From Azospirillaceae bacterium (GTDB lineage Bacteria; Pseudomonadota; Alphaproteobacteria; Azospirillales; Azospirillaceae): DNA of 64,000 bases. Shown here in pieces: positions 1-64,000 of the stretch. The position numbers and the translations under genes are program-made. Within the stretch, counting starts at the first letter, position 1. Every line of letters starts with the position of its first letter. The notes below the pieces were generated by a model. The model saw nothing but the letters and a program-made list of their open reading frames with translations. It did no database searches and was not told the DNA's origin. The stretch lies in assembly GCA_028283825.1 (NCBI GenBank), contig JAPWJW010000002.1:310001-374000 (forward strand), given 5' to 3'.

Positions 1-2
1 TG

Positions 3-1676
3 GCGCCGGCCCTGCGCGCGGGGCTGGGCAACTTCGCCGCCACCCAGGCCACCGTGCTGGCGGCGCTGGACCAGGCCCTGGCCAAGGGGCTGGACGACCG
101 GCGGGAGGAGGCCATGGCCCTGTTCCGCGACGGCGTGCGCCCGGCCGAACGCCAGGCGTCGGCCATCACCGACGCCTTCATCGAGGCGCAGGACCGCACC
201 ATCCGCGAGCTGGCGGCGCAGGCCGCCGCCACCCGGCGGCAGACCGACATCCTGCTGATGGCGGCGGGTGGCAGCGGCGTGGCGCTGGCCATCCTGATGG
301 CGGTGGCGGCCTTCGTCCTGGGCGTGGTGCGGCCGGTGGGGCGCCTGACCAACGCCACCACGGCCATCGCCGCCGGCGACCTGGACGCCTCGGTCAAGGG
401 GGTTGAGCGCCGGGATGAATTGGGTGACCTGGCCCGCGCCCTGCTGGTCTTCCGCACCCAGGCGCAGGAGAAGCGCCAGCTGGAAGCCCATGCCCGGACC
501 GAGGCCGAGGCGGCGGAGGGCCGCAAGCGCGCCGCCCTGGTGTCCATGGCCGAGCGGGTGGAGAAGGAGGCGCGGCTGGCCGTGGACCGCGTGGCCGCCA
601 CCACCCGCGCCATGGACGGCCACGCCGCCGCCATGGCCCAGTCGGCCGACTGTGTCGCCGACAACAGCACCAGCGTGGCGGCGGCGGCCCACCAGGCCCT
701 GGCCAATTCCCAGACAGTGGCGGCGGCGACGGAACAGCTGACGGCCAGCATCCGCGAGATTTCGGCCCGGGTGATGCACGCCAGCGCCGTCAGCCAGGCG
801 GCGGTGGCCAAGGGCCAGACGGCGCAGGACACCATCGGCACCCTGTCCGACGCGGTGGGCCGCATCGGCGCCGTCGCCTCGCTGATCGCGGAGATCGCGG
901 CGCAGACCAACCTGCTGGCCCTGAACGCCGCCATCGAGGCGGCGCGGGCGGGCGATGCCGGCCGGGGTTTCGCCGTGGTGGCCAACGAGGTGAAAAGCCT
1001 GGCCGGGCAGACGGCGCGCTCGACGGAGGATATCACCCGCCAGATCACGGAGATCCAGGCCATCACCGGCCGGGCCGTGGCCGCCATGGCGGAGATGGGC
1101 GGCGTGGTGCGCGAGATGGACGTGATCTCCAGCGCCGTGGCCGCGGCGGTGGAGGAACAGGGGGCCGCGACGCAGGAGATCAGCCGCACGGTGACCCAGA
1201 CCGCCGACGCCGCCCAGGAAGTGTCCGTGCGCATCAGCGAGGTCTCGGGCGAGGCCGGGGCCACCGGCGATCGCGCCATCACCGTGCGCACGGCCGTCGC
1301 CGACGTGGCCCAGTCCGTCGCCGACCTGCGCGGCATGCTGGTGCGCGTCATCCGCACCAGCATGGATGAGGTGGACCGCCGCGCCGAGGACCGGACGCCC
1401 GTGGACCTGCCCTGCCTGTTGACGCTGGAGGGGCATTGCGTCGCCGGCCGTGTCCGCGACCTGTCGCAGGGCGGCGCCTGCGTCGCCTTCGACGAGGCCG
1501 TCGCCGCCGGCAGCCGGGGCCGCCTGCAGATCGACCATGCCGGCCCCTGGCTGGAGGTGCGCGTGCTGATGGCCGGGGAGGAGGGGGAGCATCTGTGCTT
1601 CGATCCGCCCCTGGCGGGGGCGGACGCGCTGCACCTGGCCGGCCTGGTGATCGGCCGCCTGGAGCGCGTGGCGTGA
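3..1676 (+). CDS. Methyl-accepting chemotaxis protein with C-terminal PilZ domain (5' truncated)
   Basis: The reading frame is open to the left edge, so the N-terminus lies outside the window; the first internal GTG is at 54. Visible parts, counted from that GTG: a helical region, one membrane segment near residues 65-93, a HAMP linker (about 92-140), a long methyl-accepting coiled coil whose signalling tip contains [20 protein letters not shown] (about 281-300), and a C-terminal PilZ domain with RRAEDR followed by DLSQGG. In this family the coiled coil controls CheA kinase, and PilZ domains bind cyclic di-GMP. The fusion suggests, by inference, that receptor output or adaptation is tuned by c-di-GMP. 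Followed by a strong terminator. Confidence 0.93.
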
Positions 1677-1700
1677 TGCGCGTGGCCTGAGGTCACAAGG

Positions 1701-1733
1701 AAAAGCCCCGGAGGCGGCACCTCCGGGGCTTTT
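1701..1733 (+). terminator. Rho-independent terminator after the chemoreceptor
   Basis: Perfect 14-bp inverted repeat, AAAAGCCCCGGAGG against CCTCCGGGGCTTTT, with a 5-nt loop. It lies 24 nt after the chemoreceptor stop. The A/T outer arms supply T-tracts on both strands, so it could also act on the opposite strand. Confidence 0.9.
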
Positions 1734-1760
1734 CGCATTGAGCCTGTCACCCCCCGTTCC

Positions 1761-1846
1761 TAGGCCCCGACCGGGGCCGCCGGAGCGAGCACCGCAGGGC
1801 GCGGTGAGGAAGCCAAGCCACCGTCAGGTGGCGCCGGCGCTTGAGG
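1761..1846 (+). repeat. Dispersed multi-hairpin repeat, copy 1 (short form)
   Basis: Member of the structured intergenic repeat family in this window. Hairpin b has arms GGCCCCG/CGGGGCC. Hairpin c is compact, with CACCGC/GCGGTG. The linker GAGGAAGCCAAG follows, then hairpin d with GCCACC/GGTGGC, and the terminal TTGAGG. The outer hairpin a (GCGGCAYGAG...) is missing. The TTGAGG end lies about 35 nt beyond the 3' end of the minus-strand TPR gene. Confidence 0.75.
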
Positions 1847-1881
1847 CCAAAAGACTCCGCGCCCGCCGCCTGAGGGAACCC

Positions 1882-2613
1882 TTAACTATTAGACGCCACC
1901 AGCTTCTGGCGAACCTCGGCCAGCAGGTCGCGGGCTTCGGCGCGGCGGCCAGCGTCCCACACCGGCTGTTCCACCGACACCGGGGCCTCCAGCGCGTGGG
2001 CCAGCACCCGTGCCGACTTCTCATACTCGCCCTGCTTCGACAGGAACTCGCCATAGAAGTAGTTGGATTCCAGGCCGTCGGGGCTCAGCGCGATGCCGCG
2101 TTCCAGGTACTTCTTGGCTTTGCTGTCACTGCCGAAGCCGATGGGGAAGCCCGGCATCAGGTAGTAGAGCGAGCCCAGGTTGACGGCCGCGGCACCCTGC
2201 ATGGCGGCCGGGTCGATCCTGTCGGCCTGCTCGAACAGCTCACGCGCCTTGCGCACCAGTTCCAGCGAGCCGGCGTTCTGGTCGTAGCCGGCGATGCTGC
2301 CCAGGATCAGGGCGTTCATGATCAGCGGCTCCGCCCGGCCGGGATACTGGGTGATCAGGCCGGTGGCGCGCGGCAGCAGGTCCCGCATCTTGGCCGACTG
2401 CGCCGCGTCGTCGTGCATCTGGTACTTGATGGCCGCCCAGTCGCGGGTCAGCTGCGCCACATCCTGCGCCATGGCCGGGTTGGCCGGCAGGCTGGCGGCG
2501 ACCGTGGCGGCATTTGCCGCCGGGCTGTCCACCGAGGCGGCCATCACCGCGACGGGGGAGGAAAGCATCAGGCTCAACAAGGTTGACATCACAACTAACT
2601 TACGGGCGCGCAT
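1882..2613 (-). CDS. Secreted TPR-repeat protein of unknown role
   Basis: 243 aa. The N-terminus has a basic stretch (MRARK), a hydrophobic core and an Ala-X-Ala-like cleavage region near residue 26, so Sec export is likely. The rest is helical. A recognisable tetratricopeptide pair at about residues 165-215 (AKKYLERGIALSPDGLESNY and the following EKSARVLAHALEAP) resembles the periplasmic TPR protein of some TRAP transporters, but no transporter subunits are adjacent. The start is the first ATG with AGGA upstream. It is divergent from the fds operon. Function not recognised. Confidence 0.8.
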   Translation of the reverse strand: MRARKLVVMSTLLSLMLSSPVAVMAASVDSPAANAATVAASLPANPAMAQDVAQLTRDWAAIKYQMHDDAAQSAKMRDLLPRATGLITQYPGRAEPLIMNALILGSIAGYDQNAGSLELVRKARELFEQADRIDPAAMQGAAAVNLGSLYYLMPGFPIGFGSDSKAKKYLERGIALSPDGLESNYFYGEFLSKQGEYEKSARVLAHALEAPVSVEQPVWDAGRRAEARDLLAEVRQKLVASNS

Positions 2614-2708
2614 GATCCATGTCCTAGCGACGGGCGTCCGGCTCCCCGGGCGTCCTAGGGTGTTATTGATGGCTGGAGGGTCGGGCGGTACGCCGGCCGG
2701 GCAGCGTT

Positions 2709-2725
2709 GATAGAATTTGTCTATC
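2709..2725 (+). promoter_or_regulatory. Candidate LysR-type regulator box upstream of fdsG
   Basis: Inverted repeat GATAGA-ATTTG-TCTATC containing ATAG-N7-CTAT, which fits the T-N11-A rule for LysR-family operators. It lies 88 nt before the fdsG start, in the divergent gap with the TPR gene. In some proteobacteria fds operons are controlled by a LysR regulator (FdsR). No lysR gene is visible here, so the assignment is inference. Confidence 0.45.
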
Positions 2726-2812
2726 GCAACATGGAACGGCTTCGTTGATTAAGCCGGGGCGATAGCCAACTTCTAATGACAGGGAGATTGCCTGAGACAT
2801 GAGGCCAAGGCT

Positions 2813-3325
2813 GTGACGCTTGCCACAACAACCACCGGCTGGACCCGCGAGAAGGCCGCTGAAGTCATTGCGGAACACCGGAATCTCGATGGGCCTGCAT
2901 TGCCGATACTGCATGCCTTGCAGGAAACCTTTGGCCACGTGCCCGATGACGCCGTCCCGCTCTTGGCTGAGGCGCTGAACCTTTCGCGCGCCGATGTCCA
3001 TGGCATCATTAGCTTTTACCATGACTTCCGCCACGCCCCCGCCGGCCGCCATGTGGTCAAGGTCTGCCGGGCGGAGGCTTGCCAGTCCATGGGGGGCCAT
3101 GCATTGGCCGAAGGGCTGCTGCACCGCCTTGGATTGCAATGGGGCGGCACCACCGGCGACGGCCAGGTGACGATTGAACCCGTCTATTGCCTGGGCCTGT
3201 GCGCCACCGCCCCCGCCGCCTTGGTGGACGGCCGGCCGGTGGGCCGCCTGAACCGCGAAAAACTCGACGCCGTGGTCAACGAGGTCCGCAACGACTGGTC
3301 CCATACGGGCCGGGTGGGTGCGTGA
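2813..3325 (+). CDS. fdsG: NAD-dependent formate dehydrogenase, gamma subunit
   Basis: 170 aa, NuoE-like thioredoxin-fold subunit that carries one [2Fe-2S] cluster in the soluble molybdenum formate dehydrogenase. Cluster ligands are visible as VCRAEACQS (CxxxxC) near residue 84 and YCLGLCA near residue 124. The GTG start at 2813 is the only sensible start; an upstream ATG at 2799 is out of frame and stops after a few codons. The stop overlaps the fdsB start (TGATG), indicating translational coupling. Cytoplasmic; works with FdsB and FdsA to pass electrons from formate to NAD+. Confidence 0.95.
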   Translation: MTLATTTTGWTREKAAEVIAEHRNLDGPALPILHALQETFGHVPDDAVPLLAEALNLSRADVHGIISFYHDFRHAPAGRHVVKVCRAEACQSMGGHALAEGLLHRLGLQWGGTTGDGQVTIEPVYCLGLCATAPAALVDGRPVGRLNREKLDAVVNEVRNDWSHTGRVGA

Positions 3326-4884
3326 TGGCTGTGACCCGTATCTTCATCCCCCGCGACGTGGCCGCCCTGGCGGTGGGCGCCGACGACGTGGCGCGCGCCG
3401 TGACGGCGCAGGCCGCCACCCTGGGTGCCGAGGTGGCGCTGGTGCGCACCGGTTCCCGCGGGATGTTCTGGCTGGAACCGATGGTGGAGGTGGAGACGGC
3501 CCAGGGCCGCATCGCCTACGGCCCGGTGGAACCGTCGGACGTGCCCGGCCTGTTCGCCGCCGGCTGGCTGGAAGGCGCCAGCCACCGCCTGCGCGTCGGC
3601 CGGCCGGAGGACCATCCCTTCCTGGCGGCGCAGACGCGCCTGACCTTCGCCCGCTGCGGCATCGTCGATCCCCTGTCGGTGGCCGACTACAAGGCCGGCG
3701 GCGGCTATCGCGGCCTGGTCAAGGCGATTGAGCTGGGCGGCGCCGCGACGGTGGAGGCGGTGACCAAGTCGGGCCTGCGCGGCCGCGGCGGCGCCGGTTT
3801 CCCCACCGGCATCAAGTGGAAGACGGTGCGCGACGCCGCCGCCGACCAGAAATACATCATCTGCAACGCCGACGAGGGCGACAGCGGCACCTTCGCCGAC
3901 CGCATGATCCTGGAGGGCGACCCCTTCTGCCTGATCGAGGGCATGACCATCGCCGGCTTGGCGGTGGGCGCCACCAAGGGCTTCATCTACTCCCGCTCCG
4001 AATACCCGCACGCCAACGCCACCATGGCGGCGGCACTCCAGGTCGCGCGGGCCGAGGGACTGCTGGGCCGGGGCATCCTGGGCAGCGACGTGGAATTCCA
4101 CCTGGAACTGCGGGTGGGGGCCGGCGCCTATGTCTGTGGCGAGGAAACCGCCCTGCTGGAAAGCCTGGAGGGCAAGCGCGGCATGGTGCGGGCGAAGCCG
4201 CCGCTGCCGGCGCTGAAGGGCCTGTTCGGCCGGCCCACCGTGGTCAACAACCTGCTGTCGCTGGCCACCATCCCGGTGATCATGGACCAGGGCGCGCAGT
4301 TCTACGCCGATTTCGGCATGGGCCGGTCGCGCGGCACCATGCCCATCCAGCTGGCCGGCAACATCCTGCATGGGGGCCTGTTCGAGACCGCGTTCGGCCT
4401 GACCCTGGGTGAGATCGTGATGGAGATCGGCGGCGGCACGGCCAGCCGGCGCCCGGTGCGCGCGGTGCAGGCCGGCGGCCCCCTGGGTGCCTACCTGCCG
4501 CCCAGCCAGTTCGACACCCTCTACGATTACGAGGCCTTCGCCGCCCGCGACGCCCTCATCGGCCATGGCGGCCTGGTGGTGTTCGACGACACGGTGGACA
4601 TGGCCCACATGGCCCGCTTCGCCATGGAGTTCTGCGCGGAGGAATCCTGCGGCAAGTGCACGCCCTGCCGCATCGGCTCCACCCGCGGGGCGGAGGTGGT
4701 GGACCGCATCCTGGCCGGCAAGGATGTGGCGGCCAACATCACCCTGCTGGAAGACCTCTGCAACACCATGAAGTTCGGCTCGCTATGCGCCCTGGGGGGC
4801 TTCACCCCCTATCCGGTGCTGAGCGCCATCAAGCATTTCCCTGAGGATTTTCACGGCCGGCGCCTGCCGGTCGCGGCCGAGTGA
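3325..4884 (+). CDS. fdsB: NAD-dependent formate dehydrogenase, beta subunit (FMN/NADH module)
   Basis: 519 aa, NuoE/NuoF-type fusion. An N-terminal thioredoxin-like part is followed by the FMN/NAD-binding motifs GRGGAGFPTGIKWK, NADEGDSGTFADRM and YVCGEETALLESLEGKRG, and the [4Fe-4S] ligand motif ESCGKCTPCRIGSTRG near residue 445. It takes electrons from FdsA through iron-sulfur clusters and reduces NAD+ at FMN. The ATG at 3325 overlaps the fdsG stop. The frame is open further upstream to 3187, but that part lies inside fdsG and is not needed. Confidence 0.95.
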   Translation: MAVTRIFIPRDVAALAVGADDVARAVTAQAATLGAEVALVRTGSRGMFWLEPMVEVETAQGRIAYGPVEPSDVPGLFAAGWLEGASHRLRVGRPEDHPFLAAQTRLTFARCGIVDPLSVADYKAGGGYRGLVKAIELGGAATVEAVTKSGLRGRGGAGFPTGIKWKTVRDAAADQKYIICNADEGDSGTFADRMILEGDPFCLIEGMTIAGLAVGATKGFIYSRSEYPHANATMAAALQVARAEGLLGRGILGSDVEFHLELRVGAGAYVCGEETALLESLEGKRGMVRAKPPLPALKGLFGRPTVVNNLLSLATIPVIMDQGAQFYADFGMGRSRGTMPIQLAGNILHGGLFETAFGLTLGEIVMEIGGGTASRRPVRAVQAGGPLGAYLPPSQFDTLYDYEAFAARDALIGHGGLVVFDDTVDMAHMARFAMEFCAEESCGKCTPCRIGSTRGAEVVDRILAGKDVAANITLLEDLCNTMKFGSLCALGGFTPYPVLSAIKHFPEDFHGRRLPVAAE

Positions 4885-4898
4885 AGGAGGCCCCCGCC

Positions 4899-7760
4899 AT
4901 GGGCATGGTATCCGAGATCGACTACGGCACCCCGCACCCCAAGGGCCTGAACGGCGACGCCGGGGCGGCCATGGTGACGCTGACCATCGACGGCCAGAGC
5001 GTGACGGTGGCGGAGGGCACCTCCATCATGCGGGCCGCCATGGACGGCGGCGTCACCATCCCCAAGCTGTGCGCCACCGACATGCTGGACGCCTTCGGGT
5101 CGTGCCGGCTGTGCCTGGTGGAAATCCAGGGCCGCAACGGCACCCCCGCCTCCTGCACCACGCCGGTGGCGCCGGGCATGGTGGTATCCACCCAGACGGA
5201 GCGGTTGAAGCGCCTGCGCAAGGGGGTGATGGAACTCTACATCTCCGACCATCCCTTGGACTGCCTGACCTGTGCCGCCAATGGCGATTGCGAGTTGCAG
5301 GACATGGCGGGGGCGGTGGGCCTGCGCGAGGTGCGCTACGGCATGGAAGGCGCCAGCCATCTGGGCCAGGCCAAGGACACCTCCAACCCCTATTTCACCT
5401 TCGACCCGTCCAAGTGCATCGTCTGTTCCCGCTGCGTGCGTGCATGCCAGGAGGTGCAGGGCACCTTCGCCCTGACCATCGAGGCGCGGGGCTTCGACAG
5501 CAAGGTCTCGGCCAGCAACCATGAACCCTTCATGGAAAGCGAGTGTGTCAGCTGCGGCGCCTGCGTCCAGGCCTGCCCCACCGCGACGCTGATGGAAAAG
5601 TCGGTGATCGAGATTGGGCAGCCGGAACACTCGGTCGTCACCACCTGCGCCTATTGCGGCGTGGGGTGCAGCTTCAAGGCGGAGATGCGCGGCACCGAAC
5701 TGGTGCGCATGGTCCCCTACAAGGATGGCAAGGCCAACCGGGGCCATTCCTGCGTGAAGGGCCGTTTCGCCTGGGGCTACGCCACCCACCGCGAGCGGAT
5801 CCTGAACCCCATGATCCGCACCAAGATCACCGACCCGTGGCGCGAGGTGTCGTGGGAAGAGGCCATCGGTTACGCGGCAAGCGAGTTCAAGCGCCTGCAA
5901 GCCACCTACGGCCGCGCCTCGGTCGGCGGCATCACCTCATCCCGCTGCACCAATGAAGAGACGTATCTGGTGCAGAAGCTGATCCGCGCCGGCTTCGGCA
6001 ACAACAACGTCGACACCTGCGCCCGCGTCTGCCATTCGCCCACCGGCTATGGCCTGGGCACCGCCTACGGCACCTCGGCCGGCACCCAGGACTTCGACAG
6101 TGTGGAGGACACCGACGTCGTCCTGGTCATCGGCGCCAATCCCACCGACGGCCATCCGGTGTTCGGCTCGCGGTTGAAGAAGCGGCTGCGCCAGGGGGCG
6201 AAGCTGATCGTCATCGACCCGCGCCGCATCGACCTGGTGAAGACCCCGCATGTGAAGGCGGCCCACCACTTGGCGCTGCGCCCCGGCACCAACGTGGCGG
6301 TGATGACCGCCATCGCCCACGTCATCGTCACCGAGGGCCTGGTGAATGAGGCCTTCGTGCGCGAGCGTTGCGACTGGGATGAGTTCCAGGACTGGGCGGC
6401 CTTCGCCGCCGAAGATCGCCACAGCCCGGAGGCGGTGGAGGTCTACACCGGCGTGCCGGCGGCCGAGTTGCGCGCCGCCGCCCGCCTCTACGCCACCGGC
6501 GGCAACGCCGCCATCTATTACGGCCTGGGCGTGACGGAACACAGCCAGGGCTCCACCACCGTCATGGCCATCGCCAACCTGGCCATGGTGACCGGCAACC
6601 TGGGCCGGCGCGGTGTGGGCGTGAACCCGTTACGGGGTCAGAACAATGTCCAGGGTTCCTGCGACATGGGGTCGTTCCCGCATGAACTGCCGGGCTATCG
6701 CCATGTCCATGACGACGCCACCCGCGCCATTTTCGAGGACATGTGGGGCGTCACCCTGGATAACGAGCCGGGCCTGCGCATCCCCAACATGCTGGACGCG
6801 GCGGTGGAGGGCACCTTCCGGGGCCTGTACGTCCAAGGTGAGGACATCGTGCAGTCCGACCCCGACACCCACCATGTGACGCGCGGGCTGGAGGCCATGG
6901 AATGCGTGGTGGTGCAGGATTTGTTCCTCAATGAGACGGCGAACTACGCCCACGTCTTCCTGCCGGGCAGCAGCTTCCTGGAAAAGGACGGCACCTTCAC
7001 CAACGCTGAACGCCGCATCAACCGCGTGCGCAAGGTGATGCCGCCGCGCAACGGCTACGCCGATTGGGAAATCACCCAGCTGCTGTCCAACGCGCTGGGC
7101 TACGCCATGAAGTACAATCATCCGTCCGAGATCATGGCGGAGATCGCGGCCACCACGCCGGGATTCCGCAACGTCAGTTATGAGCTGCTGGAGGAGAAGG
7201 GCTCCGTCCAGTGGCCGTGCAACGACGCCGCACCCGACGGCACGCCCATCATGCACATCGGCGGCTTCGCGCGGGGCAAGGGCAAGCTGGTGGTGACTGA
7301 ATACATCCCCACGGACGAACGCACGGGTGCCCGCTTCCCCCTGCTGCTCACTACCGGCCGTATCCTCAGCCAGTACAACGTGGGCGCCCAGACGCGGCGC
7401 ACGCCCAACAGCGAATGGCACCAGGAGGACCGGCTGGAACTGCACCCGCACGACGCCGAGAACCGGGGCGTGCGCGACGGCGATTGGGTGAAACTGCAAA
7501 GCCGGGCGGGGGAGACCACGCTGCGGGCGTTGATCACCGACCGGGTGGCGCCGGGTGTGGTATATACGACCTTCCATCACCCCATGACGCAGGCCAACGT
7601 GATCACCACCGATTATTCCGACTGGGCCACCAACTGCCCCGAATACAAGGTGACGGCGGTGCAGGTCAGTCCCAGCAACGGCCCGTCCGACTGGCAGGCG
7701 AAGTACAAGAACCACAGCGACCTCAGCCGCCGTATCGTCACCGTGGATGCCGCTGAATGA
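4899..7760 (+). CDS. fdsA: NAD-dependent formate dehydrogenase, alpha (molybdenum) subunit
   Basis: 953 aa. Order: [2Fe-2S] ferredoxin domain (CATDML...SCRLC), His/Cys cluster region (DHPLDCLTCAANGDCELQ), two ferredoxin-type [4Fe-4S] motifs (CIVCSRCVRACQ and CVSCGACVQACP), the Fe4S4 MopB motif (CAYCGVGCSF), then the bis-molybdopterin guanine dinucleotide fold. The Mo ligand is a cysteine, not selenocysteine, in RVCHSPTGYG (Cys378) followed by the catalytic His. ATG 4899 is chosen because AAGGAGG sits 8 nt before it; the GTG at 4881 has no such site. The complete set of clusters predicts an active enzyme. Confidence 0.96.
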   Translation: MGMVSEIDYGTPHPKGLNGDAGAAMVTLTIDGQSVTVAEGTSIMRAAMDGGVTIPKLCATDMLDAFGSCRLCLVEIQGRNGTPASCTTPVAPGMVVSTQTERLKRLRKGVMELYISDHPLDCLTCAANGDCELQDMAGAVGLREVRYGMEGASHLGQAKDTSNPYFTFDPSKCIVCSRCVRACQEVQGTFALTIEARGFDSKVSASNHEPFMESECVSCGACVQACPTATLMEKSVIEIGQPEHSVVTTCAYCGVGCSFKAEMRGTELVRMVPYKDGKANRGHSCVKGRFAWGYATHRERILNPMIRTKITDPWREVSWEEAIGYAASEFKRLQATYGRASVGGITSSRCTNEETYLVQKLIRAGFGNNNVDTCARVCHSPTGYGLGTAYGTSAGTQDFDSVEDTDVVLVIGANPTDGHPVFGSRLKKRLRQGAKLIVIDPRRIDLVKTPHVKAAHHLALRPGTNVAVMTAIAHVIVTEGLVNEAFVRERCDWDEFQDWAAFAAEDRHSPEAVEVYTGVPAAELRAAARLYATGGNAAIYYGLGVTEHSQGSTTVMAIANLAMVTGNLGRRGVGVNPLRGQNNVQGSCDMGSFPHELPGYRHVHDDATRAIFEDMWGVTLDNEPGLRIPNMLDAAVEGTFRGLYVQGEDIVQSDPDTHHVTRGLEAMECVVVQDLFLNETANYAHVFLPGSSFLEKDGTFTNAERRINRVRKVMPPRNGYADWEITQLLSNALGYAMKYNHPSEIMAEIAATTPGFRNVSYELLEEKGSVQWPCNDAAPDGTPIMHIGGFARGKGKLVVTEYIPTDERTGARFPLLLTTGRILSQYNVGAQTRRTPNSEWHQEDRLELHPHDAENRGVRDGDWVKLQSRAGETTLRALITDRVAPGVVYTTFHHPMTQANVITTDYSDWATNCPEYKVTAVQVSPSNGPSDWQAKYKNHSDLSRRIVTVDAAE

Positions 7761-8635
7761 CGACGGCGCCTAAGCCCCTGCCCCCCGCCGCCACGCCCGC
7801 CCCCCGGGTGGCGTGGCGCGACGGCGTGCCCCAGGCGGGGGAGCGCGTGGTGGCGGAGGAGACGGCGGTGGCCGTCAGCTACGATGCTGCCGCCTACGCC
7901 GTGCTGATGGCCACGCCGCAGGATTTGGAAGACTTCGCCCTGGGTTTCAGCGTGACCGAGGGCATCATCGGCGGCCTGGACGACATCGCCGAATTGGACC
8001 TGGTGGTGGTGCCCGAGGGTGTGAACGTCCGCCTGTGGCTGGCCAAGACCCCCGGGGAGGCGCTGGAACGCCGCCGCCGCCGGCTGGCGGGCCCCATGGG
8101 CTGCGGCCTGTGCGGCCTGGAAAGCCTGGCGGAGGCGGTGAAGGCCCTGCCGGTGGTGGCGCCCGGCTTCACCGTCGATGCCGACCAGATCGCCGCCGCG
8201 CGCGACGCCCTGTCCGACCACCAGCCCCTGTTTGAAGAGACGCGCGCCGTGCACGCCGCCGGCTTCTGGGCGCCGGAGGCCGATGGCGGCCGCATGGTGG
8301 CGGTGCGTGAGGATGTCGGCCGCCACAACGCGCTGGACAAGCTGGCCGGCGCCCTGATCCGGGGCGGCGTCGATGCCACGGCCGGCGTGGTGGTGATGAG
8401 CAGCCGGGTGTCGGTGGAACTGATCCAGAAGGCGGCGGCCATGGGCGTGCCGGTGCTGGTGGCGGTGTCCGCCCCCTCGGCACTCGCTATCCGCACGGCC
8501 GAGGCGGCCGGCATCACCCTGGTGGCCGTGGCGCGGCGCGACGGGTTCGAGGTCTTCACCCATCCCGGCCGCATCGTCGCCCCCACTGGACAGGGGGATA
8601 GTATTCAGCAAGGGAACGTGCGTCATGTCGCCTGA
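7757..8635 (+). CDS. fdhD: Formate dehydrogenase accessory sulfurtransferase
   Basis: 292 aa. FdhD carries sulfur from IscS-type desulfurase to the molybdenum cofactor of formate dehydrogenase. The catalytic cysteines are seen in GPMGCGLCGLES near residue 115, and the conserved DVGRHNALDKL follows near residue 188. The start overlaps the fdsA stop (ATGA). Called fdsC in some fds operons. Its position between fdsA and fdsD is the usual order. Confidence 0.95.
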   Translation: MTTAPKPLPPAATPAPRVAWRDGVPQAGERVVAEETAVAVSYDAAAYAVLMATPQDLEDFALGFSVTEGIIGGLDDIAELDLVVVPEGVNVRLWLAKTPGEALERRRRRLAGPMGCGLCGLESLAEAVKALPVVAPGFTVDADQIAAARDALSDHQPLFEETRAVHAAGFWAPEADGGRMVAVREDVGRHNALDKLAGALIRGGVDATAGVVVMSSRVSVELIQKAAAMGVPVLVAVSAPSALAIRTAEAAGITLVAVARRDGFEVFTHPGRIVAPTGQGDSIQQGNVRHVA

Positions 8636-8840
8636 CAAGCTGGTCTACATGGCCAATCAAATCGGCAAGTTCTTCACCAGCCAGCCGGGTGACAAGGCGG
8701 CGGCCGGCATCGCCAACCATATCGCCAAGTTCTGGGAACCGCGCATGCGCCGGGCCATCCAGGCCCATGTGGCCGAGGGCGGCGCCGGCCTGGATCCCGA
8801 GGTGCTGAAGGCGGTGGAAAGCCTGCCCCGCGTCAACTAA
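8625..8840 (+). CDS. fdsD: NAD-dependent formate dehydrogenase, delta subunit
   Basis: 71 aa, normal length for the small delta subunit. It has the typical opening KLVYMANQIGKFF and the core IAKFWEPRMRRAI. It begins 11 nt inside the 3' end of fdhD. In related systems FdsD helps assemble or stabilise the FdsGBA complex and is not itself a redox subunit. It is the last gene of the operon; hairpins follow. Confidence 0.93.
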   Translation: MSPDKLVYMANQIGKFFTSQPGDKAAAGIANHIAKFWEPRMRRAIQAHVAEGGAGLDPEVLKAVESLPRVN

Positions 8841-9153
8841 GGTTTTTCGGTGCCCGCGTTGAGTCGCGGGAAAGCTTAAGCGCTTGTTCCATCGCGCGTT
8901 TCTCACTTTCTGCGATTCTGTCCCAACTGCCCGGGATCCAAGGCCCGTGGCACCCGGTCAAAAACGTTTTCGATCTGAATTTCGGGTTCGACGAAGGATT
9001 CGCATCTCAAAGCGATTCCGCTTTTTCGTGATCCCCTCTAAAATAAAACCGAGTAAATACGCGGCCGTTGTTTGGGGTGGATGGCTTCCGGGGGCGGAAG
9101 GGCCATCTTGTCGGCGGCGCGGGCGGGCATAAAAACATAACAGGAGGCGTCCC
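8841..9153. other. Intergenic region between fdsD and the OFA carrier
   Basis: No coding sequence is supported. It holds a G/C hairpin at 8853-8870 (CCCGCG/CGCGGG) right after fdsD, a short hairpin with a T-run at 9009-9026, a less G+C-rich stretch around 9000-9060 suitable for a promoter, and the ribosome-binding site AGGAGG just before 9154. Confidence 0.6.
9009..9026 (+). terminator. Probable terminator of the fds operon
   Basis: Stem AAAGCG/CGCTTT with loop ATTC, followed by two further T, giving a five-T run. The stem is only 6 bp, so termination may be weak. Confidence 0.5.
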
Positions 9154-10815
9154 ATGAGCGTGGCAACCTCGGGTTCCGTATCCGGAAACCCGACCGGGTC
9201 CCTATTGGATCGTGAGCGCATCGTCGCCCGGCCGGGCTTCAACCGGTGGCTGGTGCCGCCGGCCGCATTGGCCATTCATCTCTGCATCGGCATGGCCTAC
9301 GGCTTCAGCGTCTTCTGGCTGCCGCTCTCCAAGGCGCTGGGTGGCGTGCAGGATCCGTCGTGCAAGAACATCTCGCTGTTTGCGGCGTTGAGCACCACCA
9401 GCTGCGACTGGCGGGTGGCCGACATTCAGATCATGTACACGCTGTTCTTCGTCTTCCTGGGCTCCTCCGCCGCCGTCTGGGGCGGCTGGCTGGAACGGGT
9501 GGGGCCGCGCCGCGCCGGCGTGGTGGCCGCCTTCTGCTGGTGCGGCGGCATGGTGGTGTCGGCCGCCGGCATCATCGTCCATCAGCTGTGGCTGCTGTGG
9601 GTGGGGGGCATGATCGGCGGCGTGGGCCTGGGCCTGGGTTATATCTCGCCCGTCTCCACCCTCATCAAATGGTTCCCCGACCGGCGCGGCATGGCGACCG
9701 GCATGGCCATCATGGGCTTTGGTGGTGGCGCCATGATCGGCTCGCCGCTGGCCAACATCCTGATCAACCAGTTCAAGGGGCCGGACGGTGCCGGCGTGTG
9801 GCAGACCTTCCTGGTGCTGGCCGTCCTCTATTTCGTCTTCATGCTGGCCGGCGCCTTCGGCTACCGCATCCCGCCGGCGGGATGGCGCCCCGATGGCTGG
9901 ACGCCGCCGGTGTCGGCGCGCAAGGCCATGATCACCCACGGCCATGTCCACCTGAACGACGCCCACCGCACGCCGCAGTTCTGGCTGATCTGGGCCGTGC
10001 TGTGCCTGAACGTCAGCGCCGGCATCGGCGTCATCGGTATGGCCTCGCCCATGTTGCAGGAGATTTTCGCCGGCCGCCTGATCGGCCGTCCGGATCTGGG
10101 TTTTGACCAGTTGGACGCGGCGCAGAAAACCTCCATCGCCACCATTGGTGCTGCCTTCACCGGCCTGTTGTCGCTGTTCAACATCGGCGGCCGGTTCTTC
10201 TGGGCCTCGATCTCCGACCGGCTGGGGCGCAAGGTGACGTATGTCATCTTCTTCGCCCTGGGCCTGGCGCTGTACGCCGCCGCCCCCAGCCTGGCCCGCG
10301 CCGGCAGCGTGTCGCTGTTCGTGCTGGCCATCGGCATCATCCTGTCGATGTACGGCGGCGGCTTCGCCACGGTGCCGGCCTACCTGGCCGATATCTTCGG
10401 GACCCAGTTCGTGGGCGCCATCCACGGCCGGCTGCTGACCGCCTGGTCGGTGGCGGGCATCGTCGGCCCCATCGTGGTCGCCCAAATCCGTGAGGTGGAA
10501 CTGGCGCTGGGGATACCGAAGGACCACGTCTACGACGTCACCTTCTATGTCCTGGCCGTTTTCCTGGTGGTGGGGTTGCTGTGCAACCTGGCCATCCGGC
10601 AGCTGTCGGCCAAATGGTTCATGACCGATGGGCAGGTGGCGGCCCTGCAGGCCAAGGTGGTGGCCGCGGCCAACGCCGATGCCGCCGGCGGCACCTTCGG
10701 CATCGGCCGGGGCGGCCTGGACGCCAAGGCGGCGCTGGCTTGGGCTGCGGTGGGCATCCCCATCCTCTGGGGCGTGTGGGTCACCCTGCAAAAGGCGGCG
10801 CCGCTGTTTAATTAA
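9154..10815 (+). CDS. OFA-family MFS carrier (oxalate/formate antiporter type)
   Basis: 553 aa with about 12 predicted membrane segments, starting at about residue 31 (WLVPPAALAIHLCIGMAYGF). That opening, with GFSVFWLPLSKALG, is typical of the oxalate:formate antiporter (OFA) family. The cytoplasmic loop motif GRRFFWASISDRLGRK of major facilitators is present near residue 347. A long extramembrane insertion around residues 240-270 is seen. The start has a strong AGGAGG. Placement behind the formate dehydrogenase operon suggests formate or another short carboxylate as substrate; this is inference. Confidence 0.85.
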   Translation: MSVATSGSVSGNPTGSLLDRERIVARPGFNRWLVPPAALAIHLCIGMAYGFSVFWLPLSKALGGVQDPSCKNISLFAALSTTSCDWRVADIQIMYTLFFVFLGSSAAVWGGWLERVGPRRAGVVAAFCWCGGMVVSAAGIIVHQLWLLWVGGMIGGVGLGLGYISPVSTLIKWFPDRRGMATGMAIMGFGGGAMIGSPLANILINQFKGPDGAGVWQTFLVLAVLYFVFMLAGAFGYRIPPAGWRPDGWTPPVSARKAMITHGHVHLNDAHRTPQFWLIWAVLCLNVSAGIGVIGMASPMLQEIFAGRLIGRPDLGFDQLDAAQKTSIATIGAAFTGLLSLFNIGGRFFWASISDRLGRKVTYVIFFALGLALYAAAPSLARAGSVSLFVLAIGIILSMYGGGFATVPAYLADIFGTQFVGAIHGRLLTAWSVAGIVGPIVVAQIREVELALGIPKDHVYDVTFYVLAVFLVVGLLCNLAIRQLSAKWFMTDGQVAALQAKVVAAANADAAGGTFGIGRGGLDAKAALAWAAVGIPILWGVWVTLQKAAPLFN

Positions 10816-10819
10816 GGCC

Positions 10820-10943
10820 CCCTCAAACGCCGGGCGCCGGCATCCGCCGGCTTGGGCTTCCTCACTTTCCAGTCCGCTCCCCGGAAAGTTCCGGCGGCTG
10901 CGGTCGCAGCCTACAGCGGCACGAGGCAAAATCTCGTGCCGCT
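10820..10943 (-). repeat. Dispersed multi-hairpin repeat, copy 2 (full form)
   Basis: Begins CCCTCAA just after the OFA carrier stop. Hairpins in order: d GCCGGC/GCCGGC, c ACTTTCC/GGAAAGT (on the element's own strand), b GGCTGCG/CGCAGCC, a GCGGCACGAG/CTCGTGCCGC. Orientation is opposite to copy 1. It forms an inverted pair with copy 3 around the terminator at 10968. Confidence 0.85.
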
Positions 10944-10967
10944 TGCATGAGGCGGTTCTGGAAAGAC

Positions 10968-11007
10968 AAGGGCGCGCCCGATCACCCGGGCGCGCCCTTA
11001 TTTTTTC
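10968..11007 (+). terminator. Strong terminator between the OFA carrier and bdhA
   Basis: Perfect 13-bp stem AAGGGCGCGCCCG/CGGGCGCGCCCTT with a 6-nt loop, followed by ATTTTTT on the + strand. It lies between two convergent genes and between two inverted repeat copies. Confidence 0.92.
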
Positions 11008-11023
11008 CTGCTTCCTTTTTTCC

Positions 11024-11115
11024 TAGCCTGCGACCGCAGGCGCCGGAGCTTTCCGGGGAGCGGAGCGGACTGGAAAGCGAGGATGGCAAGCGGCCGGATG
11101 GCCGCGCCCGCAGGG
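11024..11115 (+). repeat. Dispersed multi-hairpin repeat, copy 3
   Basis: Hairpin b GCCTGCG/CGCAGGC, hairpin c GCTTTCC/GGAAAGC around the conserved loop GGGGAGCGGAGCGGACT, linker CGAGGA, hairpin d GCGGCC/GGCCGC. Hairpin a is absent. The d end lies 9 nt from the bdhA stop, so a bdhA transcript would read straight into it. Confidence 0.8.
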
Positions 11116-11123
11116 CACCCGCA

Positions 11124-11906
11124 TCACTGCGCCGTCCAGCCGCCATCCATCGGCAGCGGCACGCCCGTCATCTGGGCGGCGGCGTCGGTGGACAGGAAGG
11201 CGGCCAGTTCACCCAGCTCTTCCGGCGTCGTGAACTTCTTGGACGGCTGCTTTTCCGACAGCAGCTTCAGTTCGGCGTCCTTCTCGCTGATGCCGTCCTT
11301 GGCCGCCATGTCCTTGATCTGCTTCTGCACCAGCGGGGTCAGCACCCAGCCGGGGCAGATGGCGTTGGCGGTGATGTTGATCTCCGCCGTTTCCAAGGCT
11401 GCCACCTTGGTCAGGCCGACGACGCCGTGCTTGGCGGCGACGTAGGCGGCCTTGTGCGGGCTGGCCACCAGGCCGTGGGTGGAGGCGATGTTGATCAGCC
11501 GGCCCCAGCCCTGCTTCTTCATGTAGGGCAGGGCGTAGTGCATGCCCCAGAACACGCCGGACAGGTTGATGGCGATGATGGCGTTCCACTTGTCCTCGGG
11601 GAAATCCTCGATGGACGCGGTGTACTGGATGCCGGCGTTGCTCACCAGGATGTCGATCGACCCGAAGGATTCCACGGTCTTGTCGATCATGGCCTTGATG
11701 TCGCTGGGCTTGGAGATGTCGGCGGCGTCATAGCCGGCGCGCACGCCGAACTCCGTCTCCAGGCCGCTGCGGATCTTCTCGATCTCCGCCGCGTCGCCGA
11801 AGCCGTTCAGCATGATGTTGGCACCCTTGGACGCCAGCACGCGGGCGATGCCCAGGCCGATGCCACTGGTGGAACCGGTGACGACGGCGGATTTACCCTT
11901 CAGCAT
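11124..11906 (-). CDS. bdhA: D-3-hydroxybutyrate dehydrogenase (SDR family)
   Basis: 260 aa short-chain dehydrogenase. The NAD-binding motif TGSTSGIG is at residues 11-18, the structural NAG motif is in LVSNAGIQ, the catalytic Ser is in INIASTHG, and the catalytic YxxxK is in AYVAAKHG. ASTHGLVASPHKAAYVAAKHG and the C-terminal MDGGWTAQ are typical of 3-hydroxybutyrate dehydrogenases, which interconvert 3-hydroxybutyrate and acetoacetate in polyhydroxybutyrate or ketone use. AAGGGG lies 5 nt before the ATG. Alone on its strand, convergent with the OFA carrier. Confidence 0.92.
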   Translation of the reverse strand: MLKGKSAVVTGSTSGIGLGIARVLASKGANIMLNGFGDAAEIEKIRSGLETEFGVRAGYDAADISKPSDIKAMIDKTVESFGSIDILVSNAGIQYTASIEDFPEDKWNAIIAINLSGVFWGMHYALPYMKKQGWGRLINIASTHGLVASPHKAAYVAAKHGVVGLTKVAALETAEINITANAICPGWVLTPLVQKQIKDMAAKDGISEKDAELKLLSEKQPSKKFTTPEELGELAAFLSTDAAAQMTGVPLPMDGGWTAQ

Positions 11907-12260
11907 GACTACCCCTTCTCGATTGAGGACGTTTTCACGGGTGAGGACTTTTTGGGCGATAACTTCTCGTGCCGCGCCGGGACCGGGGGACGGCGCCTTG
12001 CGACCGCCCCTGATATAAGACGATGTGTGCGCCGCCGAAAGCCCCGCCCACGGCCTAAGCCGTTGTCATAGGCCGATTGCCGGTTGATTGCGTTCCAAAC
12101 AGACAAAAGACGGCGCGGGTGCGGTGTAGCGTCGCGGGGGAGCCCGCCGGCGATACGGTCCCAAGTCCGCGAGGGCATCACACAACTGTCACCAAGGCCC
12201 GCTATTACTGAAGGACACACTCTTTATTGCGGCCAGAAGGTCCGATCGGCCTTGATCTTG
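11907..12260. other. Divergent promoter region between bdhA and the c-di-GMP genes
   Basis: No gene is supported, although the frame of the next gene stays open back to a TTG at 12084. An imperfect direct repeat GAGGACGTTTT / GAGGACTTTTT lies at 11923-11953, just upstream of bdhA, and could be a regulator site. No clear promoter hexamers were identified. Confidence 0.5.
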
Positions 12261-14066
12261 ATGCCTGAAGAGAGCGACGCCGGAAGGCCGTCCCCGGGGA
12301 CGGCGGGGGCCGCCGTGTCACCGCTTGCCGGTGGCGGCGCCACCCGCCCCGTGCCGCCCATGGGCATGCCGCCGCGCTGGCGCGACGTTGTGGCGCAGCT
12401 GCATCCCGTCTTCCAACCCATCGTCCAGTTGCGCACCGCCCGGGTGCACGGGCATGAGGCCCTGTTGCGCGGGGCGGAGGCGGCGGGCTTCGCGGGTGTG
12501 GACGCGCTGTTCGACGCCGCCGCCGCCGATGGCGTGCTGGCCCTGGTCGAGGTCTACGTCCATGCCCTGGCGGTGGACACCTATCTGGCGGCGGGCGGCA
12601 CGGCGGAGGGGCGGCTGTTCCTGAACGTGCACCCGGCAGTCCAGGGCCAACTGCCGCCGCCGGCCGCGGCCGACCAACTCCACCTGGTTTATGAGGTGCG
12701 CGGGGGCGCGCCGGTGGCGACGCGGACCGGCCGTGATGGCGGCGACCGGCGCGGCCGGGTGGACGTGGCCTTCGATCGCTTCGGCATCGGCGGCGCCGAT
12801 TTCCAGCGCCTGCTGGCCGACACCCCCTCTTACGTGAAGATCGACCGGGCCTTCATCGCCGGGGTGGACGGCGACCAGGCCAAGCGCGCCCTGCTGGGCC
12901 AGCTGATCGGCAGCGCCCATGCCCTGGGCTTGGCCACCATCGCGGTGGGCGTGGAAACGGCCCGCGAATTCTACGTTTGCCGCGACCTGGGCTGCGACCA
13001 TGCCCAGGGTTACCTGCTGGGCCGCCCCAACCCCGGCCTGATGGCCGAGGGCAGCGAGATCGCGGAATCCCTGATGCGCGGCGACCGCCGCCGCCCGGCC
13101 CCCGCCCGCCAGCGCCTGTTCGAACTGATCGAGCGCATCACGCCTTTGCCGCTGGAGGCGCCGAAGGCCAAGCTGCTGGAGTATTTCGGCAACCTGGCGG
13201 CCCCGCCGGTGGTGCCGGTGGTGGATCGCGCCGGGGTGCCGCGCGGCCTGATTCGGGAACGCCACCTGAAGCCCTTCGTCTATTCCCGCTATGGGACGGA
13301 GATCCTGCGCAACCGGTCCTTCGGCAACACCCTGAAGGATTTCGTCATCCCCTGTCCCGTCTGCGACATCGGGACGCCCCTGGAGCGGGTGATCGAACTG
13401 TTCGCCGAGGCCACCGACAGCGACGGCGTCATCATTGTCGAGGGTGGGGAATATGTCGGGTTCCTCAGCAGCCAGTCGCTGGTCCGCCTGCTGCATGAAC
13501 ACCGCCTGGCCAGTGCCGTGGACCAGAACCCGCTGACCCGCCTGCCCGGCAACAACGCCATCACCAACCAGGTGGAAGCCCTGGTGGCGGATGGGGAACG
13601 CGACCATGTCCTGGTCTATCTGGATTTCGATAACTTCAAGCCGTTCAACGATTATTTCGGCTTCCGCCAGGGCGACCGCGCCATCCTGATGTTCAGTGAG
13701 CAGTTGAAGGTTCAGGCGTCCGCCCTGGGCGGCTTCGTCGGCCACATCGGCGGCGATGACTTTTTCCTGTCGGTCAGCGGCCTGCCGGCCGAGCGGGTGC
13801 GGGAACGCCTGGCGGCCTTCCTGGGCCGCTTCCGCTCCGACGCCGAAAGCCTGTACGACGTGGAAACGCGCGAGCGCGGCTGGTTCGAGGCCAAGGACCG
13901 CGAGGGCGCCATGCGGCGCTATCCCCTGCTGCGGGTCAGCGCCGTCATGGTGCCGCTTTGCGCCGGTGCCAGCCGCCCCGGACTGGAAACACTTGTGGAA
14001 CTGATCGCGGTCCATAAAACTGCGGCCAAGGCGGCGCCCGACAATCTGTTCATGGTGACAGGATGA
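12261..14066 (+). CDS. EAL-CBS-GGDEF signalling protein, EAL part probably inactive
   Basis: 601 aa from ATG 12261, soluble. Domains: EAL (about 30-270) with HEALLRG and VKIDRAFI, but the metal-binding DDFGTG is changed to FDRFGIG and the C-terminal end is shortened; paired CBS-like segment (about 300-415); GGDEF (about 420-590) with DPLTRLPGN-like NPLTRLPGN, LDFDNFKPFND and HIGGDDFF in place of GGDEF. By family knowledge it may make or sense c-di-GMP; loss of the second EAL aspartate predicts poor phosphodiesterase activity. The start is uncertain: no good ribosome-binding site precedes it and a TTG at 12084 is in frame. The stop overlaps the next gene (ATGA). Confidence 0.85.
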   Translation: MPEESDAGRPSPGTAGAAVSPLAGGGATRPVPPMGMPPRWRDVVAQLHPVFQPIVQLRTARVHGHEALLRGAEAAGFAGVDALFDAAAADGVLALVEVYVHALAVDTYLAAGGTAEGRLFLNVHPAVQGQLPPPAAADQLHLVYEVRGGAPVATRTGRDGGDRRGRVDVAFDRFGIGGADFQRLLADTPSYVKIDRAFIAGVDGDQAKRALLGQLIGSAHALGLATIAVGVETAREFYVCRDLGCDHAQGYLLGRPNPGLMAEGSEIAESLMRGDRRRPAPARQRLFELIERITPLPLEAPKAKLLEYFGNLAAPPVVPVVDRAGVPRGLIRERHLKPFVYSRYGTEILRNRSFGNTLKDFVIPCPVCDIGTPLERVIELFAEATDSDGVIIVEGGEYVGFLSSQSLVRLLHEHRLASAVDQNPLTRLPGNNAITNQVEALVADGERDHVLVYLDFDNFKPFNDYFGFRQGDRAILMFSEQLKVQASALGGFVGHIGGDDFFLSVSGLPAERVRERLAAFLGRFRSDAESLYDVETRERGWFEAKDREGAMRRYPLLRVSAVMVPLCAGASRPGLETLVELIAVHKTAAKAAPDNLFMVTG

Positions 14067-16325
14067 CGGGGCTGGCCGTCAGCCGGGCGACCCCGCCGGT
14101 TTCGGGGCGTCCATCGCGATACGGGACTTTTGGGGCGCTATTTTCCTTGGTCAGGTACTCTTTTCACCACCCGGCGGGGGATCCGGCCGGATCGGCGCCG
14201 GACGCCGCGTCCGCTCATGGCCAGGATCCAGCCCCGGGGGAAACCCCGCCCGACAAAAAGGGATCGGGCACGGGGGCGGACGGCGCCCGTTTCCATTGGT
14301 CCTTCTGGTCGTCCCTGTCCTTCAAGGAAGGTGTGCGCGGCGCCGTCGCGGCGCTGCTGATCGGTTTCGCCTTTTCCGCGGTGGAGATCGGCTGGGCCGC
14401 CAGCCGTGAGCGCGAGAAGGTGCTGACCCTGATCGACGACATCGCCGCCCAGGCGGAGGGCAGTGCGGCCATCGCCGCCTGGAACCTGGACGCGCAGTTG
14501 GCCAATCAGGTGATCCTGGACAATCTGAAGCTCCATGCCGTGTCCGACGTGGAAATCCTGCTGAAGGATAACGAGCGGCTGGCCGGCATGCGGCGCAAGC
14601 CGGCGCCGGATGGCTGGCTGACCGGGCCGTTGTCGCGCCTGGTGTTCGGCGACCTGTCCACCATCCGCCGCCCCTTGCACCAGCCCAACGCGTCCGGGCC
14701 CAATGTGCCGGGCGCCAACGCATCCGGCGAGGGCGAGGTCATCGGCGAACTGCGCCTGGACCTGGACCCGGTGGTGCTGGCCCGCGACCTGCTGATCCTG
14801 GCCGGCACCGGCCTGCTCAGCGGCGTGCTGCGCAACCTGCTGCTGGGCCTGGCCCTGGTGGCGGTGCTGCACCGCTATGTCACCCGGCCCCTGTTCGGCC
14901 TGGGCCGCTCCATCGCCCGCATCGATCCCGACCGGCCGCTGGAAACGGCCCTGCCGCTGCCCGTGGGGCATGAGCGGGATGAGCTGGGCTACATCGCGGC
15001 GCGCACCAACGAGCTGCTGTCCCGCCTGGCCTCCAGCCAGGAGGCGCAGCGGCGCATGGCGACGCGCGACCTGCTGACCGGCCTGCCCAACCGCGTGCTG
15101 CTGACGGAGGAGCTGGGCCGCTCCCTGCCCAAGGCGGCGCGGGGCGGCTATCACGTCGCCGTCTTCCACCTGGATTTGGACCGGTTCAAGACCGTCAACG
15201 AGAGTTACGGGCTGGAGGTGGGCGACCGCCTGCTGCGCGAGGTGGGCGCCCGCCTGACCGGCGTGCTGCGCGCCGGCGACAGCGTGGCCCGCCTGGGCGC
15301 CGACGAATTCGCCGTGGTGGCGGAGGACATCCCCCAGCCCGAGGTGGCGGCCCGCCTGGCCGACCGCCTGCTGGAAACCATCGCCGCCCCCTACGTCATC
15401 GACGGCCATACCCTGACCCTGACGGCCAGCGTGGGCGTGGCGCTGTTCCCCGGCGACGGCCGCGACCCGGAACCGCTGCTGCGCGGCGCCGACGTCGCCA
15501 TGTTCACCGCCAAGGACGCCGGCGGCGGGCGCTCATCGTTTCGTCGCGCGCGAGATGATGGAACGCGCGGTGGCCCGCCTGCATAACGAGACGGCGCTGC
15601 GCCGCGCCATCGAGGAGGAACAGTTCGTCCTCTATTACCAGCCCAAGCTCGAAACGCTGACCCGCAAGATGGCCGGGGTCGAGGCGCTGCTGCGCTGGCA
15701 GAAGCCGGAGCGCCTGGTCATGCCGGGCGACTTCATCCCGCTGGCCGAGGAAACCGGCCTGATCGTGCCCATCGGCGCCTGGGTGCTGCGCACCGCGTGC
15801 GAACAGGCGGCGCGCTGGCTGGCGGCGGGTCATTCCGTTCCCGTATCGGTCAACGTCTCCGCCCGGCAGTTGCAGGAGGCGGGGCTGGTGGACCTGGTGG
15901 CCGACTGCCTGGCCAAGTCCTACCTGCCGCCCGAACTGCTGAACATCGAGATCACCGAGACCAGCATGATGCGCGACCTGGACCACAGCGAGGCGCTGCT
16001 GGCCCGCCTGCGTGACCTGGGCGTGGGCATCAGCGTGGACGATTTCGGCACGGGTTATTCCTCGCTGGCCTATCTGCGCCGCCTGCCGGTGACGGCGCTG
16101 AAGCTGGACCGGTCCTTCGTCACCGACATCCCGGCCGAAACCGCCATCGCCACCGCCGTGCTGGACCTGTCGCGCAGCTTCGGCCTGAAGACGGTGGCTG
16201 AGGGCGTGGAGACGGAGGAACAGTGGCATTGGCTGGCGGCCCAGGGCTGTGCCGAGGTCCAGGGCTTCCTGTTCGCGCGGCCCATGCCGGTGGACCTGCT
16301 GGAGCGCGACTTCCTGAAGGGCTGA
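14063..16325 (+). pseudogene. Membrane GGDEF-EAL protein with a +1 frameshift
   Basis: Two frames join to one protein of about 753 aa. First part (14063-15530): a proline-rich leader, a membrane segment near residue 95, a periplasmic region, a second membrane segment, a HAMP-like region (HRYVTRPLFGLGRSIARI) and a GGDEF domain with RDLLTGLPN and RLGADEFAVV (GADEF signature). Second part (from about 15531): a complete EAL domain with VEALLRW, DDFGTGYSSL, LKLDRSFV and EGVETEEQ. The break lies at 15530-15533, where one extra base after GGCGGCGGG moves the frame; without it the text reads through as HRFVAREMMERA, normal for the GGDEF-EAL linker. All EAL catalytic residues are intact, so this may be a sequence error. 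Coupled to the preceding gene. Confidence 0.88.
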
Positions 16326-16433
16326 CCCCGCACCCCCACCCCGGCATACGACTATGGAACAATTCGTCCCGGTGCCGGGCCGGCATACAAGGGGGGACCC
16401 GGCCGCATTGGGCCACCCTCACAGGATGCCGTC

Positions 16434-16757
16434 ATGATCAAAGTCAGCGTGGTTTACGCCAACAAACCCGGTGCCCGCTTCGATCACGCCTATTACCGAG
16501 ACACCCACATGCCGCTGGTGCAGCGGCTGCTGGGCGGCGCCTGCCTGTACTACACCGTGGACAAAGGCCTGTCGGGCGACGGTCCGGACGTGCCGCCGCC
16601 CTATGTCGGCATGTGCCACATCTTCAGTGAATCGCCCGAGACCTTCTGGGCGGCCTTCGGCGCGCATGCGGAAGAGATCGTGGCCGACATCGCCAACTAC
16701 ACCGACCTCGCCCCCGTGCTGCAGGTCAGCGAGGTGGTGGTGGACGCGCCGCGTTAA
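16434..16757 (+). CDS. EthD-family small protein
   Basis: 107 aa, one ferredoxin-like fold. It matches the EthD family pattern: MIKVSVVYANKPGARFDHAY near the start, then YRDTHMPLV with the conserved histidine, and a Val-rich C-terminus. EthD proteins accompany various oxidative degradation genes, but their chemistry is poorly defined. No degradation genes are adjacent here. The AGGATG upstream gives a weak ribosome-binding site. Confidence 0.85.
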   Translation: MIKVSVVYANKPGARFDHAYYRDTHMPLVQRLLGGACLYYTVDKGLSGDGPDVPPPYVGMCHIFSESPETFWAAFGAHAEEIVADIANYTDLAPVLQVSEVVVDAPR

Positions 16758-16761
16758 GGTT

Positions 16762-16890
16762 CCCTCAAACGCCGGGCGCCGGCATCCGCCGGCTTGGCTG
16801 TCCTCGCGTTTCAGTCCGCTACGCTCCCCAAAACGCTCCGGCGGCTGCGGTCGCAGCCTACAGCGGCACGAGGCAAACCCTCGTGCCGCT
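16762..16890 (-). repeat. Dispersed multi-hairpin repeat, copy 4 (full form)
   Basis: Starts CCCTCAA 4 nt after the EthD gene. Hairpins: d GCCGGC/GCCGGC, c GCGTTT/AAACGC, b GGCTGCG/CGCAGCC, a GCGGCACGAGG/CCTCGTGCCGC. The hairpin c arms differ from every other copy yet stay complementary. It fills the gap between two convergent genes. Confidence 0.87.
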
Positions 16891-16905
16891 GCGCGGCGTT
16901 ATGTA

Positions 16906-19032
16906 TCAAGACGCCTTGGGCAAGGGGGTGTTGGCGATTTCCAGCACCAGGCAGCAGCCGTCGATCCGGCCCTGGTCGTAATAGGCGCGGCCGTCGTGCA
17001 GTTCGGCGATGCGGCGCACCAGGTACAGGCCCACGCCGATGCCGGGGATGCGCTCGGCCGAGGACAGGCGCACGAACTTGCCGAAGATGCGCTCGCGGTC
17101 GGCCGGGGCCACGCCGCCGCCCTGGTCGATCACGCGCACGGCGCTGCGCCCGTCCGTCTGCGCCAGTTCCACCCGGATGGGCGCCCCGCTGGGGCCGTAC
17201 TTGGCGGCGTTTTCCAGCAGGTTGAGGATGGAGGTCTTCAGCAGGGCGGGGTCGCCCTGCACGTCGGCCGGCACGTCGCCGCTGATCTGCACCGCCTGCT
17301 CGGGGTGTGAGGCGCGCAGCGAGCGCACGGCCTCGCCCACCACCGCCTCCAGCCGCAGGGGCCGCGTTTCCAGGTGCAGGCCGGGGGACCGGTCGGTCTC
17401 ACGGCGCAGGCCGACCTCGATGATCTCCACCAGCCGGTCCACGGCGCGGCCCATGCGTTTCAGCAGGTCGCGGCCCTTGCTCTCGTCCGCCAGGCTGGCG
17501 GGGCCGCGCAACTGCATGATGTCGATGCCGGTGCGGATGATGGACACCGGCGTGCGGTATTCGTGCGACACCATGTCGATGAACTGGATCTGCTCCCGCA
17601 CCGCCTGGCGTTCGGCGGCCAGGGCCTGTTCCAGGCTTTCCTTGGCGGCCGACAGCTCGCGGGTGCGCAGCGCCACCATGTCCAGGGCCCGCTGCTCGGC
17701 ATGGACGGAGGCGGACAGGGCGGTGGCCAGGGCGGCCTTGCGTTCCTTCTCCAGCCGGCGCACGCGGTAGGCGATGGCGATGTTCATCAGGATCATGTGC
17801 ACCATCGACGACGCCTGGGATACCACCTCCATGCCCTGGAACTCCGGGATCAGGCCCAGGGTGCGCATAAAGCCCATCAGCGCCGCCATGCAGGCACATC
17901 CGAAGGCCAGGCTGTACATCAGGGCGCCGTGCTGGCCCCGCCGGGCCAGGTAGATGGCCGAGCCCAGATAAATGAACATGTAGGCGGAGGACACGGTGGC
18001 CAGCGAGGCGCCGGCCATGGTGTAGTAGCCGGCGAAGGTGGCGATGATGCCCAGGCCCCCCATGATGGCCGGAATGCGGTTCAGCAGGCTGATGAGGGGC
18101 AGCATCTCGCGCAGGCGCAGGAAATGCTCCGTCAGCAGCGCCCCGGTCAGGATGCCGCCGCAGACGGCGCAGCCGGTGACCATGTTGGCCAGTTGCGGCG
18201 CCACGCCGGGGAAGATCTGCGCCAGCGCGCCGAAGGAGCCCATGGCCAGGCCCAGCAGGCTGATCAGGTAGGCGCTGTAATAAAAATACACCCGGTCGTT
18301 CAGCCAGAAGCTGTAGATCAGGTTGGCGATCAGCACCGCCGACCCGACCCCCAGCAGGAAGCCCAGCCATAGGGATGAGCCGCCGAGATGGTTCATCAGC
18401 GGGATGTGGCGGTACAGCTGGCCGCTGAGGATGGTGGTGCTGGTGGTGTGGATGTGGACGTAGATCCACGCCTGGCCGGCGCCGTTGAAGGCCAGCGCCT
18501 GGGTGAAGGCGCGGTAGCGGACCAGGCGGTTTTCCGTGGGCTCGCTGTCGCCCTGCACCGTGCGGCCGTAGGCGGCGGCACTGCTGGGCGGCGGGGCGTC
18601 GGCCGGCGTCAGGGCGACGTAGATCTCCACCGTGTCCAGGAAGCTGGGCAGCAACTCCAGGTACCAGGTGTCGTCGGCGCCGGCGGGCCGGACCACGCGC
18701 AGGCGCACCCAGGTGTCGGTCAGGGTGAAGCCACGGCTGAGGTTGCCCTCCACCGGCTGGAAGTGGCGGCTGGCCGGCCCCATGGCCACGTCGGCCAGGG
18801 TCAGCGTCTCGCCGGCATCCACCAGATATTCCATATGGCCGGCGATGGGCAGGGAATCGGCGTCCTGGTCCAGGACCAGCGGCGCCTGCCCCCAGGGCCC
18901 GGTGTCGGCCGCCCTCGCGGCGACGGGCATCCAGGCCAGCAGCGCCCAGGCCAGCAGCAGCAGCCATACCCCCGCCGGCCAGGCCGTGCGGGGAAGGCGC
19001 GTCTGTCTTGGGGGCGGGCCGGACGCCGTCAT
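16906..19032 (-). CDS. Sensor histidine kinase with 7TMR-DISM sensor
   Basis: 708 aa. Signal peptide/first membrane helix at 20-42, a periplasmic 7TMR-DISM extracellular domain of about 150 residues, seven membrane helices (about 210-415), a coiled coil, a HisKA domain with the phospho-acceptor His in IDMVSHEYRTPVS, and a HATPase domain with N box (LLENAAKYG), G1 (VIDQGGGV) and G2 (GIGVGLYLV). The 7TMR-DISM class is thought to sense carbohydrates or other small ligands. It starts 15 nt after the response regulator on the same strand, so the two form a two-component pair with the regulator first. Confidence 0.93.
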   Translation of the reverse strand: MTASGPPPRQTRLPRTAWPAGVWLLLLAWALLAWMPVAARAADTGPWGQAPLVLDQDADSLPIAGHMEYLVDAGETLTLADVAMGPASRHFQPVEGNLSRGFTLTDTWVRLRVVRPAGADDTWYLELLPSFLDTVEIYVALTPADAPPPSSAAAYGRTVQGDSEPTENRLVRYRAFTQALAFNGAGQAWIYVHIHTTSTTILSGQLYRHIPLMNHLGGSSLWLGFLLGVGSAVLIANLIYSFWLNDRVYFYYSAYLISLLGLAMGSFGALAQIFPGVAPQLANMVTGCAVCGGILTGALLTEHFLRLREMLPLISLLNRIPAIMGGLGIIATFAGYYTMAGASLATVSSAYMFIYLGSAIYLARRGQHGALMYSLAFGCACMAALMGFMRTLGLIPEFQGMEVVSQASSMVHMILMNIAIAYRVRRLEKERKAALATALSASVHAEQRALDMVALRTRELSAAKESLEQALAAERQAVREQIQFIDMVSHEYRTPVSIIRTGIDIMQLRGPASLADESKGRDLLKRMGRAVDRLVEIIEVGLRRETDRSPGLHLETRPLRLEAVVGEAVRSLRASHPEQAVQISGDVPADVQGDPALLKTSILNLLENAAKYGPSGAPIRVELAQTDGRSAVRVIDQGGGVAPADRERIFGKFVRLSSAERIPGIGVGLYLVRRIAELHDGRAYYDQGRIDGCCLVLEIANTPLPKAS

Positions 19033-19047
19033 GGGTCTAAAAGATCG

Positions 19048-19791
19048 TCAAAGGTGCTTGATGGGGGCGGAGAACAGGTAACCCTTGGCATGGACCGTCT
19101 GAATAGGGAAGGGCTCACCCACCGCGCTCTCGATTTTGCGGCGGATGCGGCTGACCAGGGCGTCCAGGCCCCGGCTGCCCTGCACCGTGTTGGCGTAGTC
19201 CAGCATGTCCAGCAAAGCGGTGCGGTCCACCGCCCGCCCCGGTTCCTGCGTCAGCGCCATCACCAGGTCGAATTCCTTGGCGGTCAGCCGCACGGGCAGG
19301 CCACGGGGCGACTGGATGGCCCAGCGGGCGTTGTCCAGCACCCAGGCCTCGGCGGACGGGGCGGGTGCCGGCTGCATCTCGCCGTTTTCCGGCTGGGTCC
19401 CGACGCGGCGGGCCAGGTTGACGGCCGCCATCGCCAGTTCCCGGCAGTCCACCGGCTTGACGAAATACAGGTCGGCGCCGCTGGTGAAGCCCTTCAGCCG
19501 GTCATCCACGCGCGAGCGCGCGGTCAGGATGATCAGGCCCATGTTGGTGTTGGCGCGCAGGAAGCTGGCGATGGCGTAGCCGTCCTGGTCGGGCAGGCCG
19601 ATATCCAGGATGACGATGTCCGCCGGCTCCTTGGCGATGTGGCGGTAAAGCTCCAGACCCGACCCCGCCGTCGCCACGGACAACCCCTGGCTGCTCAAGC
19701 ATTGGGCCAGTAATTCCCGAAGGTCGGTATCATCTTCCACCAGGACCACGCGTGGGGCGTCGGCCTCTGATATCGCATCCAGGTCTGCCAT
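19048..19791 (-). CDS. OmpR-family response regulator
   Basis: 247 aa. The receiver domain (about 14-130) has acidic pocket residues in LVEDDTDL, phospho-acceptor Asp in VILDIGLPDQDG, Thr in ILTARS and Lys in YFVKPVD. A C-terminal winged-helix DNA-binding domain (about 150-245) contains LTAKEFDLVMALTQEPG and VSRIRRKIE. It pairs with the downstream 7TMR-DISM kinase. A 20-bp palindrome 54 nt upstream is a candidate autoregulatory site. Confidence 0.94.
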   Translation of the reverse strand: MADLDAISEADAPRVVLVEDDTDLRELLAQCLSSQGLSVATAGSGLELYRHIAKEPADIVILDIGLPDQDGYAIASFLRANTNMGLIILTARSRVDDRLKGFTSGADLYFVKPVDCRELAMAAVNLARRVGTQPENGEMQPAPAPSAEAWVLDNARWAIQSPRGLPVRLTAKEFDLVMALTQEPGRAVDRTALLDMLDYANTVQGSRGLDALVSRIRRKIESAVGEPFPIQTVHAKGYLFSAPIKHL

Positions 19792-20191
19792 GGTGATCTT
19801 TTCTACTGAAAGGTGCCGAGACTGTTTGTGGTTCGTTGGTTCTATGACTGAATTGATTCAGTCAGCCCCCCGCCCGGCGCGGTGGCCGGTACTATTGTAT
19901 GGGGATAGTCTAATTTTGTATTAATTTTATAGCAATATCCTAACGGCGGCTGTTTGCCCCGTCTCGGCATCCCGTCCAGGCGGCCGTCGGCCGGGGCGTG
20001 GCACTGTCCCGTTCCCGCATGGGGGCGATCCGCCGCCAGCCGCTATCCCCCTGTTTTTTATTGGGTCCGGGGGCGTGTTCGCCGTTGAATCTATCGGCAT
20101 GGTAGTATTAGCATCCCGCCTTCACGCGGGGCCGGCCGGGCATGGGCGGTTCTTGGGGCGTGACATCAGCCAAGGTCATGGGACGGAGCCG
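19792..20191. other. Promoter-bearing gap between divergent genes
   Basis: Contains the palindrome at 19845-19864 and a markedly A/T-rich island at 19909-19942, unusual for this genome. On the minus strand the island offers TTGCTA-N17-TAGACT, a plausible sigma-70-like promoter for the two-component pair. The frame of the next small gene is open from 20075, but those codons look non-native. Confidence 0.5.
19845..19864. promoter_or_regulatory. Perfect palindrome upstream of the response regulator
   Basis: Arms TGACTGAAT and ATTCAGTCA separated by TG, 9 of 9 complementary, beginning 54 nt before the response-regulator start and between it and the A/T-rich island. Position and symmetry suit an operator, possibly for autoregulation. 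Confidence 0.5.
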
Positions 20192-20485
20192 ATGGGGCAG
20201 GCAAGGCAACAGGCGCTGCTGCGCGCCGCCGAACAGTGCTACCGCGTGGCGTCCTCCGTTCCGTCGGGGGCGGAGCGCGACCTGTGGATTCGGCGCGGCG
20301 GCATGCTGGAGGCCGACGGCATCGCCGCCCTGGGTGTCTGCGTTTCGGCCGACGGTTCGCGGGCCGATCCCTGGATGACGCCGGTGTCGCCGCGGCGGGG
20401 AAACGCCAGCAGCGACACCTTGTCCGAGTCCCCGTCGGTCGACGCTGTGTCGGCCGACACCGACAATGTCGGAATGATCGATTAA
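20192..20485 (+). CDS. Small hypothetical protein upstream of ispA
   Basis: 97 aa from ATG 20192, preceded by GGACGGAG. The N-terminal half looks helical and native (RQQALLRAAEQCYRVASSVP, then ERDLWIRRGGMLEADGIAAL). The C-terminal third is Ser/Asp-rich and probably disordered. No family recognised. It sits where many alphaproteobacteria have xseB before ispA-dxs, but it does not resemble XseB. Moderate doubt that it is expressed. Confidence 0.45.
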   Translation: MGQARQQALLRAAEQCYRVASSVPSGAERDLWIRRGGMLEADGIAALGVCVSADGSRADPWMTPVSPRRGNASSDTLSESPSVDAVSADTDNVGMID

Positions 20486-20612
20486 TTACGCGCCGTTGCG
20501 CTTGCGCGTTCGTTCCTGCCCCAGCGTTTGTTACGGCCGGCGCAACGGCGCCTTGCGGACGCCAGTAATTGACACTGGCCCGGCGCTGGCGGAGTGTGCC
20601 CAGCATTGATTG

Positions 20613-21587
20613 ATGCATCCATCTTCGAGGTTTCTTCCAGTGACCGGCCTTGTTTCTTCCCCGGCGTCCTCCTCCACTTCCTCGGGCCGTTACCCCTCGG
20701 GTCGTGAATTGCTGGAGGCCATGGGCCTCGCCTCCCGCCAGACCGAACAGCGCATGGAATCCCTTTTGCCCCAGCCCGCCCGCTACATCGGCCGGGTGCA
20801 GGAGGCGGCACGTTACGCCGTGTTCGCGGGTGGCAAGCGCCTGCGCCCCTTCCTGGTGAAGTCGTCCTCCGCCTTGTTCGGCGTGTCCGAGGACAACTGG
20901 CTGCAGGCGGCGGCGGCGGTGGAGATGGTGCACACCTATAGCCTGGTGCATGACGACCTGCCCTGCATGGACGACGACACCCTGCGCCGGGGCAAGCCCA
21001 CCACCCATGTCCAGTTCGATGAGGCGACGGCGCTGCTGGCCGGCGACGCCCTGCTGACCCTGGCGTTCGAGGTGCTGTCCCTGCCGGCGGCCCACACCGA
21101 TCCCGCGGTGCGCTGCGCCCTGATCGCCAAGCTGGCCCAGGCCGGCGGCACGCTGGGCATGATCGGCGGCCAAATGATGGACATGGAAGCGCCCAATTCC
21201 GACTTCGGCTACGATGAGATCCTGACGCTGCAGAAGCTGAAGACGGGCGCCCTGTTTGAGTTCTGCTGCGAGGCCGGGCCCATCCTGGGCGGCGCCAGCG
21301 AGACGGAACGGGCCATCCTGCGCGATTATGCAGCGGACTTCGGCCTGGTCTTCCAGATCTCCGACGATTTGATCGACGCCGTCGGCGACAGCGCCAAGGC
21401 GGGCAAGACCGTGGGCAAGGACGATGCCCAGGGCAAGGCCACCCTGATCTCCCTGCTGGGTTTGGACGCCGCGCGGGCCAAGGTGGTCGAGCTGGCGGAA
21501 CAGGCGGCGGCCCGCCTGGATGGTTTCGGTCCGGCGGCGGATTCGTTGCGCGGCCTGCCTTTCATGCTGATCGACCGGGAGTCGTGA
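20613..21587 (+). CDS. ispA: Farnesyl diphosphate synthase (polyprenyl synthase family)
   Basis: 324 aa from ATG 20613; a GTG at 20640 is an alternative. It condenses isopentenyl and dimethylallyl diphosphate to farnesyl diphosphate (geranylgeranyl not excluded). First Asp-rich motif DDLPCMDDD with RRGKPT following; second Asp-rich motif DDLIDAVGD; GGKRLRP near the N-terminus binds isopentenyl diphosphate. It lies 78 nt upstream of dxs and shares the pathway: its product is the substrate of HpnD further on. Confidence 0.94.
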   Translation: MHPSSRFLPVTGLVSSPASSSTSSGRYPSGRELLEAMGLASRQTEQRMESLLPQPARYIGRVQEAARYAVFAGGKRLRPFLVKSSSALFGVSEDNWLQAAAAVEMVHTYSLVHDDLPCMDDDTLRRGKPTTHVQFDEATALLAGDALLTLAFEVLSLPAAHTDPAVRCALIAKLAQAGGTLGMIGGQMMDMEAPNSDFGYDEILTLQKLKTGALFEFCCEAGPILGGASETERAILRDYAADFGLVFQISDDLIDAVGDSAKAGKTVGKDDAQGKATLISLLGLDAARAKVVELAEQAAARLDGFGPAADSLRGLPFMLIDRES

Positions 21588-21665
21588 TTTTTCACGACCT
21601 GTGCAAAAGTGTTTTTCTGGCACCGGCCCGTCAGAGGCCGGTTAGAATTATTTGGGAGCCGATGA

Positions 21666-23576
21666 ATGGCGACGAAGACCCCGCTGTTGGACCTGTGTCC
21701 GACGCCTGACCGCCTGCGCGAGCTGCGTCCGGAGCAGTTGGTCCAGCTGGCGGATGAGCTGCGGTCCGAGACGATCGACGCGGTGTCGGTGACGGGTGGC
21801 CACCTGGGCGCCGGCCTGGGCGTGGTGGAACTGACGGTGGCGCTGCACTACGTGTTCGACACGCCGGCGGACCGCATCATCTGGGACGTTGGCCACCAGG
21901 CCTACCCGCACAAGATCCTGACCGGGCGCCGCGACCGCATCCGCACCCTGCGCACGGGCGGCGGCCTGTCGGGCTTCACCCGCCGGTCGGAGAGCGAGTA
22001 CGACCCGTTCGGGGCCGCCCACAGCTCCACCTCCATCTCCGCCGGTTTGGGCATGGCGCTGGCGCGCGACCTGTCGGGTGCCAAGAACCATGTCATCGCG
22101 GTGATCGGCGACGGTTCCATCTCCGCCGGCATGGCGTATGAGGCGATGAACAACGCTGGCGCCCTGGGCTCCCGCCTGGTGGTGATCCTGAACGACAACG
22201 ACATGTCGATCGCCCCGCCGGTGGGTGCCGTGTCCGGCTACCTGGCCCGCCTGGTCAGCAGCAGCCAGTACCGCAACCTGCGCGACATCGGCCGCCAGGT
22301 GGCGGAACGCCTGCCGCGTCCCCTGCAGAACGCCGCCCGCCGGGTTGAGGAATACGCCCGCGGCATGGTGATGGGCGGGACGCTGTTCGAGGAACTGGGC
22401 TTCTATTACGTGGGCCCGGTGGACGGGCATGACCTGGACCAGCTGGTTCCCATCCTGGAGAACATCCGGGATGAGCCGAACGGCCGTCCGGTGCTGATCC
22501 ACGCGGTGACGCAGAAGGGCAAGGGCTACGCCCCGGCGGAGGCGTCGGCCGACAAGCTGCACGCGGTGGGGCGGTTCGACGTGGTGACGGGCGCCCAGGC
22601 CAAGGCCAAGGCGAACGCGCCGACATACACCCGCGTCTTCGCCGACAGCCTGATCAAGGAGGCCAAGGCCGACGACAAGGTGGTGGCGATCACGGCGGCG
22701 ATGCCGTCGGGCACGGGTCTGGACCTGTTCGGCCAGGCGTTCCCGACGCGGACCTTCGACACGGGCATCGCGGAGCAGCACGCGGTGACGTTCGCGGCGG
22801 GCATGGCGACGGAAGGCTACAAGCCGTTCGTGGCGATCTATTCGACCTTCCTGCAACGCGGCTACGACCAGCTGGTGCACGACGTGGCCTTGCAGAACCT
22901 GCCGGTCCGCTTCGCCATGGACCGTGCCGGCCTGGTGGGGGCGGACGGCGCCACGCACGCCGGCGCCTTCGACCTGGCCTATCTCTGCTGCCTGCCCAAC
23001 ATGGTGGTGATGGCGGCGGCGGATGAGGCGGAACTGGTGCACATGGTGGCGACCAGCGTCGCCCATGACAGCGGCCCCATCGCGCTGCGCTACCCGCGTG
23101 GCGAGGGCGTGGGCATCGAGATGCCGGAGAAGGGCGAGGTCCTGCCCATCGGCAAGGGCCGCATCGTCCGCCAGGGTACTACCGTGGCGCTGCTGAGCCT
23201 GGGCACGCGCCTGGGTGAGGCCTTGAAGGCGGCGGAAGAGCTGGGGTCGCGCGGCCTGTCGACGACGGTGGCGGACGCGCGCTTCGCCAAGCCGATCGAC
23301 CGGGAACTGGTTCGCCAGTTGGCGGTTGAGCATGACGTGCTGGTGACGATCGAGGAAGGGTCCGTGGGTGGCTTCGGCGCCCAGGTGATGCAGTACCTGG
23401 CGGAAGAGGGCCTGTTCGACGCCGGCCTGAAGTTCCGCCCCCTGGTCCTGCCCGACCGCTATCAGGAGCACGACAGCCCCGCCAAGCAGTATGACGAGGC
23501 CGGCCTGAACGCCAACGGCATCGTCGATACCGTGCTGAAGGCCTTGGGCGCCAACGCGCAGGTGAGGACCGCATGA
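21666..23576 (+). CDS. dxs: 1-deoxy-D-xylulose-5-phosphate synthase
   Basis: 636 aa, full length. Thiamine diphosphate enzyme joining pyruvate and glyceraldehyde 3-phosphate, the first step of the MEP pathway. ThDP motif [18 protein letters not shown] near residue 154, the DXS opening [35 protein letters not shown] in the pyrimidine-binding domain, and a transketolase C domain. The stop overlaps hpnM (ATGA), so dxs and hpnM are coupled; precursor supply and hopanoid transport are in one transcript. Confidence 0.96.
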
Positions 23577-24247
23577 CACGAACCGTAAGGGTGGACGTTG
23601 CCAAGGGCCGCGCTGTGGCGGCGGCCCTGCTTTCCCTGGCCCTGGCCGGGCCCATGGTCGGCATGCCCATGCCGGCCGCCGCCCAGGACGCGGCGTCCCC
23701 CGAGGCGGGCGATCCGGCGGTCGCCCGGATCAAGGGTTTCTACGACGTGCTGCTCAGCTGCATGAAGAACGCCAAGCAGCTGGGCGTGAAGGGCCGTGCG
23801 GAAAAGCTGGCCCCGGCCGTCAAGGACACCTTTGACATGGGCACCATGACCCGCCTGGCCGTGGGGCCGGGCTGGGCCAAGTTTTCGCCGGAACAGCAGC
23901 AGGCCGCCATCGACGCCTTCACCGAGGTGACGGTGGCGACCTACGCCAACCAGTTCGACGGCTATAACGGTGAGACGTTCGACGTGGCACCCGCGCCCAA
24001 GGCGCGCGGGGCCGACAAGATCGTCGAGACCAAGCTGACGCCCAAGGACCAGCCGGCGGTGCCGCTGAACTACCTGATGCGTGGTGCCGGCGGCGACGCC
24101 CGCGTCGTCGACGTCTACCTGAACGGCACCATCAGCCAGTTGGCCACCCGCCGGTCGGAGTTCACCTCCGTCGTGGCGCAGAGCGGCCCCGATGGTTTGG
24201 CCCAAAGCCTGAAGAAGCAGGCGCAGCAGCTGCTTTCCGGCAGCTGA
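23573..24247 (+). CDS. hpnM: Hopanoid-associated MlaC-like periplasmic protein
   Basis: 224 aa with a Sec signal peptide (cleavage near AAAQDA, residue 44) and an MlaC/Ttg2D lipid-binding domain: [19 protein letters not shown], then [17 protein letters not shown]. MlaC-type proteins ferry phospholipids across the periplasm; members in hopanoid loci are named HpnM and presumed to carry hopanoids or help lipid asymmetry. Overlaps dxs and is followed by a terminator, so it ends the ispA-dxs-hpnM unit. Confidence 0.88.
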
Positions 24248-24273
24248 GGCCAGCGATTCAGGTTTGTGGAAAA

Positions 24274-24319
24274 GAGGGGCCTGGCCTTCCGAAGGGAGGG
24301 CCGGGCCCTTTGGCGTTTT
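24274..24319 (+). terminator. Terminator after hpnM
   Basis: Near-perfect G/C stem GAGGGGCCTGGCCTTCC against GGGAGGGCCGGGCCCTTT with a 3-4 nt loop, then TTTGGCGTTTT. It starts 27 nt after the hpnM stop. Confidence 0.85.
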
Positions 24320-24355
24320 GGGTGGCCGAATTAATAAAACAAAAATCGTATAGGA

Positions 24356-24384
24356 TTGACGCCCTTCCGAGTCGTCGCCATAGT
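24356..24384 (+). promoter_or_regulatory. Candidate sigma-70 promoter for the GH5 gene
   Basis: TTGACG, a 17-nt spacer, then CATAGT, in an A/T-rich island just after the hpnM terminator. The next + strand gene is the GH5 enzyme about 280 nt on, with repeat copy 5 inside the presumed leader. Confidence 0.4.
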
Positions 24385-24524
24385 GCAATTAACGGGCGAT
24401 TAATATGATAAACGGGAGCGGGCGAACGCGGCCTTGAAGGCCGGCGCCACCAAGATCACCAACCATTCTGTTCGACATCGGAAGCGGCGCCGCGCTGGTC
24501 CGCGATGGGGCGCGTCCTGGTACC

Positions 24525-24644
24525 AGCGGCATGAAACCTCATGCCGCTGTAGGCCGCGACCGCGGCCGCCGGAGCCTTTCGGGGAACGGAGTGGACTGAA
24601 AGGCGAGGAAGCCAAGCCGGTGGACACCGGCGCCGGCGTCTGGG
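24525..24644 (+). repeat. Dispersed multi-hairpin repeat, copy 5 (full form)
   Basis: Hairpins in order: a GCGGCATGA/TCATGCCGC, b GGCCGCG/CGCGGCC, c GCCTTTC/GAAAGGC, d GCCGGT/ACCGGC. It ends 21 nt before the GH5 start, so unlike most copies it lies in a 5' leader. Confidence 0.87.
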
Positions 24645-24665
24645 GAACAAATAAAAAAGGGAGGA

Positions 24666-25874
24666 ATGATGTTGATTGGCCAGGTGTATGACCCGGATCG
24701 TCGGCGCCTGTTGGCGCGGATGGGCGACGTGGCGTTGGCGGCGGCGGGGCTGGCCGGCATGACCGCCTTCGCCGGCTGTTCGCAGGAACGGTTCGACGGG
24801 CCCGCCGACGGGCCTGCGGAAGGGTCCTGGCCGCTGGCCACCAACGCGCGCCTGCCGCGCTGGCGCGGTTTCAACCTGCTGGAAAAATTCACGCTGGCCC
24901 ATGACCAGCCCTATCGCGAGGCCGATTTCGACCTGATCGCCGATTGGGGCTTCAACTTCGTGCGCCTGCCCCTGGACTACCGCATCTGGACGCGGCCCGA
25001 CGGCGGCATCCGCGAACGGCCGTTGCGCCAGATCGATGAGGCCCTGGCCTGGGCGCGCCAGCGGGGCATCCACGTGGCGCTGTGCCTGCACCGCGCGCCC
25101 GGCTATTGCGTCAACCCGCCGAAGGAGGCGGGCGATCTGTGGGGGCCGGAAAGCCCGGAGAACGACGCCGTGCGCCAGCGCTTCGCCCAGCAATGGGGCC
25201 TGTTCGCGCAGCGCTACCGCACGGTCGATGCCCGCCACCTGTCCTTCAACCTGATCAATGAGCCGCCGGACGTGACGGGGGCGGCCTATGTCCGGGCGGT
25301 CACCGGTGCGGTGGCCGCCATCCGCGCCACCAGCCCGGACCGCGTCATCATCGCCGACGGAACCCAGGGCGGTCGCCGGCCCGTTCCCGAACTGCGCCCC
25401 CTGGGCCTGGCCCAGGGCACCCGGGGCTATGAGCCCTTCCACATCAGCCATTACAAGGCCGGCTGGGTGAAGGGGTCGGATGCCTGGCCCGTGCCGACAT
25501 GGCCCATGCCGCCGCTGGTGCCGGGCGCCCATGTGGACGGCCTGCCGGTGACGGATGTCGCCAGCCTTCAGCGCGAATGCATCCAGCCCTGGGCGGACCT
25601 GGCGGCCACCGGTGTGGGTGTCATCGTCGGGGAATGGGGCGCCTATCGTTACACCCCGCACCCGGTGGTCCTGGCCTGGACACGGGACTGCCTGGCCGCC
25701 TGGCGCGCGGCCGGCTGGGGCTGGTGCCTATGGAACATGCGGGGCGATTTCGGCGTGATGGACAGCCGTCGGCCCGACGTCCGCTACGAGGCGGTGGACG
25801 GCCACCAGCTGGACCGCGCCCTGCTGGAATGCCTGCGCGAGGATCTGGCGCTCGCCCCCGTGGGCGCAACCTAA
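24666..25874 (+). CDS. Exported glycoside hydrolase family 5 (cellulase-like)
   Basis: 402 aa. The N-terminus has a twin-arginine-like RRRLLARMG, a hydrophobic stretch and a lipobox-like AFAGC (Cys at 39), suggesting a Tat-exported lipoprotein. The catalytic domain is a TIM barrel of the GH5 type: WGFNFVRLPLDY, LHRAPG, acid/base Glu in LINEPPD and nucleophile Glu in VIVGEWGAYR. GH5 enzymes cleave beta-glucans or mannans; the substrate here is unknown. GGAGG precedes two adjacent ATG codons, the second being better spaced. Flanked by repeat copies 5 and 6 and lying between hpnM and mlaA, an unexpected place for a glycosidase. Confidence 0.88.
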   Translation: MMLIGQVYDPDRRRLLARMGDVALAAAGLAGMTAFAGCSQERFDGPADGPAEGSWPLATNARLPRWRGFNLLEKFTLAHDQPYREADFDLIADWGFNFVRLPLDYRIWTRPDGGIRERPLRQIDEALAWARQRGIHVALCLHRAPGYCVNPPKEAGDLWGPESPENDAVRQRFAQQWGLFAQRYRTVDARHLSFNLINEPPDVTGAAYVRAVTGAVAAIRATSPDRVIIADGTQGGRRPVPELRPLGLAQGTRGYEPFHISHYKAGWVKGSDAWPVPTWPMPPLVPGAHVDGLPVTDVASLQRECIQPWADLAATGVGVIVGEWGAYRYTPHPVVLAWTRDCLAAWRAAGWGWCLWNMRGDFGVMDSRRPDVRYEAVDGHQLDRALLECLREDLALAPVGAT

Positions 25875-25888
25875 GGCACCTTCATATC

Positions 25889-26017
25889 AGCGGCATGAGG
25901 CCTTGCCTCATGCCGCTGTAGGCCGCGACCGCGGCCGCCGGAGATTTCCGGGGAGCGTAGCGGACTGGAAATCGAGGAAGGCAAGCCGGCGGATGCCGGC
26001 GCCCGCCGATTGAGGGG
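25889..26017 (+). repeat. Dispersed multi-hairpin repeat, copy 6 (full form)
   Basis: Hairpins: a GCGGCATGAGG/CCTCATGCCGC, b GGCCGCG/CGCGGCC, c GATTTCC/GGAAATC, d GCCGGC/GCCGGC, end TTGAGGG. It sits between the convergent GH5 and mlaA genes; its TTGAGGG end faces the mlaA stop. Confidence 0.88.
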
Positions 26018-26044
26018 GCCGTTGATCGGTCACGATCAACGGCC
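26017..26044 (-). terminator. Hairpin after the mlaA-like gene
   Basis: Perfect 11-bp inverted repeat GGCCGTTGATC/GATCAACGGCC with a 6-nt loop, 7 nt past the stop of the minus-strand gene. No T-run follows, so it may be a Rho-independent-like pause or a 3'-end stabiliser, continuing directly into repeat copy 6. Confidence 0.55.
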
Positions 26045-26051
26045 ACGCGTC

Positions 26052-26825
26052 TCAGTGCGCGGGCGCGTCCGGGATGTCGGGCATGCTGGTGGTGGGGGTG
26101 GCGCCGATGGCTTCGTCCAGCGCCGCCTGGCGGTTCTGCAGCCAGACGCTGCGCAGCTGGGCGTAAAAGTCGATGGTGCCCTTCTTCAGCTCATCCAGCG
26201 TTTCCAGCTCGCGCGCCCGATCCAGGCCATAGACGATGGCGATGGGGATGTTGGCGTCGCCGCCGTCGTTGGCGTCGAAGATGCGGCCCATCGGGTCCGC
26301 CCACATTTCCACGCCGACGCCCGCACCGTCGCGGAGGGTGGACGGTCCCAGCAGCGGCAGCACCAGATAGGGGCTTTCCCGCACGCCCCAGGCGTACAGG
26401 GTCTGGCCGACGTCGCCGGTCTGGCGCGGCAGGCCCATGTCGGTCGCCACGTCGTACAGGCCGCCCAGGCCGATGGTGCTGTTGAAGATGAAGCGCCAGA
26501 AGGTGGTGAAGGCGGCCTTGACCCGCGCCTGGGCCAGGTCGTTGCCGAAGATCATCGGCTCATTCAGGTTGCCGATGCCGTTGCGCAGGCGCACCTGGAC
26601 GTATTCCGGCGTCACCCAGCGATAGGCCCGCGCCGCCGGCCCCACCGCGTTGTCGTTCAGCCACATATTGGCGTCAAAGGTGACGCGGTTGACGTTTTCC
26701 AACGGATCCCAGGGTTCGATCACCCCCAATTCATCGCGACCGCCGTTCGGCGGCGCGGCGCAGCCGGCCACCATCAGGCCCATCAGGAGGCAGGCGGCCA
26801 ATGCCGCGCGGGACTGTCTGATCAT
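26052..26825 (-). CDS. mlaA: MlaA/VacJ-family outer-membrane lipoprotein
   Basis: 257 aa from ATG 26825; the frame is open upstream, but this start gives a clean lipoprotein signal (IRQSRAALAACLLMG, lipobox VAGC). Family motifs: DPLENVNR, FNDN-like WLNDNAVGPAARAYR, FGNDL, ARFxxNSTIGLGGLYDVA and DMGLPRQTGDVGQTL. MlaA removes misplaced phospholipids from the outer leaflet and passes them to MlaC. Lying near the MlaC-like hpnM, it probably forms the outer-membrane end of the same shuttle. Divergent from hpnI. Confidence 0.9.
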   Translation of the reverse strand: MIRQSRAALAACLLMGLMVAGCAAPPNGGRDELGVIEPWDPLENVNRVTFDANMWLNDNAVGPAARAYRWVTPEYVQVRLRNGIGNLNEPMIFGNDLAQARVKAAFTTFWRFIFNSTIGLGGLYDVATDMGLPRQTGDVGQTLYAWGVRESPYLVLPLLGPSTLRDGAGVGVEMWADPMGRIFDANDGGDANIPIAIVYGLDRARELETLDELKKGTIDFYAQLRSVWLQNRQAALDEAIGATPTTSMPDIPDAPAH

Positions 26826-27222
26826 GGGGATAATGCTTTCTGGGAGGGAAGGCCAAAGGGGATGGGGAAAATAGGGAAGGGACTGGAATGAAATGGGCGC
26901 CGCTGGCGTCGCGCCAAGTGTAACAAGGTGCATAACAACAGAATGTTCCGACCGCCACCTTCCGCCTACGACGCCATCCGCGCAATACCGGAGCACGCGG
27001 CGCAATAATGCCGGCCGGATGATACGACACAAAGGCAATAGCGCACGGGAATGGGGCCGCTATGCCATTCGTCACAGGTGCCGCCTTGGCATTTGGTGTA
27101 TCGGATTGTTGCGCTGGCGAACACCGGCCATGGCGCCGGTCGCGTGCTTGCGATAAGACGGCGGTCATGGCGGTCGAAATAGTGTCGCCAGCCTGAATTC
27201 TGCCCCAGAGCGTCGCTGACGG
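26826..27222. other. Divergent promoter region mlaA / hpnI
   Basis: 397 nt, somewhat richer in A/T than the coding sequence, separating divergent starts. Open frames here have no recognisable protein character. Promoters for both mlaA and the hpnIJKL operon must lie here, but I could not assign hexamers with confidence. Confidence 0.5.
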
Positions 27223-28413
27223 ATGTCGTTTCCCACCACCCTTGTTACGGACGTGCTGGCCTATGGCCTGGGCGCGATGGCCGGCGTGGGCACGCTGTAC
27301 AGCGTGGCCGCCGCCGACAGCGCGCGGCGCTTTTTCGCGCCCTCTGACCGGGTGACGGTGACGGAGGTGCAGCCTGTGACGGTGCTGAAGCCCCTGCACG
27401 GCGCCGAGCCCGGCCTGGCCGATCGCCTGCGGGCGCTGGCCGCCCAGGACTACGCCGGCCCCGTCCAGATCGTGTGCGGGGTGCAGTCGGCCGATGATGC
27501 CGCCATCGCCGTGGTGCGCGCCGTGATGGCGGACCTGGAAGCGGCGGGTGCGCCGGTCCGGCTCGATCTGGTGATCGACCCTACGCGGCATGGCGCCAAC
27601 GCCAAGATTTCCAACGTCATCAACATGATGACGACCGCCCGGCATGAGGTGCTGGTGCTGGCCGACAGCGACATCGCCGTGGCGCCGGACTATCTGGCGC
27701 GGGTGACGGCGGCGTTGGCCGGGCCGGGCGTGGGCCTGGTCACCTGCCTCTACCGGGGGGAGCCGTCGGATCCCCGGTCGTTCTGGCAGGATCAGGCGGC
27801 CCGGGCCGTGGATCATCATTTCCTGCCCAACGTGCTGGTGGGCCTGCGCCTTGGCATGGCCAAGCCCTGCTTCGGGTCCACCATCGCGCTGACGGCCGAC
27901 ACGCTGGACCGCATCGGCGGCTTCCCGGCATTCCGCGACATATTGGCCGACGACCATGCCATCGGCATGGCGGTGCGCGGCCTGGGGTTGAGCGTGGCGG
28001 TGCCGCCCTTCGTGGTGGGGCACCTGGCTTCCGAGTCACGTCTGGGCGCGGTGCTGCGGCATGAGTTGCGCTGGGCGCGCACCATCCGTGGCCTGGATCC
28101 GGGCGGCTATGCCGGGTCCGTCGTCACCCATCCCGTGCCCTTGGCCCTGCTTGGGGCAATTTTCGCGGGCTGGCATGCGTGGTCCATCCTGCTGCTTGGG
28201 CTTGCGGTGGCGGCCCGGGTCGTGCTTCAGGTGACGATTGATGCACGGATCACACGGTCCCGGCCGCAATGGCCTGGATTGATCAGAGACGTCTTGTCAT
28301 TTGTGGTGTTCGTTGCCAGCTTTGGCATTCGAAACGTGAGTTGGCGCGGACAGCGCTTTTCGGTCAAATCCGACGGCACGATGGTGCCGGTCGGCGAAAA
28401 TGGTGGGTCATGA
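27223..28413 (+). CDS. hpnI: Hopanoid glycosyltransferase HpnI
   Basis: 396 aa. An N-terminal membrane segment, a family-2/21-like glycosyltransferase domain (VTVLKPLHG, CGVQSADD, LVLADSDIAV, ILADDHAIG, and a QxxRW-like HELRWARTIR), then two C-terminal membrane helices. In Burkholderia, HpnI adds N-acetylglucosamine to bacteriohopanetetrol, the first step towards glucosaminyl and cyclitol-ether hopanoids. The stop overlaps the hpnJ start (ATGATG). Confidence 0.92.
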   Translation: MSFPTTLVTDVLAYGLGAMAGVGTLYSVAAADSARRFFAPSDRVTVTEVQPVTVLKPLHGAEPGLADRLRALAAQDYAGPVQIVCGVQSADDAAIAVVRAVMADLEAAGAPVRLDLVIDPTRHGANAKISNVINMMTTARHEVLVLADSDIAVAPDYLARVTAALAGPGVGLVTCLYRGEPSDPRSFWQDQAARAVDHHFLPNVLVGLRLGMAKPCFGSTIALTADTLDRIGGFPAFRDILADDHAIGMAVRGLGLSVAVPPFVVGHLASESRLGAVLRHELRWARTIRGLDPGGYAGSVVTHPVPLALLGAIFAGWHAWSILLLGLAVAARVVLQVTIDARITRSRPQWPGLIRDVLSFVVFVASFGIRNVSWRGQRFSVKSDGTMVPVGENGGS

Positions 28414-29837
28414 TGCGGACGCTTTTTCTCCAGGCGCCTTCCTTCGACGGTTTTGACGGCGGCGCCGGCTCGCGCTACCAGGCGCGCCGCGAAATCAAGT
28501 CTTTCTGGTACCCGACTTGGCTCGCCCAGCCGGCGGCCCTGATCGAGAACAGCAAGCTGATCGACGCCCCGCCGCACAAGACCAAGCTGTCCGACATCAC
28601 CGCCCAGATCAAAGACTTCGACATGGTGGTGCTGCACACCTCCACCCCGTCGTTCAAGTCCGACGTGGCGACGATCGAGGCGCTGAAGGCCGTCAACCCC
28701 AACCTGAAGGCCGGCCTGATCGGCGCCAAGGTGGCGGTCGAGGCCGACAAGAGCATGATCCAGGCCCCCGTCGTCGATTTCGTCGCCCGCAATGAATTCG
28801 ACTTCACCATCAAGGACGTGGCCGACGGCAAGAAGTGGTCGGACATCAAGGGCCTGTCCTTCCGCAATTCCGAGGGCGTGGTCATCCATAACGAGGATCG
28901 CGAGATCCTGGAGAACATGGACAGCCTGCCGTGGGTCAGCCCGGTCTATAAGCGCGACCTGGAAATCGAGAAGTACTTCATCGGTTACCTGAAGGCACCG
29001 TACCTCAGCATCTACACCGGCCGTGGCTGCAAGTCGCGCTGCACCTTCTGCCTGTGGCCCCAGACTGTGGGCGGCCATCGCTACCGCACCCGCAGCGTCG
29101 GCCATGTGGTGGAGGAGATCGCCTGGGCGCAGAAGAACTTCCCGCAGGTGAAGGAATTCTTCTTCGACGACGACACCTTCACCGACAACCTGCCGCGCGC
29201 CGAGGCCATCGCCAAGGAACTGGGCAAGCTGGGCATCACCTGGTCGTGCAATGCCAAGGCCAACGTGCCGCGTGAGACCCTGAAGGTGCTGCGCGACAAC
29301 GGCCTGCGCCTGCTGCTGGTCGGTTACGAGTCCGGCAACCAGCAGATCCTGCATAACATCAAGAAGGGCCTGCGGGTCGAGGTGGCTGAGAAGTTCACCA
29401 AGGATTGCCATGAGCTGGGCATCCAGATCCACGGCACCTTCATCCTGGGCCTGCCGGGTGAGACGCAGGAAACCATCCAGGACACCATCAAGTGGGCGGC
29501 CAAGATCAACCCGCACACCATCCAGGTGTCGCTGGCGGCCCCCTACCCCGGCACCTTCCTGTACCAGCAGGCGATCGAGAACGGCTGGCTGGACGATTCC
29601 AACGCCGAGCTGGTGGACGAGCACGGCGTGCAGATCGCCCCGCTGCATTACGACCATCTGAGCCACACGGAAATCTTCAACTCGGTCGAGACCTTCTACA
29701 AGAAGTTCTATTTCCGCAGCGGCAAGATCGCCTCCATCGTCGGTGAGATGGTGCGTGACCGGGACATGATGAAGCGCCGTCTGCGTGAGGGCGTGGAGTT
29801 CTGGCAGTTCCTGCGCGAACGCCGCACCGCCGCCTAA
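28410..29837 (+). CDS. hpnJ: Hopanoid radical SAM protein HpnJ
   Basis: 475 aa from ATG 28410. An N-terminal B12-binding-like domain, then radical SAM motif GCKSRCTFCLWP (CxxxCxxC) near residue 212, followed by the (beta-alpha) barrel with FFFDDDTFTDN and GYESGNQQIL. HpnJ converts glucosaminyl-bacteriohopanetetrol to the cyclitol ether by ring contraction. Codons here are better adapted and less extreme in G+C than the surroundings, hinting at strong expression. It overlaps hpnI by 4 nt and precedes hpnK by 19 nt. Confidence 0.94.
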   Translation: MMRTLFLQAPSFDGFDGGAGSRYQARREIKSFWYPTWLAQPAALIENSKLIDAPPHKTKLSDITAQIKDFDMVVLHTSTPSFKSDVATIEALKAVNPNLKAGLIGAKVAVEADKSMIQAPVVDFVARNEFDFTIKDVADGKKWSDIKGLSFRNSEGVVIHNEDREILENMDSLPWVSPVYKRDLEIEKYFIGYLKAPYLSIYTGRGCKSRCTFCLWPQTVGGHRYRTRSVGHVVEEIAWAQKNFPQVKEFFFDDDTFTDNLPRAEAIAKELGKLGITWSCNAKANVPRETLKVLRDNGLRLLLVGYESGNQQILHNIKKGLRVEVAEKFTKDCHELGIQIHGTFILGLPGETQETIQDTIKWAAKINPHTIQVSLAAPYPGTFLYQQAIENGWLDDSNAELVDEHGVQIAPLHYDHLSHTEIFNSVETFYKKFYFRSGKIASIVGEMVRDRDMMKRRLREGVEFWQFLRERRTAA

Positions 29838-29856
29838 GGCGAACCGGCCCCCTAAA

Positions 29857-30754
29857 ATGGCTGTCCTACAGACAGGCGCCGCATCGTCCGCCCCCCCCGG
29901 GGCGGACGGGCGGCGCCTGATCGTCACCGCGGATGATTTCGGCCTGTCGGCCGCCGTCAACGCCGCCGTGGTCGAAGCCCACACCCAAGGTATCCTGACC
30001 GCCGCCAGCCTGATGGTGGCGGGTGAGGCCGCGCATGCCGCCGCCGCCCTGGCGCACGGCCTGCCCAGCCTGGCGGTGGGCCTGCATGTGGTGCTGGTGG
30101 ATGGCAAACCCTTCCTGCCGCCCGATCAGATTCCGGACCTGGTGGGTCCCGACGGCTGGTTCCGCAACGACTTGGCCAAGGTCGGGGCGTCCATCTTCTT
30201 CCGGCCCCGGGTCGCGGCCCAGGTGGCGGTCGAGGTCGAGGCGCAGTTCCAGGCCTTCCGCGCCACCGGGCTGAAGCTGGACCACGTCAACGCCCACAAG
30301 CATTACCATCTGCACCCCACCGTGGGCCGCATCCTGCTGGCGGCCGCGCGCCGCCACGGCGCCACCGCCATGCGGGTGCCGGTGGAACCGGCGTCGGTCA
30401 TCCGCGCCGTCGATCCGGACGCGGACCTGGGCTTGCACCATGTCACCGGCCCCTGGGCCAAGCTGTTGCGCGCCAAGGTGCGCCGCGCCGGCCTGGCCGC
30501 ACCCGACCAGGTGCTGGGCCTGGCCTGGACCGGGGACCGTCACGGCCGACCGCCTGCGCGGCGCCCTGGCCCATCTGCCCCCGGGCGTGACCGAAATCTA
30601 CATGCATCCGTCGGTCAGCGACGACGTGCCCGGTGGCGCCCCCGGCTACCGCTATCGCGACGAACTGGCGGCCCTGCTGGATCCGGAGGTGCAGCAATTG
30701 GCGGCCCCGTTCCCGCGCGGCGGCTTCCGCGACCTGCCGCTGACCCTGGAATAG
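29857..30754 (+). pseudogene. hpnK: Hopanoid deacetylase HpnK with a +1 frameshift
   Basis: YdjC/ChbG-like polysaccharide deacetylase, about 298 aa if the frame is restored. Metal-site motifs are intact: TADDFGLS, GLHVVLVDG, and HVNAHKHYHLHP. The frame breaks at GGGG 30532-30535; removing one G joins VLGLAWTG to TVTADRLRGALAHLPPGVTE and runs to the stop at 30754 with the conserved IYMHPSVSDD. As written, the first frame instead reads through into hpnL. HpnK deacetylates the N-acetylglucosaminyl hopanoid made by HpnI. All catalytic parts are present, so sequence error or a recent mutation is likely. Confidence 0.88.
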
Positions 30755-30765
30755 GACGGACCCGG

Positions 30766-31725
30766 ATGGAAAAGGCCGCGCGCCTGTTCGCCCTTCTGGG
30801 CCTGATCCTGGCCGTCGTCCTGGTGGCGCGTGAGGATACCGGCACGCTGTGGGCCCTGCTGAAGACCGGCGGCGTCGGCCTGGTGATCGCCGGCCTGTTC
30901 CACGCCGTGCCCATGGTGGCCAACGCGCGCGCCTGGCAGGTCCTGCTGCCGGGTGCCAAGCGGCCCAGCCTGGGCGCCATGGCGCGCAATGTCTGGATCC
31001 GCGAATCGGTCAACGGCCTGCTGCCGGTGGCCCGCATCGGGGGGGAGATCGTCTCCTTCCGCATTTTGCGCCTGGATGGGGTGCGGGTGGCACCCGCCGC
31101 CGCCAGCCTGGTGGTGGACATGGCCATCTCCATCCTCAGCCAGCTGGGTTTTTCCCTGCTGGCGGTGGGCCTGCTGGTGGCGCTGAAGGGCCCGGTGGGC
31201 ATCGCGGGCCAGGTCACCCTGGGCCTGCTGGCCATGGTGCCGCTGGTCGCCCTGTTCATCCTGGTGCAGCGCGCCGGCCTGTTCGCCAAGGTCACCGGCG
31301 TGCTGGACAAGGCGGCGTCCGGCCGCCTGGCCGGCATCATGGCGCACAGTGCCCGCATCGATCGCGCCTCCAAGGCCATGTACCGCCGCACCGGCGCCAT
31401 CACCGGCTGTTTCCTGTGGCAGCTGCTGGGCTGGTCCCTGGGTGCCGGCGAGGTCTGGCTGGCGCTGTGGGCGCTGGGCCACCCCCTGGGCATCGTCGAG
31501 GCGCTGGTGATCGAGGGCCTGATCCAGGCCGTCAGCAGTGCCGCCTTCATCGTGCCGGGTGCCTTGGGCGTGCAGGAAGGCGCCTTCCTGTTGCTGGGCG
31601 CGGCCTTGGGCCTGGACGCGCCCACGGCCCTGGCATTGGCCGCCGCCCGCCGCCTGCGTGACCTGGTGGTGTTCCTGCCGGGCCTGGTCGCCTGGACCGC
31701 CCTGGGAAAGGCCAAGGCGGCATGA
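30766..31725 (+). CDS. hpnL: Hopanoid-associated membrane protein HpnL
   Basis: 319 aa with about 8 membrane helices. It belongs to the flippase-like lysylphosphatidylglycerol synthase TM family: MVANARAWQVLLPG, IRESVNGLLPVARIGGEIVSF, and SSAAFIVPGALGVQEGAFLLLG. HpnL is conserved in hopanoid loci; its function is unproven, with lipid translocation a guess. It starts 11 nt after the true hpnK stop. The same frame is open into the disrupted hpnK, which is an artefact of that frameshift. Confidence 0.9.
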   Translation: MEKAARLFALLGLILAVVLVAREDTGTLWALLKTGGVGLVIAGLFHAVPMVANARAWQVLLPGAKRPSLGAMARNVWIRESVNGLLPVARIGGEIVSFRILRLDGVRVAPAAASLVVDMAISILSQLGFSLLAVGLLVALKGPVGIAGQVTLGLLAMVPLVALFILVQRAGLFAKVTGVLDKAASGRLAGIMAHSARIDRASKAMYRRTGAITGCFLWQLLGWSLGAGEVWLALWALGHPLGIVEALVIEGLIQAVSSAAFIVPGALGVQEGAFLLLGAALGLDAPTALALAAARRLRDLVVFLPGLVAWTALGKAKAA

Positions 31726-31816
31726 TCATGATCAACGCCATCCGCGCGGGTTCGCGCGATCTTCCGGCGCCGTTGCGCGCTGCCAACGGCTAACGCAACC
31801 GGAGCCTCGCATTCCC

Positions 31817-33415
31817 ATGGCGCATCTTGATGCGGTCCAATCCCCGCTGGTCCAAAGCCCGATCGCGGCCCATGCCGCCGGCCCCGCCGCCCGGCTGGGG
31901 TCCCTGGCGCTGCTGGCCGTGCTGGCGGTGGGCCTGGGGTATGTCGCGGTCAACGTGGCGGGGGATTTGCGCGGCCTGGGCACCGGCTCGGCGCTGCCCT
32001 TCCTGCTGCTGGGCGTGGCGCTGCTGATCGCGCTGGGGTTTGAATTCGTCAACGGCTTCCACGACACCGCCAACGCCGTGGCGACCGTCATCTACACCCA
32101 TTCCCTGCCGGCGCATGCGGCGGTGGTGCTGTCGGGCCTGTGCAACTTCGCCGGCGTGCTGGTGTCCACCGGTGCCGTCGCCTACGGCATCGTCTCGCTG
32201 TTGCCGGTGGAACTGATCCTGCGGGTGGGCAGCAATGTCGGCTTCGCCATGGTGTTCGCCCTGCTGATCTCCGCCGTGCTGTGGAATTTGGGCACCTGGG
32301 CCCTGGGCCTGCCGTCCTCCAGTTCCCACACCCTGATCGGGTCCATCATCGGCGTCGGCCTGATGAACCAGCTGATGGCCGCCCCGGGGGCCGCCGCCAG
32401 CGGCGTGGACTGGGGCCAGGCCGGCAAGATCATCCAGACGCTGCTGATCTCCCCCGTCGTCGGGTTCGTCTGCGCGGCCCTGCTGCTGGTCCTGATGCGC
32501 GCGACCATCAAGGACAAGGCGCTGTTCCAGGCGCCCAAGGGCAAGACGCCGCCGCCCTCCTGGATCCGCGGCCTGCTGGTGCTGACCTGTTCCGGCGTCA
32601 GTTTTGCCCATGGGTCCAACGACGGGCAGAAGGGCATGGGCCTGATCATGCTGATCCTGATCGGCACCATGCCCACGGCCTACGGCCTCAACCGCGCCAT
32701 CACCGCCGCCGACACGCCGGCCTACATCGCCACCTTCGACCGCGCCGGCGATGTGCTGAGCCACCATGTGGAACACACGCCCGCCGACCCGCGCGTGGCG
32801 GTGGAGGATTATGTCCGCACCGGCACCCTGACCAGCACGACCCTGGGCGGCTTGCGCGAACTGACGGCCAGCATCGCCGACCAGCTGCGCTTCTCCGGCG
32901 CCCTGTCCGGCGTGGCCCCGGGCCAGATGCGCAACGACATGTATCTGTCGGCGGAGGCGTTGCGTCGCCTGCAGAAACAGGGCGGCCCCATCCTGAATGA
33001 GGATGAGCGCGGGGCGCTGAGGGATCTGCTGGGCCGCTACGACCATGCCACCCGCTTCATCCCCACCTGGGTGAAGGTCGGTGTCGCCATCGCCCTGGGC
33101 CTGGGCACCATGGTGGGCTGGCGCCGCACCGTGGTGACGGTGGGCGAGAAGATCGGCAAGCAGCACCTGACCTACGGCCAGGGCGCGTCGGCCCAGCTGG
33201 TCGCCATGGCCACCATCGGTGCGGCCGACGCCTTCGGCCTGCCGGTCAGCACCACCCACGTGCTGTCGTCCGGCGTGGCCGGCACCATGGCGGCCAACGG
33301 CTCGGGCCTGCAATGGGCCACGGTGCGCAACATGGCCATGGCCTGGGTGCTGACCCTGCCGGCCTCCATCGCCCTGGCCGGCAGCCTGTTCTGGCTGTTC
33401 CGCCACCTGTTCTGA
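31817..33415 (+). CDS. PiT-family inorganic phosphate transporter, copy 1
   Basis: 532 aa. Two PD001131-like signatures of the PiT family, GFEFVNGFHDTANAVATVIYT near residue 76 and GVSFAHGSNDGQKGMGLI near residue 264, a large cytoplasmic loop (about 290-420) and C-terminal helices with SAQLVAMATIGAADAFGLPV. PiT proteins bring in metal-phosphate with protons. The frame is open upstream into hpnL, but ATG 31817 gives homology from the first residues with copy 2. It lies 1.5 kb from a very similar second copy. Confidence 0.93.
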   Translation: MAHLDAVQSPLVQSPIAAHAAGPAARLGSLALLAVLAVGLGYVAVNVAGDLRGLGTGSALPFLLLGVALLIALGFEFVNGFHDTANAVATVIYTHSLPAHAAVVLSGLCNFAGVLVSTGAVAYGIVSLLPVELILRVGSNVGFAMVFALLISAVLWNLGTWALGLPSSSSHTLIGSIIGVGLMNQLMAAPGAAASGVDWGQAGKIIQTLLISPVVGFVCAALLLVLMRATIKDKALFQAPKGKTPPPSWIRGLLVLTCSGVSFAHGSNDGQKGMGLIMLILIGTMPTAYGLNRAITAADTPAYIATFDRAGDVLSHHVEHTPADPRVAVEDYVRTGTLTSTTLGGLRELTASIADQLRFSGALSGVAPGQMRNDMYLSAEALRRLQKQGGPILNEDERGALRDLLGRYDHATRFIPTWVKVGVAIALGLGTMVGWRRTVVTVGEKIGKQHLTYGQGASAQLVAMATIGAADAFGLPVSTTHVLSSGVAGTMAANGSGLQWATVRNMAMAWVLTLPASIALAGSLFWLFRHLF

Positions 33416-33503
33416 CACCCCTCATGGCTGCAATCCCCAGGGGCGCGTTGCCCTGGGGACAGCGCTGTCCCATGCTAGGGCCTCACGCAGGAGCCGACAC
33501 CTC

Positions 33504-34148
33504 ATGATCAAGGCCATCATCTTCGACCTGGATAACTGCCTCAGCGCCGCCGACGCCATCGGGCCCGGCCTGATGGACCCCGTGTTCCAGGCCATCCGCG
33601 CCACCAACGCCGGCACCTTGGACGGGGCGGCCTTGCTGGCCGCCTTTGCCGACATCTGGCGCCTGCCGCTGAACGTGGTGGCGGCGGTGCATGGCTTCAC
33701 CCCGGCCATGCGCGACGCCGCCTGGGCCGCCACCGGCGACGTGGTGGTGACGGGGCCCATGGCGGCCTACGACGATATCGGCCTGCTGCCCGCCTTCGAC
33801 CTGCCGCTGTTCCTGGTCACCACCGGTTTCCGGCGCTTGCAGGACAGCAAGATCGCCGCCATGGGCATCGCCCCCCATTTCCGCGAAATCCATGTCGATG
33901 CCATCGACCAGCCGGGCCATCGGGGCAAGGAGGCGATCTTCCGTGACCTGATGACCCGCCACGGGCTGGACCCCGCCGCCGTGCTGGTGGTGGGCGACAA
34001 TCCCGAGGCGGAACTGGCCGCCGGCCGCTGCCTGGGCGCGCCCACCGTCCAGACCCTGCGCGACGGCGTGGTGTGGGACGGCCGAACGGATCACCACGTC
34101 CGGGGTCTGGCCGACCTGCGGCGGCTGGTCGCGGTTTTCAATGGTTAA
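33504..34148 (+). CDS. HAD-superfamily hydrolase
   Basis: 214 aa. Motif I FDLDNCLS at residues 7-14 (nucleophile Asp8), motif II LFLVTTG, motif III Lys in HRGKEAI, motif IV VLVVGDNPEAE. A helical cap lies between residues 20 and 85. Such enzymes act on small phosphate esters; substrate unknown. The AGGAG upstream of ATG 33504 supports the start. It sits between two phosphate carriers, which hints at a phosphate-salvage role (inference). Confidence 0.88.
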   Translation: MIKAIIFDLDNCLSAADAIGPGLMDPVFQAIRATNAGTLDGAALLAAFADIWRLPLNVVAAVHGFTPAMRDAAWAATGDVVVTGPMAAYDDIGLLPAFDLPLFLVTTGFRRLQDSKIAAMGIAPHFREIHVDAIDQPGHRGKEAIFRDLMTRHGLDPAAVLVVGDNPEAELAAGRCLGAPTVQTLRDGVVWDGRTDHHVRGLADLRRLVAVFNG

Positions 34149-34251
34149 GGGCACACGTCCATTTATTAACCATACAATGCCCTCTGCGACATAAAGTTGT
34201 CATGAGTCTTGCCGTACGGTTCCGGACCTCATTTGGAAAAGGACTGGCACC

Positions 34252-35838
34252 ATGGCCCATGCGGAAGCCGTGCATTCACCCGTCGCAACCTCCGGCGGAC
34301 CGGCCGCGCGTTATGGGACGTTGGCGTTCCTGGTCCTGATGGCCGTCGGCCTGGGCTATATGGCGGTCAACCTGATCGGTGACCTCAGCGGGGTCGACAC
34401 CCGATCCGCCCTGCCGTTCGTCCTGCTGGGCGTGGCGCTGCTGATCGCGCTGGGCTTTGAATTCGTCAACGGCTTCCACGACACGGCCAACGCCGTGGCG
34501 ACGGTGATCTACACCCACTCCCTGCCGGCCAACGTGGCGGTGATGTGGTCGGGCCTGTGCAACTTCGCCGGCGTGCTGTTCTCCACCGGCGCGGTGGCCT
34601 TCGGCATCGTCTCGCTGCTGCCGGTCGAACTGATCCTGCAGGTCGGCAGCGACGCCGGCTTCGCCATGGTGTTCGCCCTGCTGATCGCCGCCATCCTGTG
34701 GAACCTGGGCACCTGGTACCTGGGCCTGCCGTCCTCCAGTTCCCACACCCTGATCGGTTCCATCATCGGCGTCGGCCTGATGAACCAGATGATGGCGACC
34801 AGCGGCACCGCCACCAGCGGCGTTGACTGGGGCCAGGCGACCAAGATCATCCAGACCCTGCTGATCTCCCCCGTCATCGGCTTCGTCTGCTCCGCCGCCC
34901 TGCTGGTCCTGATGCGCACGGTGATCAAGGACAAGGCCCTGTTCAAGGCGCCGGAGGGCAACAAGGCGCCGCCTTCCTGGATCCGCGGCCTGCTGGTGCT
35001 CACCTGCTCCGGCGTCAGCTTCGCCCACGGCTCCAACGACGGGCAGAAGGGCATGGGCCTGATCATGCTGATCCTGATCGGCACGGTGCCCACCGCCTAC
35101 GCCCTCAACCGTGCCGTCACCATCCACGACACCCCCGCCTACATCGCCACCTTCGACCATGCCGGCGACGTGCTGAGCCACTACGTCAAGGAGACGCCGG
35201 CCGACCCCCGCGCGGCGGTGGAGGATTTCGTCCGCACCCGCACCATGACCGACAGCACCATGGGCGGCGTCCATGACCTGACGGCCAGCATCGCCGACCA
35301 GATCCGCGCCTATGGCTCCCTGGACCAGGTGCCGCAGGAAAACGTGCGCAACGTCCGCAACGACATGTACCTGTCGGCCGAGGCCCTGCGCCAAATCCAG
35401 AAGAAGGGCGACCTGATCCAGGCCGCCGACCAGCCGGTGCTGAAGGAACTGCTGGGCCGCTACGACAACGCCACCCGCTTCATCCCCACCTGGGTGAAGG
35501 TCGGCGTCGCCATCGCCCTGGGCCTGGGCACCATGGTGGGCTGGAAGCGCATCGTGGTGACGGTGGGTGAGAAGATCGGCAAGGACCACCTGACCTACGG
35601 CCAGGGCGCCTCGGCCGAACTGGTGGCCATGGCCACCATCGGTGCGGCCGACGCCTTCGGCCTGCCGGTCAGCACCACCCACGTGCTGTCATCGGGCGTG
35701 GCCGGCACCATGGCGGCCAACGGCTCCGGCCTGCAATGGGCCACCGTGCGCAACATGGCCATGGCCTGGGTGCTGACCCTGCCGGTGTCCATCGTCCTGG
35801 CCGGCAGCCTGTTCTGGTTGTTCCGCCACGTGTTCTGA
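34252..35838 (+). CDS. PiT-family inorganic phosphate transporter, copy 2
   Basis: 528 aa, collinear with copy 1 over its whole length, with only scattered substitutions and a small insertion (ENVRNVRND). Same signatures: GFEFVNGFHDTANAVAT and SFAHGSNDGQKGMG. The ATG has AAAGGA upstream. The gap before it contains TTGTCATGAGTCTTGCCGT (34197-34215), a poor match to a Pho box. A terminator follows at 35872, and the group II intron is inserted just beyond it. Confidence 0.93.
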   Translation: MAHAEAVHSPVATSGGPAARYGTLAFLVLMAVGLGYMAVNLIGDLSGVDTRSALPFVLLGVALLIALGFEFVNGFHDTANAVATVIYTHSLPANVAVMWSGLCNFAGVLFSTGAVAFGIVSLLPVELILQVGSDAGFAMVFALLIAAILWNLGTWYLGLPSSSSHTLIGSIIGVGLMNQMMATSGTATSGVDWGQATKIIQTLLISPVIGFVCSAALLVLMRTVIKDKALFKAPEGNKAPPSWIRGLLVLTCSGVSFAHGSNDGQKGMGLIMLILIGTVPTAYALNRAVTIHDTPAYIATFDHAGDVLSHYVKETPADPRAAVEDFVRTRTMTDSTMGGVHDLTASIADQIRAYGSLDQVPQENVRNVRNDMYLSAEALRQIQKKGDLIQAADQPVLKELLGRYDNATRFIPTWVKVGVAIALGLGTMVGWKRIVVTVGEKIGKDHLTYGQGASAELVAMATIGAADAFGLPVSTTHVLSSGVAGTMAANGSGLQWATVRNMAMAWVLTLPVSIVLAGSLFWLFRHVF

Positions 35839-35871
35839 GACCCCGGGACACGGGCGTCGGAATGACCAAGA

Positions 35872-35903
35872 CCCAGGGCCGCCCCGGCGGCCCTGGGTTT
35901 TTT
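35872..35903 (+). terminator. Terminator of PiT copy 2, target of the intron
   Basis: Perfect 12-bp stem CCCAGGGCCGCC/GGCGGCCCTGGG with a 2-nt loop and six T. The group II intron begins 4 nt after the T-run. Confidence 0.93.
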
Positions 35904-36298
35904 CATGGTGCGCCCAGCATGGGCGCGTTCTTGAGGGTGGAAGTCCCTCCGTAAGCTGATCACGGTGAACGAAGCGAAACGCAACTGCGAGAGGGCGACT
36001 GATCGTGGGGAGGAAGCGTGGAGCGAAACCACGAGCCGATGAACAAGAACCGGATAGAAGGCGGTGCCGAGCAGGGCGAGCGGGCCATGAACCGCGAAGC
36101 TCTCGTGATCAAGGGTCGGCGCCGTAGATCCGGCGGTTGTGTGGTGAAGGAGCGCGCTCTTACCTGGGGAGATCCCGCCTTATGCCTGAAAGGGTGACGG
36201 TGTCGAGCCGGAGCGGGAAGTCAGCAGAGGTCATAGTAGGGGCCGGTTCAACTGGTGCCGAAGGACCGAACGAGGAGGAGTGTTGATCCACCGTGGCG

Positions 36299-37660
36299 AT
36301 GCGGAAGGCAGAGCGTCAGATGTCCGCGCAAGCGGGGCGGTCGGGAGGGGGGCGAGGTGAAGCCTTGCCCGGGCCCGGCAGCGACGAAGCCTTGCGCCCG
36401 TGCCCGGAAATGGAAAACACGGGGTCAGGGCTGCTGCTGGCGGCCCTGACGCGAGAGAACCTGCAACGGGCTTGGCGACGGGTGCGGTCCAACAAGGGCG
36501 CGGCGGGGGTTGACGGTCTGGACATTGACCAGACGGCGGCCCATCTGCGCACGGTGTGGCCCGCGATCCGGAGCCAGGTGTTGTCGGGGACGTACCGGCC
36601 TTGGCCGGTACGACGGGTGGCGATCCCGAAGCCGGACGGTGGCGAGCGTGAACTCGGCATCCCGACGGTGACGGATCGCCTGATCCAGCAGGCGCTGCTG
36701 CAGGTGTTGCAGCCGCTCCTTGATCCGAGCTTCAGCGAGTACAGCTACGGCTTCCGTCCGGGGCGAGGGGCGCACGACGCGGTGCTGAAGGCACAGTCGT
36801 ACGTCCAGTCGGGCCGGCGGGTTGTGGTTGACGTGGACCTGGAGAAGTTCTTCGACCGGGTGAACCACGACATCCTGATCGACCGTCTCTGGAAGCGCAT
36901 TGGGGATGCCGGCATCGTCCGGCTGATCCGGTCGTACCTGGACAGCGGGATCATGGTGGGGGGCGTGGTCCAGGCACGGGAGAGGGGGACGCCGCAGGGC
37001 GGCCCGCTGTCGCCGCTGCTGGCCAACGTCTTGCTCGACGAGGTGGACCGGGAACTGGAGCGCCGGGGTCATCGCTTCGTGCGCTACGCTGACGATGCGA
37101 ACGTTTACGTTCGCAGCCGGAAGGCGGGTGAACGGGTGATGGCGCTGTTGCGGCGGCTCTACGGCCGACTGCGTCTCTCGGTCAACGAGACCAAGAGCGC
37201 GGTGACCAGCGTGTTCGGCCGCAAGTTCCTGGGCTACGGCTTCTGGGTGGCGCCCGGTGGCGTCATCAAGCGGCGGGTTGCCGACAAGCCGCTGGCGACC
37301 TTCAAGCATCGCATCCGGCAGCTGACCCGCCGTTCCGGCGGGAACAGTGTGCAGGAGGTGGTGATGCGCCTGCGTTCCTATGTTCTGGGATGGAAGGCCT
37401 ACTTCCGCCTGGCGCAGACACCCCGGGTCTGGAACGACCTGGACAAGTGGATGCGCCATCGGCTGCGGGCCATCCAGCTCAAGCATTGGAAACGGGGCAC
37501 GACCATCTACAGGGAACTGAAAGCACTCGGGGCCAAACCCAAGGTGCTCCATCAGGTGGCGGCCAATAGCCGCCGCTGGTGGCGCAACAGCGGGATGGCC
37601 CTCAATGCCGTCCTCTCCCTGCAATGGGCGGACGCCCTGGGAATGCCCCGTCTCTCTTGA
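36299..37660 (+). CDS. ltrA: Group II intron reverse transcriptase/maturase
   Basis: 453 aa from ATG 36299 (GTG 36293 and ATG 36410 are alternatives). Reverse transcriptase blocks: RVRSNKGAAGVDGLD (RT0-1), VRRVAIPKPDGGERELGIP, SYGFRPGRGAHDAV, VVDVDLEKFFDRVNHDIL, GTPQGGPLSPLLANVLLDE and the catalytic YADDANVYV. The maturase X/GIIM domain follows (LGYGFWVAPGG, then YVLGWKAYFRLAQTPRVWNDL). No HNH endonuclease zinc motif is seen. All catalytic residues are present. Confidence 0.95.
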   Translation: MRKAERQMSAQAGRSGGGRGEALPGPGSDEALRPCPEMENTGSGLLLAALTRENLQRAWRRVRSNKGAAGVDGLDIDQTAAHLRTVWPAIRSQVLSGTYRPWPVRRVAIPKPDGGERELGIPTVTDRLIQQALLQVLQPLLDPSFSEYSYGFRPGRGAHDAVLKAQSYVQSGRRVVVDVDLEKFFDRVNHDILIDRLWKRIGDAGIVRLIRSYLDSGIMVGGVVQARERGTPQGGPLSPLLANVLLDEVDRELERRGHRFVRYADDANVYVRSRKAGERVMALLRRLYGRLRLSVNETKSAVTSVFGRKFLGYGFWVAPGGVIKRRVADKPLATFKHRIRQLTRRSGGNSVQEVVMRLRSYVLGWKAYFRLAQTPRVWNDLDKWMRHRLRAIQLKHWKRGTTIYRELKALGAKPKVLHQVAANSRRWWRNSGMALNAVLSLQWADALGMPRLS

Positions 37661-37672
37661 CCTCAACTCCTC

Positions 37673-37708
37673 GAACCGCCCGGTGCGGACCCGCATGCCG
37701 GGTGGTGT
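37673..37708 (+). ncRNA. Group II intron domain V
   Basis: Basal stem ACCGCCCGG/CCGGGTGGT (9 pairs including one G-U), a short bulge, and a distal stem TGCG/CGCA closed by a tetraloop. This is the catalytic hairpin of the intron. A domain VI-like stem follows, with GGGG...CCCC up to 37740. Confidence 0.8.
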
Positions 37709-37760
37709 GGGAGGGGAGCGGTCCTCAAGGATCGCCCCCTATCCCGATACCGGACCATCA

Positions 37761-37787
37761 CTGTCCGCTTTCATCAAAAGCGGACAG
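37761..37787. terminator. Perfect hairpin just downstream of the intron
   Basis: Arms CTGTCCGCTTT and AAAGCGGACAG (11 bp) with loop CATCA, 13 nt after the 3' splice site. It may be a bidirectional terminator; it has no clear T-run and could be a remnant of an older mobile element. Confidence 0.4.
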
Positions 37788-37942
37788 TTGGGGCCGCCTA
37801 CGATGGTCAAAATCGCCAATTCTTGGCTGGAGTTCGCACAGTGTTTATCTGTTTTTGAGGGTTTCCCCAGGGTTAAGGGGGTGGCATGGGGCTTGCTGAC
37901 AAGGCGCCCGGCACACTCTGGTAACTCTCAAGGAACAAAATA

Positions 37943-38851
37943 ATGGCGGCAGTGGAATACGGGTCCCAAGACAGGGGCCCGGGTGGGGACCGGCGCGTCA
38001 ACTGGACAATCCTGGCCGTGGGGGCGGTGATCTCCGGCTTCATCTCCCTCAGCATTCACGTGGTCATGTTGCAGGTGTTGGATGTCGCTTATCCGCAGGA
38101 CGGCGGCGCGCCAACCTGGGCGCGGATGCCGATCCTGATGGGCGCGATGGCGGCGGCGTGCGTCTTCTATGGCATGGCACGGCCGGCATTGGCCAAGCGC
38201 GGGCCCGTCCTGGCCGTCCTGGCGCTGTTCGCGCTGCTGGCCATGGGGCGGGAAAGCCTGCGCCTGATCGTCATGAACGGCGTGGTGACGACGGCTTGGG
38301 TCTATGCCCTGGCCGGGGCCGTGCCCGGCCTGTTGGTCGCGCTGGGCTCTGCCGCCCTGGTGGTCGCGGCGTCAGCGTTCACCCGTGGCCCCGTGTCCCG
38401 GCTGGTGGCGGGTGTCATCATCGGTGCCATCGTGCTGCTGGGCCTCCAGCCCTTGATCGCGCACGTCTGGAAGCCGGTGATGGCGGCCCTGAGCGGCTTT
38501 GACCATGACGAGGTCTACCAGATGCCCTATGGCTGGCAGGTGGAGATCCCCGCCTACCTGACCTTCGTGGAGCCGGTGGCCAGCTGCCTGGCCATGGCGG
38601 CGCTGATCTGGGACAAGCTGTCGGCCCGGCCGCTGACCCGCCTGGCGCAGTTCATGCTCCTGGTCCTGTTCCTGCGCGGGCTGGTGCTGCGGCCCTTCCT
38701 GTACAGCTTCTTCATCCCGGCACCCCTGGGGGCCGCCATGCTCAGTGAAAGCCAGTTCTTCTTCGAATACCTGGCGCTGGGCCTGCTGACCGGCCTGACC
38801 TGGCAATTCGCCCGGCCGGGCGCGAAGGGGGCTGGAGGGACAGGGGCCTAG
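37943..38851 (+). CDS. Hypothetical integral membrane protein
   Basis: 302 aa with about eight predicted membrane helices (first at about 22-45, last near 275-292) and a loop at about 180-200 between helices. The N-terminal tail is hydrophilic and the C-terminus Gly-rich. No family recognised. The start has AAGGAACAAA before ATG 37943. It is isolated between the intron and a long hairpin; the region looks like accessory DNA. Confidence 0.7.
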   Translation: MAAVEYGSQDRGPGGDRRVNWTILAVGAVISGFISLSIHVVMLQVLDVAYPQDGGAPTWARMPILMGAMAAACVFYGMARPALAKRGPVLAVLALFALLAMGRESLRLIVMNGVVTTAWVYALAGAVPGLLVALGSAALVVAASAFTRGPVSRLVAGVIIGAIVLLGLQPLIAHVWKPVMAALSGFDHDEVYQMPYGWQVEIPAYLTFVEPVASCLAMAALIWDKLSARPLTRLAQFMLLVLFLRGLVLRPFLYSFFIPAPLGAAMLSESQFFFEYLALGLLTGLTWQFARPGAKGAGGTGA

Positions 38852-38898
38852 GGGGATTCCATCTCCTCCCCCCCCCCCTTTCGCTCATTGGAAGCCGG

Positions 38899-38931
38899 CG
38901 GCCGGCGCGGTTTATCGTTGCGCGCCGGCCG
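38899..38931. terminator. Long G/C hairpin after the membrane protein
   Basis: Perfect 11-bp arms CGGCCGGCGCG/CGCGCCGGCCG with an 11-nt A/T-rich loop, 47 nt past the stop. No T-run, so function as a terminator is uncertain. Confidence 0.5.
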
Positions 38932-38973
38932 TCTGGATCGCCAGGGCGCGCGCAAAATAAAGAGGGGCCGGGA

Positions 38974-39454
38974 ATGCCGATGAATGGTCCCACGGCGGTG
39001 GAGCGCACATCCGACCGGGAAATGGTCGTCTCGCGGACTTTCGACGCTCCGGCGCAGGTCATGTTCGAAGCCTGGAGCATGGCCGGGCTCTTCAGGCGGT
39101 GGTGGGTCCCGAGATCGATGGGCCTGTCGCTGCGTTCCTGCGAAATGGACGTCCGGATCGGTGGCGGTTATCGCCTGGAATTCGATCTCGGCGAGGCGAA
39201 GACCATGGCCTTCTTTGGCAAATATCTGGAAGTGACGCCATACTCGCGCATCGTCTGGACCAATGACGAAAGCGAGGGGGGAACTCGATCACCACGGTGA
39301 CCTTCGAGGAGAAGGACGGCAAGACCTGTTGGCCCTGCATGAGCTTTATCCCTCCAAGGAGGCGCCTGACGCGGCGGATGGCATGGCCGGCGGGCTGTCC
39401 GAAGCGTTCGACCAATTGGAAGAACTGATCGGGGAAAGCTCGGTCCGCCCCTAG
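38974..39454 (+). pseudogene. SRPBCC/AHSA1-type protein with two frameshifts
   Basis: The first frame gives a typical START-like opening: REMVVSRTFDAPAQVMFEAW, LFRRWWVPRS, then GGGYRLEFDLGEAKTMAFFG. It breaks at the G-run 39276-39281 (one base missing) and again at 39325-39327 (one base missing). After both corrections it reads SITTVTFEEKDGKT and LLALHELYPSKEAPDA, ending near the normal end of the family. Two independent lesions in one short gene fit real decay better than the single lesions elsewhere, though both lie at base runs. SRPBCC proteins bind hydrophobic ligands. Confidence 0.75.
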
Positions 39455-39613
39455 GTGTTTAGTGCCGGTGTTTGAGGGCGCGCCCCTGATTCTGTACTGG
39501 GGGTGATGCAATTCCGGTGATGTCCGGTTGCCGCGCGGCGGCGGTTTCCAAGCCGCCGCACGGCAATCGTTGCTGAATGTACATGCTGGCGGATTTTGTC
39601 TTAACCCTGCCCG

Positions 39614-40018
39614 TCAATAGGTAACGATCACGACTTTACCGTTGGTCAATTTCGCACCATAGGTTCCCTCGCCGAGATCTTTTTTCGCGACCGGCTTGAT
39701 CAGGGCGACGAGACGTTTATACGGATTCGGACGTGAAGACTCCCATGTTCCAATTTCTCCGATAAATTCGATCGTACTTGCGTCTGCGCCGTACGTATCG
39801 AACTGTCTTTTCACATCATCTGCATCACCATCAGTAAAAAATTCGTGTTGATCATCGGTCATGACGAGATGAACACCGATGACTTCGTTGCTACCAGCCT
39901 TTTTGGCGACGATACCAATGCAGGATGTAAAGAGGGTGAACTTGATTTCACCGGCTTTTCCCCATTCTTTTTCTGCAATCTTAAGCACATTTGCGGCTAA
40001 CCTGAGTGTGTATGACAT
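39614..40018 (-). CDS. Orphan protein with atypical base composition
   Basis: 134 aa from ATG 40018, preceded by AAAGGAACGAGAATC. Visibly lower G+C and different codon choice (many AAA, GAT and ATT codons) than its neighbours, suggesting acquisition by transfer. Sequence: MSYTLRLAANVLKIAEKEWG at the start, an acidic middle (DDQHEFFTDGDADDVK) and a Lys/Gly C-terminus ending KVVIVTY. No signal peptide or membrane segment. Family not recognised. It has its own promoter-like sequence upstream. Confidence 0.75.
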   Translation of the reverse strand: MSYTLRLAANVLKIAEKEWGKAGEIKFTLFTSCIGIVAKKAGSNEVIGVHLVMTDDQHEFFTDGDADDVKRQFDTYGADASTIEFIGEIGTWESSRPNPYKRLVALIKPVAKKDLGEGTYGAKLTNGKVVIVTY

Positions 40019-40064
40019 GATTCTCGTTCCTTTCGTCGCGTGACTACCCATCAGAAGAGCAACC

Positions 40065-40093
40065 ATAATGCGCCATATCGTCTATAAATACAA
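40065..40093 (-). promoter_or_regulatory. Sigma-70-like promoter of the orphan gene
   Basis: On the minus strand TTGTAT, a 17-nt spacer, CATTAT, 47 nt before the start codon at 40018. It lies in a clearly A/T-rich patch. Confidence 0.5.
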
Positions 40094-40275
40094 CTTAAAG
40101 GTTATTTTTGTGAGGGTGAATCGAGCCGTCCCGGTGTTTTCCAGGCCTTTCTGGCCCGGCCTGAAGCGTCGCGCCTGAACGCGGAACGGGGGGATTTCCT
40201 ATGAAGGTCCGGGGCTCTGGGGCCATGAGCCGCCCCCCAGCCGGGCGTTCACCTTGCCGGCCCGCCGTCGGCGGG

Positions 40276-40755
40276 TCAGGCGGTGTCCGTGTCCACCGCC
40301 CGGCGCAGCGCCGCCAAGTCCAGCTTGATCATCTCCTGCATGGCTTTCATGGCCTTCGCCGCCCGTGCCGGGTCGGGGTCGGTGATCAGGTCGATGAAGC
40401 CGCTGGGGACCACCTGCCAGGTCACGCCGAACCGGTCGGTCAGCCAGCCGCAGGCGTGGATGCGGCCGCCGTCGCCCAGCACGTCCCAGTAACGGTCGAC
40501 ATCCGCCTGGGTGGCGCAGTCGATGACGAAGGAGACGGCCTCGTTGATCTTCCAGTGCGGTCCGCCGTTCAGCGCCATGAAGGGCTTGCCGTCCAGCGCG
40601 AACGACACGGTCATGACCATGTCGGCGGGCCTGGGGCCAGCCTCGCCATAGCGGGCGATGGTGGTGATGCGGGAATTGGGGAAGATTCCGACGTAGAAAC
40701 GCGCGGCGTCTTCGGCCACCGTGTCGAACCACAGGAAGGGGGTGATGGCGGGCAT
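40276..40755 (-). CDS. VOC-superfamily protein (PhnB/3-demethylubiquinone methyltransferase-like fold)
   Basis: 159 aa. Pattern of the PF06983 group: ITPFLWFDTVAEDAARFYVGIFPNSRI, FALDGKPFMALNGGPHWKINEAVSFVI, DRYWDVLGDGG, CGWLTDRFGVTWQVVP. These are glyoxalase-fold proteins of mostly unknown activity, despite the frequent methyltransferase label. Single gene; no operon partner. Confidence 0.88.
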   Translation of the reverse strand: MPAITPFLWFDTVAEDAARFYVGIFPNSRITTIARYGEAGPRPADMVMTVSFALDGKPFMALNGGPHWKINEAVSFVIDCATQADVDRYWDVLGDGGRIHACGWLTDRFGVTWQVVPSGFIDLITDPDPARAAKAMKAMQEMIKLDLAALRRAVDTDTA

Positions 40756-40824
40756 GTCCTCGTCCTCTTCAGGGGAAGGCGTTGCCCGGACTATGGGCCA
40801 CCCCCCATGGGACGGGAAGCGCCC

Positions 40825-43422
40825 TCAGGTAGCCTCGCCTTTGGGGGGACCCAGCAGGGCCGGCAGGAACAGCAGCGCCGTCACCAGGATGCTGGCCAGC
40901 GAGAACACCAGCAGTTCGCCCATGCTGGCGGTGCCGGGGTGGTGGCTGGTCCACAGGCTGCCGAAGGCGGTGCCGGTGGTCAGGGCCGACAGGATGGTGG
41001 CGCGGGTCAGGCTGGACGCCAGCGGGTCGCGCAATCCCTGCCGCCAGGCCATGACGTAATAGATGTTGAAGGCCGTGCCGATGCCGAACAGCAGGGGCAA
41101 GGCGATGATGTTGGCGAAGTTGATGGGCTTGCCCGCCAGGATGGCGGCGGCCAGGGTCAGCAATGAGGCCAGCGCCAGGGGCGCCAGGGTCTTCAGCACG
41201 TCGGCCACGTTGCGCAGGGTGACGGCCAGGATGATGGTCACCAGGATGACGGCCAGGATGCCCGCCTGCAAAAAGGCGTGGATGATGGTGGCGCTGCTTT
41301 CCTGGATGGCGATGGGGGTGCCGGTGGCGTCTGGTGCTATGGTGCGCACCGCCTTGACGAAACGCTTCAGCACCTGGTTGTCGTTGCTGTCGCCCTTGGG
41401 GAAGACGGAGATGCGGGCGTGGCCGTCGGCCGCCACCCAGTCGCGCTTCAGGTCCGCCGGCAGGTCGGCCAGGGTGACGGGGGTGGCTTGCAGGCTGTCG
41501 TTCACCTGGGCCAGCAGGGTCTGCAGGCCCGGCTCCGTCGCCTTCTGGAAGGCCGGGACCACCGTTTCGGCCGGGGCGGCCAAGGCCGCCTCCAGCGCCG
41601 CCTTGAACTTCAGGGCGGACGCGCCGCCGGGGGTGCCGGCGTCGGGCGCCAGCTTGCCCAGGGCCGCCACCACGGCGGTCATGGACTGGCGCACATCCTC
41701 CACGCTGGGGGCGGGTTTGGTCTCCGGCGGCGACAGGCTGGGGCCCAGCAGGGTGGCGGCATCGGAAATGATGGCCAGCTTGGCGTCCTGGTCGGTGGGG
41801 ATGTAGTCGTTCAGGGTGATGGCCTGCGCCACCTCCGGCAGCTTGGACAGCTTGTCGGACAGGGCGTTGGCCTCATCCTCCGATGCCGCCAGTACGTCGA
41901 TGGTGTTGGGCGTGAACAGCGGGTCCTTCATCAGTTCCAGCACCACCGACACCGCTTCCGTCTTGGGGCTGCGCAGGTTCAGCGGGTTGAAGTCGAAGGT
42001 CAGGCGCGGCAGCAGGGCGGCACAGGCCACCGCCACGACGGCGGCGGCGCCCAGCACCCAGCGGCGGCGGGTGGCGATCAGATGGTCCAGTGGCGCCAGC
42101 GCCTTGTAGCCCACCTCCACATGCTCCCCCTTCGGGCGCAGCAGCATCAGCAGCGCGGGCAGGAAGGTGATGGACAGCAGGAAGGCGATGCCCATGCCCA
42201 CCCCGGCCAGGATGCCCAGCTGCGACACGCCCCGATAGTCGGTGGGCAGGAAGGCCAGGAAGCCGGCGGCGGTGGCGGCGGCCGCCACCGTCAGGCCCCG
42301 GCCCACGCCATGGCCGGCGGCGGCCAGGGCCGTGGCCAGGTCGTCGTGCATCAGCCGGTCGGCGCGATAGCGGACGGAGAACTGGATGCCGAAATCCACG
42401 CCCAATCCCACGAACAGCACCGTGAAGGCGATGGACAGCAGGTTGAACGGCCCGGTGGCGATCAGGCCGAAGGCGGCGGTGACGGCCAGGCCGACGATGA
42501 CGGTCAGCAGGATGGCGCCCACCATGCGGAAGGACTTCACCGCCAGCCACAGCAGCACCAGCACGGCGATGCCGGTCAGCGTGCCGTTGAAGGCCACCCC
42601 TTCGCCCAGGGTGCCGAATTCCTCATCCGCCATCGGCACCTCGCCCGTCAGGCGCACGCGCACGCCGTTGTCCGGCGTCAGGCCCAGATCCTTGGCGGTG
42701 GCGCGGATGGCGTCGGACGCCATCTGCCCCGGTTGCAGGTCGTTGAAGTCCAGCACCGGCTGCAACAGGATGAAGCGGCGCAGTTCCATGGGGTTGGGCG
42801 GCTGGCCCGTCACCAGGCCGCGCCAGTTCAGCGGCACTACCTTGCCCGTGGCCGCGGCCTGCATCGTGCCGCCCAGGGCGTCGAAGGCGCGGCCCAGATC
42901 CTCCAGCTTGGCCTGGCCGTAGCTGACGCCCTGAAGATAGGTGCCCAAGGTATCCAGCAGGCCGCGCGCCGACGGGTCGGCCGCCAGCGGGCCCAGCAGC
43001 GGCTGCGCCTGGATCAGCGACTGCATGTTGGACTGCACCTCTTCGGTGGGCAGCAACATCAGGCCTTCGCGGTTGAAATAGGGGCCGCCGTCGGGGCGGA
43101 AGACGTTGTGCACCACGTCGGTGCGCTTGATCAGCGCCGCGGTCAGGGCGCTGGCGGCGCGTTCGGCCAGTTCCGGCGTGACGCCGTCGATCACCACGGC
43201 GGTCTGCTGCACCTTCTGCGGATACAGCGCGTCGAAGGCGATCTCACGCTTGCGCCAGGTCAGCTCGGGCGACAGCAGCTTCACCGCGTCGGTGTCGATG
43301 GCGAAATGGGTCGCGACATGGAACGCGGCGGCAATGCCCAGCACCAGGCCGGCCAGCAGGGTCAGCTGCCAGCGGCGGCAACAGGCGGCCACCAGGGCGC
43401 CGATGCGGTCGTTGAGGCCCAT
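40825..43422 (-). CDS. hpnN: Hopanoid RND transporter HpnN
   Basis: 865 aa MMPL-type RND protein with about 12 membrane helices: helix 1 at 20-40, a periplasmic domain, helices in two groups (about 270-440 and 720-860), and a central soluble domain. LFVGLGVDFGIQFSVRYRAD is the typical helix-4 region. HpnN moves hopanoids to the outer membrane in Rhodopseudomonas. The ATG has GGAAGG upstream. It lies apart from the core hpn genes, downstream of copD, from which two strong hairpins separate it. Confidence 0.93.
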   Translation of the reverse strand: MGLNDRIGALVAACCRRWQLTLLAGLVLGIAAAFHVATHFAIDTDAVKLLSPELTWRKREIAFDALYPQKVQQTAVVIDGVTPELAERAASALTAALIKRTDVVHNVFRPDGGPYFNREGLMLLPTEEVQSNMQSLIQAQPLLGPLAADPSARGLLDTLGTYLQGVSYGQAKLEDLGRAFDALGGTMQAAATGKVVPLNWRGLVTGQPPNPMELRRFILLQPVLDFNDLQPGQMASDAIRATAKDLGLTPDNGVRVRLTGEVPMADEEFGTLGEGVAFNGTLTGIAVLVLLWLAVKSFRMVGAILLTVIVGLAVTAAFGLIATGPFNLLSIAFTVLFVGLGVDFGIQFSVRYRADRLMHDDLATALAAAGHGVGRGLTVAAAATAAGFLAFLPTDYRGVSQLGILAGVGMGIAFLLSITFLPALLMLLRPKGEHVEVGYKALAPLDHLIATRRRWVLGAAAVVAVACAALLPRLTFDFNPLNLRSPKTEAVSVVLELMKDPLFTPNTIDVLAASEDEANALSDKLSKLPEVAQAITLNDYIPTDQDAKLAIISDAATLLGPSLSPPETKPAPSVEDVRQSMTAVVAALGKLAPDAGTPGGASALKFKAALEAALAAPAETVVPAFQKATEPGLQTLLAQVNDSLQATPVTLADLPADLKRDWVAADGHARISVFPKGDSNDNQVLKRFVKAVRTIAPDATGTPIAIQESSATIIHAFLQAGILAVILVTIILAVTLRNVADVLKTLAPLALASLLTLAAAILAGKPINFANIIALPLLFGIGTAFNIYYVMAWRQGLRDPLASSLTRATILSALTTGTAFGSLWTSHHPGTASMGELLVFSLASILVTALLFLPALLGPPKGEAT

Positions 43423-43470
43423 CTTGTCGCTTCCTTCCCTTATACGCGCCCAAACTCTGCGGATATCGAA

Positions 43471-43549
43471 ACGGGCGCCGGTTGCCCGGCGCCCGTGTCA
43501 ATCAAGGGCGGGCCGGCCCGGTTCCCCTGAAACGGGGTCCGGGCCGGCC
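43471..43549 (-). terminator. Tandem hairpins between copD and hpnN
   Basis: Two consecutive hairpins: GGCCGGCCCGG/CCGGGCCGGCC with an inner CCCC/GGGG (43511-43549), and ACGGGCGCCG/CGGCGCCCGT (43471-43496). They follow the copD stop by about 28 nt. No T-runs. They could end copCD transcription or act as a leader structure for hpnN. Confidence 0.55.
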
Positions 43550-43576
43550 AACCTTCAATGGCAGACGATTGATATA

Positions 43577-45235
43577 TCAGGCTTCGCGATAGCCCAGCAA
43601 CAGCAGGCCGACCAGCACGAAGCACACCGGCCAGATCCAGCCGGCCCAGCGGGCGTCACGGCCGGTACCCCGGATCTGCATCCAGCGCGCGGCACCCGCC
43701 GCCACGCCCAGCACCGCCAGGAACAGGTGGCTGAGTTCGATCAGCAGCTGTTCCTTGATGTTGCTGATGGCGTGGTTGTGGGTCAGCAGCAGGTCGCCGC
43801 CCACCGTGGTCAGGATGGGGAAGACCAGGGCCAGGGACTGGTTCTTCCACCGCCCGGTCCGCACCCCCCATTCGAAGATGGCGAACGCCACGATCAGCAC
43901 CACGAAGGTGCGGTGCTGCACCACCTCCGGATCACGGAAGCTGTCCCAGAAGCCGACGTCGCCCATGGGCCAGGTTTCCGGATCCGACCGCAGGAACAGG
44001 AACCCCGCCAGCACCAGGAACAGCAGCGGCCAATGCCGGGCCCAGCGCACGCCCGCCCGTTCCAACAGCGCCACCAGGCCGACCAGCAGCACGGCCAGGC
44101 CTGCCCAGTGGTGGTTGTATTCCGACCAGGCGATGTCGTCGGCGTTGCGCGGCGGCAATTCGCCGGCACCGGGCACGAAGGCCTCCGGCCGGTTGGACGC
44201 CTTGTGGTCCTGCCATTCCTTGTCCAGCTTCTCCTGCAAGGCGGGGATGGCCAGGCTGTCGTGGGTGGGGCTTTCCAGGCGCGGCGGGATGACGGGCGTC
44301 AGCCGCGCCACCACCTCGGCCCAGCTGGCGCGGTCGTCCGTCAGGTCGATGGCCGGCGGTTGCGAGGTGATGGAACCCGCGGCCAGCAGCACGGCGATGG
44401 CGAAGGCGATCTCCACCTCCACGAAGCGGCGCACGCGGGTCAGGCTTTCGCCCTGGCCGGCGGCGAAGCGGCGGATGGTCAGGAAATTGCCCAGGCCCAG
44501 CAGCAGCAGCAGGCCCAGCATGGCGCCCTTGGTGGCCGCCATGGCGCCGTAGGCGGTGCCGTAGAAGCCGTCCCAGCTGCCGATGAAGCCGACGCCGATA
44601 CCGATGGCGCCCAGCACGATCAGAAGGACGCCGGTGATGGACAGCTGGCTGTAGCGCTGGCCGATGGCGGCCCCCTCATCGCGCGACTGGGCCTGGCCCA
44701 GCGACGACAGGAAGGCCGGCAGGCCGCCCAGCCACAGCCCGGCGCCCAGGATGTGCGAGAAGGTGGCCAGCAGCATCCACACGCGCTCACCCGGCCGGGC
44801 GGCGGCATGGCTGGTGGCCAGCGACGCCACCAGCATCAGCAGGGCCAGGGCCGTCAGGGTGATGACGCGGTTGCGGGTCATGTGGCCGCGCGCCGCCACG
44901 GCGATGGCGACGGCCGCCAGCGTCTGGACGATGCCGGCCTCGATGAAGAAGGCGCCGGCCACCTTCAGCACCGGCATGCCCAGCGTGCCGGCCAGCACCA
45001 ACGCGTTCAGCGTCAGTGACGAGGCCGTGGCGATGGCGGTGGCGATGGCGCCCCAGCGGGCATAGCGGGCCCCGGCATCCGCCACCGCGTCGGCGGACAG
45101 CTTCAGCTTGGGCGCCAGCGGCAGGGCCAGGCAGGCCAGGAACAGCACGCTGCCGAAGGCCATGGTCATGGCCACCAGGTTGATGCCGTTGATGACGACG
45201 GTCAGGTAACCGAAGATATCGACAAGGGTATCCAC
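43577..45235 (-). CDS. copD: CopD-family copper resistance membrane protein
   Basis: 552 aa, GTG start. About 14 membrane helices; a CopD domain with LGAGLWLGGLPAFL and conserved histidines in MLATFSHILGAG. The C-terminal half, after a soluble stretch at 320-390, adds further helices (DVGFWDSFRDPEVVQHRTFV, LTHNHAISNIKEQLLIELSH) and is longer than minimal CopD. CopD is thought to import copper delivered by CopC. It starts 16 nt after copC. Confidence 0.87.
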   Translation of the reverse strand: MDTLVDIFGYLTVVINGINLVAMTMAFGSVLFLACLALPLAPKLKLSADAVADAGARYARWGAIATAIATASSLTLNALVLAGTLGMPVLKVAGAFFIEAGIVQTLAAVAIAVAARGHMTRNRVITLTALALLMLVASLATSHAAARPGERVWMLLATFSHILGAGLWLGGLPAFLSSLGQAQSRDEGAAIGQRYSQLSITGVLLIVLGAIGIGVGFIGSWDGFYGTAYGAMAATKGAMLGLLLLLGLGNFLTIRRFAAGQGESLTRVRRFVEVEIAFAIAVLLAAGSITSQPPAIDLTDDRASWAEVVARLTPVIPPRLESPTHDSLAIPALQEKLDKEWQDHKASNRPEAFVPGAGELPPRNADDIAWSEYNHHWAGLAVLLVGLVALLERAGVRWARHWPLLFLVLAGFLFLRSDPETWPMGDVGFWDSFRDPEVVQHRTFVVLIVAFAIFEWGVRTGRWKNQSLALVFPILTTVGGDLLLTHNHAISNIKEQLLIELSHLFLAVLGVAAGAARWMQIRGTGRDARWAGWIWPVCFVLVGLLLLGYREA

Positions 45236-45251
45236 GTGCGACAGGCCCCGG

Positions 45252-45671
45252 TTACGGCTGGATGACGGTGAAGGGGATGTCGCCGCGGGTGGTGTGCCCG
45301 TCCACGGCCAGTACCTGCCAGCGCAGCTTGTACGACCCGACGATGGACAGGGTGACGCTGCCGCTCAGGGTCTCGTCATCCGGGCTGTCACTCATCGTCA
45401 CCGGGGTCTCGCTCTTGTCGGAACCGATGATGGTCAGCTTGGACCGCGCGCGGTCGATTCGGCTGTTGAAGTGCACGGTCAGGACGTTGCCGCCGATACC
45501 CAGCGTGTCGTTCACCTTGGGATTGCTCTGGATGACGATGGCATGCGCCTGCGCGACCACCGGGGCCAGCAGGGGGGCCACGGCCATGCCGGCCAGGAGG
45601 GTCAGGCCGCCGGCCAGCCGGCGCAGGCGCCCGGGCTGGGATGGGTGGGAAACAGGGGTTCGGAAGGTCAT
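45252..45671 (-). CDS. copC: CopC-domain periplasmic copper-binding protein
   Basis: 139 aa if started at ATG 45671, chosen because AGGAG lies 9 nt before it; the ATG at 45680 overlaps that site. The signal peptide ends VAQA-HAIVIQSNP, so the mature protein starts with His, the typical Cu(II) ligand of CopC. LTVHFNSRID and the C-terminal VDGHTTRGDIPFTV are family hallmarks. No Met-rich Cu(I) loop is visible. Operon with copD. Confidence 0.92.
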   Translation of the reverse strand: MTFRTPVSHPSQPGRLRRLAGGLTLLAGMAVAPLLAPVVAQAHAIVIQSNPKVNDTLGIGGNVLTVHFNSRIDRARSKLTIIGSDKSETPVTMSDSPDDETLSGSVTLSIVGSYKLRWQVLAVDGHTTRGDIPFTVIQP

Positions 45672-46413
45672 CTGCGACATCTCCTCGAAGACTTAAGGAA
45701 GCGTACGTATGGGGGCAGGCGGTCCCGCACAAGGGGGCCCGGGGCTGCGGGACGGAACGGATCACTGCCGGGAACCATTCCCTTACACGCCGCGCCCGCA
45801 CGCGACAAACGCGCGCAGCCGACAGCCACCACGGTACGGTTTTACGGGCGCGGTTTTTTGCGCGACAGCGGTTATGTCAATTCTTTACGCCATCGCCGGG
45901 ATCGCTGGAAACCCGTATCGCCGGGCAGCAGGGCTGTCACATTTGCGGCCGGCGGGGCGGTTTGTTGCGTCCGGGACGACGGGCACCCGTCGCCGCTTAT
46001 CCGAAAAGTTACTTGCAGGCCACCGCTTGATTGCCGATTCAGGAAGATGTCGGCATGCGGCACCTACTTGCGCGTCCGAGTCCAAGGTCAAGTCACCCCG
46101 TTGCGGCGATGTCACACTTGAAGCAGACCTTGCGCAAGCAATCGGTGCGCGTTGGCACCTTTCGAATTTTGTGCAAGTCTGGCGTTACCATAGGGCGGTA
46201 GCGGATTCGATTGGCGCGGGTATGAATCACCCGGGCTCGGTCGGGGCGGGGGGTCGGTTTTACCATCCGTAGCCAAATGGGAACCGTCAGGCCTGGCTTG
46301 GCGGGAACCGGTTGGTATCGCTAACAAAGTTGAAGTGGGGCGCCTTGGTCCGGCCTGTTTCCAGCCGGATCCTTCCCGAAGGTACAAGGGGGGCGCCTTC
46401 AGGGGTTTTCCGA
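45672..46413. other. Long divergent gap copC / ispH
   Basis: 742 nt. An open frame at 45709-46272 shows no native protein features and is rejected. No terminators, tRNA or known riboswitch recognised. It must hold the copCD and ispH promoters. ispH has a poor ribosome-binding site (no clear GGAG before 46414). Confidence 0.45.
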
Positions 46414-47335
46414 ATGCAGGTAGTTCTCGCTCAGCCGCGGGGCTTCTGCGCTGGAGTCATCCGCGCCATCGACATTGTCGAGCGCGCGCTGGAACGTCAC
46501 GGCGCACCCGTTTATGTGCGGCATGAGATTGTCCATAATCATCATGTGGTTGAAGGGCTTAGGGCCAAGGGCGCACGGTTTGTGGAGGATTTGGCGGAGG
46601 TGCCGCCGGGATCCCTCACCATCTTCAGCGCCCACGGTGTGCCGCAGGTGGTGGAGGTTGAGGCGCTGACGCGGGATCTTCGGGTCATCGATGCGACATG
46701 TCCGCTGGTGTCCAAGGTGCATGTCGAGGGCAAGCGGTACGTGGCGCAAGGCCGCACCGTCATCCTGATCGGCCATGCCGGCCATGCGGAGGTGGAAGGC
46801 ACCCTTGGCCAAATCCCCGGGCGTGCCCATCTGGTGTCCAGCGTGGATGACGTGGCGGCTTTGCCGCTGCCGTCGGACACGCCGGTGGCCTATGTGACGC
46901 AAACCACGCTCAGCGTGGATGACACGCGGGCCATCATCCAGGCGTTGAAGTGTCGATTCGCCGATATCCAGGGGCCTGAAACCAAGGATATCTGCTATGC
47001 GACGCAGAATCGCCAGGCGGCGGTGCGCGAATTGGTCCAAAGTGGCGGAGCTTATCCTGGTAGTTGGGTCACCAAACAGTTCGAATTCGAACCGGCTACG
47101 GGAAATTGGTGAGGAACTGGGCGTGCCCAGCTACCTTGTCCCCGACGCGGACGCGCTGGATCCGGCCTGGTTGGCCGGATGCGGTGTGGTCGGCGTCACA
47201 GCCGGGGCCTCGGCCCCGGAAGTACTGGTGGACGGTGTGATCGCGGCGCTTGGGCGCCTGGGTCCCATCGAGCTATCGACATTGCCGGGCATCGTGGAAG
47301 ACGTGCAGTTCCGCCTGCCTGAAACGCTGGCCTGA
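46414..47335 (+). pseudogene. ispH: 4-hydroxy-3-methylbut-2-enyl diphosphate reductase with a +1 frameshift
   Basis: IspH makes isopentenyl and dimethylallyl diphosphate at the end of the MEP pathway. The three cluster cysteines are intact: RGFCAGV (Cys12), DATCPLV and [10 protein letters not shown]. The frame breaks at TTGG 47032-47035; dropping one G turns the text into [25 protein letters not shown], then VTAGASAPEVLVDGVI and the end LPGIVEDVQFRLPE, a complete IspH C-terminus. About 306 aa when restored. Because ispH is normally essential, the lesion is probably a sequence error, or another copy exists. It lies 105 nt before hpnH on the same strand. Confidence 0.9.
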
Positions 47336-47440
47336 CGCGCATGGCGGTGGATGGTTTTTTGACCGCCAATTCGCTAGAGAAAACGTTTAAACCCGCGCCG
47401 CCGCAGTCAACAGGCGCTGGGGCTCAAGGAGATTGAAGGC

Positions 47441-48577
47441 ATGGGTATTCCGCTGCATCAGGTCGTCCGTATCGGCTCGTATCTTCTCAAGAAGCGGCTG
47501 ACGGGCGTGAAGCGCTACCCCTTGGTCCTCATGCTGGAACCATTGTTCCGTTGCAACCTGGCCTGTGCCGGCTGCGGCAAGATCGACTATCCGGACGAGA
47601 TCCTGAACCAGCGACTGCCGCTGGAGGATTGCCTGTCGGCGGTGGATGAGTGTGGCGCGCCCGTGGTGGTGATTGCCGGCGGTGAGCCGCTGCTGCACAA
47701 AGAAATCGACAAGATGGTCGAAGGGATCATCGCCAAGAAGAAATACGCCATCCTGTGCACCAACGCGCTGCTGATGGAAAAGAAGATGGACCTGTTCAAG
47801 CCCAGTCCATACTTCACCTGGTCGGTGCACCTGGACGGCGACCGCGAGGCGCATGACAAGTCCGTCTGCCAGAAGGGCACCTACGACCGCGCCGTGGCGG
47901 CCATCAAGGCGGCGAAGGACCGGGGCTTCCGCGTCAGCATCAACTGCACCTTCTTCAACGACGCCGATCCGGAGCGCGTGGCCCGCTTCTTCGACAGCGT
48001 GATGGAGATGGGCGTGGAAGGCATCACCGTCTCGCCGGGCTATGCCTACGAGCGTGCGCCCGACCAGCAGCATTTCCTGAACCGCACCGCCACCAAGACC
48101 CTGTTCCGTGAGATCTTCAAGCACGGCAACGGTGGCAAGAACTGGCGGTTCAACCAGTCCGCCATGTTCCTGGACTTCCTGGCCGGCAACCAGGAATACC
48201 ACTGCACGCCGTGGGGCAACCCCTGCCGCACCTATTTCGGCTGGCAGCGTCCCTGCTACCTCCTGGGTGAAGGCTACGCCAAGACCTTCAAGGAGCTGAT
48301 GGAGGATACGGACTGGGACAAGTACGGCACCGGCAACTATGAGAAGTGCGCCGACTGCATGGTCCATTGCGGGTATGAGGCGTCGGCCGTGACCGACACC
48401 CTGACCAACCCGCTGAAGGCCGCCTGGGTGGGCCTGCGCGGTGTGAAGACCACCGGCGCCATGGCGCCGGAAATCAGCCTGGAAAACCAGCGCCCGCCGG
48501 AATTCGTCTTCTCACGCCATGTCGAGAAGGCGCTGGCTGACATCCGCGCGCGCGACCCCAGCAAAGCCGCCGAGTAA
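47441..48577 (+). CDS. hpnH: Adenosylhopane synthase, radical SAM protein HpnH
   Basis: 378 aa. Radical SAM motif CNLACAGCG at residues 38-46, then GGEPLLH, and SVHLDGDREAHD. C-terminal cysteine motif YEKCADCMVHCGYEA. It adds a 5'-deoxyadenosyl radical to diploptene, giving adenosylhopane, the first extended hopanoid. AAGGAG precedes the ATG. Its last 66 nt overlap the end of the opposing hpnG. Confidence 0.95.
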   Translation: MGIPLHQVVRIGSYLLKKRLTGVKRYPLVLMLEPLFRCNLACAGCGKIDYPDEILNQRLPLEDCLSAVDECGAPVVVIAGGEPLLHKEIDKMVEGIIAKKKYAILCTNALLMEKKMDLFKPSPYFTWSVHLDGDREAHDKSVCQKGTYDRAVAAIKAAKDRGFRVSINCTFFNDADPERVARFFDSVMEMGVEGITVSPGYAYERAPDQQHFLNRTATKTLFREIFKHGNGGKNWRFNQSAMFLDFLAGNQEYHCTPWGNPCRTYFGWQRPCYLLGEGYAKTFKELMEDTDWDKYGTGNYEKCADCMVHCGYEASAVTDTLTNPLKAAWVGLRGVKTTGAMAPEISLENQRPPEFVFSRHVEKALADIRARDPSKAAE

Positions 48578-49216
48578 GGCCTTAAACGCCGCCTCGGAAT
48601 CCCGGGCCAGCCGCATCAGGTGCGGGATCTGGCCCGGCTGACGCCATAGGGACGCCAGGATCCGCAAGGGGTCCGGCGTCCCGTTGCGTTTCAGGGGGGC
48701 GGTCGCCGCCGGCGGCAGGGCCATGTGGGCCGGGTCGCACACCGCGCGCAGCACCGCCACCGGCACGCCGAAGCGCGCCCCCACCCGGGCGGCGATCTGC
48801 GATTCCGTATCCACCAGGGCGGCCCCCGTGGCCTGGTACAGCGCCTGCTTGCCCGCCACGCTGTCGATGATGCGGTCCTGGCCCGCCACCGGCCCCACCA
48901 TGGCCCGGGGCAATGCTGCGGCCAGGCCGGCCGTCCAGTCGGCGTCGGGCAGGAAGTCGCCCTGGTCGGTAATGATGCGGTTGGCCACCACCAGGGTGCC
49001 GGGCGCCAGGTCCGGCTGCAAGCCGCCGCCCAGGCCGAAACTCAGGAAGCCGCAGGCGCCCGGCGCATGGGCCGTCAGTTCCCGCTCCGTCCGTTCCAGG
49101 TCGCCGGCGCTGACCAGCGGCAGCCAGCCGCGCCCCTGGGCGATGTCCGCCTCCCGCTTCAGGCCGGTGACGACGATGATGGGGCGCGCCAGCACGCGCC
49201 GCTGTGGCTGGACCAT
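48512..49216 (-). CDS. hpnG: Hopanoid-associated nucleoside phosphorylase HpnG
   Basis: 234 aa from ATG 49216. Phosphorylase fold of the PNP/UDP family: IIVVTGLKREADIA, GFLSFGLGGGLQPDLAPG, VANRI, and ALVDTESQIAARVGARFGVPVAVLRAVCD. It removes adenine from adenosylhopane to give a ribosyl-hopane intermediate, acting after HpnH. The stop lies inside the 3' end of hpnH on the other strand (66-nt tail-to-tail overlap). Minus-strand neighbour shc ends 101 nt upstream with a terminator in between. Confidence 0.92.
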   Translation of the reverse strand: MVQPQRRVLARPIIVVTGLKREADIAQGRGWLPLVSAGDLERTERELTAHAPGACGFLSFGLGGGLQPDLAPGTLVVANRIITDQGDFLPDADWTAGLAAALPRAMVGPVAGQDRIIDSVAGKQALYQATGAALVDTESQIAARVGARFGVPVAVLRAVCDPAHMALPPAATAPLKRNGTPDPLRILASLWRQPGQIPHLMRLARDSEAAFKALLGGFAGVARADVSQRLLDMA

Positions 49217-49230
49217 GATGATTCCAAGGG

Positions 49231-49269
49231 GGAAAAGAAAACGCCTGGAAGGGGGTTCCTTCCAGGCGT
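49231..49269 (-). terminator. Terminator between shc and hpnG
   Basis: Stem ACGCCTGGAA/TTCCAGGCGT, followed on the minus strand by TTTTCTTTT. It begins 48 nt past the shc stop and ends only 14 nt before hpnG, so it may limit read-through into hpnG. Confidence 0.8.
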
Positions 49270-49317
49270 CTTTATTACCCGCTCTCGCGGGCGCTTTACA
49301 TTTAAAACCAGCGGCTT

Positions 49318-51321
49318 TTACAGGCCGTAGCCGACCAGCTTGCTGTTGCCCTGCGACAGGTTGCGGTACCGCGCCAGCGCCCACAGGGGGAAGTACTTCG
49401 AATAGCCGTGGTAGCGCAGGTAGAAGATGCGCGGGAAACCGCCGCCACTGTAGAACTCTTCCTTCCACAGCCCGTCCGTACCCTGGTTCTTCGTCAGCCA
49501 GGCTATGCCGCGCGCCACCGCCGGGTGGTCCACAGCGCCGGCCGCCATCATGCCCAGCAGGGCCCAGGCGGTCTGGGACGCGGTGGAGGGGAAGGGGCGA
49601 TAGCCACGGTAGTCCAGGGCGTAGCTTTCGCAATCCTCGCCCCAGCCGCCGTCGGCGTTCTGGATCTGCACCAGCCAGTCCACCGCCCGCACCATGGCGG
49701 GATGGTCCGGCGCCAGGCCGGCGGCGTTCAGGCCGTTCAGGGCCGACCAGGTGCCGTAGACGTAGTTGACGCCCCAGCGGCCGAACCAGCTGCCGTCCTT
49801 CTCCTGCTCGTCCAGCAGGTAGGCCACGGCCTCCTTCATCGCCGGGCTGTCCCGGTCGGCGCCCAGCTGGGCGATCATGCCCAGGCAGCGGCCGGTGACG
49901 TCGGACGTGGGCGGATCCAGCAGGGCGCCGTGGTCGGAGAAGGGGATGTAGTTCAGGTGGTAATGGGTGTTGTCGGCGTCGAACGCGCCCCAGCCGCCGT
50001 TACGGCTCTGCAGGCCCTCCACCCACTCCGCCCCGCGGGCGATGGTGGTGCCGTAGTCGGAAGGCAGGCCTGCGGCGGCCAGCTGCGGCTGCGCGCGCTG
50101 GAAGGCCATGACGACGACGGCGGTGTCGTCCAGGTCGGGGTAATGGTCGTTGCCGTACTGGAAGGCCCAGCCGCCGGGGCGGACGTTGGGGCGCTGTTCC
50201 GCCCAGTCGCCGACCACGTCCAGCACCTGCTCCCCCTTCAGCCATTCCAGCGCCTGGCCGGTACGCGCCAGCGCCTCATCCGTGCCCACTTCCATCATGG
50301 CGTGGCACAGCAGGCTGGTATCCCACACGGGGCTGACGCAGGGCTGGCAGAAGGCCTCGTCCGCCGCCTCATCGATGATCAGCAGCTTCTCGATGGCGTA
50401 GCGCGCGGTCGCGACCTCGGGGTGCTTGGGCGACCAGCCCAGCAGGTCGAACATCATGACCGTGTTGGCCATGGCCGGATAAATGGCGCCCAGGCCGTCC
50501 TCGCCGTTCAGGCGTTCGCGCACGAAGGCCACGGCCTTCTCCACCGCCCGGTCGCGGCTCTTCTTGGGGAAGAAGGGCCGGGCCAGGCGCAGCACCCGGT
50601 CGATGACGCCGAAGATCTCGCCCCAGGGCTTCTTGACGTGCGGCGCCTTGGGCCAGGACCTGACCTTGTCCGCCGGCACCAGGAACAGCTCATCGATGCG
50701 CAGGTTATGCGGGTTCTTGGCCTTGGACTGCAGGCTCATCAGAACCAGCAGCGGCACGATGACGGTGCGCGCCCAATAGCTGACCTTGCTCAGGTGGAAG
50801 GGGAACCACTTGGGCAGCAGCATGATCTCGACCGGCATCACCGGGACGGCGGTCCACGGCACGGCGCCGAACTGCGCCAGCATGATGCGGGTGAAGACGT
50901 TGGTGGCGGCGGCCCCGCCATTGTCGCGGATGGCCTGGCGGGCACGCACCATGTGGGGGGCGTCGATGTCGTCGCCGATGGCCTTCAGCGCGAAATAGGC
51001 CTTTACGCTGGCGCTGATGTTGAAGGCGCCCTTGAAGAACAGCGGCCAGCCGTGGTGGTCGCCCTGGATGCGGCGCAGGTAATTGCCGATGCGCCGCGCG
51101 ACCTCCGGATCCGGCTCCTCACCCAGGTAGTGCTTCAGCAGAATGTATTCGGCGGGGATGGTGGCGTCGGCCTCCAGGTCGAAGACCCAGTGGCCATCGG
51201 CCGCCTGGCTGTCCATCAGGACGCGGGCGGCGCGGTCGATCGACTGCTGCAGCGCCCCTTCGCCGGCGCGGGCATCGCCCACGTCACCGCCAACCGGGAC
51301 GGCCTCCATACGAACATCCAT
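49318..51321 (-). CDS. shc: Squalene-hopene cyclase
   Basis: 667 aa from ATG 51321 (a TTG at 51327 is also in frame). It cyclises squalene to hopene/hopanol at the membrane. Catalytic DXDD-type motif in DLDDTAVVVMAF near residue 375; QW repeats such as QNADGGWGED and QEKDGSWFGRWGVNYVYGTW; normal length. Also called hpnF. It is downstream of hpnE in the minus-strand operon with a 126-nt gap. Confidence 0.96.
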   Translation of the reverse strand: MDVRMEAVPVGGDVGDARAGEGALQQSIDRAARVLMDSQAADGHWVFDLEADATIPAEYILLKHYLGEEPDPEVARRIGNYLRRIQGDHHGWPLFFKGAFNISASVKAYFALKAIGDDIDAPHMVRARQAIRDNGGAAATNVFTRIMLAQFGAVPWTAVPVMPVEIMLLPKWFPFHLSKVSYWARTVIVPLLVLMSLQSKAKNPHNLRIDELFLVPADKVRSWPKAPHVKKPWGEIFGVIDRVLRLARPFFPKKSRDRAVEKAVAFVRERLNGEDGLGAIYPAMANTVMMFDLLGWSPKHPEVATARYAIEKLLIIDEAADEAFCQPCVSPVWDTSLLCHAMMEVGTDEALARTGQALEWLKGEQVLDVVGDWAEQRPNVRPGGWAFQYGNDHYPDLDDTAVVVMAFQRAQPQLAAAGLPSDYGTTIARGAEWVEGLQSRNGGWGAFDADNTHYHLNYIPFSDHGALLDPPTSDVTGRCLGMIAQLGADRDSPAMKEAVAYLLDEQEKDGSWFGRWGVNYVYGTWSALNGLNAAGLAPDHPAMVRAVDWLVQIQNADGGWGEDCESYALDYRGYRPFPSTASQTAWALLGMMAAGAVDHPAVARGIAWLTKNQGTDGLWKEEFYSGGGFPRIFYLRYHGYSKYFPLWALARYRNLSQGNSKLVGYGL

Positions 51322-51453
51322 CACCAAAAGACCTCTACCTACCTGAACGCGAATGCCTAAGATCGGTTTTTCAAGAAACCGTCATGGAAGCTGTGCGCAA
51401 GCGCACACCTCTGTCTCATGCCTGAATCGCTTGGACGGGGAACCGTCCAGGCT

Positions 51454-52728
51454 TCACGCCCCGCGCAGCAACGCATCCGCGGCGGTGAATCCCGAACGTA
51501 TGGCGCCTTCGATGGTCGAAGGCAATCCGGTAGCCGTCCAATCCCCTGCCAACACAAGGTTTTTTCCGGCGGCCGTTGCATTCGGGCGACGCTTTGCCTG
51601 CGTCGGCAGTGCGGCAAAGGTCGCCCGCTTCTCTTTCACCACCTGCCAGGGGGGCAGGGGCGCGTCGGCGGGCAGGCCGGCCAAGGCCGCGATCTCCCCC
51701 CAGATGGTGCGGGCGGTGGCCTCGCGGTCCGACTCCATCAGGCGGTCGGCGCCGCTGACCGTCACCGATAGGTGGTCGTCATAGGCGAAGGCCCATTCGC
51801 CCACCGTGTTGATCATGCCGGTCATCCGGGGCATGTCCGCCGGCCGGTCCAGGCGGAAATGGACGTTCAGGATGGACCGGTGTTCCGTCGGCGTGGTCAG
51901 GCCCGGCAGCAGGTCGGCCGCCACCCAGGCGGGCACGGCCAGGACCACCGCATCATCCGGGCCCAGCGCTATCGTTTCGGTGCCGAAATCAAGTGCCGTC
52001 GCGACCTGGCCATCCCGCGTCAGGCCGCGCAGGCGGCGGCGCCAGGCGATCTCGGCGCCGTTGGCGGCCAGCCAGTCCAGCGCCGGGTCCACGAACACGG
52101 GCGACAGGCCGCCGCTGGCCAGCAGGGGCTGGTAGGCCGCCCCGCCCTGGGCCAGGGTCTCGCGGATGATGGCGCCGGCCAGACCGGCGGCCGACTGCTC
52201 CGGCTCGGTATTCAAGGCGGCCAGCAGCACGGGGCGGAAGAAATTGTCCCAGGCCGGGCCGGAACAGGACAGCACCTCACCGATGGGCGCCAGCGGGTCG
52301 GCACGCATCAGCTTCATGCCGGCCAGATAGTCGGCGGCGGTGGTGCCGGGCACGCGGCGTGAGGGCACCAGCACCCACCACGGCAGCTTGCCCTCGTTGG
52401 GGCGCACCTGCCAGCGGCGGCCGGTGGCGCCGTCCCAGAACCGGTAGTCCACTTTCTCCAGCCCGAACGCGCGGCCGGGGCCGTGCGTGCTGCGCAGGTA
52501 GGACATGGCTGCATGGTTGCCGCTGACCACCAGATGGCTGCCATTGTCGATGCGCACGCCCAGGGCGGGCTCGTCATAGGACCGGCAGCGGCCGCCGGCA
52601 TGGGCGGCGGCTTCGTACAGGCGGACGCGGCGGCCCTGTTCGGTCAGGCGGACGGCGGCGGCCAAGCCGGCCAGGCCGGCGCCGACGACGTGAACCGTCG
52701 GCCCGGTGGATGGATGGGCGGTGGTCAT
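51454..52728 (-). CDS. hpnE: Hydroxysqualene dehydroxylase HpnE
   Basis: 424 aa from ATG 52728, which overlaps the hpnD stop (ATGA). FAD-dependent amine-oxidase fold: VHVVGAGLAGLAAAVRLTEQG with an acidic end of the second strand (YEAAAHAGGRC), and the C-terminal FAD motif NLVLAGDWTATGLPSTIEGA. HpnE reduces hydroxysqualene to squalene, completing the HpnDCE route. It has no membrane segments. Confidence 0.94.
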   Translation of the reverse strand: MTTAHPSTGPTVHVVGAGLAGLAAAVRLTEQGRRVRLYEAAAHAGGRCRSYDEPALGVRIDNGSHLVVSGNHAAMSYLRSTHGPGRAFGLEKVDYRFWDGATGRRWQVRPNEGKLPWWVLVPSRRVPGTTAADYLAGMKLMRADPLAPIGEVLSCSGPAWDNFFRPVLLAALNTEPEQSAAGLAGAIIRETLAQGGAAYQPLLASGGLSPVFVDPALDWLAANGAEIAWRRRLRGLTRDGQVATALDFGTETIALGPDDAVVLAVPAWVAADLLPGLTTPTEHRSILNVHFRLDRPADMPRMTGMINTVGEWAFAYDDHLSVTVSGADRLMESDREATARTIWGEIAALAGLPADAPLPPWQVVKEKRATFAALPTQAKRRPNATAAGKNLVLAGDWTATGLPSTIEGAIRSGFTAADALLRGA

Positions 52729-53594
52729 CAGAACAGGAAGGCCTTCAGCACGACCCACAGCAGGTGCGGCTTGGACAGGCGGACCTTGGGCCGGGGCCCG
52801 GCCCAGCCGCGCACCAGCAGGCGGTCCAGGTAGATCTTGTAAACGTCGCGCATCAGCCGGGGCGCGCGCGCGGCCCGGCGCGGGGCCGCCGCCAGCAGGC
52901 GGCCGGCCTCGGCGAAATGCTCGGCCGCGCGCACGGCCAGCGCCCGGCAGGCGCCATCCACGCGCGGATCGGCCGCCACGGTGGCGGGGTCGGTGGCGGT
53001 GATGCCCTGGGCGCGCAGCAGTTCCGACGGCAGGTACAGGCGGTTGATGGCCACGTCCTCATCCACGTCGCGCAGCACGTTGGTCAGTTGCAGGGCGCGG
53101 CCCAGATGGTGGGACAGGGCGATGCCGCTGTCCTCCGGCATGCCGAACACGCGCACCGACAGGCGGCCCACGGCGCTGGCCACCCGGTCGCAGTACAGGT
53201 CCAGGGTCGCCATGTCCGGCGCCTGGATGTCGGCGTCCAAATCCATCTGCATGCCGTCGATGACGGCGATGAAGTCGTCGTAGCGCAGGCCGAAACGCTG
53301 GGTGGCGGCCTGCAACGCCGCCAGTTCGGCGGGGCCCTTGCCGGCGCAGAGGGCGGCGATGTCGCGGCGCCACTTGTCCAGCGCCTCGCGCCGGGCCGTC
53401 TTGCTGGCGGCGATGGTGGGGTCGTCGCCGTCGGCGATGTCGTCCACCGCCCGGCAGAAGGCGTAGATGTGGAACATGGCGTCGCGCTCGGCCGGCGGCA
53501 GCACGCGCATGGCGGTGTAGAACGAACTGCCGCTGGCGGACCTGGCGGCGGTTTCGTTCTGGGTGTTCGCGGGCATGTCGGCGGCCGCGGTCAT
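52728..53594 (-). CDS. hpnD: Presqualene diphosphate synthase HpnD
   Basis: 288 aa. Trans-isoprenyl synthase of the squalene/phytoene family. First Asp motif FCRAVDDIADGD, second LTNVLRDVDEDVAINRLYLP, and SFYTAMRVLPPAERDAM. It joins two farnesyl diphosphates into presqualene diphosphate. Start overlaps hpnC stop and stop overlaps hpnE start, each by ATGA. Confidence 0.94.
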   Translation of the reverse strand: MTAAADMPANTQNETAARSASGSSFYTAMRVLPPAERDAMFHIYAFCRAVDDIADGDDPTIAASKTARREALDKWRRDIAALCAGKGPAELAALQAATQRFGLRYDDFIAVIDGMQMDLDADIQAPDMATLDLYCDRVASAVGRLSVRVFGMPEDSGIALSHHLGRALQLTNVLRDVDEDVAINRLYLPSELLRAQGITATDPATVAADPRVDGACRALAVRAAEHFAEAGRLLAAAPRRAARAPRLMRDVYKIYLDRLLVRGWAGPRPKVRLSKPHLLWVVLKAFLF

Positions 53595-54469
53595 GGCTTC
53601 TTCCCGGCGGCCACGGCGGTGGCGCCATTGCCCGTCAGGCGCCGCCACAGCGTGGACAGCGTGGCGCGCGCGGCGATGCACAGCGTCGCCGCCTTGCCCA
53701 GGTGCACGTTCTGGGACAGCGGGTCGCGGGTCAGCAGCACCTGCACCAGGCGGCGGGCCAGGCGCTGGATGATGGCGACCTCGATCGCCAGGCGCAGATC
53801 CTTCACCTGGGCCGCCAGCGGCTCCGCCTGGTCCAGCAGGGCGTCGGTGCGTTTGGCCAGGTGGCGGATGATGTCCAGCAGGGCCGGCGGCGAGACCGGT
53901 TCCAGCAGCGCATCCGGCGTCAAATCTTCCGCGATCAGCATGGGCAGGGGGATGTAGACGCGGTCCAGCGCCCGCTTGTCCTTGCCGCAATCCTGCAGGT
54001 GGTTGATGACCTGCAGGGCGGCGCACAGGGCGTCGGACGCCGCCCAGGTGTCGCGGCTCTCCCCGTGCACGTCCAGGACGTAGCGCCCCACCGGCATGGC
54101 GGAATAGCGGCAATAGTCGATCAGGTCGTCCCAGTCGGTGTAGCGCAGTTGGGTGACGTCGCGGCGGAAGGCGGTCAGCAGATCCTGGGCATGCTGGTCG
54201 GGCAGCTTGTATTCGGCCAGCACCTCGCGCAGGGCCACGGCCTCCGGCTCGTTCTGGCGGTCGCCGCGCAGGCTGGCGCCCATGGCGTCCAGCAGCTTCA
54301 GCTTCATGTCCGGCGCCAGGATGGGGCTGTCCGACACGTCGTCGGCCACGCGGGCGAAGGCGTAATAGGCCATCACCGGCGCCCGCGCATCCGGACGGAT
54401 GATCAGCGAGGCGACGGGGAAGTTCTCGTCCTTGTGGCCCTTGCCGGTGCGGTGGTTGGCTGCCGTCAT
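53591..54469 (-). CDS. hpnC: Hydroxysqualene synthase HpnC
   Basis: 292 aa. Squalene/phytoene synthase fold: ENFPVASLIIRPDARAPVMA, first Asp motif FARVADDVSD, second region QVINHLQDCGKDKRALDRVY. It converts presqualene diphosphate to hydroxysqualene. A paralogue of HpnD, next to it. ATGA overlap with hpnB upstream and with hpnD downstream. Confidence 0.93.
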   Translation of the reverse strand: MTAANHRTGKGHKDENFPVASLIIRPDARAPVMAYYAFARVADDVSDSPILAPDMKLKLLDAMGASLRGDRQNEPEAVALREVLAEYKLPDQHAQDLLTAFRRDVTQLRYTDWDDLIDYCRYSAMPVGRYVLDVHGESRDTWAASDALCAALQVINHLQDCGKDKRALDRVYIPLPMLIAEDLTPDALLEPVSPPALLDIIRHLAKRTDALLDQAEPLAAQVKDLRLAIEVAIIQRLARRLVQVLLTRDPLSQNVHLGKAATLCIAARATLSTLWRRLTGNGATAVAAGKKP

Positions 54470-55717
54470 GGCGTGGTGGTTCCGTTCTGGTCCGTGGTCG
54501 GCTGGACCGGATGCACATGCTGGGCCTGGGCGCGCCCCTTCCACATGCCGCCGCGGCCCATCCAATGCTGGACCGCGCTGTCCACCGTCCACACGGTATA
54601 GACGATACCGATCAGCGGCAAGGTGACGGCCCGCATAGGCGACAGGCGATAGAACGCCTGTATGGGCGCGAAGCTGGCCAGCATGAGGCCGATGGCGAGC
54701 GCGCCGAACACCCCCGCCGCCTCGCGGTTGAACAGGGCCAGCAGCACCGGCGCCACATAGGTCAGCAGCATGCCCAGCACCGTGCCGGCCAGCAGGATGG
54801 GGGAGTAGTTCAACTGCGCGTAGGCGCTGCGGATCACCATGCGGCGGATGTCGTCCACCTTGTCATAGGCGCGCAGGCTGACGGCGCGGTCGCTGAGGCC
54901 CAACCAGATGGAACCTTGCGTCTTCATGCGGCGGCCCAGGGCGCAATCGTCGATCAGGGCGTCGCGGATGCTGTCGATGCCGCCGGCCCGCGCCAGCGCC
55001 TGGCGGTCCACCAGCATGCAGCCGCCGGCAGCTGCGGGCCACGGTGGACCCGCTGTCGTTGACCCGGCCGAAGGGGTACAGCATCTGGAAGAAATAGATG
55101 AAGGCGGGGATGAACAGCTTTTCCGCCCAGCTGTCGCAGCGCAGCTTGGCCATCAGGCTGACCAGCACGCGGTTTTCCGTCTGCGCCCGGGTCGCCAGGC
55201 GGGTCAGCGTGTCGGGGGCGTAGGCGATGTCGGCGTCGGTCAGCCACAGGTAATCGGGCGGAAAATCGCCGGCCTGGGCATGGGCGATGCCCTGGCGCAC
55301 GGCCCACATCTTGCCGGTCCAGCCCGGCGCCAGCTCCGCCCCCGTCAGCACGGTCAGGGTGGCGGTGGAGCCCGAGGTCTCCGCCGCGTGACGGGCGATG
55401 TCGGCCGTGCCGTCGTCGCTGCCGTCATCCACCAGCACGATGTTCAGGGCGCCGGGATAATCCTGCGCGCCCAGGGAGGTGATCACCCGCGCAATGCCGT
55501 CGGCCTCATTGCGGGCGGGAATGACGGCGGTGACGGATGGCCAGCCGCCGTCCAGCCCGCCGTGGCTGAAGCCGCTGGGCAGCACCTCGCCCGGCTTGGC
55601 CACCGGCACGACGGCCATGTCGTCCCGCTCCAGCCCCAGCCAGAACAGGCCGCGGGCGAAGACCAGGACCACCCACACCGCCAAGGCGATGGCACCGATG
55701 AGGAAAAGCACGCTCAT
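54466..55717 (-). pseudogene. hpnB: Hopanoid glycosyltransferase HpnB with a +1 frameshift
   Basis: Family-2 glycosyltransferase, about 416 aa when restored: N-terminal membrane helix, VTAVIPARNEADGI, VDDGSDDGTADIA, LWLTDADIAYAPDTL, then after the break GGCMLVDRQAL, DALIDDCALGRRMK and C-terminal membrane helices. The shift is at the run 55036-55038 (GGG on +, CCC on the coding strand). Removing one base joins NDSGSTVA to AAGGCMLVDR, standard in HpnB. Both halves are otherwise intact and the overlaps with hpnA and hpnC (ATGA) remain. Function of HpnB in hopanoid decoration is not settled. Confidence 0.9.
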
Positions 55718-56715
55718 GCAAGGTACCCCGCGGTCTTGAACCAGGTGAGGGCGTCGGCCAGGGCCTGGCCGTAGGGGCGGGCGGTGTAGCCCAGCTCGGC
55801 CGCCGCCTTGGCCGAGGAGAAGAACATGCGGTACTTGGACATGCGCAGGCCGTCCACCGTCACGAAGGGCTCGCGCTTGGTGATCTTGGCCACGGCCTCG
55901 GCGCCGACGGCGATGGGGTAGATCAGGCCGCGCGGGATGCTGACGGTGGGGGCTTTGCGCCCCACCAGGCCGGCGATGTCGGCCAGCATCTGCTGCAGCG
56001 ACACGTCCTGCCCGCCCAGGATGTAGCGTTCGCCCAACCGGCCCTTCTCAAAGGCCAGCATGTGGCCCTCCGCCACGTCATCGACATGCACCAGGTTCAG
56101 GCCGGTGTCGACGAAGGCCGGCATCTTGCCGGTGGCAGCCTCGACAATGATGCGGCCGGTGGGGGTGGGGCGCAGGTCGCGCGGGCCGATGGGGGTGGAC
56201 GGGTTGACGATGACGGCCGGCAGCCCATCCTTGGCCACCATGTCCAGCACCGCCTGTTCCGCCAGGATCTTGCTGCGCTTATAGGCGCCGATGGCCGCCT
56301 CCGGCGCCATCACCGCGCGTTCGTCCACCGCGACGCCGTCGGTGCGCGGTGCCAGCACGGCGACGCTGCTGGTGTAGACCACGCGCTTCAGGCGGCGCTC
56401 CAGCGCCAGTTCCATGATGGCGCGGGTGCCGCGCAGATTGTTCTGGACGATCTCTTCCGGGTTGGGCGCCCACAGGCGATAGTCGGCCGCAACGTGCAGC
56501 AGGGCGTCGGCGCCCTCCATGCCGCGCGCCAGGCTGTCGCGGTCGCCCAAATCGCCCTCGACCACGCGCACGTCCAGGCCGGCCAGGTTGGTGGGCGGTG
56601 TGGCCGGGCGCTTCAGCACGGTGACGTCGTGGCCGCGCGCCAAGGCCGCACGGGCCACGGCCGCGCCGACGAAGCCCGTCGCCCCGGTGATGAACAATCG
56701 CTGCTTATCGGCCAT
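55714..56715 (-). CDS. hpnA: NAD-dependent epimerase/dehydratase-type HpnA
   Basis: 333 aa from ATG 56715. Extended SDR: FITGATGFVGAAVAR near the start, DLGDRDSLARGMEGADALLH, VYTSSVAVLA, catalytic YKRSKILAE, and NPSTPIGPRDLRPTPTG. HpnA is usually the first gene of hopanoid operons, with an unproven role in side-chain sugar modification. The stop overlaps the hpnB start. The upstream gap contains repeat copy 7. Confidence 0.93.
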   Translation of the reverse strand: MADKQRLFITGATGFVGAAVARAALARGHDVTVLKRPATPPTNLAGLDVRVVEGDLGDRDSLARGMEGADALLHVAADYRLWAPNPEEIVQNNLRGTRAIMELALERRLKRVVYTSSVAVLAPRTDGVAVDERAVMAPEAAIGAYKRSKILAEQAVLDMVAKDGLPAVIVNPSTPIGPRDLRPTPTGRIIVEAATGKMPAFVDTGLNLVHVDDVAEGHMLAFEKGRLGERYILGGQDVSLQQMLADIAGLVGRKAPTVSIPRGLIYPIAVGAEAVAKITKREPFVTVDGLRMSKYRMFFSSAKAAAELGYTARPYGQALADALTWFKTAGYLA

Positions 56716-56863
56716 CGGCCCCAAGATCCCCAATCCGTCAGACGGCGGGACCATATCACTTCCAGGATAGGGAGTGGAAAGGGTTGGCGGGTGCCGGTCG
56801 GCGGATGGCTGGCCTGCTGTGGCCGGTATGCGACACTGTTGTCGGTGCCGTAATGCCGTTCTT

Positions 56864-56941
56864 CGGCCGGCGACCGCCGGCCCGGACCGGCCAGGTCCGT
56901 GAGCCAAGCCAGCGGATGCTGGCGCCCGGCGCCTGAGGGGG
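56864..56941 (+). repeat. Dispersed multi-hairpin repeat, copy 7 (short form)
   Basis: Hairpin b GGCCGGCG/CGCCGGCC, compact hairpin c CGGACC/GGTCCG, linker GAGCCAAG, hairpin d GCCAGC/GCTGGC, terminal TGAGGGG. Hairpin a is missing. Arms differ from all other copies but pair perfectly. Confidence 0.75.
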
Positions 56942-56966
56942 CATTTGATCGATCAAGATCAAATGC
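56941..56966 (-). terminator. Hairpin after the DprE2-like gene
   Basis: Perfect 10-bp inverted repeat GCATTTGATC/GATCAAATGC with a 6-nt loop, 15 nt past the stop, leading into repeat copy 7. Same layout as the hairpin after mlaA (26017). Confidence 0.55.
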
Positions 56967-56981
56967 CGCGCGTATGAATCC

Positions 56982-57728
56982 TCAGATCCGCGTGCGCTTG
57001 AACACCGCCTCCGGCAGCAGGCGGATGATGGTCATGACCAGCAGCCAGACGGGACGCACGTAGACCACGTCCCGGCCTTTCGCCTGGGCGCGCAGGATGG
57101 CGTCCGCCACCTCCGCCGGCTGGGCGGTCAGGGGCTTGGGCAGGGGCATGCCGGCGGTCATGCGGGTATCGACGAAGCCGGGCTTCACCGTGATGACGTG
57201 CACGCCCGTTCCCTGCAGCCGCTGGCGCAGGCCGGACAGGAAGGCGGTGAAGCCGGCTTTGGCGGACCCGTAGACATAGTTGGTGGCCCGGCCCCGGTCG
57301 CCGGCCACGGAACTGACGCCGATCAGGATGCCGGATCCGCGCTTTTCCATGCGCTGGGCCAGTTCGCCCAGGATGGCGGCGGGGCCGTTGTAGTTGCTGC
57401 GCATCACCAGGTCGGCGGTCAGCGGGTCGGTGGCCGACGCCGCCTGGTCGCCCAGCAGGCCCACCATGCTGACGGCCACGTCGGGCAAGTCACCCAGCCC
57501 GTCCAGGAAGGCGCCGGCGCCGGCGATGTCCAGCACGTCGAAATCCACCAGCCGCACCTCCGCCTGGCTGCGCAGGCGCAAATCGGCGGCGTCCGTCTCC
57601 AGCCGCCGGGCGTCGCGGGCCGCCAGGATCAGCCGGGCGCCGCCCCGGGCATAGGCGCGGGCCAGGGCCAGGCCGATGTCGCTGGCGGCGCCGAGGATAA
57701 GGACAGTCTGGGATGATGCGGCGGTCAT
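56982..57728 (-). CDS. DprE2-like short-chain dehydrogenase
   Basis: 248 aa. SDR with LILGAASDIGLALARAYARGG, catalytic Ser in GVSSVAGDRG and YxxxK in YVYGSAKAGF, and a C-terminal hydrophobic stretch (VWLLVMTIIRLLPEAVF). AGDRGRASNYVYGSAKAGF-like sequence and pairing with the flavoprotein next door match the keto-reductase half of the decaprenylphosphoryl-ribose epimerase of mycobacteria. It would reduce the 2'-keto sugar to the arabino form. ATGA overlap with the oxidase gene. Confidence 0.85.
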   Translation of the reverse strand: MTAASSQTVLILGAASDIGLALARAYARGGARLILAARDARRLETDAADLRLRSQAEVRLVDFDVLDIAGAGAFLDGLGDLPDVAVSMVGLLGDQAASATDPLTADLVMRSNYNGPAAILGELAQRMEKRGSGILIGVSSVAGDRGRATNYVYGSAKAGFTAFLSGLRQRLQGTGVHVITVKPGFVDTRMTAGMPLPKPLTAQPAEVADAILRAQAKGRDVVYVRPVWLLVMTIIRLLPEAVFKRTRI

Positions 57729-59068
57729 AGGCCTAGCCGTTCCGATTGCAGGGAGGAGAATTTGCCCGTGGGGTCGACCCGGGCGCGAATGGACTGGAAC
57801 TCACCCAGGTGGGGATACCCTTGGCGGACCAAGGTGGCGCCGCAGCGGCTGTCCTTGGCCAGGTAGGGCCGGCCGCCATGGTCGGCGGTGATGGCGTCCA
57901 GTTCCAGCATCAGGCCCAGCGTGCCGGTGTCGGCGGGGAAGTCCAGCGCCAGGGTGTAGCCTTCCATGGGGAAGGACAGCAGGCCGTCCTGTTTCCCCAG
58001 CAGCTTCAGCACCGCCAGGAAAGAGGCGCGGCCCGACCGCGCCACCCGGTCCAGCAGCAGGCGCAGGCCCGCCGCCGCCGTGGCCTTGGGCAGCACGCAC
58101 TGGAATTGCAGGAAACCCGGCCGGCCATAGATGCGGTTCCATTCCAGGATGGCGTCCAGCGGGTAGAAATAGCTGTCGTAGTCGATCAGGGAACCGCCCG
58201 CTTGGGCACGGCGGTAATACAGGGCGTTGAAGGCCCGCACGCTCCACCGGTTCAGGGCGAAGGCGGGGAAGTCGATGGGCACCCGCCGCGTCGCCTTGGG
58301 GGGCAGGACCAGCGGCTGGCCGTTTCCCGCCGGCAATTCGTCGGCCCGCGCATGTTCCCCCAGGTACAGCAGCGACCGGCCCAGATCCGGCCCCCGCGCC
58401 AGGCAGTCGATCCAGGCGACGGAATAGGTCCAGGCCTGGTTGGCCTCGAACATCGCCATCACCGTTTCCAGGTTGGCGGCGTGGTGGGTTTCCTGGCGGA
58501 TGTAGGCCGTCTCGATCCGCATCAGGCGGAAGGATGCGCTGACGATCACGCCGGTCAGGCCCATGCCGCCGCAGGTGGCGGCGAACAGGTCGGCGTTCTC
58601 CTGCGGCGAACAGCGCACCACCCGGCCGTCGGCCAGCGCCAGGGTCAGGCTTTCCACATGGTTGCCGAACGAACCGGCGCCGTGGTGGTTCTTGCCGTGC
58701 ACGTTGGACGCGATGGCGCCGCCCACGGTGACGAACTTGGTGCCGGGCGTCACCGGCACGAACCAGCCGCGCGGCACGAACACGTCCAGGATATCGGCCA
58801 GCATCACGCCGGCCTCGCAGGTCAGCACGCCGCTGTCGGCGTCGAACGCCATCAGGCGGTCGCTGGGCAGCAGCGACAGGGTGGCCCGGCTGCCCATGGC
58901 GGGGTCGCCGTAGGACCGGCCGTTGCCGCGCGCGATCAGCGACCGTTCCTGCGCGATGGCGGCCCGCATCTCGGCCTCCCCCCGCGCGCGCAGCACACGG
59001 GCGTCGCGCAGGCGGGGGAAATTGCCCCAGCCGCTCAGGCTTGCCTGTGTCTGTTCGGTCAGGGCCAT
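57725..59068 (-). CDS. DprE1-like FAD-dependent oxidase
   Basis: 447 aa. FAD-binding type 4 (vanillyl-alcohol-oxidase fold): IARGNGRSYGDPAM, VTPGTKFVTVGGAIASNVHGKNHH, FGNHVESL, CGGMGLTGVI, and YSVAWIDCLA. The Cys in DCLARG corresponds in position to the region of the active-site Cys of DprE1, but exact alignment was not possible. Predicted to oxidise the 2'-hydroxyl of a polyprenyl-phosphoryl ribose. One nucleotide separates it from the prenyltransferase stop upstream, and it overlaps the SDR downstream. Confidence 0.87.
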   Translation of the reverse strand: MALTEQTQASLSGWGNFPRLRDARVLRARGEAEMRAAIAQERSLIARGNGRSYGDPAMGSRATLSLLPSDRLMAFDADSGVLTCEAGVMLADILDVFVPRGWFVPVTPGTKFVTVGGAIASNVHGKNHHGAGSFGNHVESLTLALADGRVVRCSPQENADLFAATCGGMGLTGVIVSASFRLMRIETAYIRQETHHAANLETVMAMFEANQAWTYSVAWIDCLARGPDLGRSLLYLGEHARADELPAGNGQPLVLPPKATRRVPIDFPAFALNRWSVRAFNALYYRRAQAGGSLIDYDSYFYPLDAILEWNRIYGRPGFLQFQCVLPKATAAAGLRLLLDRVARSGRASFLAVLKLLGKQDGLLSFPMEGYTLALDFPADTGTLGLMLELDAITADHGGRPYLAKDSRCGATLVRQGYPHLGEFQSIRARVDPTGKFSSLQSERLGL

Positions 59069-59069
59069 A

Positions 59070-60509
59070 TCAGATGCTGGTCAGCATGATCAGGCCGATC
59101 AGCCCGGCGCAGATCCAGGAGACGCGGTCCTTGGCGGCGAACAGCACGGGGTCGTCGTGCATTTCCCCCCGATGGGTTTTGATCAGGATGCGGCCGATCC
59201 AGTACAGCAGCACCACCGGTGTGCCCCACAGCACCTCGGGCCGGCTGTACAGCTGCGCCACCGTGTCGCTGGTGAGGTAGAGGAAGAAAGTCAGCACGGC
59301 GACGGTGCCGTTGGAGGCCGCCATCATTTCCAGGATGGGCAGGTCGTCCAGGCGGTAGGCGTAGCGCGGCGGGGCTGCGGCACCGCGCAGGACGCGCGCC
59401 CGCAGTTCCGAGCAGCGCTTGACCAGCGCCAGGCTGAGGAACAGGAAGACGGAGAAGGTCAGCAGCCAGGACGACAGCGGCACGTCCGTCGCGGCGGCGC
59501 CGGCCACCAGGCGGCTGCCATACAGGCAGGCCAGGGTGATGACGTCCAGGGTCGGCTGTCGTTTCACGCCCAGGGAATAGGCCATGGTCACGGCGTAATA
59601 ACCGGCCAGGACCAGCAGGAAATGCCAGGGCAGGAACAGGGCGATGACGCCGGCCCCCACCAGCGTCAGGGGCAGCAGGAACAGGCCGTGCAGGATGTCC
59701 ACCTGCCCCGCCGCGAACGGCCGCCAGCGCTTGGTCGGATGCTCCCGGTCGCTTTTCAGGTCCAGCAGGTCGTTCAGGATGTAGACGCTGGAGGCGCACA
59801 GGCTGAAGCTGAGGAAGGCGGCGGCGCAGGCGGCCAAGGTGGCGAAACTGAAATGGTGGGCGGTGAAGGCCGGCACGAAGATCAGCAGGTTCTTCAGCCA
59901 TTGATGCACGCGCAGCACGCGGCGGTATTCCGCCAGGCCGGTGTTTTTCCGCGTGATCACCTGGGCGTCGGGATGGCGCGCCTTGACGGTGCGCAGCAGG
60001 CCGGCGGCGGCGTCCACCACCACCACGCCGCGCGCGTCCTTCCACACGGCCAAATCCACCGCCGCGTTGCCGGCATAGTCGAATCCGCCCTGGCCGAACG
60101 CCGCGCACAGCGCGGCCGACTTGGCGGCACCGGCCAGGTTGTTTTCCGGCGTTGAGGCGAAGATACCGTCGAACAGGCCGACGCGGTCGGCGATGGCCTG
60201 GACGTGGGCGTGGGTGGAGGCGGAGGCCAGGTAGATGCGGCGGCCCTTGGCCTTTTCCTCATGCAGCCAGGACACCAGTTCCTCATTCAGGGGCAGGGTG
60301 TGGAAATCCAGAAGGGCGCGCTTGGCCACCGCCGCCTTGAAGCGGGCCTTGTCGCCCAGGTGGCGCAAGGCCGCCAGCGCATCCAACGGCGACGTGGTCA
60401 GCAGGGCGAAGAAGGATTCCACCAGCAGGTCGGTCCGGATCAGCGTGCCATCCAAATCCACGACCAGCGGCACGTCCTCGCCCGCATCCTGCTTCTGATT
60501 GTCGATCAT
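59070..60509 (-). CDS. HAD-UbiA fusion prenyltransferase
   Basis: 479 aa from ATG 60509. An N-terminal HAD phosphatase-like domain (about 1-200) with VVDLDGTLIRTD, LASASTH and a late Asp motif, then a UbiA prenyltransferase (about 215-479, about nine helices) with NDLLDLKSDREHPTKRWRP and the second Asp motif region YSLGVKRQPTLDVITLA. Similar fusions are known in bacteria that put D-arabinose on lipids or Nod factors (NoeC-type), where UbiA makes polyprenyl-phosphoryl 5-phosphoribose and the HAD part can remove the 5-phosphate. First gene of the three-gene operon. Confidence 0.87.
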   Translation of the reverse strand: MIDNQKQDAGEDVPLVVDLDGTLIRTDLLVESFFALLTTSPLDALAALRHLGDKARFKAAVAKRALLDFHTLPLNEELVSWLHEEKAKGRRIYLASASTHAHVQAIADRVGLFDGIFASTPENNLAGAAKSAALCAAFGQGGFDYAGNAAVDLAVWKDARGVVVVDAAAGLLRTVKARHPDAQVITRKNTGLAEYRRVLRVHQWLKNLLIFVPAFTAHHFSFATLAACAAAFLSFSLCASSVYILNDLLDLKSDREHPTKRWRPFAAGQVDILHGLFLLPLTLVGAGVIALFLPWHFLLVLAGYYAVTMAYSLGVKRQPTLDVITLACLYGSRLVAGAAATDVPLSSWLLTFSVFLFLSLALVKRCSELRARVLRGAAAPPRYAYRLDDLPILEMMAASNGTVAVLTFFLYLTSDTVAQLYSRPEVLWGTPVVLLYWIGRILIKTHRGEMHDDPVLFAAKDRVSWICAGLIGLIMLTSI

Positions 60510-60651
60510 GCCCACCCGAGGCCCCCGCCCCAACCCATTGTAAAATCCAGTCCCATCCGACCTCTACCAGGAGAGGGGCGGGTGCCGGCGGAGTATATTT
60601 CGTTCCGCCACCGGAAAATATCCCATTCGCACGGGAAGCTGTACGGGTGTC

Positions 60652-61269
60652 TTACAGGGAAGCTTGGCCGCACAAGGGCCGGGGCAGGGCGCCCTCAAGC
60701 AGCTGGGTGATGTGCCGGTCCATCCAGCCGGGCTCATCCAGCGTGGCGAAGCGGATCAGCAGGCGGGCGTACAGGGCGCCGTACAGCGCCTCCACCAGCG
60801 TCTCCACGTCCAGGTCGGTGCGGAACTCGCCGTTCTTCTTGCCGCGTTCAAGGATGTCGCGCAGGCGCTGGCGGCGGGGTTCCACCACCTTCTCATGATA
60901 GACCTTCAGGGTGGCGGGGTCGTTCTGCCCGGCCAGCACGATGCTGGCCACCACCCGGCCGGTGGCGCCGGCGAAATTGCGGGCGATGCCGTCCAGCACC
61001 GCGCGCAGATCGGCCACGGCGGACGCTGTGTGGGGGAAGGGCACCGTCAGCTCGGCATAGGCCAGCAGGGCTTCCATCGCCAGGGCGCCCTTGCCCGGCC
61101 ACCAGCGGTAGATCGTGGTCTTGGCGGTGCCGGACCGCGCCGCCACGCCCTCGATGGTGAACTTTTCCAGGCCGTTTTCTTCCAGCAGCAGAAACGCCGC
61201 CTCCAGGATGGCGTCGCGCGCCTGATCCGATCGGGGACGTCCGGGTCCCCGCATGGCTTTGTCCGTCAC
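60652..61269 (-). CDS. TetR/AcrR-family regulator
   Basis: 205 aa from GTG 61269, supported by AAGGAG 6-7 nt upstream; a longer frame to 61305 lacks such a site. Helix-turn-helix in FTIEGVAARSGTAKTTIYRWW, preceded by RGPGRPRSDQARDAIL. The C-terminal helical ligand domain is of the TetR_C type. A perfect palindrome 77 nt upstream is a probable operator, suggesting autorepression. No efflux or enzyme gene is divergently adjacent, so its target is unclear. Confidence 0.92.
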   Translation of the reverse strand: MTDKAMRGPGRPRSDQARDAILEAAFLLLEENGLEKFTIEGVAARSGTAKTTIYRWWPGKGALAMEALLAYAELTVPFPHTASAVADLRAVLDGIARNFAGATGRVVASIVLAGQNDPATLKVYHEKVVEPRRQRLRDILERGKKNGEFRTDLDVETLVEALYGALYARLLIRFATLDEPGWMDRHITQLLEGALPRPLCGQASL

Positions 61270-61345
61270 CCTGTCTCCTTTTCCCCTGAAGGCGCCAGCA
61301 TCCAATGCGCGGGCCGGCCGTTCGCGACGTCCTCCCCAAAGGACA

Positions 61346-61365
61346 GAAACGCTACACAGCGTTTC
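61346..61365. promoter_or_regulatory. Probable TetR operator
   Basis: Palindrome GAAACGCT-ACAC-AGCGTTTC, 8 of 8 pairs, 77 nt upstream of the TetR start. Size and symmetry suit TetR-family dimers. Confidence 0.65.
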
Positions 61366-61539
61366 GATTGTCGCAGTGCTCCCACCCGCTGGATGACACT
61401 ATCCTACACTTACGAAACGGACCATAGCGAAATATCCCCCGCGACGGCCCATTCGGCATAGGGAAACTGTAGCCGCGCCAGGCGCCGCGCAGAAGCCCGA
61501 TTACCGGCGGCATCCTCCCCCGCACCCTGCCGTCGGTTC

Positions 61540-61573
61540 ACGGCCCGGTTCCCCACGGCGGGAACCGGGCCGT
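61540..61573. terminator. Strong G/C hairpin without T-run
   Basis: 14-bp arms ACGGCCCGGTTCCC/GGGAACCGGGCCGT with a 6-nt loop, 15 nt from repeat copy 8. It may end transcripts of the minus-strand chemoreceptor that pass through the repeat. Confidence 0.5.
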
Positions 61574-61587
61574 ACTTATGCCTGTCG

Positions 61588-61713
61588 CCCTCAATCGCCG
61601 GGCGCCGGCATCCGCCGGCTGGGCTATCCTCGCTTTCCAGTCCACTGACGTTCCCCGGAAAGCTCCGGCGGCCCCGGTCGGGGGCTACAGCGGCATGAGC
61701 GTCTCATGCCGCC
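61588..61713 (-). repeat. Dispersed multi-hairpin repeat, copy 8 (full form)
   Basis: Starts CCCTCAA; hairpins d GCCGGC/GCCGGC, c GCTTTCC/GGAAAGC, b GGCCCCG/CGGGG(G)CC with one extra G, a GCGGCATGAG/CTCATGCCGC. The a end lies about 33 nt past the stop of the minus-strand chemoreceptor. Confidence 0.87.
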
Positions 61714-61745
61714 GGCGTTGTTTGTGCGTAGGAAAATCGGACGCT

Positions 61746-63206
61746 TCAGGCGTTCTCGCGCAGGCGGGTCAGGAAGCCCTGGATGCCGCTGCGCATGGCG
61801 GCGGCGGTGCCGTCGGCGTGGTCGGCGGTGCTGCGGGTGGCGGTCACCTGGCTGGCGACCTTGCCGGCCAGGTCGCTCATGCCGCCCACCGCCTCGCCCA
61901 GGCGGCGGGTGCGGTCGGACACCAGCTGGATGCTGCGGGAGATTTCGTCCACCGCCGCACTCTGCTGGCCGATGACGTTGGCGACCTCGCCGGAACTGGC
62001 GTCCAATGCCGCCACCGACTGGCCGATCTCCGCCACCGCCTCGGCGGTGCCGTGGGCGGCGGTCTGGATTTCCTGGATCTGGCGGGCGATGTCCTCCGTC
62101 GCCTTGGCCGTCTGGTTGGCCAGGCTTTTCACCTCGGATGCCACGACGGCGAAACCCTTGCCGGCCTCCCCGGCGCGGGCCGCCTCGATGGTGGCGTTCA
62201 GGGCCAGCAGGTTGGTCTGGCCGGCGATGTCCTGGATCATCTGCACCACGCTGCCGATGCGGGTGGCGACCTCGCTCAGGGTCGCGACCTGGCGGTCCAC
62301 CGCCTCCACCTGTGTGGCGGCCGACCGGGCGCGGCCGGCGGCGTCATCGACCGACCGCACGATCTCCGCGATGGTGGCGGCCATCTCCTCCACCGCCGCC
62401 GCCACGGTGCCGGCATGGCTCATGGCGTCGTCGGCCTCGGCCGTGGCGCCGGTGGCGGAGGTGCGGGCGGTGTCCGCCAGCTGGTCCAGCGACACGGCGT
62501 TTTCCGACAGGTCGGTCATGGCGCCGACCAGTTGGTCGGTCTGGCCGGCGATCTCCGTCGCGAACTGGTCCGCCAGGGCCAGGCGCAGGGCCACGCGCTG
62601 CTGGCGGGCCTGCTGGCTTTGCTGTTCCTGCTGCTTGCGCAGGGCCTCGGTTTCGGCCGCCGCCGTTTCCGCCTTGCCCAGGGCGGTGTCCATGGCGGCG
62701 AACAGTTGCTCCAGGCTCCAGGCCAGCCACACCAGGATGCCGGTCTCCATGAGGACGATGCCGGCATGGAACAGCACGCGGCCGATGTCGCCCCGGTCGT
62801 GCGGGAACACCCAGGCCGGCACCAGGAAACTGAGCGTCAGATGGTGCACGGCGGTGGCGCCGGCCGCCAGGATGATGATGCGCCAGTCGCAGAAGGCCGT
62901 CAGCATGGCCAGGACGGCGAAGTAGATCATGTGGAAATCGACCTGCCAGTCACCGGCGGACGCCGCCACCAGGATCGAGGTCTGGGCGATGGCCAACACC
63001 GCCGTCATGTATTCCAGGGTCTGGCGCGGCAAGCCGACGGCCACGCCGCCGGTCAGCACCAATGCCAGGCCCAGGGCCGACAGGCCCGGCGCCAGCCAGC
63101 CATTGCCGGCCAGGACGCCGGTCAGCGCCGCCGCCGGCACGCACACCCACAGGAAAACGATGAACACCCGAAGGGCCGTGGCCCGGATGGAAATCATGTT
63201 GATCAT
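61746..63206 (-). CDS. Methyl-accepting chemotaxis protein with polytopic sensor
   Basis: 486 aa from ATG 63206 ([10 protein letters not shown]). Five to six membrane helices in the first 190 residues, no periplasmic domain of size and no HAMP, then a coiled coil and the signalling domain with tip [20 protein letters not shown] and [22 protein letters not shown]. Such receptors probably sense intramembrane or energy signals. No ribosome-binding site is clear; a longer frame to 63263 exists. Confidence 0.92.
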
Positions 63207-63232
63207 GTCGTCGCCCCGCTTTTGCGAAACTT

Positions 63233-63556
63233 TTACGCGGCCGAGCCCCTGCCCGTGCCGCATCCCCTGAAACCGCCCAACGGCAACAGCAAGCCGGCGT
63301 TGCGCGGCCGGCCCGCTGTGATCGGTCGGGGCAATCCCCCGTCACCGACCTTCACCACCCAGCGTCCCGGACGGCCGTCCACCAGCAGGGCGTCGGCCCC
63401 GGCCAACGCCGCCACCTGGTCGGGCAAGGCCACCCAGGGCGGGAAAACCGCCAGCGCGAAGCCGCCGCCCGGGCCGGAAAAGGCGCTGGCCGCCAAGGCC
63501 GGCAGCAATGACGCCAGGATGGCGCCCGTCGCCCACAGCAACCGTCCGCCCCGCAT
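63233..63556 (-). CDS. Small putative secreted protein
   Basis: 107 aa. Signal-peptide-like start [20 protein letters not shown] with Ala-rich cleavage region, then a hydrophobic stretch and [20 protein letters not shown]. It ends 26 nt before the chemoreceptor start on the same strand, so they could be co-transcribed. No family recognised, and other frames here are also open, so existence is uncertain. Confidence 0.45.
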
Positions 63557-63789
63557 GCCGTTCTTCCCATACGTCCTAATACGATAGACCTACCTTGGCG
63601 GGTGGGAATGATTAATTGGTTAAATTCTGGTGTGCGGCGGGGACCCTATCCCGAAGCGTCGGCCGCAGGGCCCCGCATCCACGGCATGACGGCCGGGCGC
63701 GTCGCGGCGCATCGGGAAGGTTGCCTCATCGGCCAGATAGTTTTAGAAATTGGCCTCAGTCAGGTAACAATCTTTCAGGATCTGGTTCC

Positions 63790-64000
63790 GTGCCCCAGCT
63801 TCGTTCCCGCACCTCCACCCATGGCCGCAACATGGCCGGCGCCCGCGGCCTGTGGCGCGCCACGGGCATGACCGACGCCGACTTCGGCAAGCCCATCATC
63901 GCCATCGCCAATTCCTTCACCCAGTTCGTGCCCGGCCACGTGCACCTGAAGGATCTGGGCCAGCTGGTGGCGGACGAGGTGGTGGCGGCCGGCGGCGTGG
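63790..64000 (+). CDS. ilvD: Dihydroxy-acid dehydratase, N-terminal part
   Basis: 70 codons up to the window edge. GTG start. The text matches IlvD closely: [20 protein letters not shown], then [20 protein letters not shown] and [20 protein letters not shown]. IlvD makes 2-keto acids for valine, isoleucine and leucine synthesis using an iron-sulfur cluster. The start agrees with the usual IlvD N-terminus; the gene continues beyond 64000. Confidence 0.96.

Follow-up and report, generated by a model that had tools for sequence, protein, structure and literature searches.

The window, a stretch of 64,000 nucleotides from an Azospirillaceae bacterium (contig JAPWJW010000002.1, positions 310,001 to 374,000), carries eight copies of a dispersed repeat built of short hairpins (a to d). 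All eight loci listed in the initial annotation were recovered by reading the sequence and by the profile model R1, which scored them at 41.9-154.3 bits and found no other clear copies, as two further matches at E<0.1 (23.6 and 21.1 bits) fell on the opposite strand of hairpin a in copies 6 and 4. The complete series a-b-c-d was present in copy 2 (10820..10943, minus strand, with TTTGAGGG, 133.9 bits), starting 5 nt beyond the final base of an MFS gene (9154-10815), in copy 4 (16762..16890, minus strand, 148.2 bits), in copy 5 (24525..24644, plus strand, 121 bits and read in the sequence), which lies immediately 3′ of a TACC and in front of a GH5 cellulase gene (Pfam), in copy 6 (25889..26017, plus strand, with ATTGAGGGG), the best R1 match (154.3 bits) and the query for the DNA searches, and in copy 8 (61588..61713, minus strand, with ATTGAGGG, 128.4 bits). 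Hairpin a was indeed lacking from copies 1, 3 and 7, as described before. Copy 1 (1761..1846, plus strand, 42.5 bits) consists of hairpin b, a short c, d and TGAGG in a gap between convergent genes; copy 3 (11024..11115, plus strand, 80.7 bits) consists of b-c-d, has lost its TGAGG end, is shared with genome G006 and has a terminator-like hairpin with a T-run upstream; and copy 7 (56864..56941, plus strand) has b, a short c, d and CCTGAGGG (41.9 bits with R1 and 77.6 bits with R2). The short hairpin c of copies 1 and 7 is of a different kind.

In copy 6, hairpin a spans 25889..25917, hairpin c 25943..25973, with a GGA/GGA internal loop and a GTA apical loop, and hairpin d 25985..26000, with a GGAT loop (all on the plus strand). 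Several features had gone unmentioned in the initial annotation, namely the internal loop of hairpin c, a 3-bp stem between the linker and the bases after d, the TACC/GGTA ends of full-length relatives with their TNA duplications, and a hairpin e after TGAGG, which was read in the sequence of copies 6 (26017..26044, plus strand) and 7 (56940..56967, plus strand). In copy 7, a worn right end, GCGCGTA, and then TGA, a TNA triplet, were read at 56968..56977 (plus strand). Single-strand folding of the five full copies was stronger than that of dinucleotide shuffles, with z from −3.4 to −5.3, and less markedly so for copies 1, 3 and 7 (z of −2.2, −2.5 and −1.1, equalled by 6, 4 and 25 of 200 shuffles, respectively).

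A search of the genome and its relatives with the models, the check proposed for the window repeats, returned many copies. The source genome, whose genus is inferred to be Nitrospirillum, yielded 83 in 1.25 Mb, counted as R1 matches of at least 40 bits after removing duplicates and two half-hits and restoring one split copy. The core (hairpins b, c and d with TGAGG) appeared in 27 of the 289 sampled genomes of the class (alphaproteobacteria). No match to the repeat was found by DNA search in plasmid and phage collections, nor in Rfam at gathering score for the window repeats or 18 further loci. For four loci searched in Rfam up to E 10 no hit was credible, the best overlaps being with a microRNA model, which scored 20-21 bits where 90 is the cut-off; the absence of an Rfam match agrees with the previous statement that no named family with this plan was known. 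Furthermore, no published description was recognised as this repeat family, judged mostly without full texts. Clustering of neighbouring genes for a partner protein gave clusters that covered at most four of the loci used, and of ten neighbour proteins scanned, seven had ordinary Pfam matches (e.g. pheS, glgB and cheB/cheR) and three had none. A half-element search of the 1.25 Mb for an autonomous copy yielded, apart from known copies, a single left half and two right ones.

The stem arms had been reported to vary between copies while staying complementary, and this holds well beyond the window, through changes on both sides. The covariation score, taken over 123 distinct core copies from across the class, was 0.471, far above that of shuffles (0.120) and of slid partners (0.05-0.09), two controls of which neither fully models a tree; such an excess is expected of a structured RNA. 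The R1 and R2 alignments were fitted to their own structures, and the pattern search used fixed linker letters, so that it is informative only on stems and spacings. At orthologous shared sites, the stem changes comprised 33 two-sided, 3 one-sided kept and 9 broken, or 22, 3 and 4 without the helices that we judged non-comparable. These helices, namely hairpins a and c in pairs 5 and 6 and hairpin a in pair 7 (where a terminator forms one side), account for 11 two-sided and 5 broken cells. In particular, copy 3 and its orthologue differ by three two-sided stem changes and no one-sided one. Thus, the core evolves in paired fashion at shared sites.

The kinds of mismatch were counted in a genus set of 77 copies, taken from the best 78 of 106 R1 rows (at least 67 bits) minus one duplicate. 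In the outer stem of hairpin c, G.U pairs numbered 87 against a single A.C (12:1 without two often-wobble pairs), and in hairpin a the ratio was 30:9 in the outer 11 pairs and 45:18 over all 13. This excess argues against a symmetric cruciform in a and c, which is not so in hairpins b (4 G.U, 3 A.C) and d (2 G.U, 3 A.C). Across the class, hairpin d had 3 G.U and 4 A.C among 737 cells with letters, while in hairpin b A.C exceeded G.U (55 vs. 23), its outer pairs being poorly aligned. Of the earlier proposal of an RNA or a protein-bound cruciform, the symmetric cruciform is consequently disfavoured for a and c, whereas b and d have no such excess and the orientation to genes is unbiased. Moreover, 54 of the 77 copies had the GGA/GGA internal loop in hairpin c, kept non-complementary, and the 3-bp stem carried C-G in 64 and G-C in 12 of them. 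The motifs cGNNAg and cGNABg are DNA loop motifs; energy tables, consulted on whether loop identity distinguishes DNA from RNA, did not single out the loops of the repeat.

The full element reads TACC-a-b-c-linker-d-TGAGG-e-GGTA, spans 135-169 nt in the copies measured end to end and is flanked by a 3-bp TNA duplication. Among 42 candidates, TACC was preceded by TNA in 34 and GGTA was followed by it in 32, with identical flanking triplets in 24 (5000 shuffles: mean 7.3, maximum 18), as target duplication by a miniature inverted-repeat transposable element (MITE) would leave. A stricter set of 14 copies had TNA on the left in 14, on the right in 13 and identical triplets in 11 (2000 shuffles: mean 3.4, maximum 9), the background rate of TNA ahead of TACC being 4.8% of 1172 sites. 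The terminal inverted repeats typical of MITEs were likewise present, with 8 to 12 of the 14 end bases matching in full-length copies. Small size and many dispersed copies also fit a MITE: 32 of 45 end pairs, with rows L163 and L290 representing a single copy and many sources picked for having the core, span 135-169 nt, and the source genome holds 83 copies in 1.25 Mb. The GC content of the matches was 0.57-0.86, and the AT-richness given as a common MITE feature in the available part of the source (PMC2229807) is absent, although in our view it is not a defining trait. Most ends in the source genome are worn; it contributes one copy with an imperfect duplication (TGA/TGC) to the 14-copy set, and its two members of the 42-candidate set have no TNA. 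Among the copies listed, those of sphingomonads, Acetobacteraceae and Magnetospirillum are mostly without TACC/GGTA ends (by eye). The core outlives its element ends.

Similar ends were found on an IS630-family insertion sequence (G000:C2:291534-292702, 1168 bp), which shares TACC...GGTA ends and a TNA duplication with the repeat; it codes for a transposase in two reading frames, and no multi-hairpin core was noticed in it. The element carries HTH_33 and DDE_3. Its three copies in the source genome each read TTA|TACCAAAGAGCG...CGTTGGTA|TTA, one complete copy in G006 has TAA at both sides, and a related 1201-bp element at three loci in G012 has TCA, TAA and TTA pairs, while only four of another 12 IS-like loci scanned had TACC ends with matching TNA. 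The sequence common to the repeat end of the genus, TACCAGCGGC, and the end of the resident IS, TACCAAAGAGCG, is short, and similarity beyond TACC is weak. A DNA search found no relative of the resident IS630-like element in G010 and G011, both of which carry the repeat. With the same ends and TNA duplications, the IS630-family elements of the genus are likely mobilisers of the repeat. IS5-family loci were also considered as mobilisers, and at the setting used none of eight had inverted ends flanked by TNA.

Mapping relative to stop codons, as had been suggested, placed the copies at gene 3′ ends, some with a stop exactly at the junction. With genes called by a home-made hexamer caller, convergent gaps contained 49 of the 83 copies and divergent gaps 3, and 47 of the 148 convergent gaps called held a copy. 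Of 66 facing stops, 13 ended exactly at the expected place of TNA before TACC; 12 of these were TAA or TGA and one was TAG, the next four letters being TACC in four and other in nine. Since TAA and TGA are themselves TNA, insertion preserves the stop codon, which fits both the copies touching stops and the filling of convergent gaps. Orientation was unbiased with respect to flanking genes (17 sense, 14 antisense) and to replication (45 lagging, 38 leading, with direction inferred from GC skew), so that a transcript-bound role is not favoured. Filled and empty sites, as expected of a MITE, were also seen: for 16 of 19 own-contig copies the core was absent from every orthologous gap found, 14 of these being of approximately empty size, and at the gap orthologous to that of copy 4, G006 has 19 nt and G003 has 16 nt. 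Some gaps scored empty hold a CGGCGnnTGAGG remnant, so part of the filled/empty difference is loss. Together with the inverted ends and target duplications, this frequent absence at congeners' orthologous gaps contradicts the part of the earlier view that set the repeat apart from a simple mobile one.

Judging from sequence, the repeats are probably an alphaproteobacterial MITE family, non-autonomous and protein-less, with a conserved multi-hairpin core, IS630-type mobilisation and retention of the paired core. An IS630-type transposase would act in trans on the repeat; insertion into TAA or TGA would regenerate the stop codon, and such insertions would survive for that reason. The single-stranded core, as 3′-UTR read-through RNA or as single-stranded DNA, may then be kept folded by selection, which would explain its persistence after the ends wear away, and coordinated two-arm changes in DNA hairpins may help to keep it folded. 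A bolder and rather speculative extension is that a stop-sparing TNA transposon seeded a class-wide structured nucleic acid at the 3′ ends of hundreds of genes, whose core, once immobile, was retained in place as a working 3′-end module (RNA or single-stranded DNA).

What keeps the core paired admits two competing accounts. It is possible, though less likely than not, that the core functions as an RNA element at the 3′ ends of transcripts (a stabiliser, processing or protein-binding site), mobility being a mere means of spread. Within the genus, the excess of G.U over A.C in stems a and c, together with the conserved unpaired linkers and loops (GGA/GGA included) and the compensatory change at shared sites in copies without ends, would suit such a role, but a strand bias relative to genes is absent, and the excess does not extend to b and d in the genus or to d across the class, class-wide b even favouring A.C. 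Somewhat doubtfully, pairing could instead be kept mainly by DNA mutation and not by selection, hairpin template switching or inter-copy conversion rewriting both arms together; the preponderance of two-sided over one-sided kept changes at shared sites (33:3, or 22:3 when trimmed) and the near lack of G.U intermediates in b and d point that way. However, G.U pairs remain common and hairpin c retains its GGA/GGA mismatch, although such a corrector should have erased both; its arm-symmetric expectation of equal G.U and A.C does not hold for hairpins a and c within the genus, and wholesale conversion should carry linkers and flanks along.

Two further accounts have very little probability. Repeats of the REP/RAYT type, moved as single-stranded DNA by a Y1 (IS200-like) transposase, were already disfavoured and are highly improbable: GTA(G) precedes hairpin b in 43 of the 77 genus copies and CAAG precedes d, hairpins a and c show single-strand asymmetry, and Y1 genes occur in G010, G011, G013 and G019, all with R1 matches, but Y1_Tnp was found in none of the seven genomes searched within the genus, a motif check at six Y1 loci elsewhere showed no adjoining copy, G009 has Y1 without an R1 match, and inverted ends with duplications suit a DDE transposon. 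Intrinsic terminators or a CsrA sponge, to which the 3′-end location and the many GGA motifs might point, are the least credible, as none of the 83 tails shows a T-run immediately after TGAGGG or hairpin e (by eye), several copies have a separate terminator-like hairpin next to them, and the CsrA family was unmatched in the genome.

A MITE family with IS630-type mobilisation and a retained core would offer a testable reason for the build-up of mobile elements at stop codons, TAA and TGA being the target that duplication rebuilds. Moreover, with many paralogues per genome, several genera, and shared and empty sites, it provides a large natural experiment on whether strong covariation reflects RNA selection or coordinated change in DNA hairpins.

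As far as the available parts of the sources describe them, several known families share traits with this repeat. The GTAG/CGTC REP/RAYT families are also high-copy palindromes, and the present repeat has a GTAG-like foot at hairpin b; REPs are palindromes of 20-40 bp (PMC3733652), and the Y1 transposase was not found in seven genomes of the present genus. ERIC and Correia/NEMIS are likewise non-coding mobile repeats of small size that have a folded RNA and duplicate their target, but their stem loop arises from pairing of the two ends (PMC2229807), whereas separate hairpins are here chained by conserved linkers. The Caulobacter/Brucella CIR, compared by description only, is alphaproteobacterial, intergenic and of ~110 bp with two linker-joined arms, and has a conserved GANTC (PMC2229807), whereas here only 14 of the 77 genus copies and none of the 126 core copies contain it; GANTC had 17 sites vs. 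24.7 in shuffled copies, yet was denser than the contig average. RUP of Streptococcus pneumoniae, a 107-bp intergenic MITE of ~110 copies with inverted ends and a predicted folded transcript, for which an IS630-family transposase, that of IS630-Spn1, is the proposed mobiliser (PMC2229807, PMC3049150), resembles the present repeat in all of these respects. RUP has a TA-containing target and is AT-rich, whereas the present repeat makes a 3-bp TNA duplication, is GC-rich and, unlike RUP, forms a chain of hairpins with strong covariation and class-wide spread.

The eight stretches picked out by the initial annotation read as described, and the same eight were recovered in the window by R1, a model built on 31 copies. 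The window spans 310001-374000 of contig C2 in the genome G000, which comprises 7.16 Mb in five contigs and whose genus is taken to be Nitrospirillum. In the 1.25 Mb of this genome that was covered, R1 yielded 83 copies once duplicates, shadows and weak matches had been taken out, which by extrapolation suggests several hundred copies per genome. Across 77 genus copies, the order of the element was hairpin a, hairpin b, hairpin c, a GAGGA-linker, hairpin d, mostly GCCCGGCGnnTGAGGG and, in many of them, hairpin e. Hairpins a and b were separated by GTA in 43 copies, and b and c by GCCGGA in 57. The loop of hairpin b was GACC, GACT or GACG in 64 copies and a shorter GAC in four, while that of hairpin d was GGAT or GGAC with a C-G closing pair in 72. 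Hairpin c had two stems, an outer and an apical one, separated by a GGA/GGA internal loop in 54 copies; its apical loops were mainly GnA or GnnA. Moreover, a three-base stem covaried between the linker (GCC/GGC) and the bases following hairpin d (GGC/GCC), as C-G in 64 copies and G-C in 12. Also present in the window were a group II intron (35989-37660; Rfam D1D4-3 and D1D4-1) accompanied by a gene for a reverse transcriptase/maturase (RVT_1, GIIM), and two adjoining PHO4-family phosphate transporter genes (31538-33415 and 34252-35838), parts of which share 78-93% DNA identity, suggestive of a tandem duplication.

The stem covariation proposed from eight copies was borne out for the core (hairpins b, c and d, and TGAGG): 123 distinct class-wide copies scored 0.471, compared with 0.120 in shuffles (sd 0.007; 0 of 500 as high) and 0.05-0.09 with slid partners. 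In these copies, 86.7% of cells were paired and 580 had both sides changed; a less decisive measure, the number of pairs with two-sided change, gave 18 vs. 16.5, a value reached in 24 of 500 shuffles. Pairing in helix d stood at 97.4%, and both G-C and C-G occurred often. All these counts come from related copies and are not independent events. Within the genus, G.U exceeded A.C by 87:1 in the outer stem of hairpin c, 75 of these G.U coming from two often-wobble pairs (12:1 without them), and by 30:9 in the outer 11 pairs of stem a (binomial 0.0005; 45:18 over all 13). The asymmetry was absent from genus stems b (4:3) and d (2:3), and class-wide stem b, whose outer pairs aligned poorly, had 23 G.U vs. 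55 A.C.

DNA similarity was limited to the genus (7 of 21 genomes searched), and R1 structure matches extended to 12 of the 21, other genera among them. The core pattern occurred in at least 120 stretches of named genomes; the 80 titles among the matches listed, placed by name, were all alphaproteobacterial or MAGs assigned just to Proteobacteria. These included Nitrospirillum (records from four genomes), Niveispirillum, Magnetospirillum, Roseomonas and other Acetobacteraceae, Novispirillum, Telmatospirillum, Sphingomonadaceae and others. R2, the class-wide core model, matched 27 of 289 class genomes (20 of 219 genera) and 16 of 397 phylum genomes, all 16 from the same class, although the share of other classes among the 397 was not given; both runs were filtered more strictly, at the cost of weak matches. 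Such a patchy, mostly multi-copy distribution is as for a mobile element. On one viral-collection contig of 47865 bases (L388, L412, L413), the core had nineteen exact matches, many of them tandemly arranged ~90-116 nt apart, and on other contigs (L395, L398) copies appeared as opposite-strand pairs.

Nineteen copies on the own contig had an orthologous gap in the congeners G003 or G006, of which a motif script found 16 without the core and three shared, one of the latter visible solely in the reciprocal comparison. Fourteen core-less gaps were about empty size and two were altered otherwise; a CGGCGnnTGAGG remnant was kept in two gaps scored empty, and some are therefore losses. Between seven orthologous copy pairs, 33 two-sided changes kept pairing, with three one-sided kept and nine breaking (22, three and four without non-comparable helices; nine, zero and one for hairpins b and d alone). 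Copy 3 (11024-11115, + strand) has lost its ends; even so, three two-sided stem changes and a single loop base set it apart, inside the element, from the G006 orthologue, and pairing therefore persists without mobility. Two-sided changes outnumber one-sided ones by more than stepwise RNA evolution via G.U would suggest, which points to both arms changing together in DNA hairpins, or to conversion between copies, while the lasting GGA/GGA mismatch and the G.U pairs of hairpin c argue that selection acts too.

Full-length copies started with TACC and finished with GGTA. From 269 core anchors, 42 distinct candidates had exactly one of each in the expected windows, with TNA on the left in 34, on the right in 32 and on both sides in 30. 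The flanking triplets were identical, and all TNA, in 24 of the 42 (shuffled mean 7.3, maximum 18 in 5000 shuffles), and in 11 of 14 in a stricter set. A scan for matched TNA triplets with TACC ends gave 45 pairs, 32 of them at 135-169 nt, mostly the repeat family in loci picked for having it. The remainder were probable chance pairs, one deletion derivative (G000:C2:139881-140001; 120 nt, TACC ends, TCA on both sides) keeping TGAGGG and hairpin e with most of the core gone, and C2:291534-292702. In two reading frames, the last of these carries segments with HTH_33, HTH_32 and DDE_3 matches, which we take to be an IS630-family transposase. Its three own-genome copies were 99.7-100% identical, each flanked by TTA; the duplications are TNA, not TA. 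A complete G006 copy had TAA on either side, a related 1201-bp element in another genome (G012) lay at three loci with TCA, TAA and TTA pairs, and matching ends were found in 4 of 12 further IS630-like loci scanned. Since TACC and TNA are common to the repeat and these elements, we infer that an IS630-type transposase would move the repeat in trans.

TAA or TGA, both TNA, ended 824 of 915 called genes, and insertion into either of these triplets would duplicate it and leave the reading frame still ended. For 66 copies, a neighbouring gene pointed at the 5′ side of the repeat; in 13, its stop fell exactly at the pre-TACC TNA position, and four of these still had TACC next. On the 3′ side of 63 copies, a facing stop lay at 5-6 nt in 13 and at 36 nt in five, the latter spacing being consistent with hairpin e in between. 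Convergent gaps held 49 of 83 copies and made up 148 of 913 gaps (Fisher 1e-16, copies being set against gaps). Counted by gap, a copy was present in 47 of 148 convergent ones and in 3 of 149 divergent ones, and promoter avoidance would bias copies the same way as stop-codon targeting. Copies also adjoined an alpha-type tmRNA gene in Falsiroseomonas (L147:6945-7454) and a tRNA gene in a Sphingomonadales MAG (L171:3224-3552), in both cases at the gene's 3′ end, and others lay near pheS-like frames (L176, L212 and L240; Pfam on L176 only).

Overall, the family is probably one of MITEs with a structured core, mobilised by an IS630-type transposase, an explanation to which the own-genome ends lend weaker support. 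That the core is an RNA element, a predicted role, is possible but rather doubtful, given that co-directional copies were 17 sense and 14 antisense, and the G.U counts are weaker support for it. A REP/RAYT system is very unlikely, as the Y1 transposase (Y1_Tnp) was missing from all seven genomes of the Nitrospirillum group, which carry many copies; Y1_Tnp genes occurred in 5 of 15 relatives searched (G009, G010, G011, G013 and G019), four of the five with R1 matches. The initial annotation knew of no named family with this plan, and no Rfam family reached its gathering score on the window repeats or at 18 other loci. The closest kind is RUP, an IS630-linked bacterial MITE (PMC2229807, PMC3049150). 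In contrast to RUP, the present family combines TNA duplication, GC-rich sequence, a chain of hairpins, strong covariation and a class-wide core (PMC2229807, PMC3049150).
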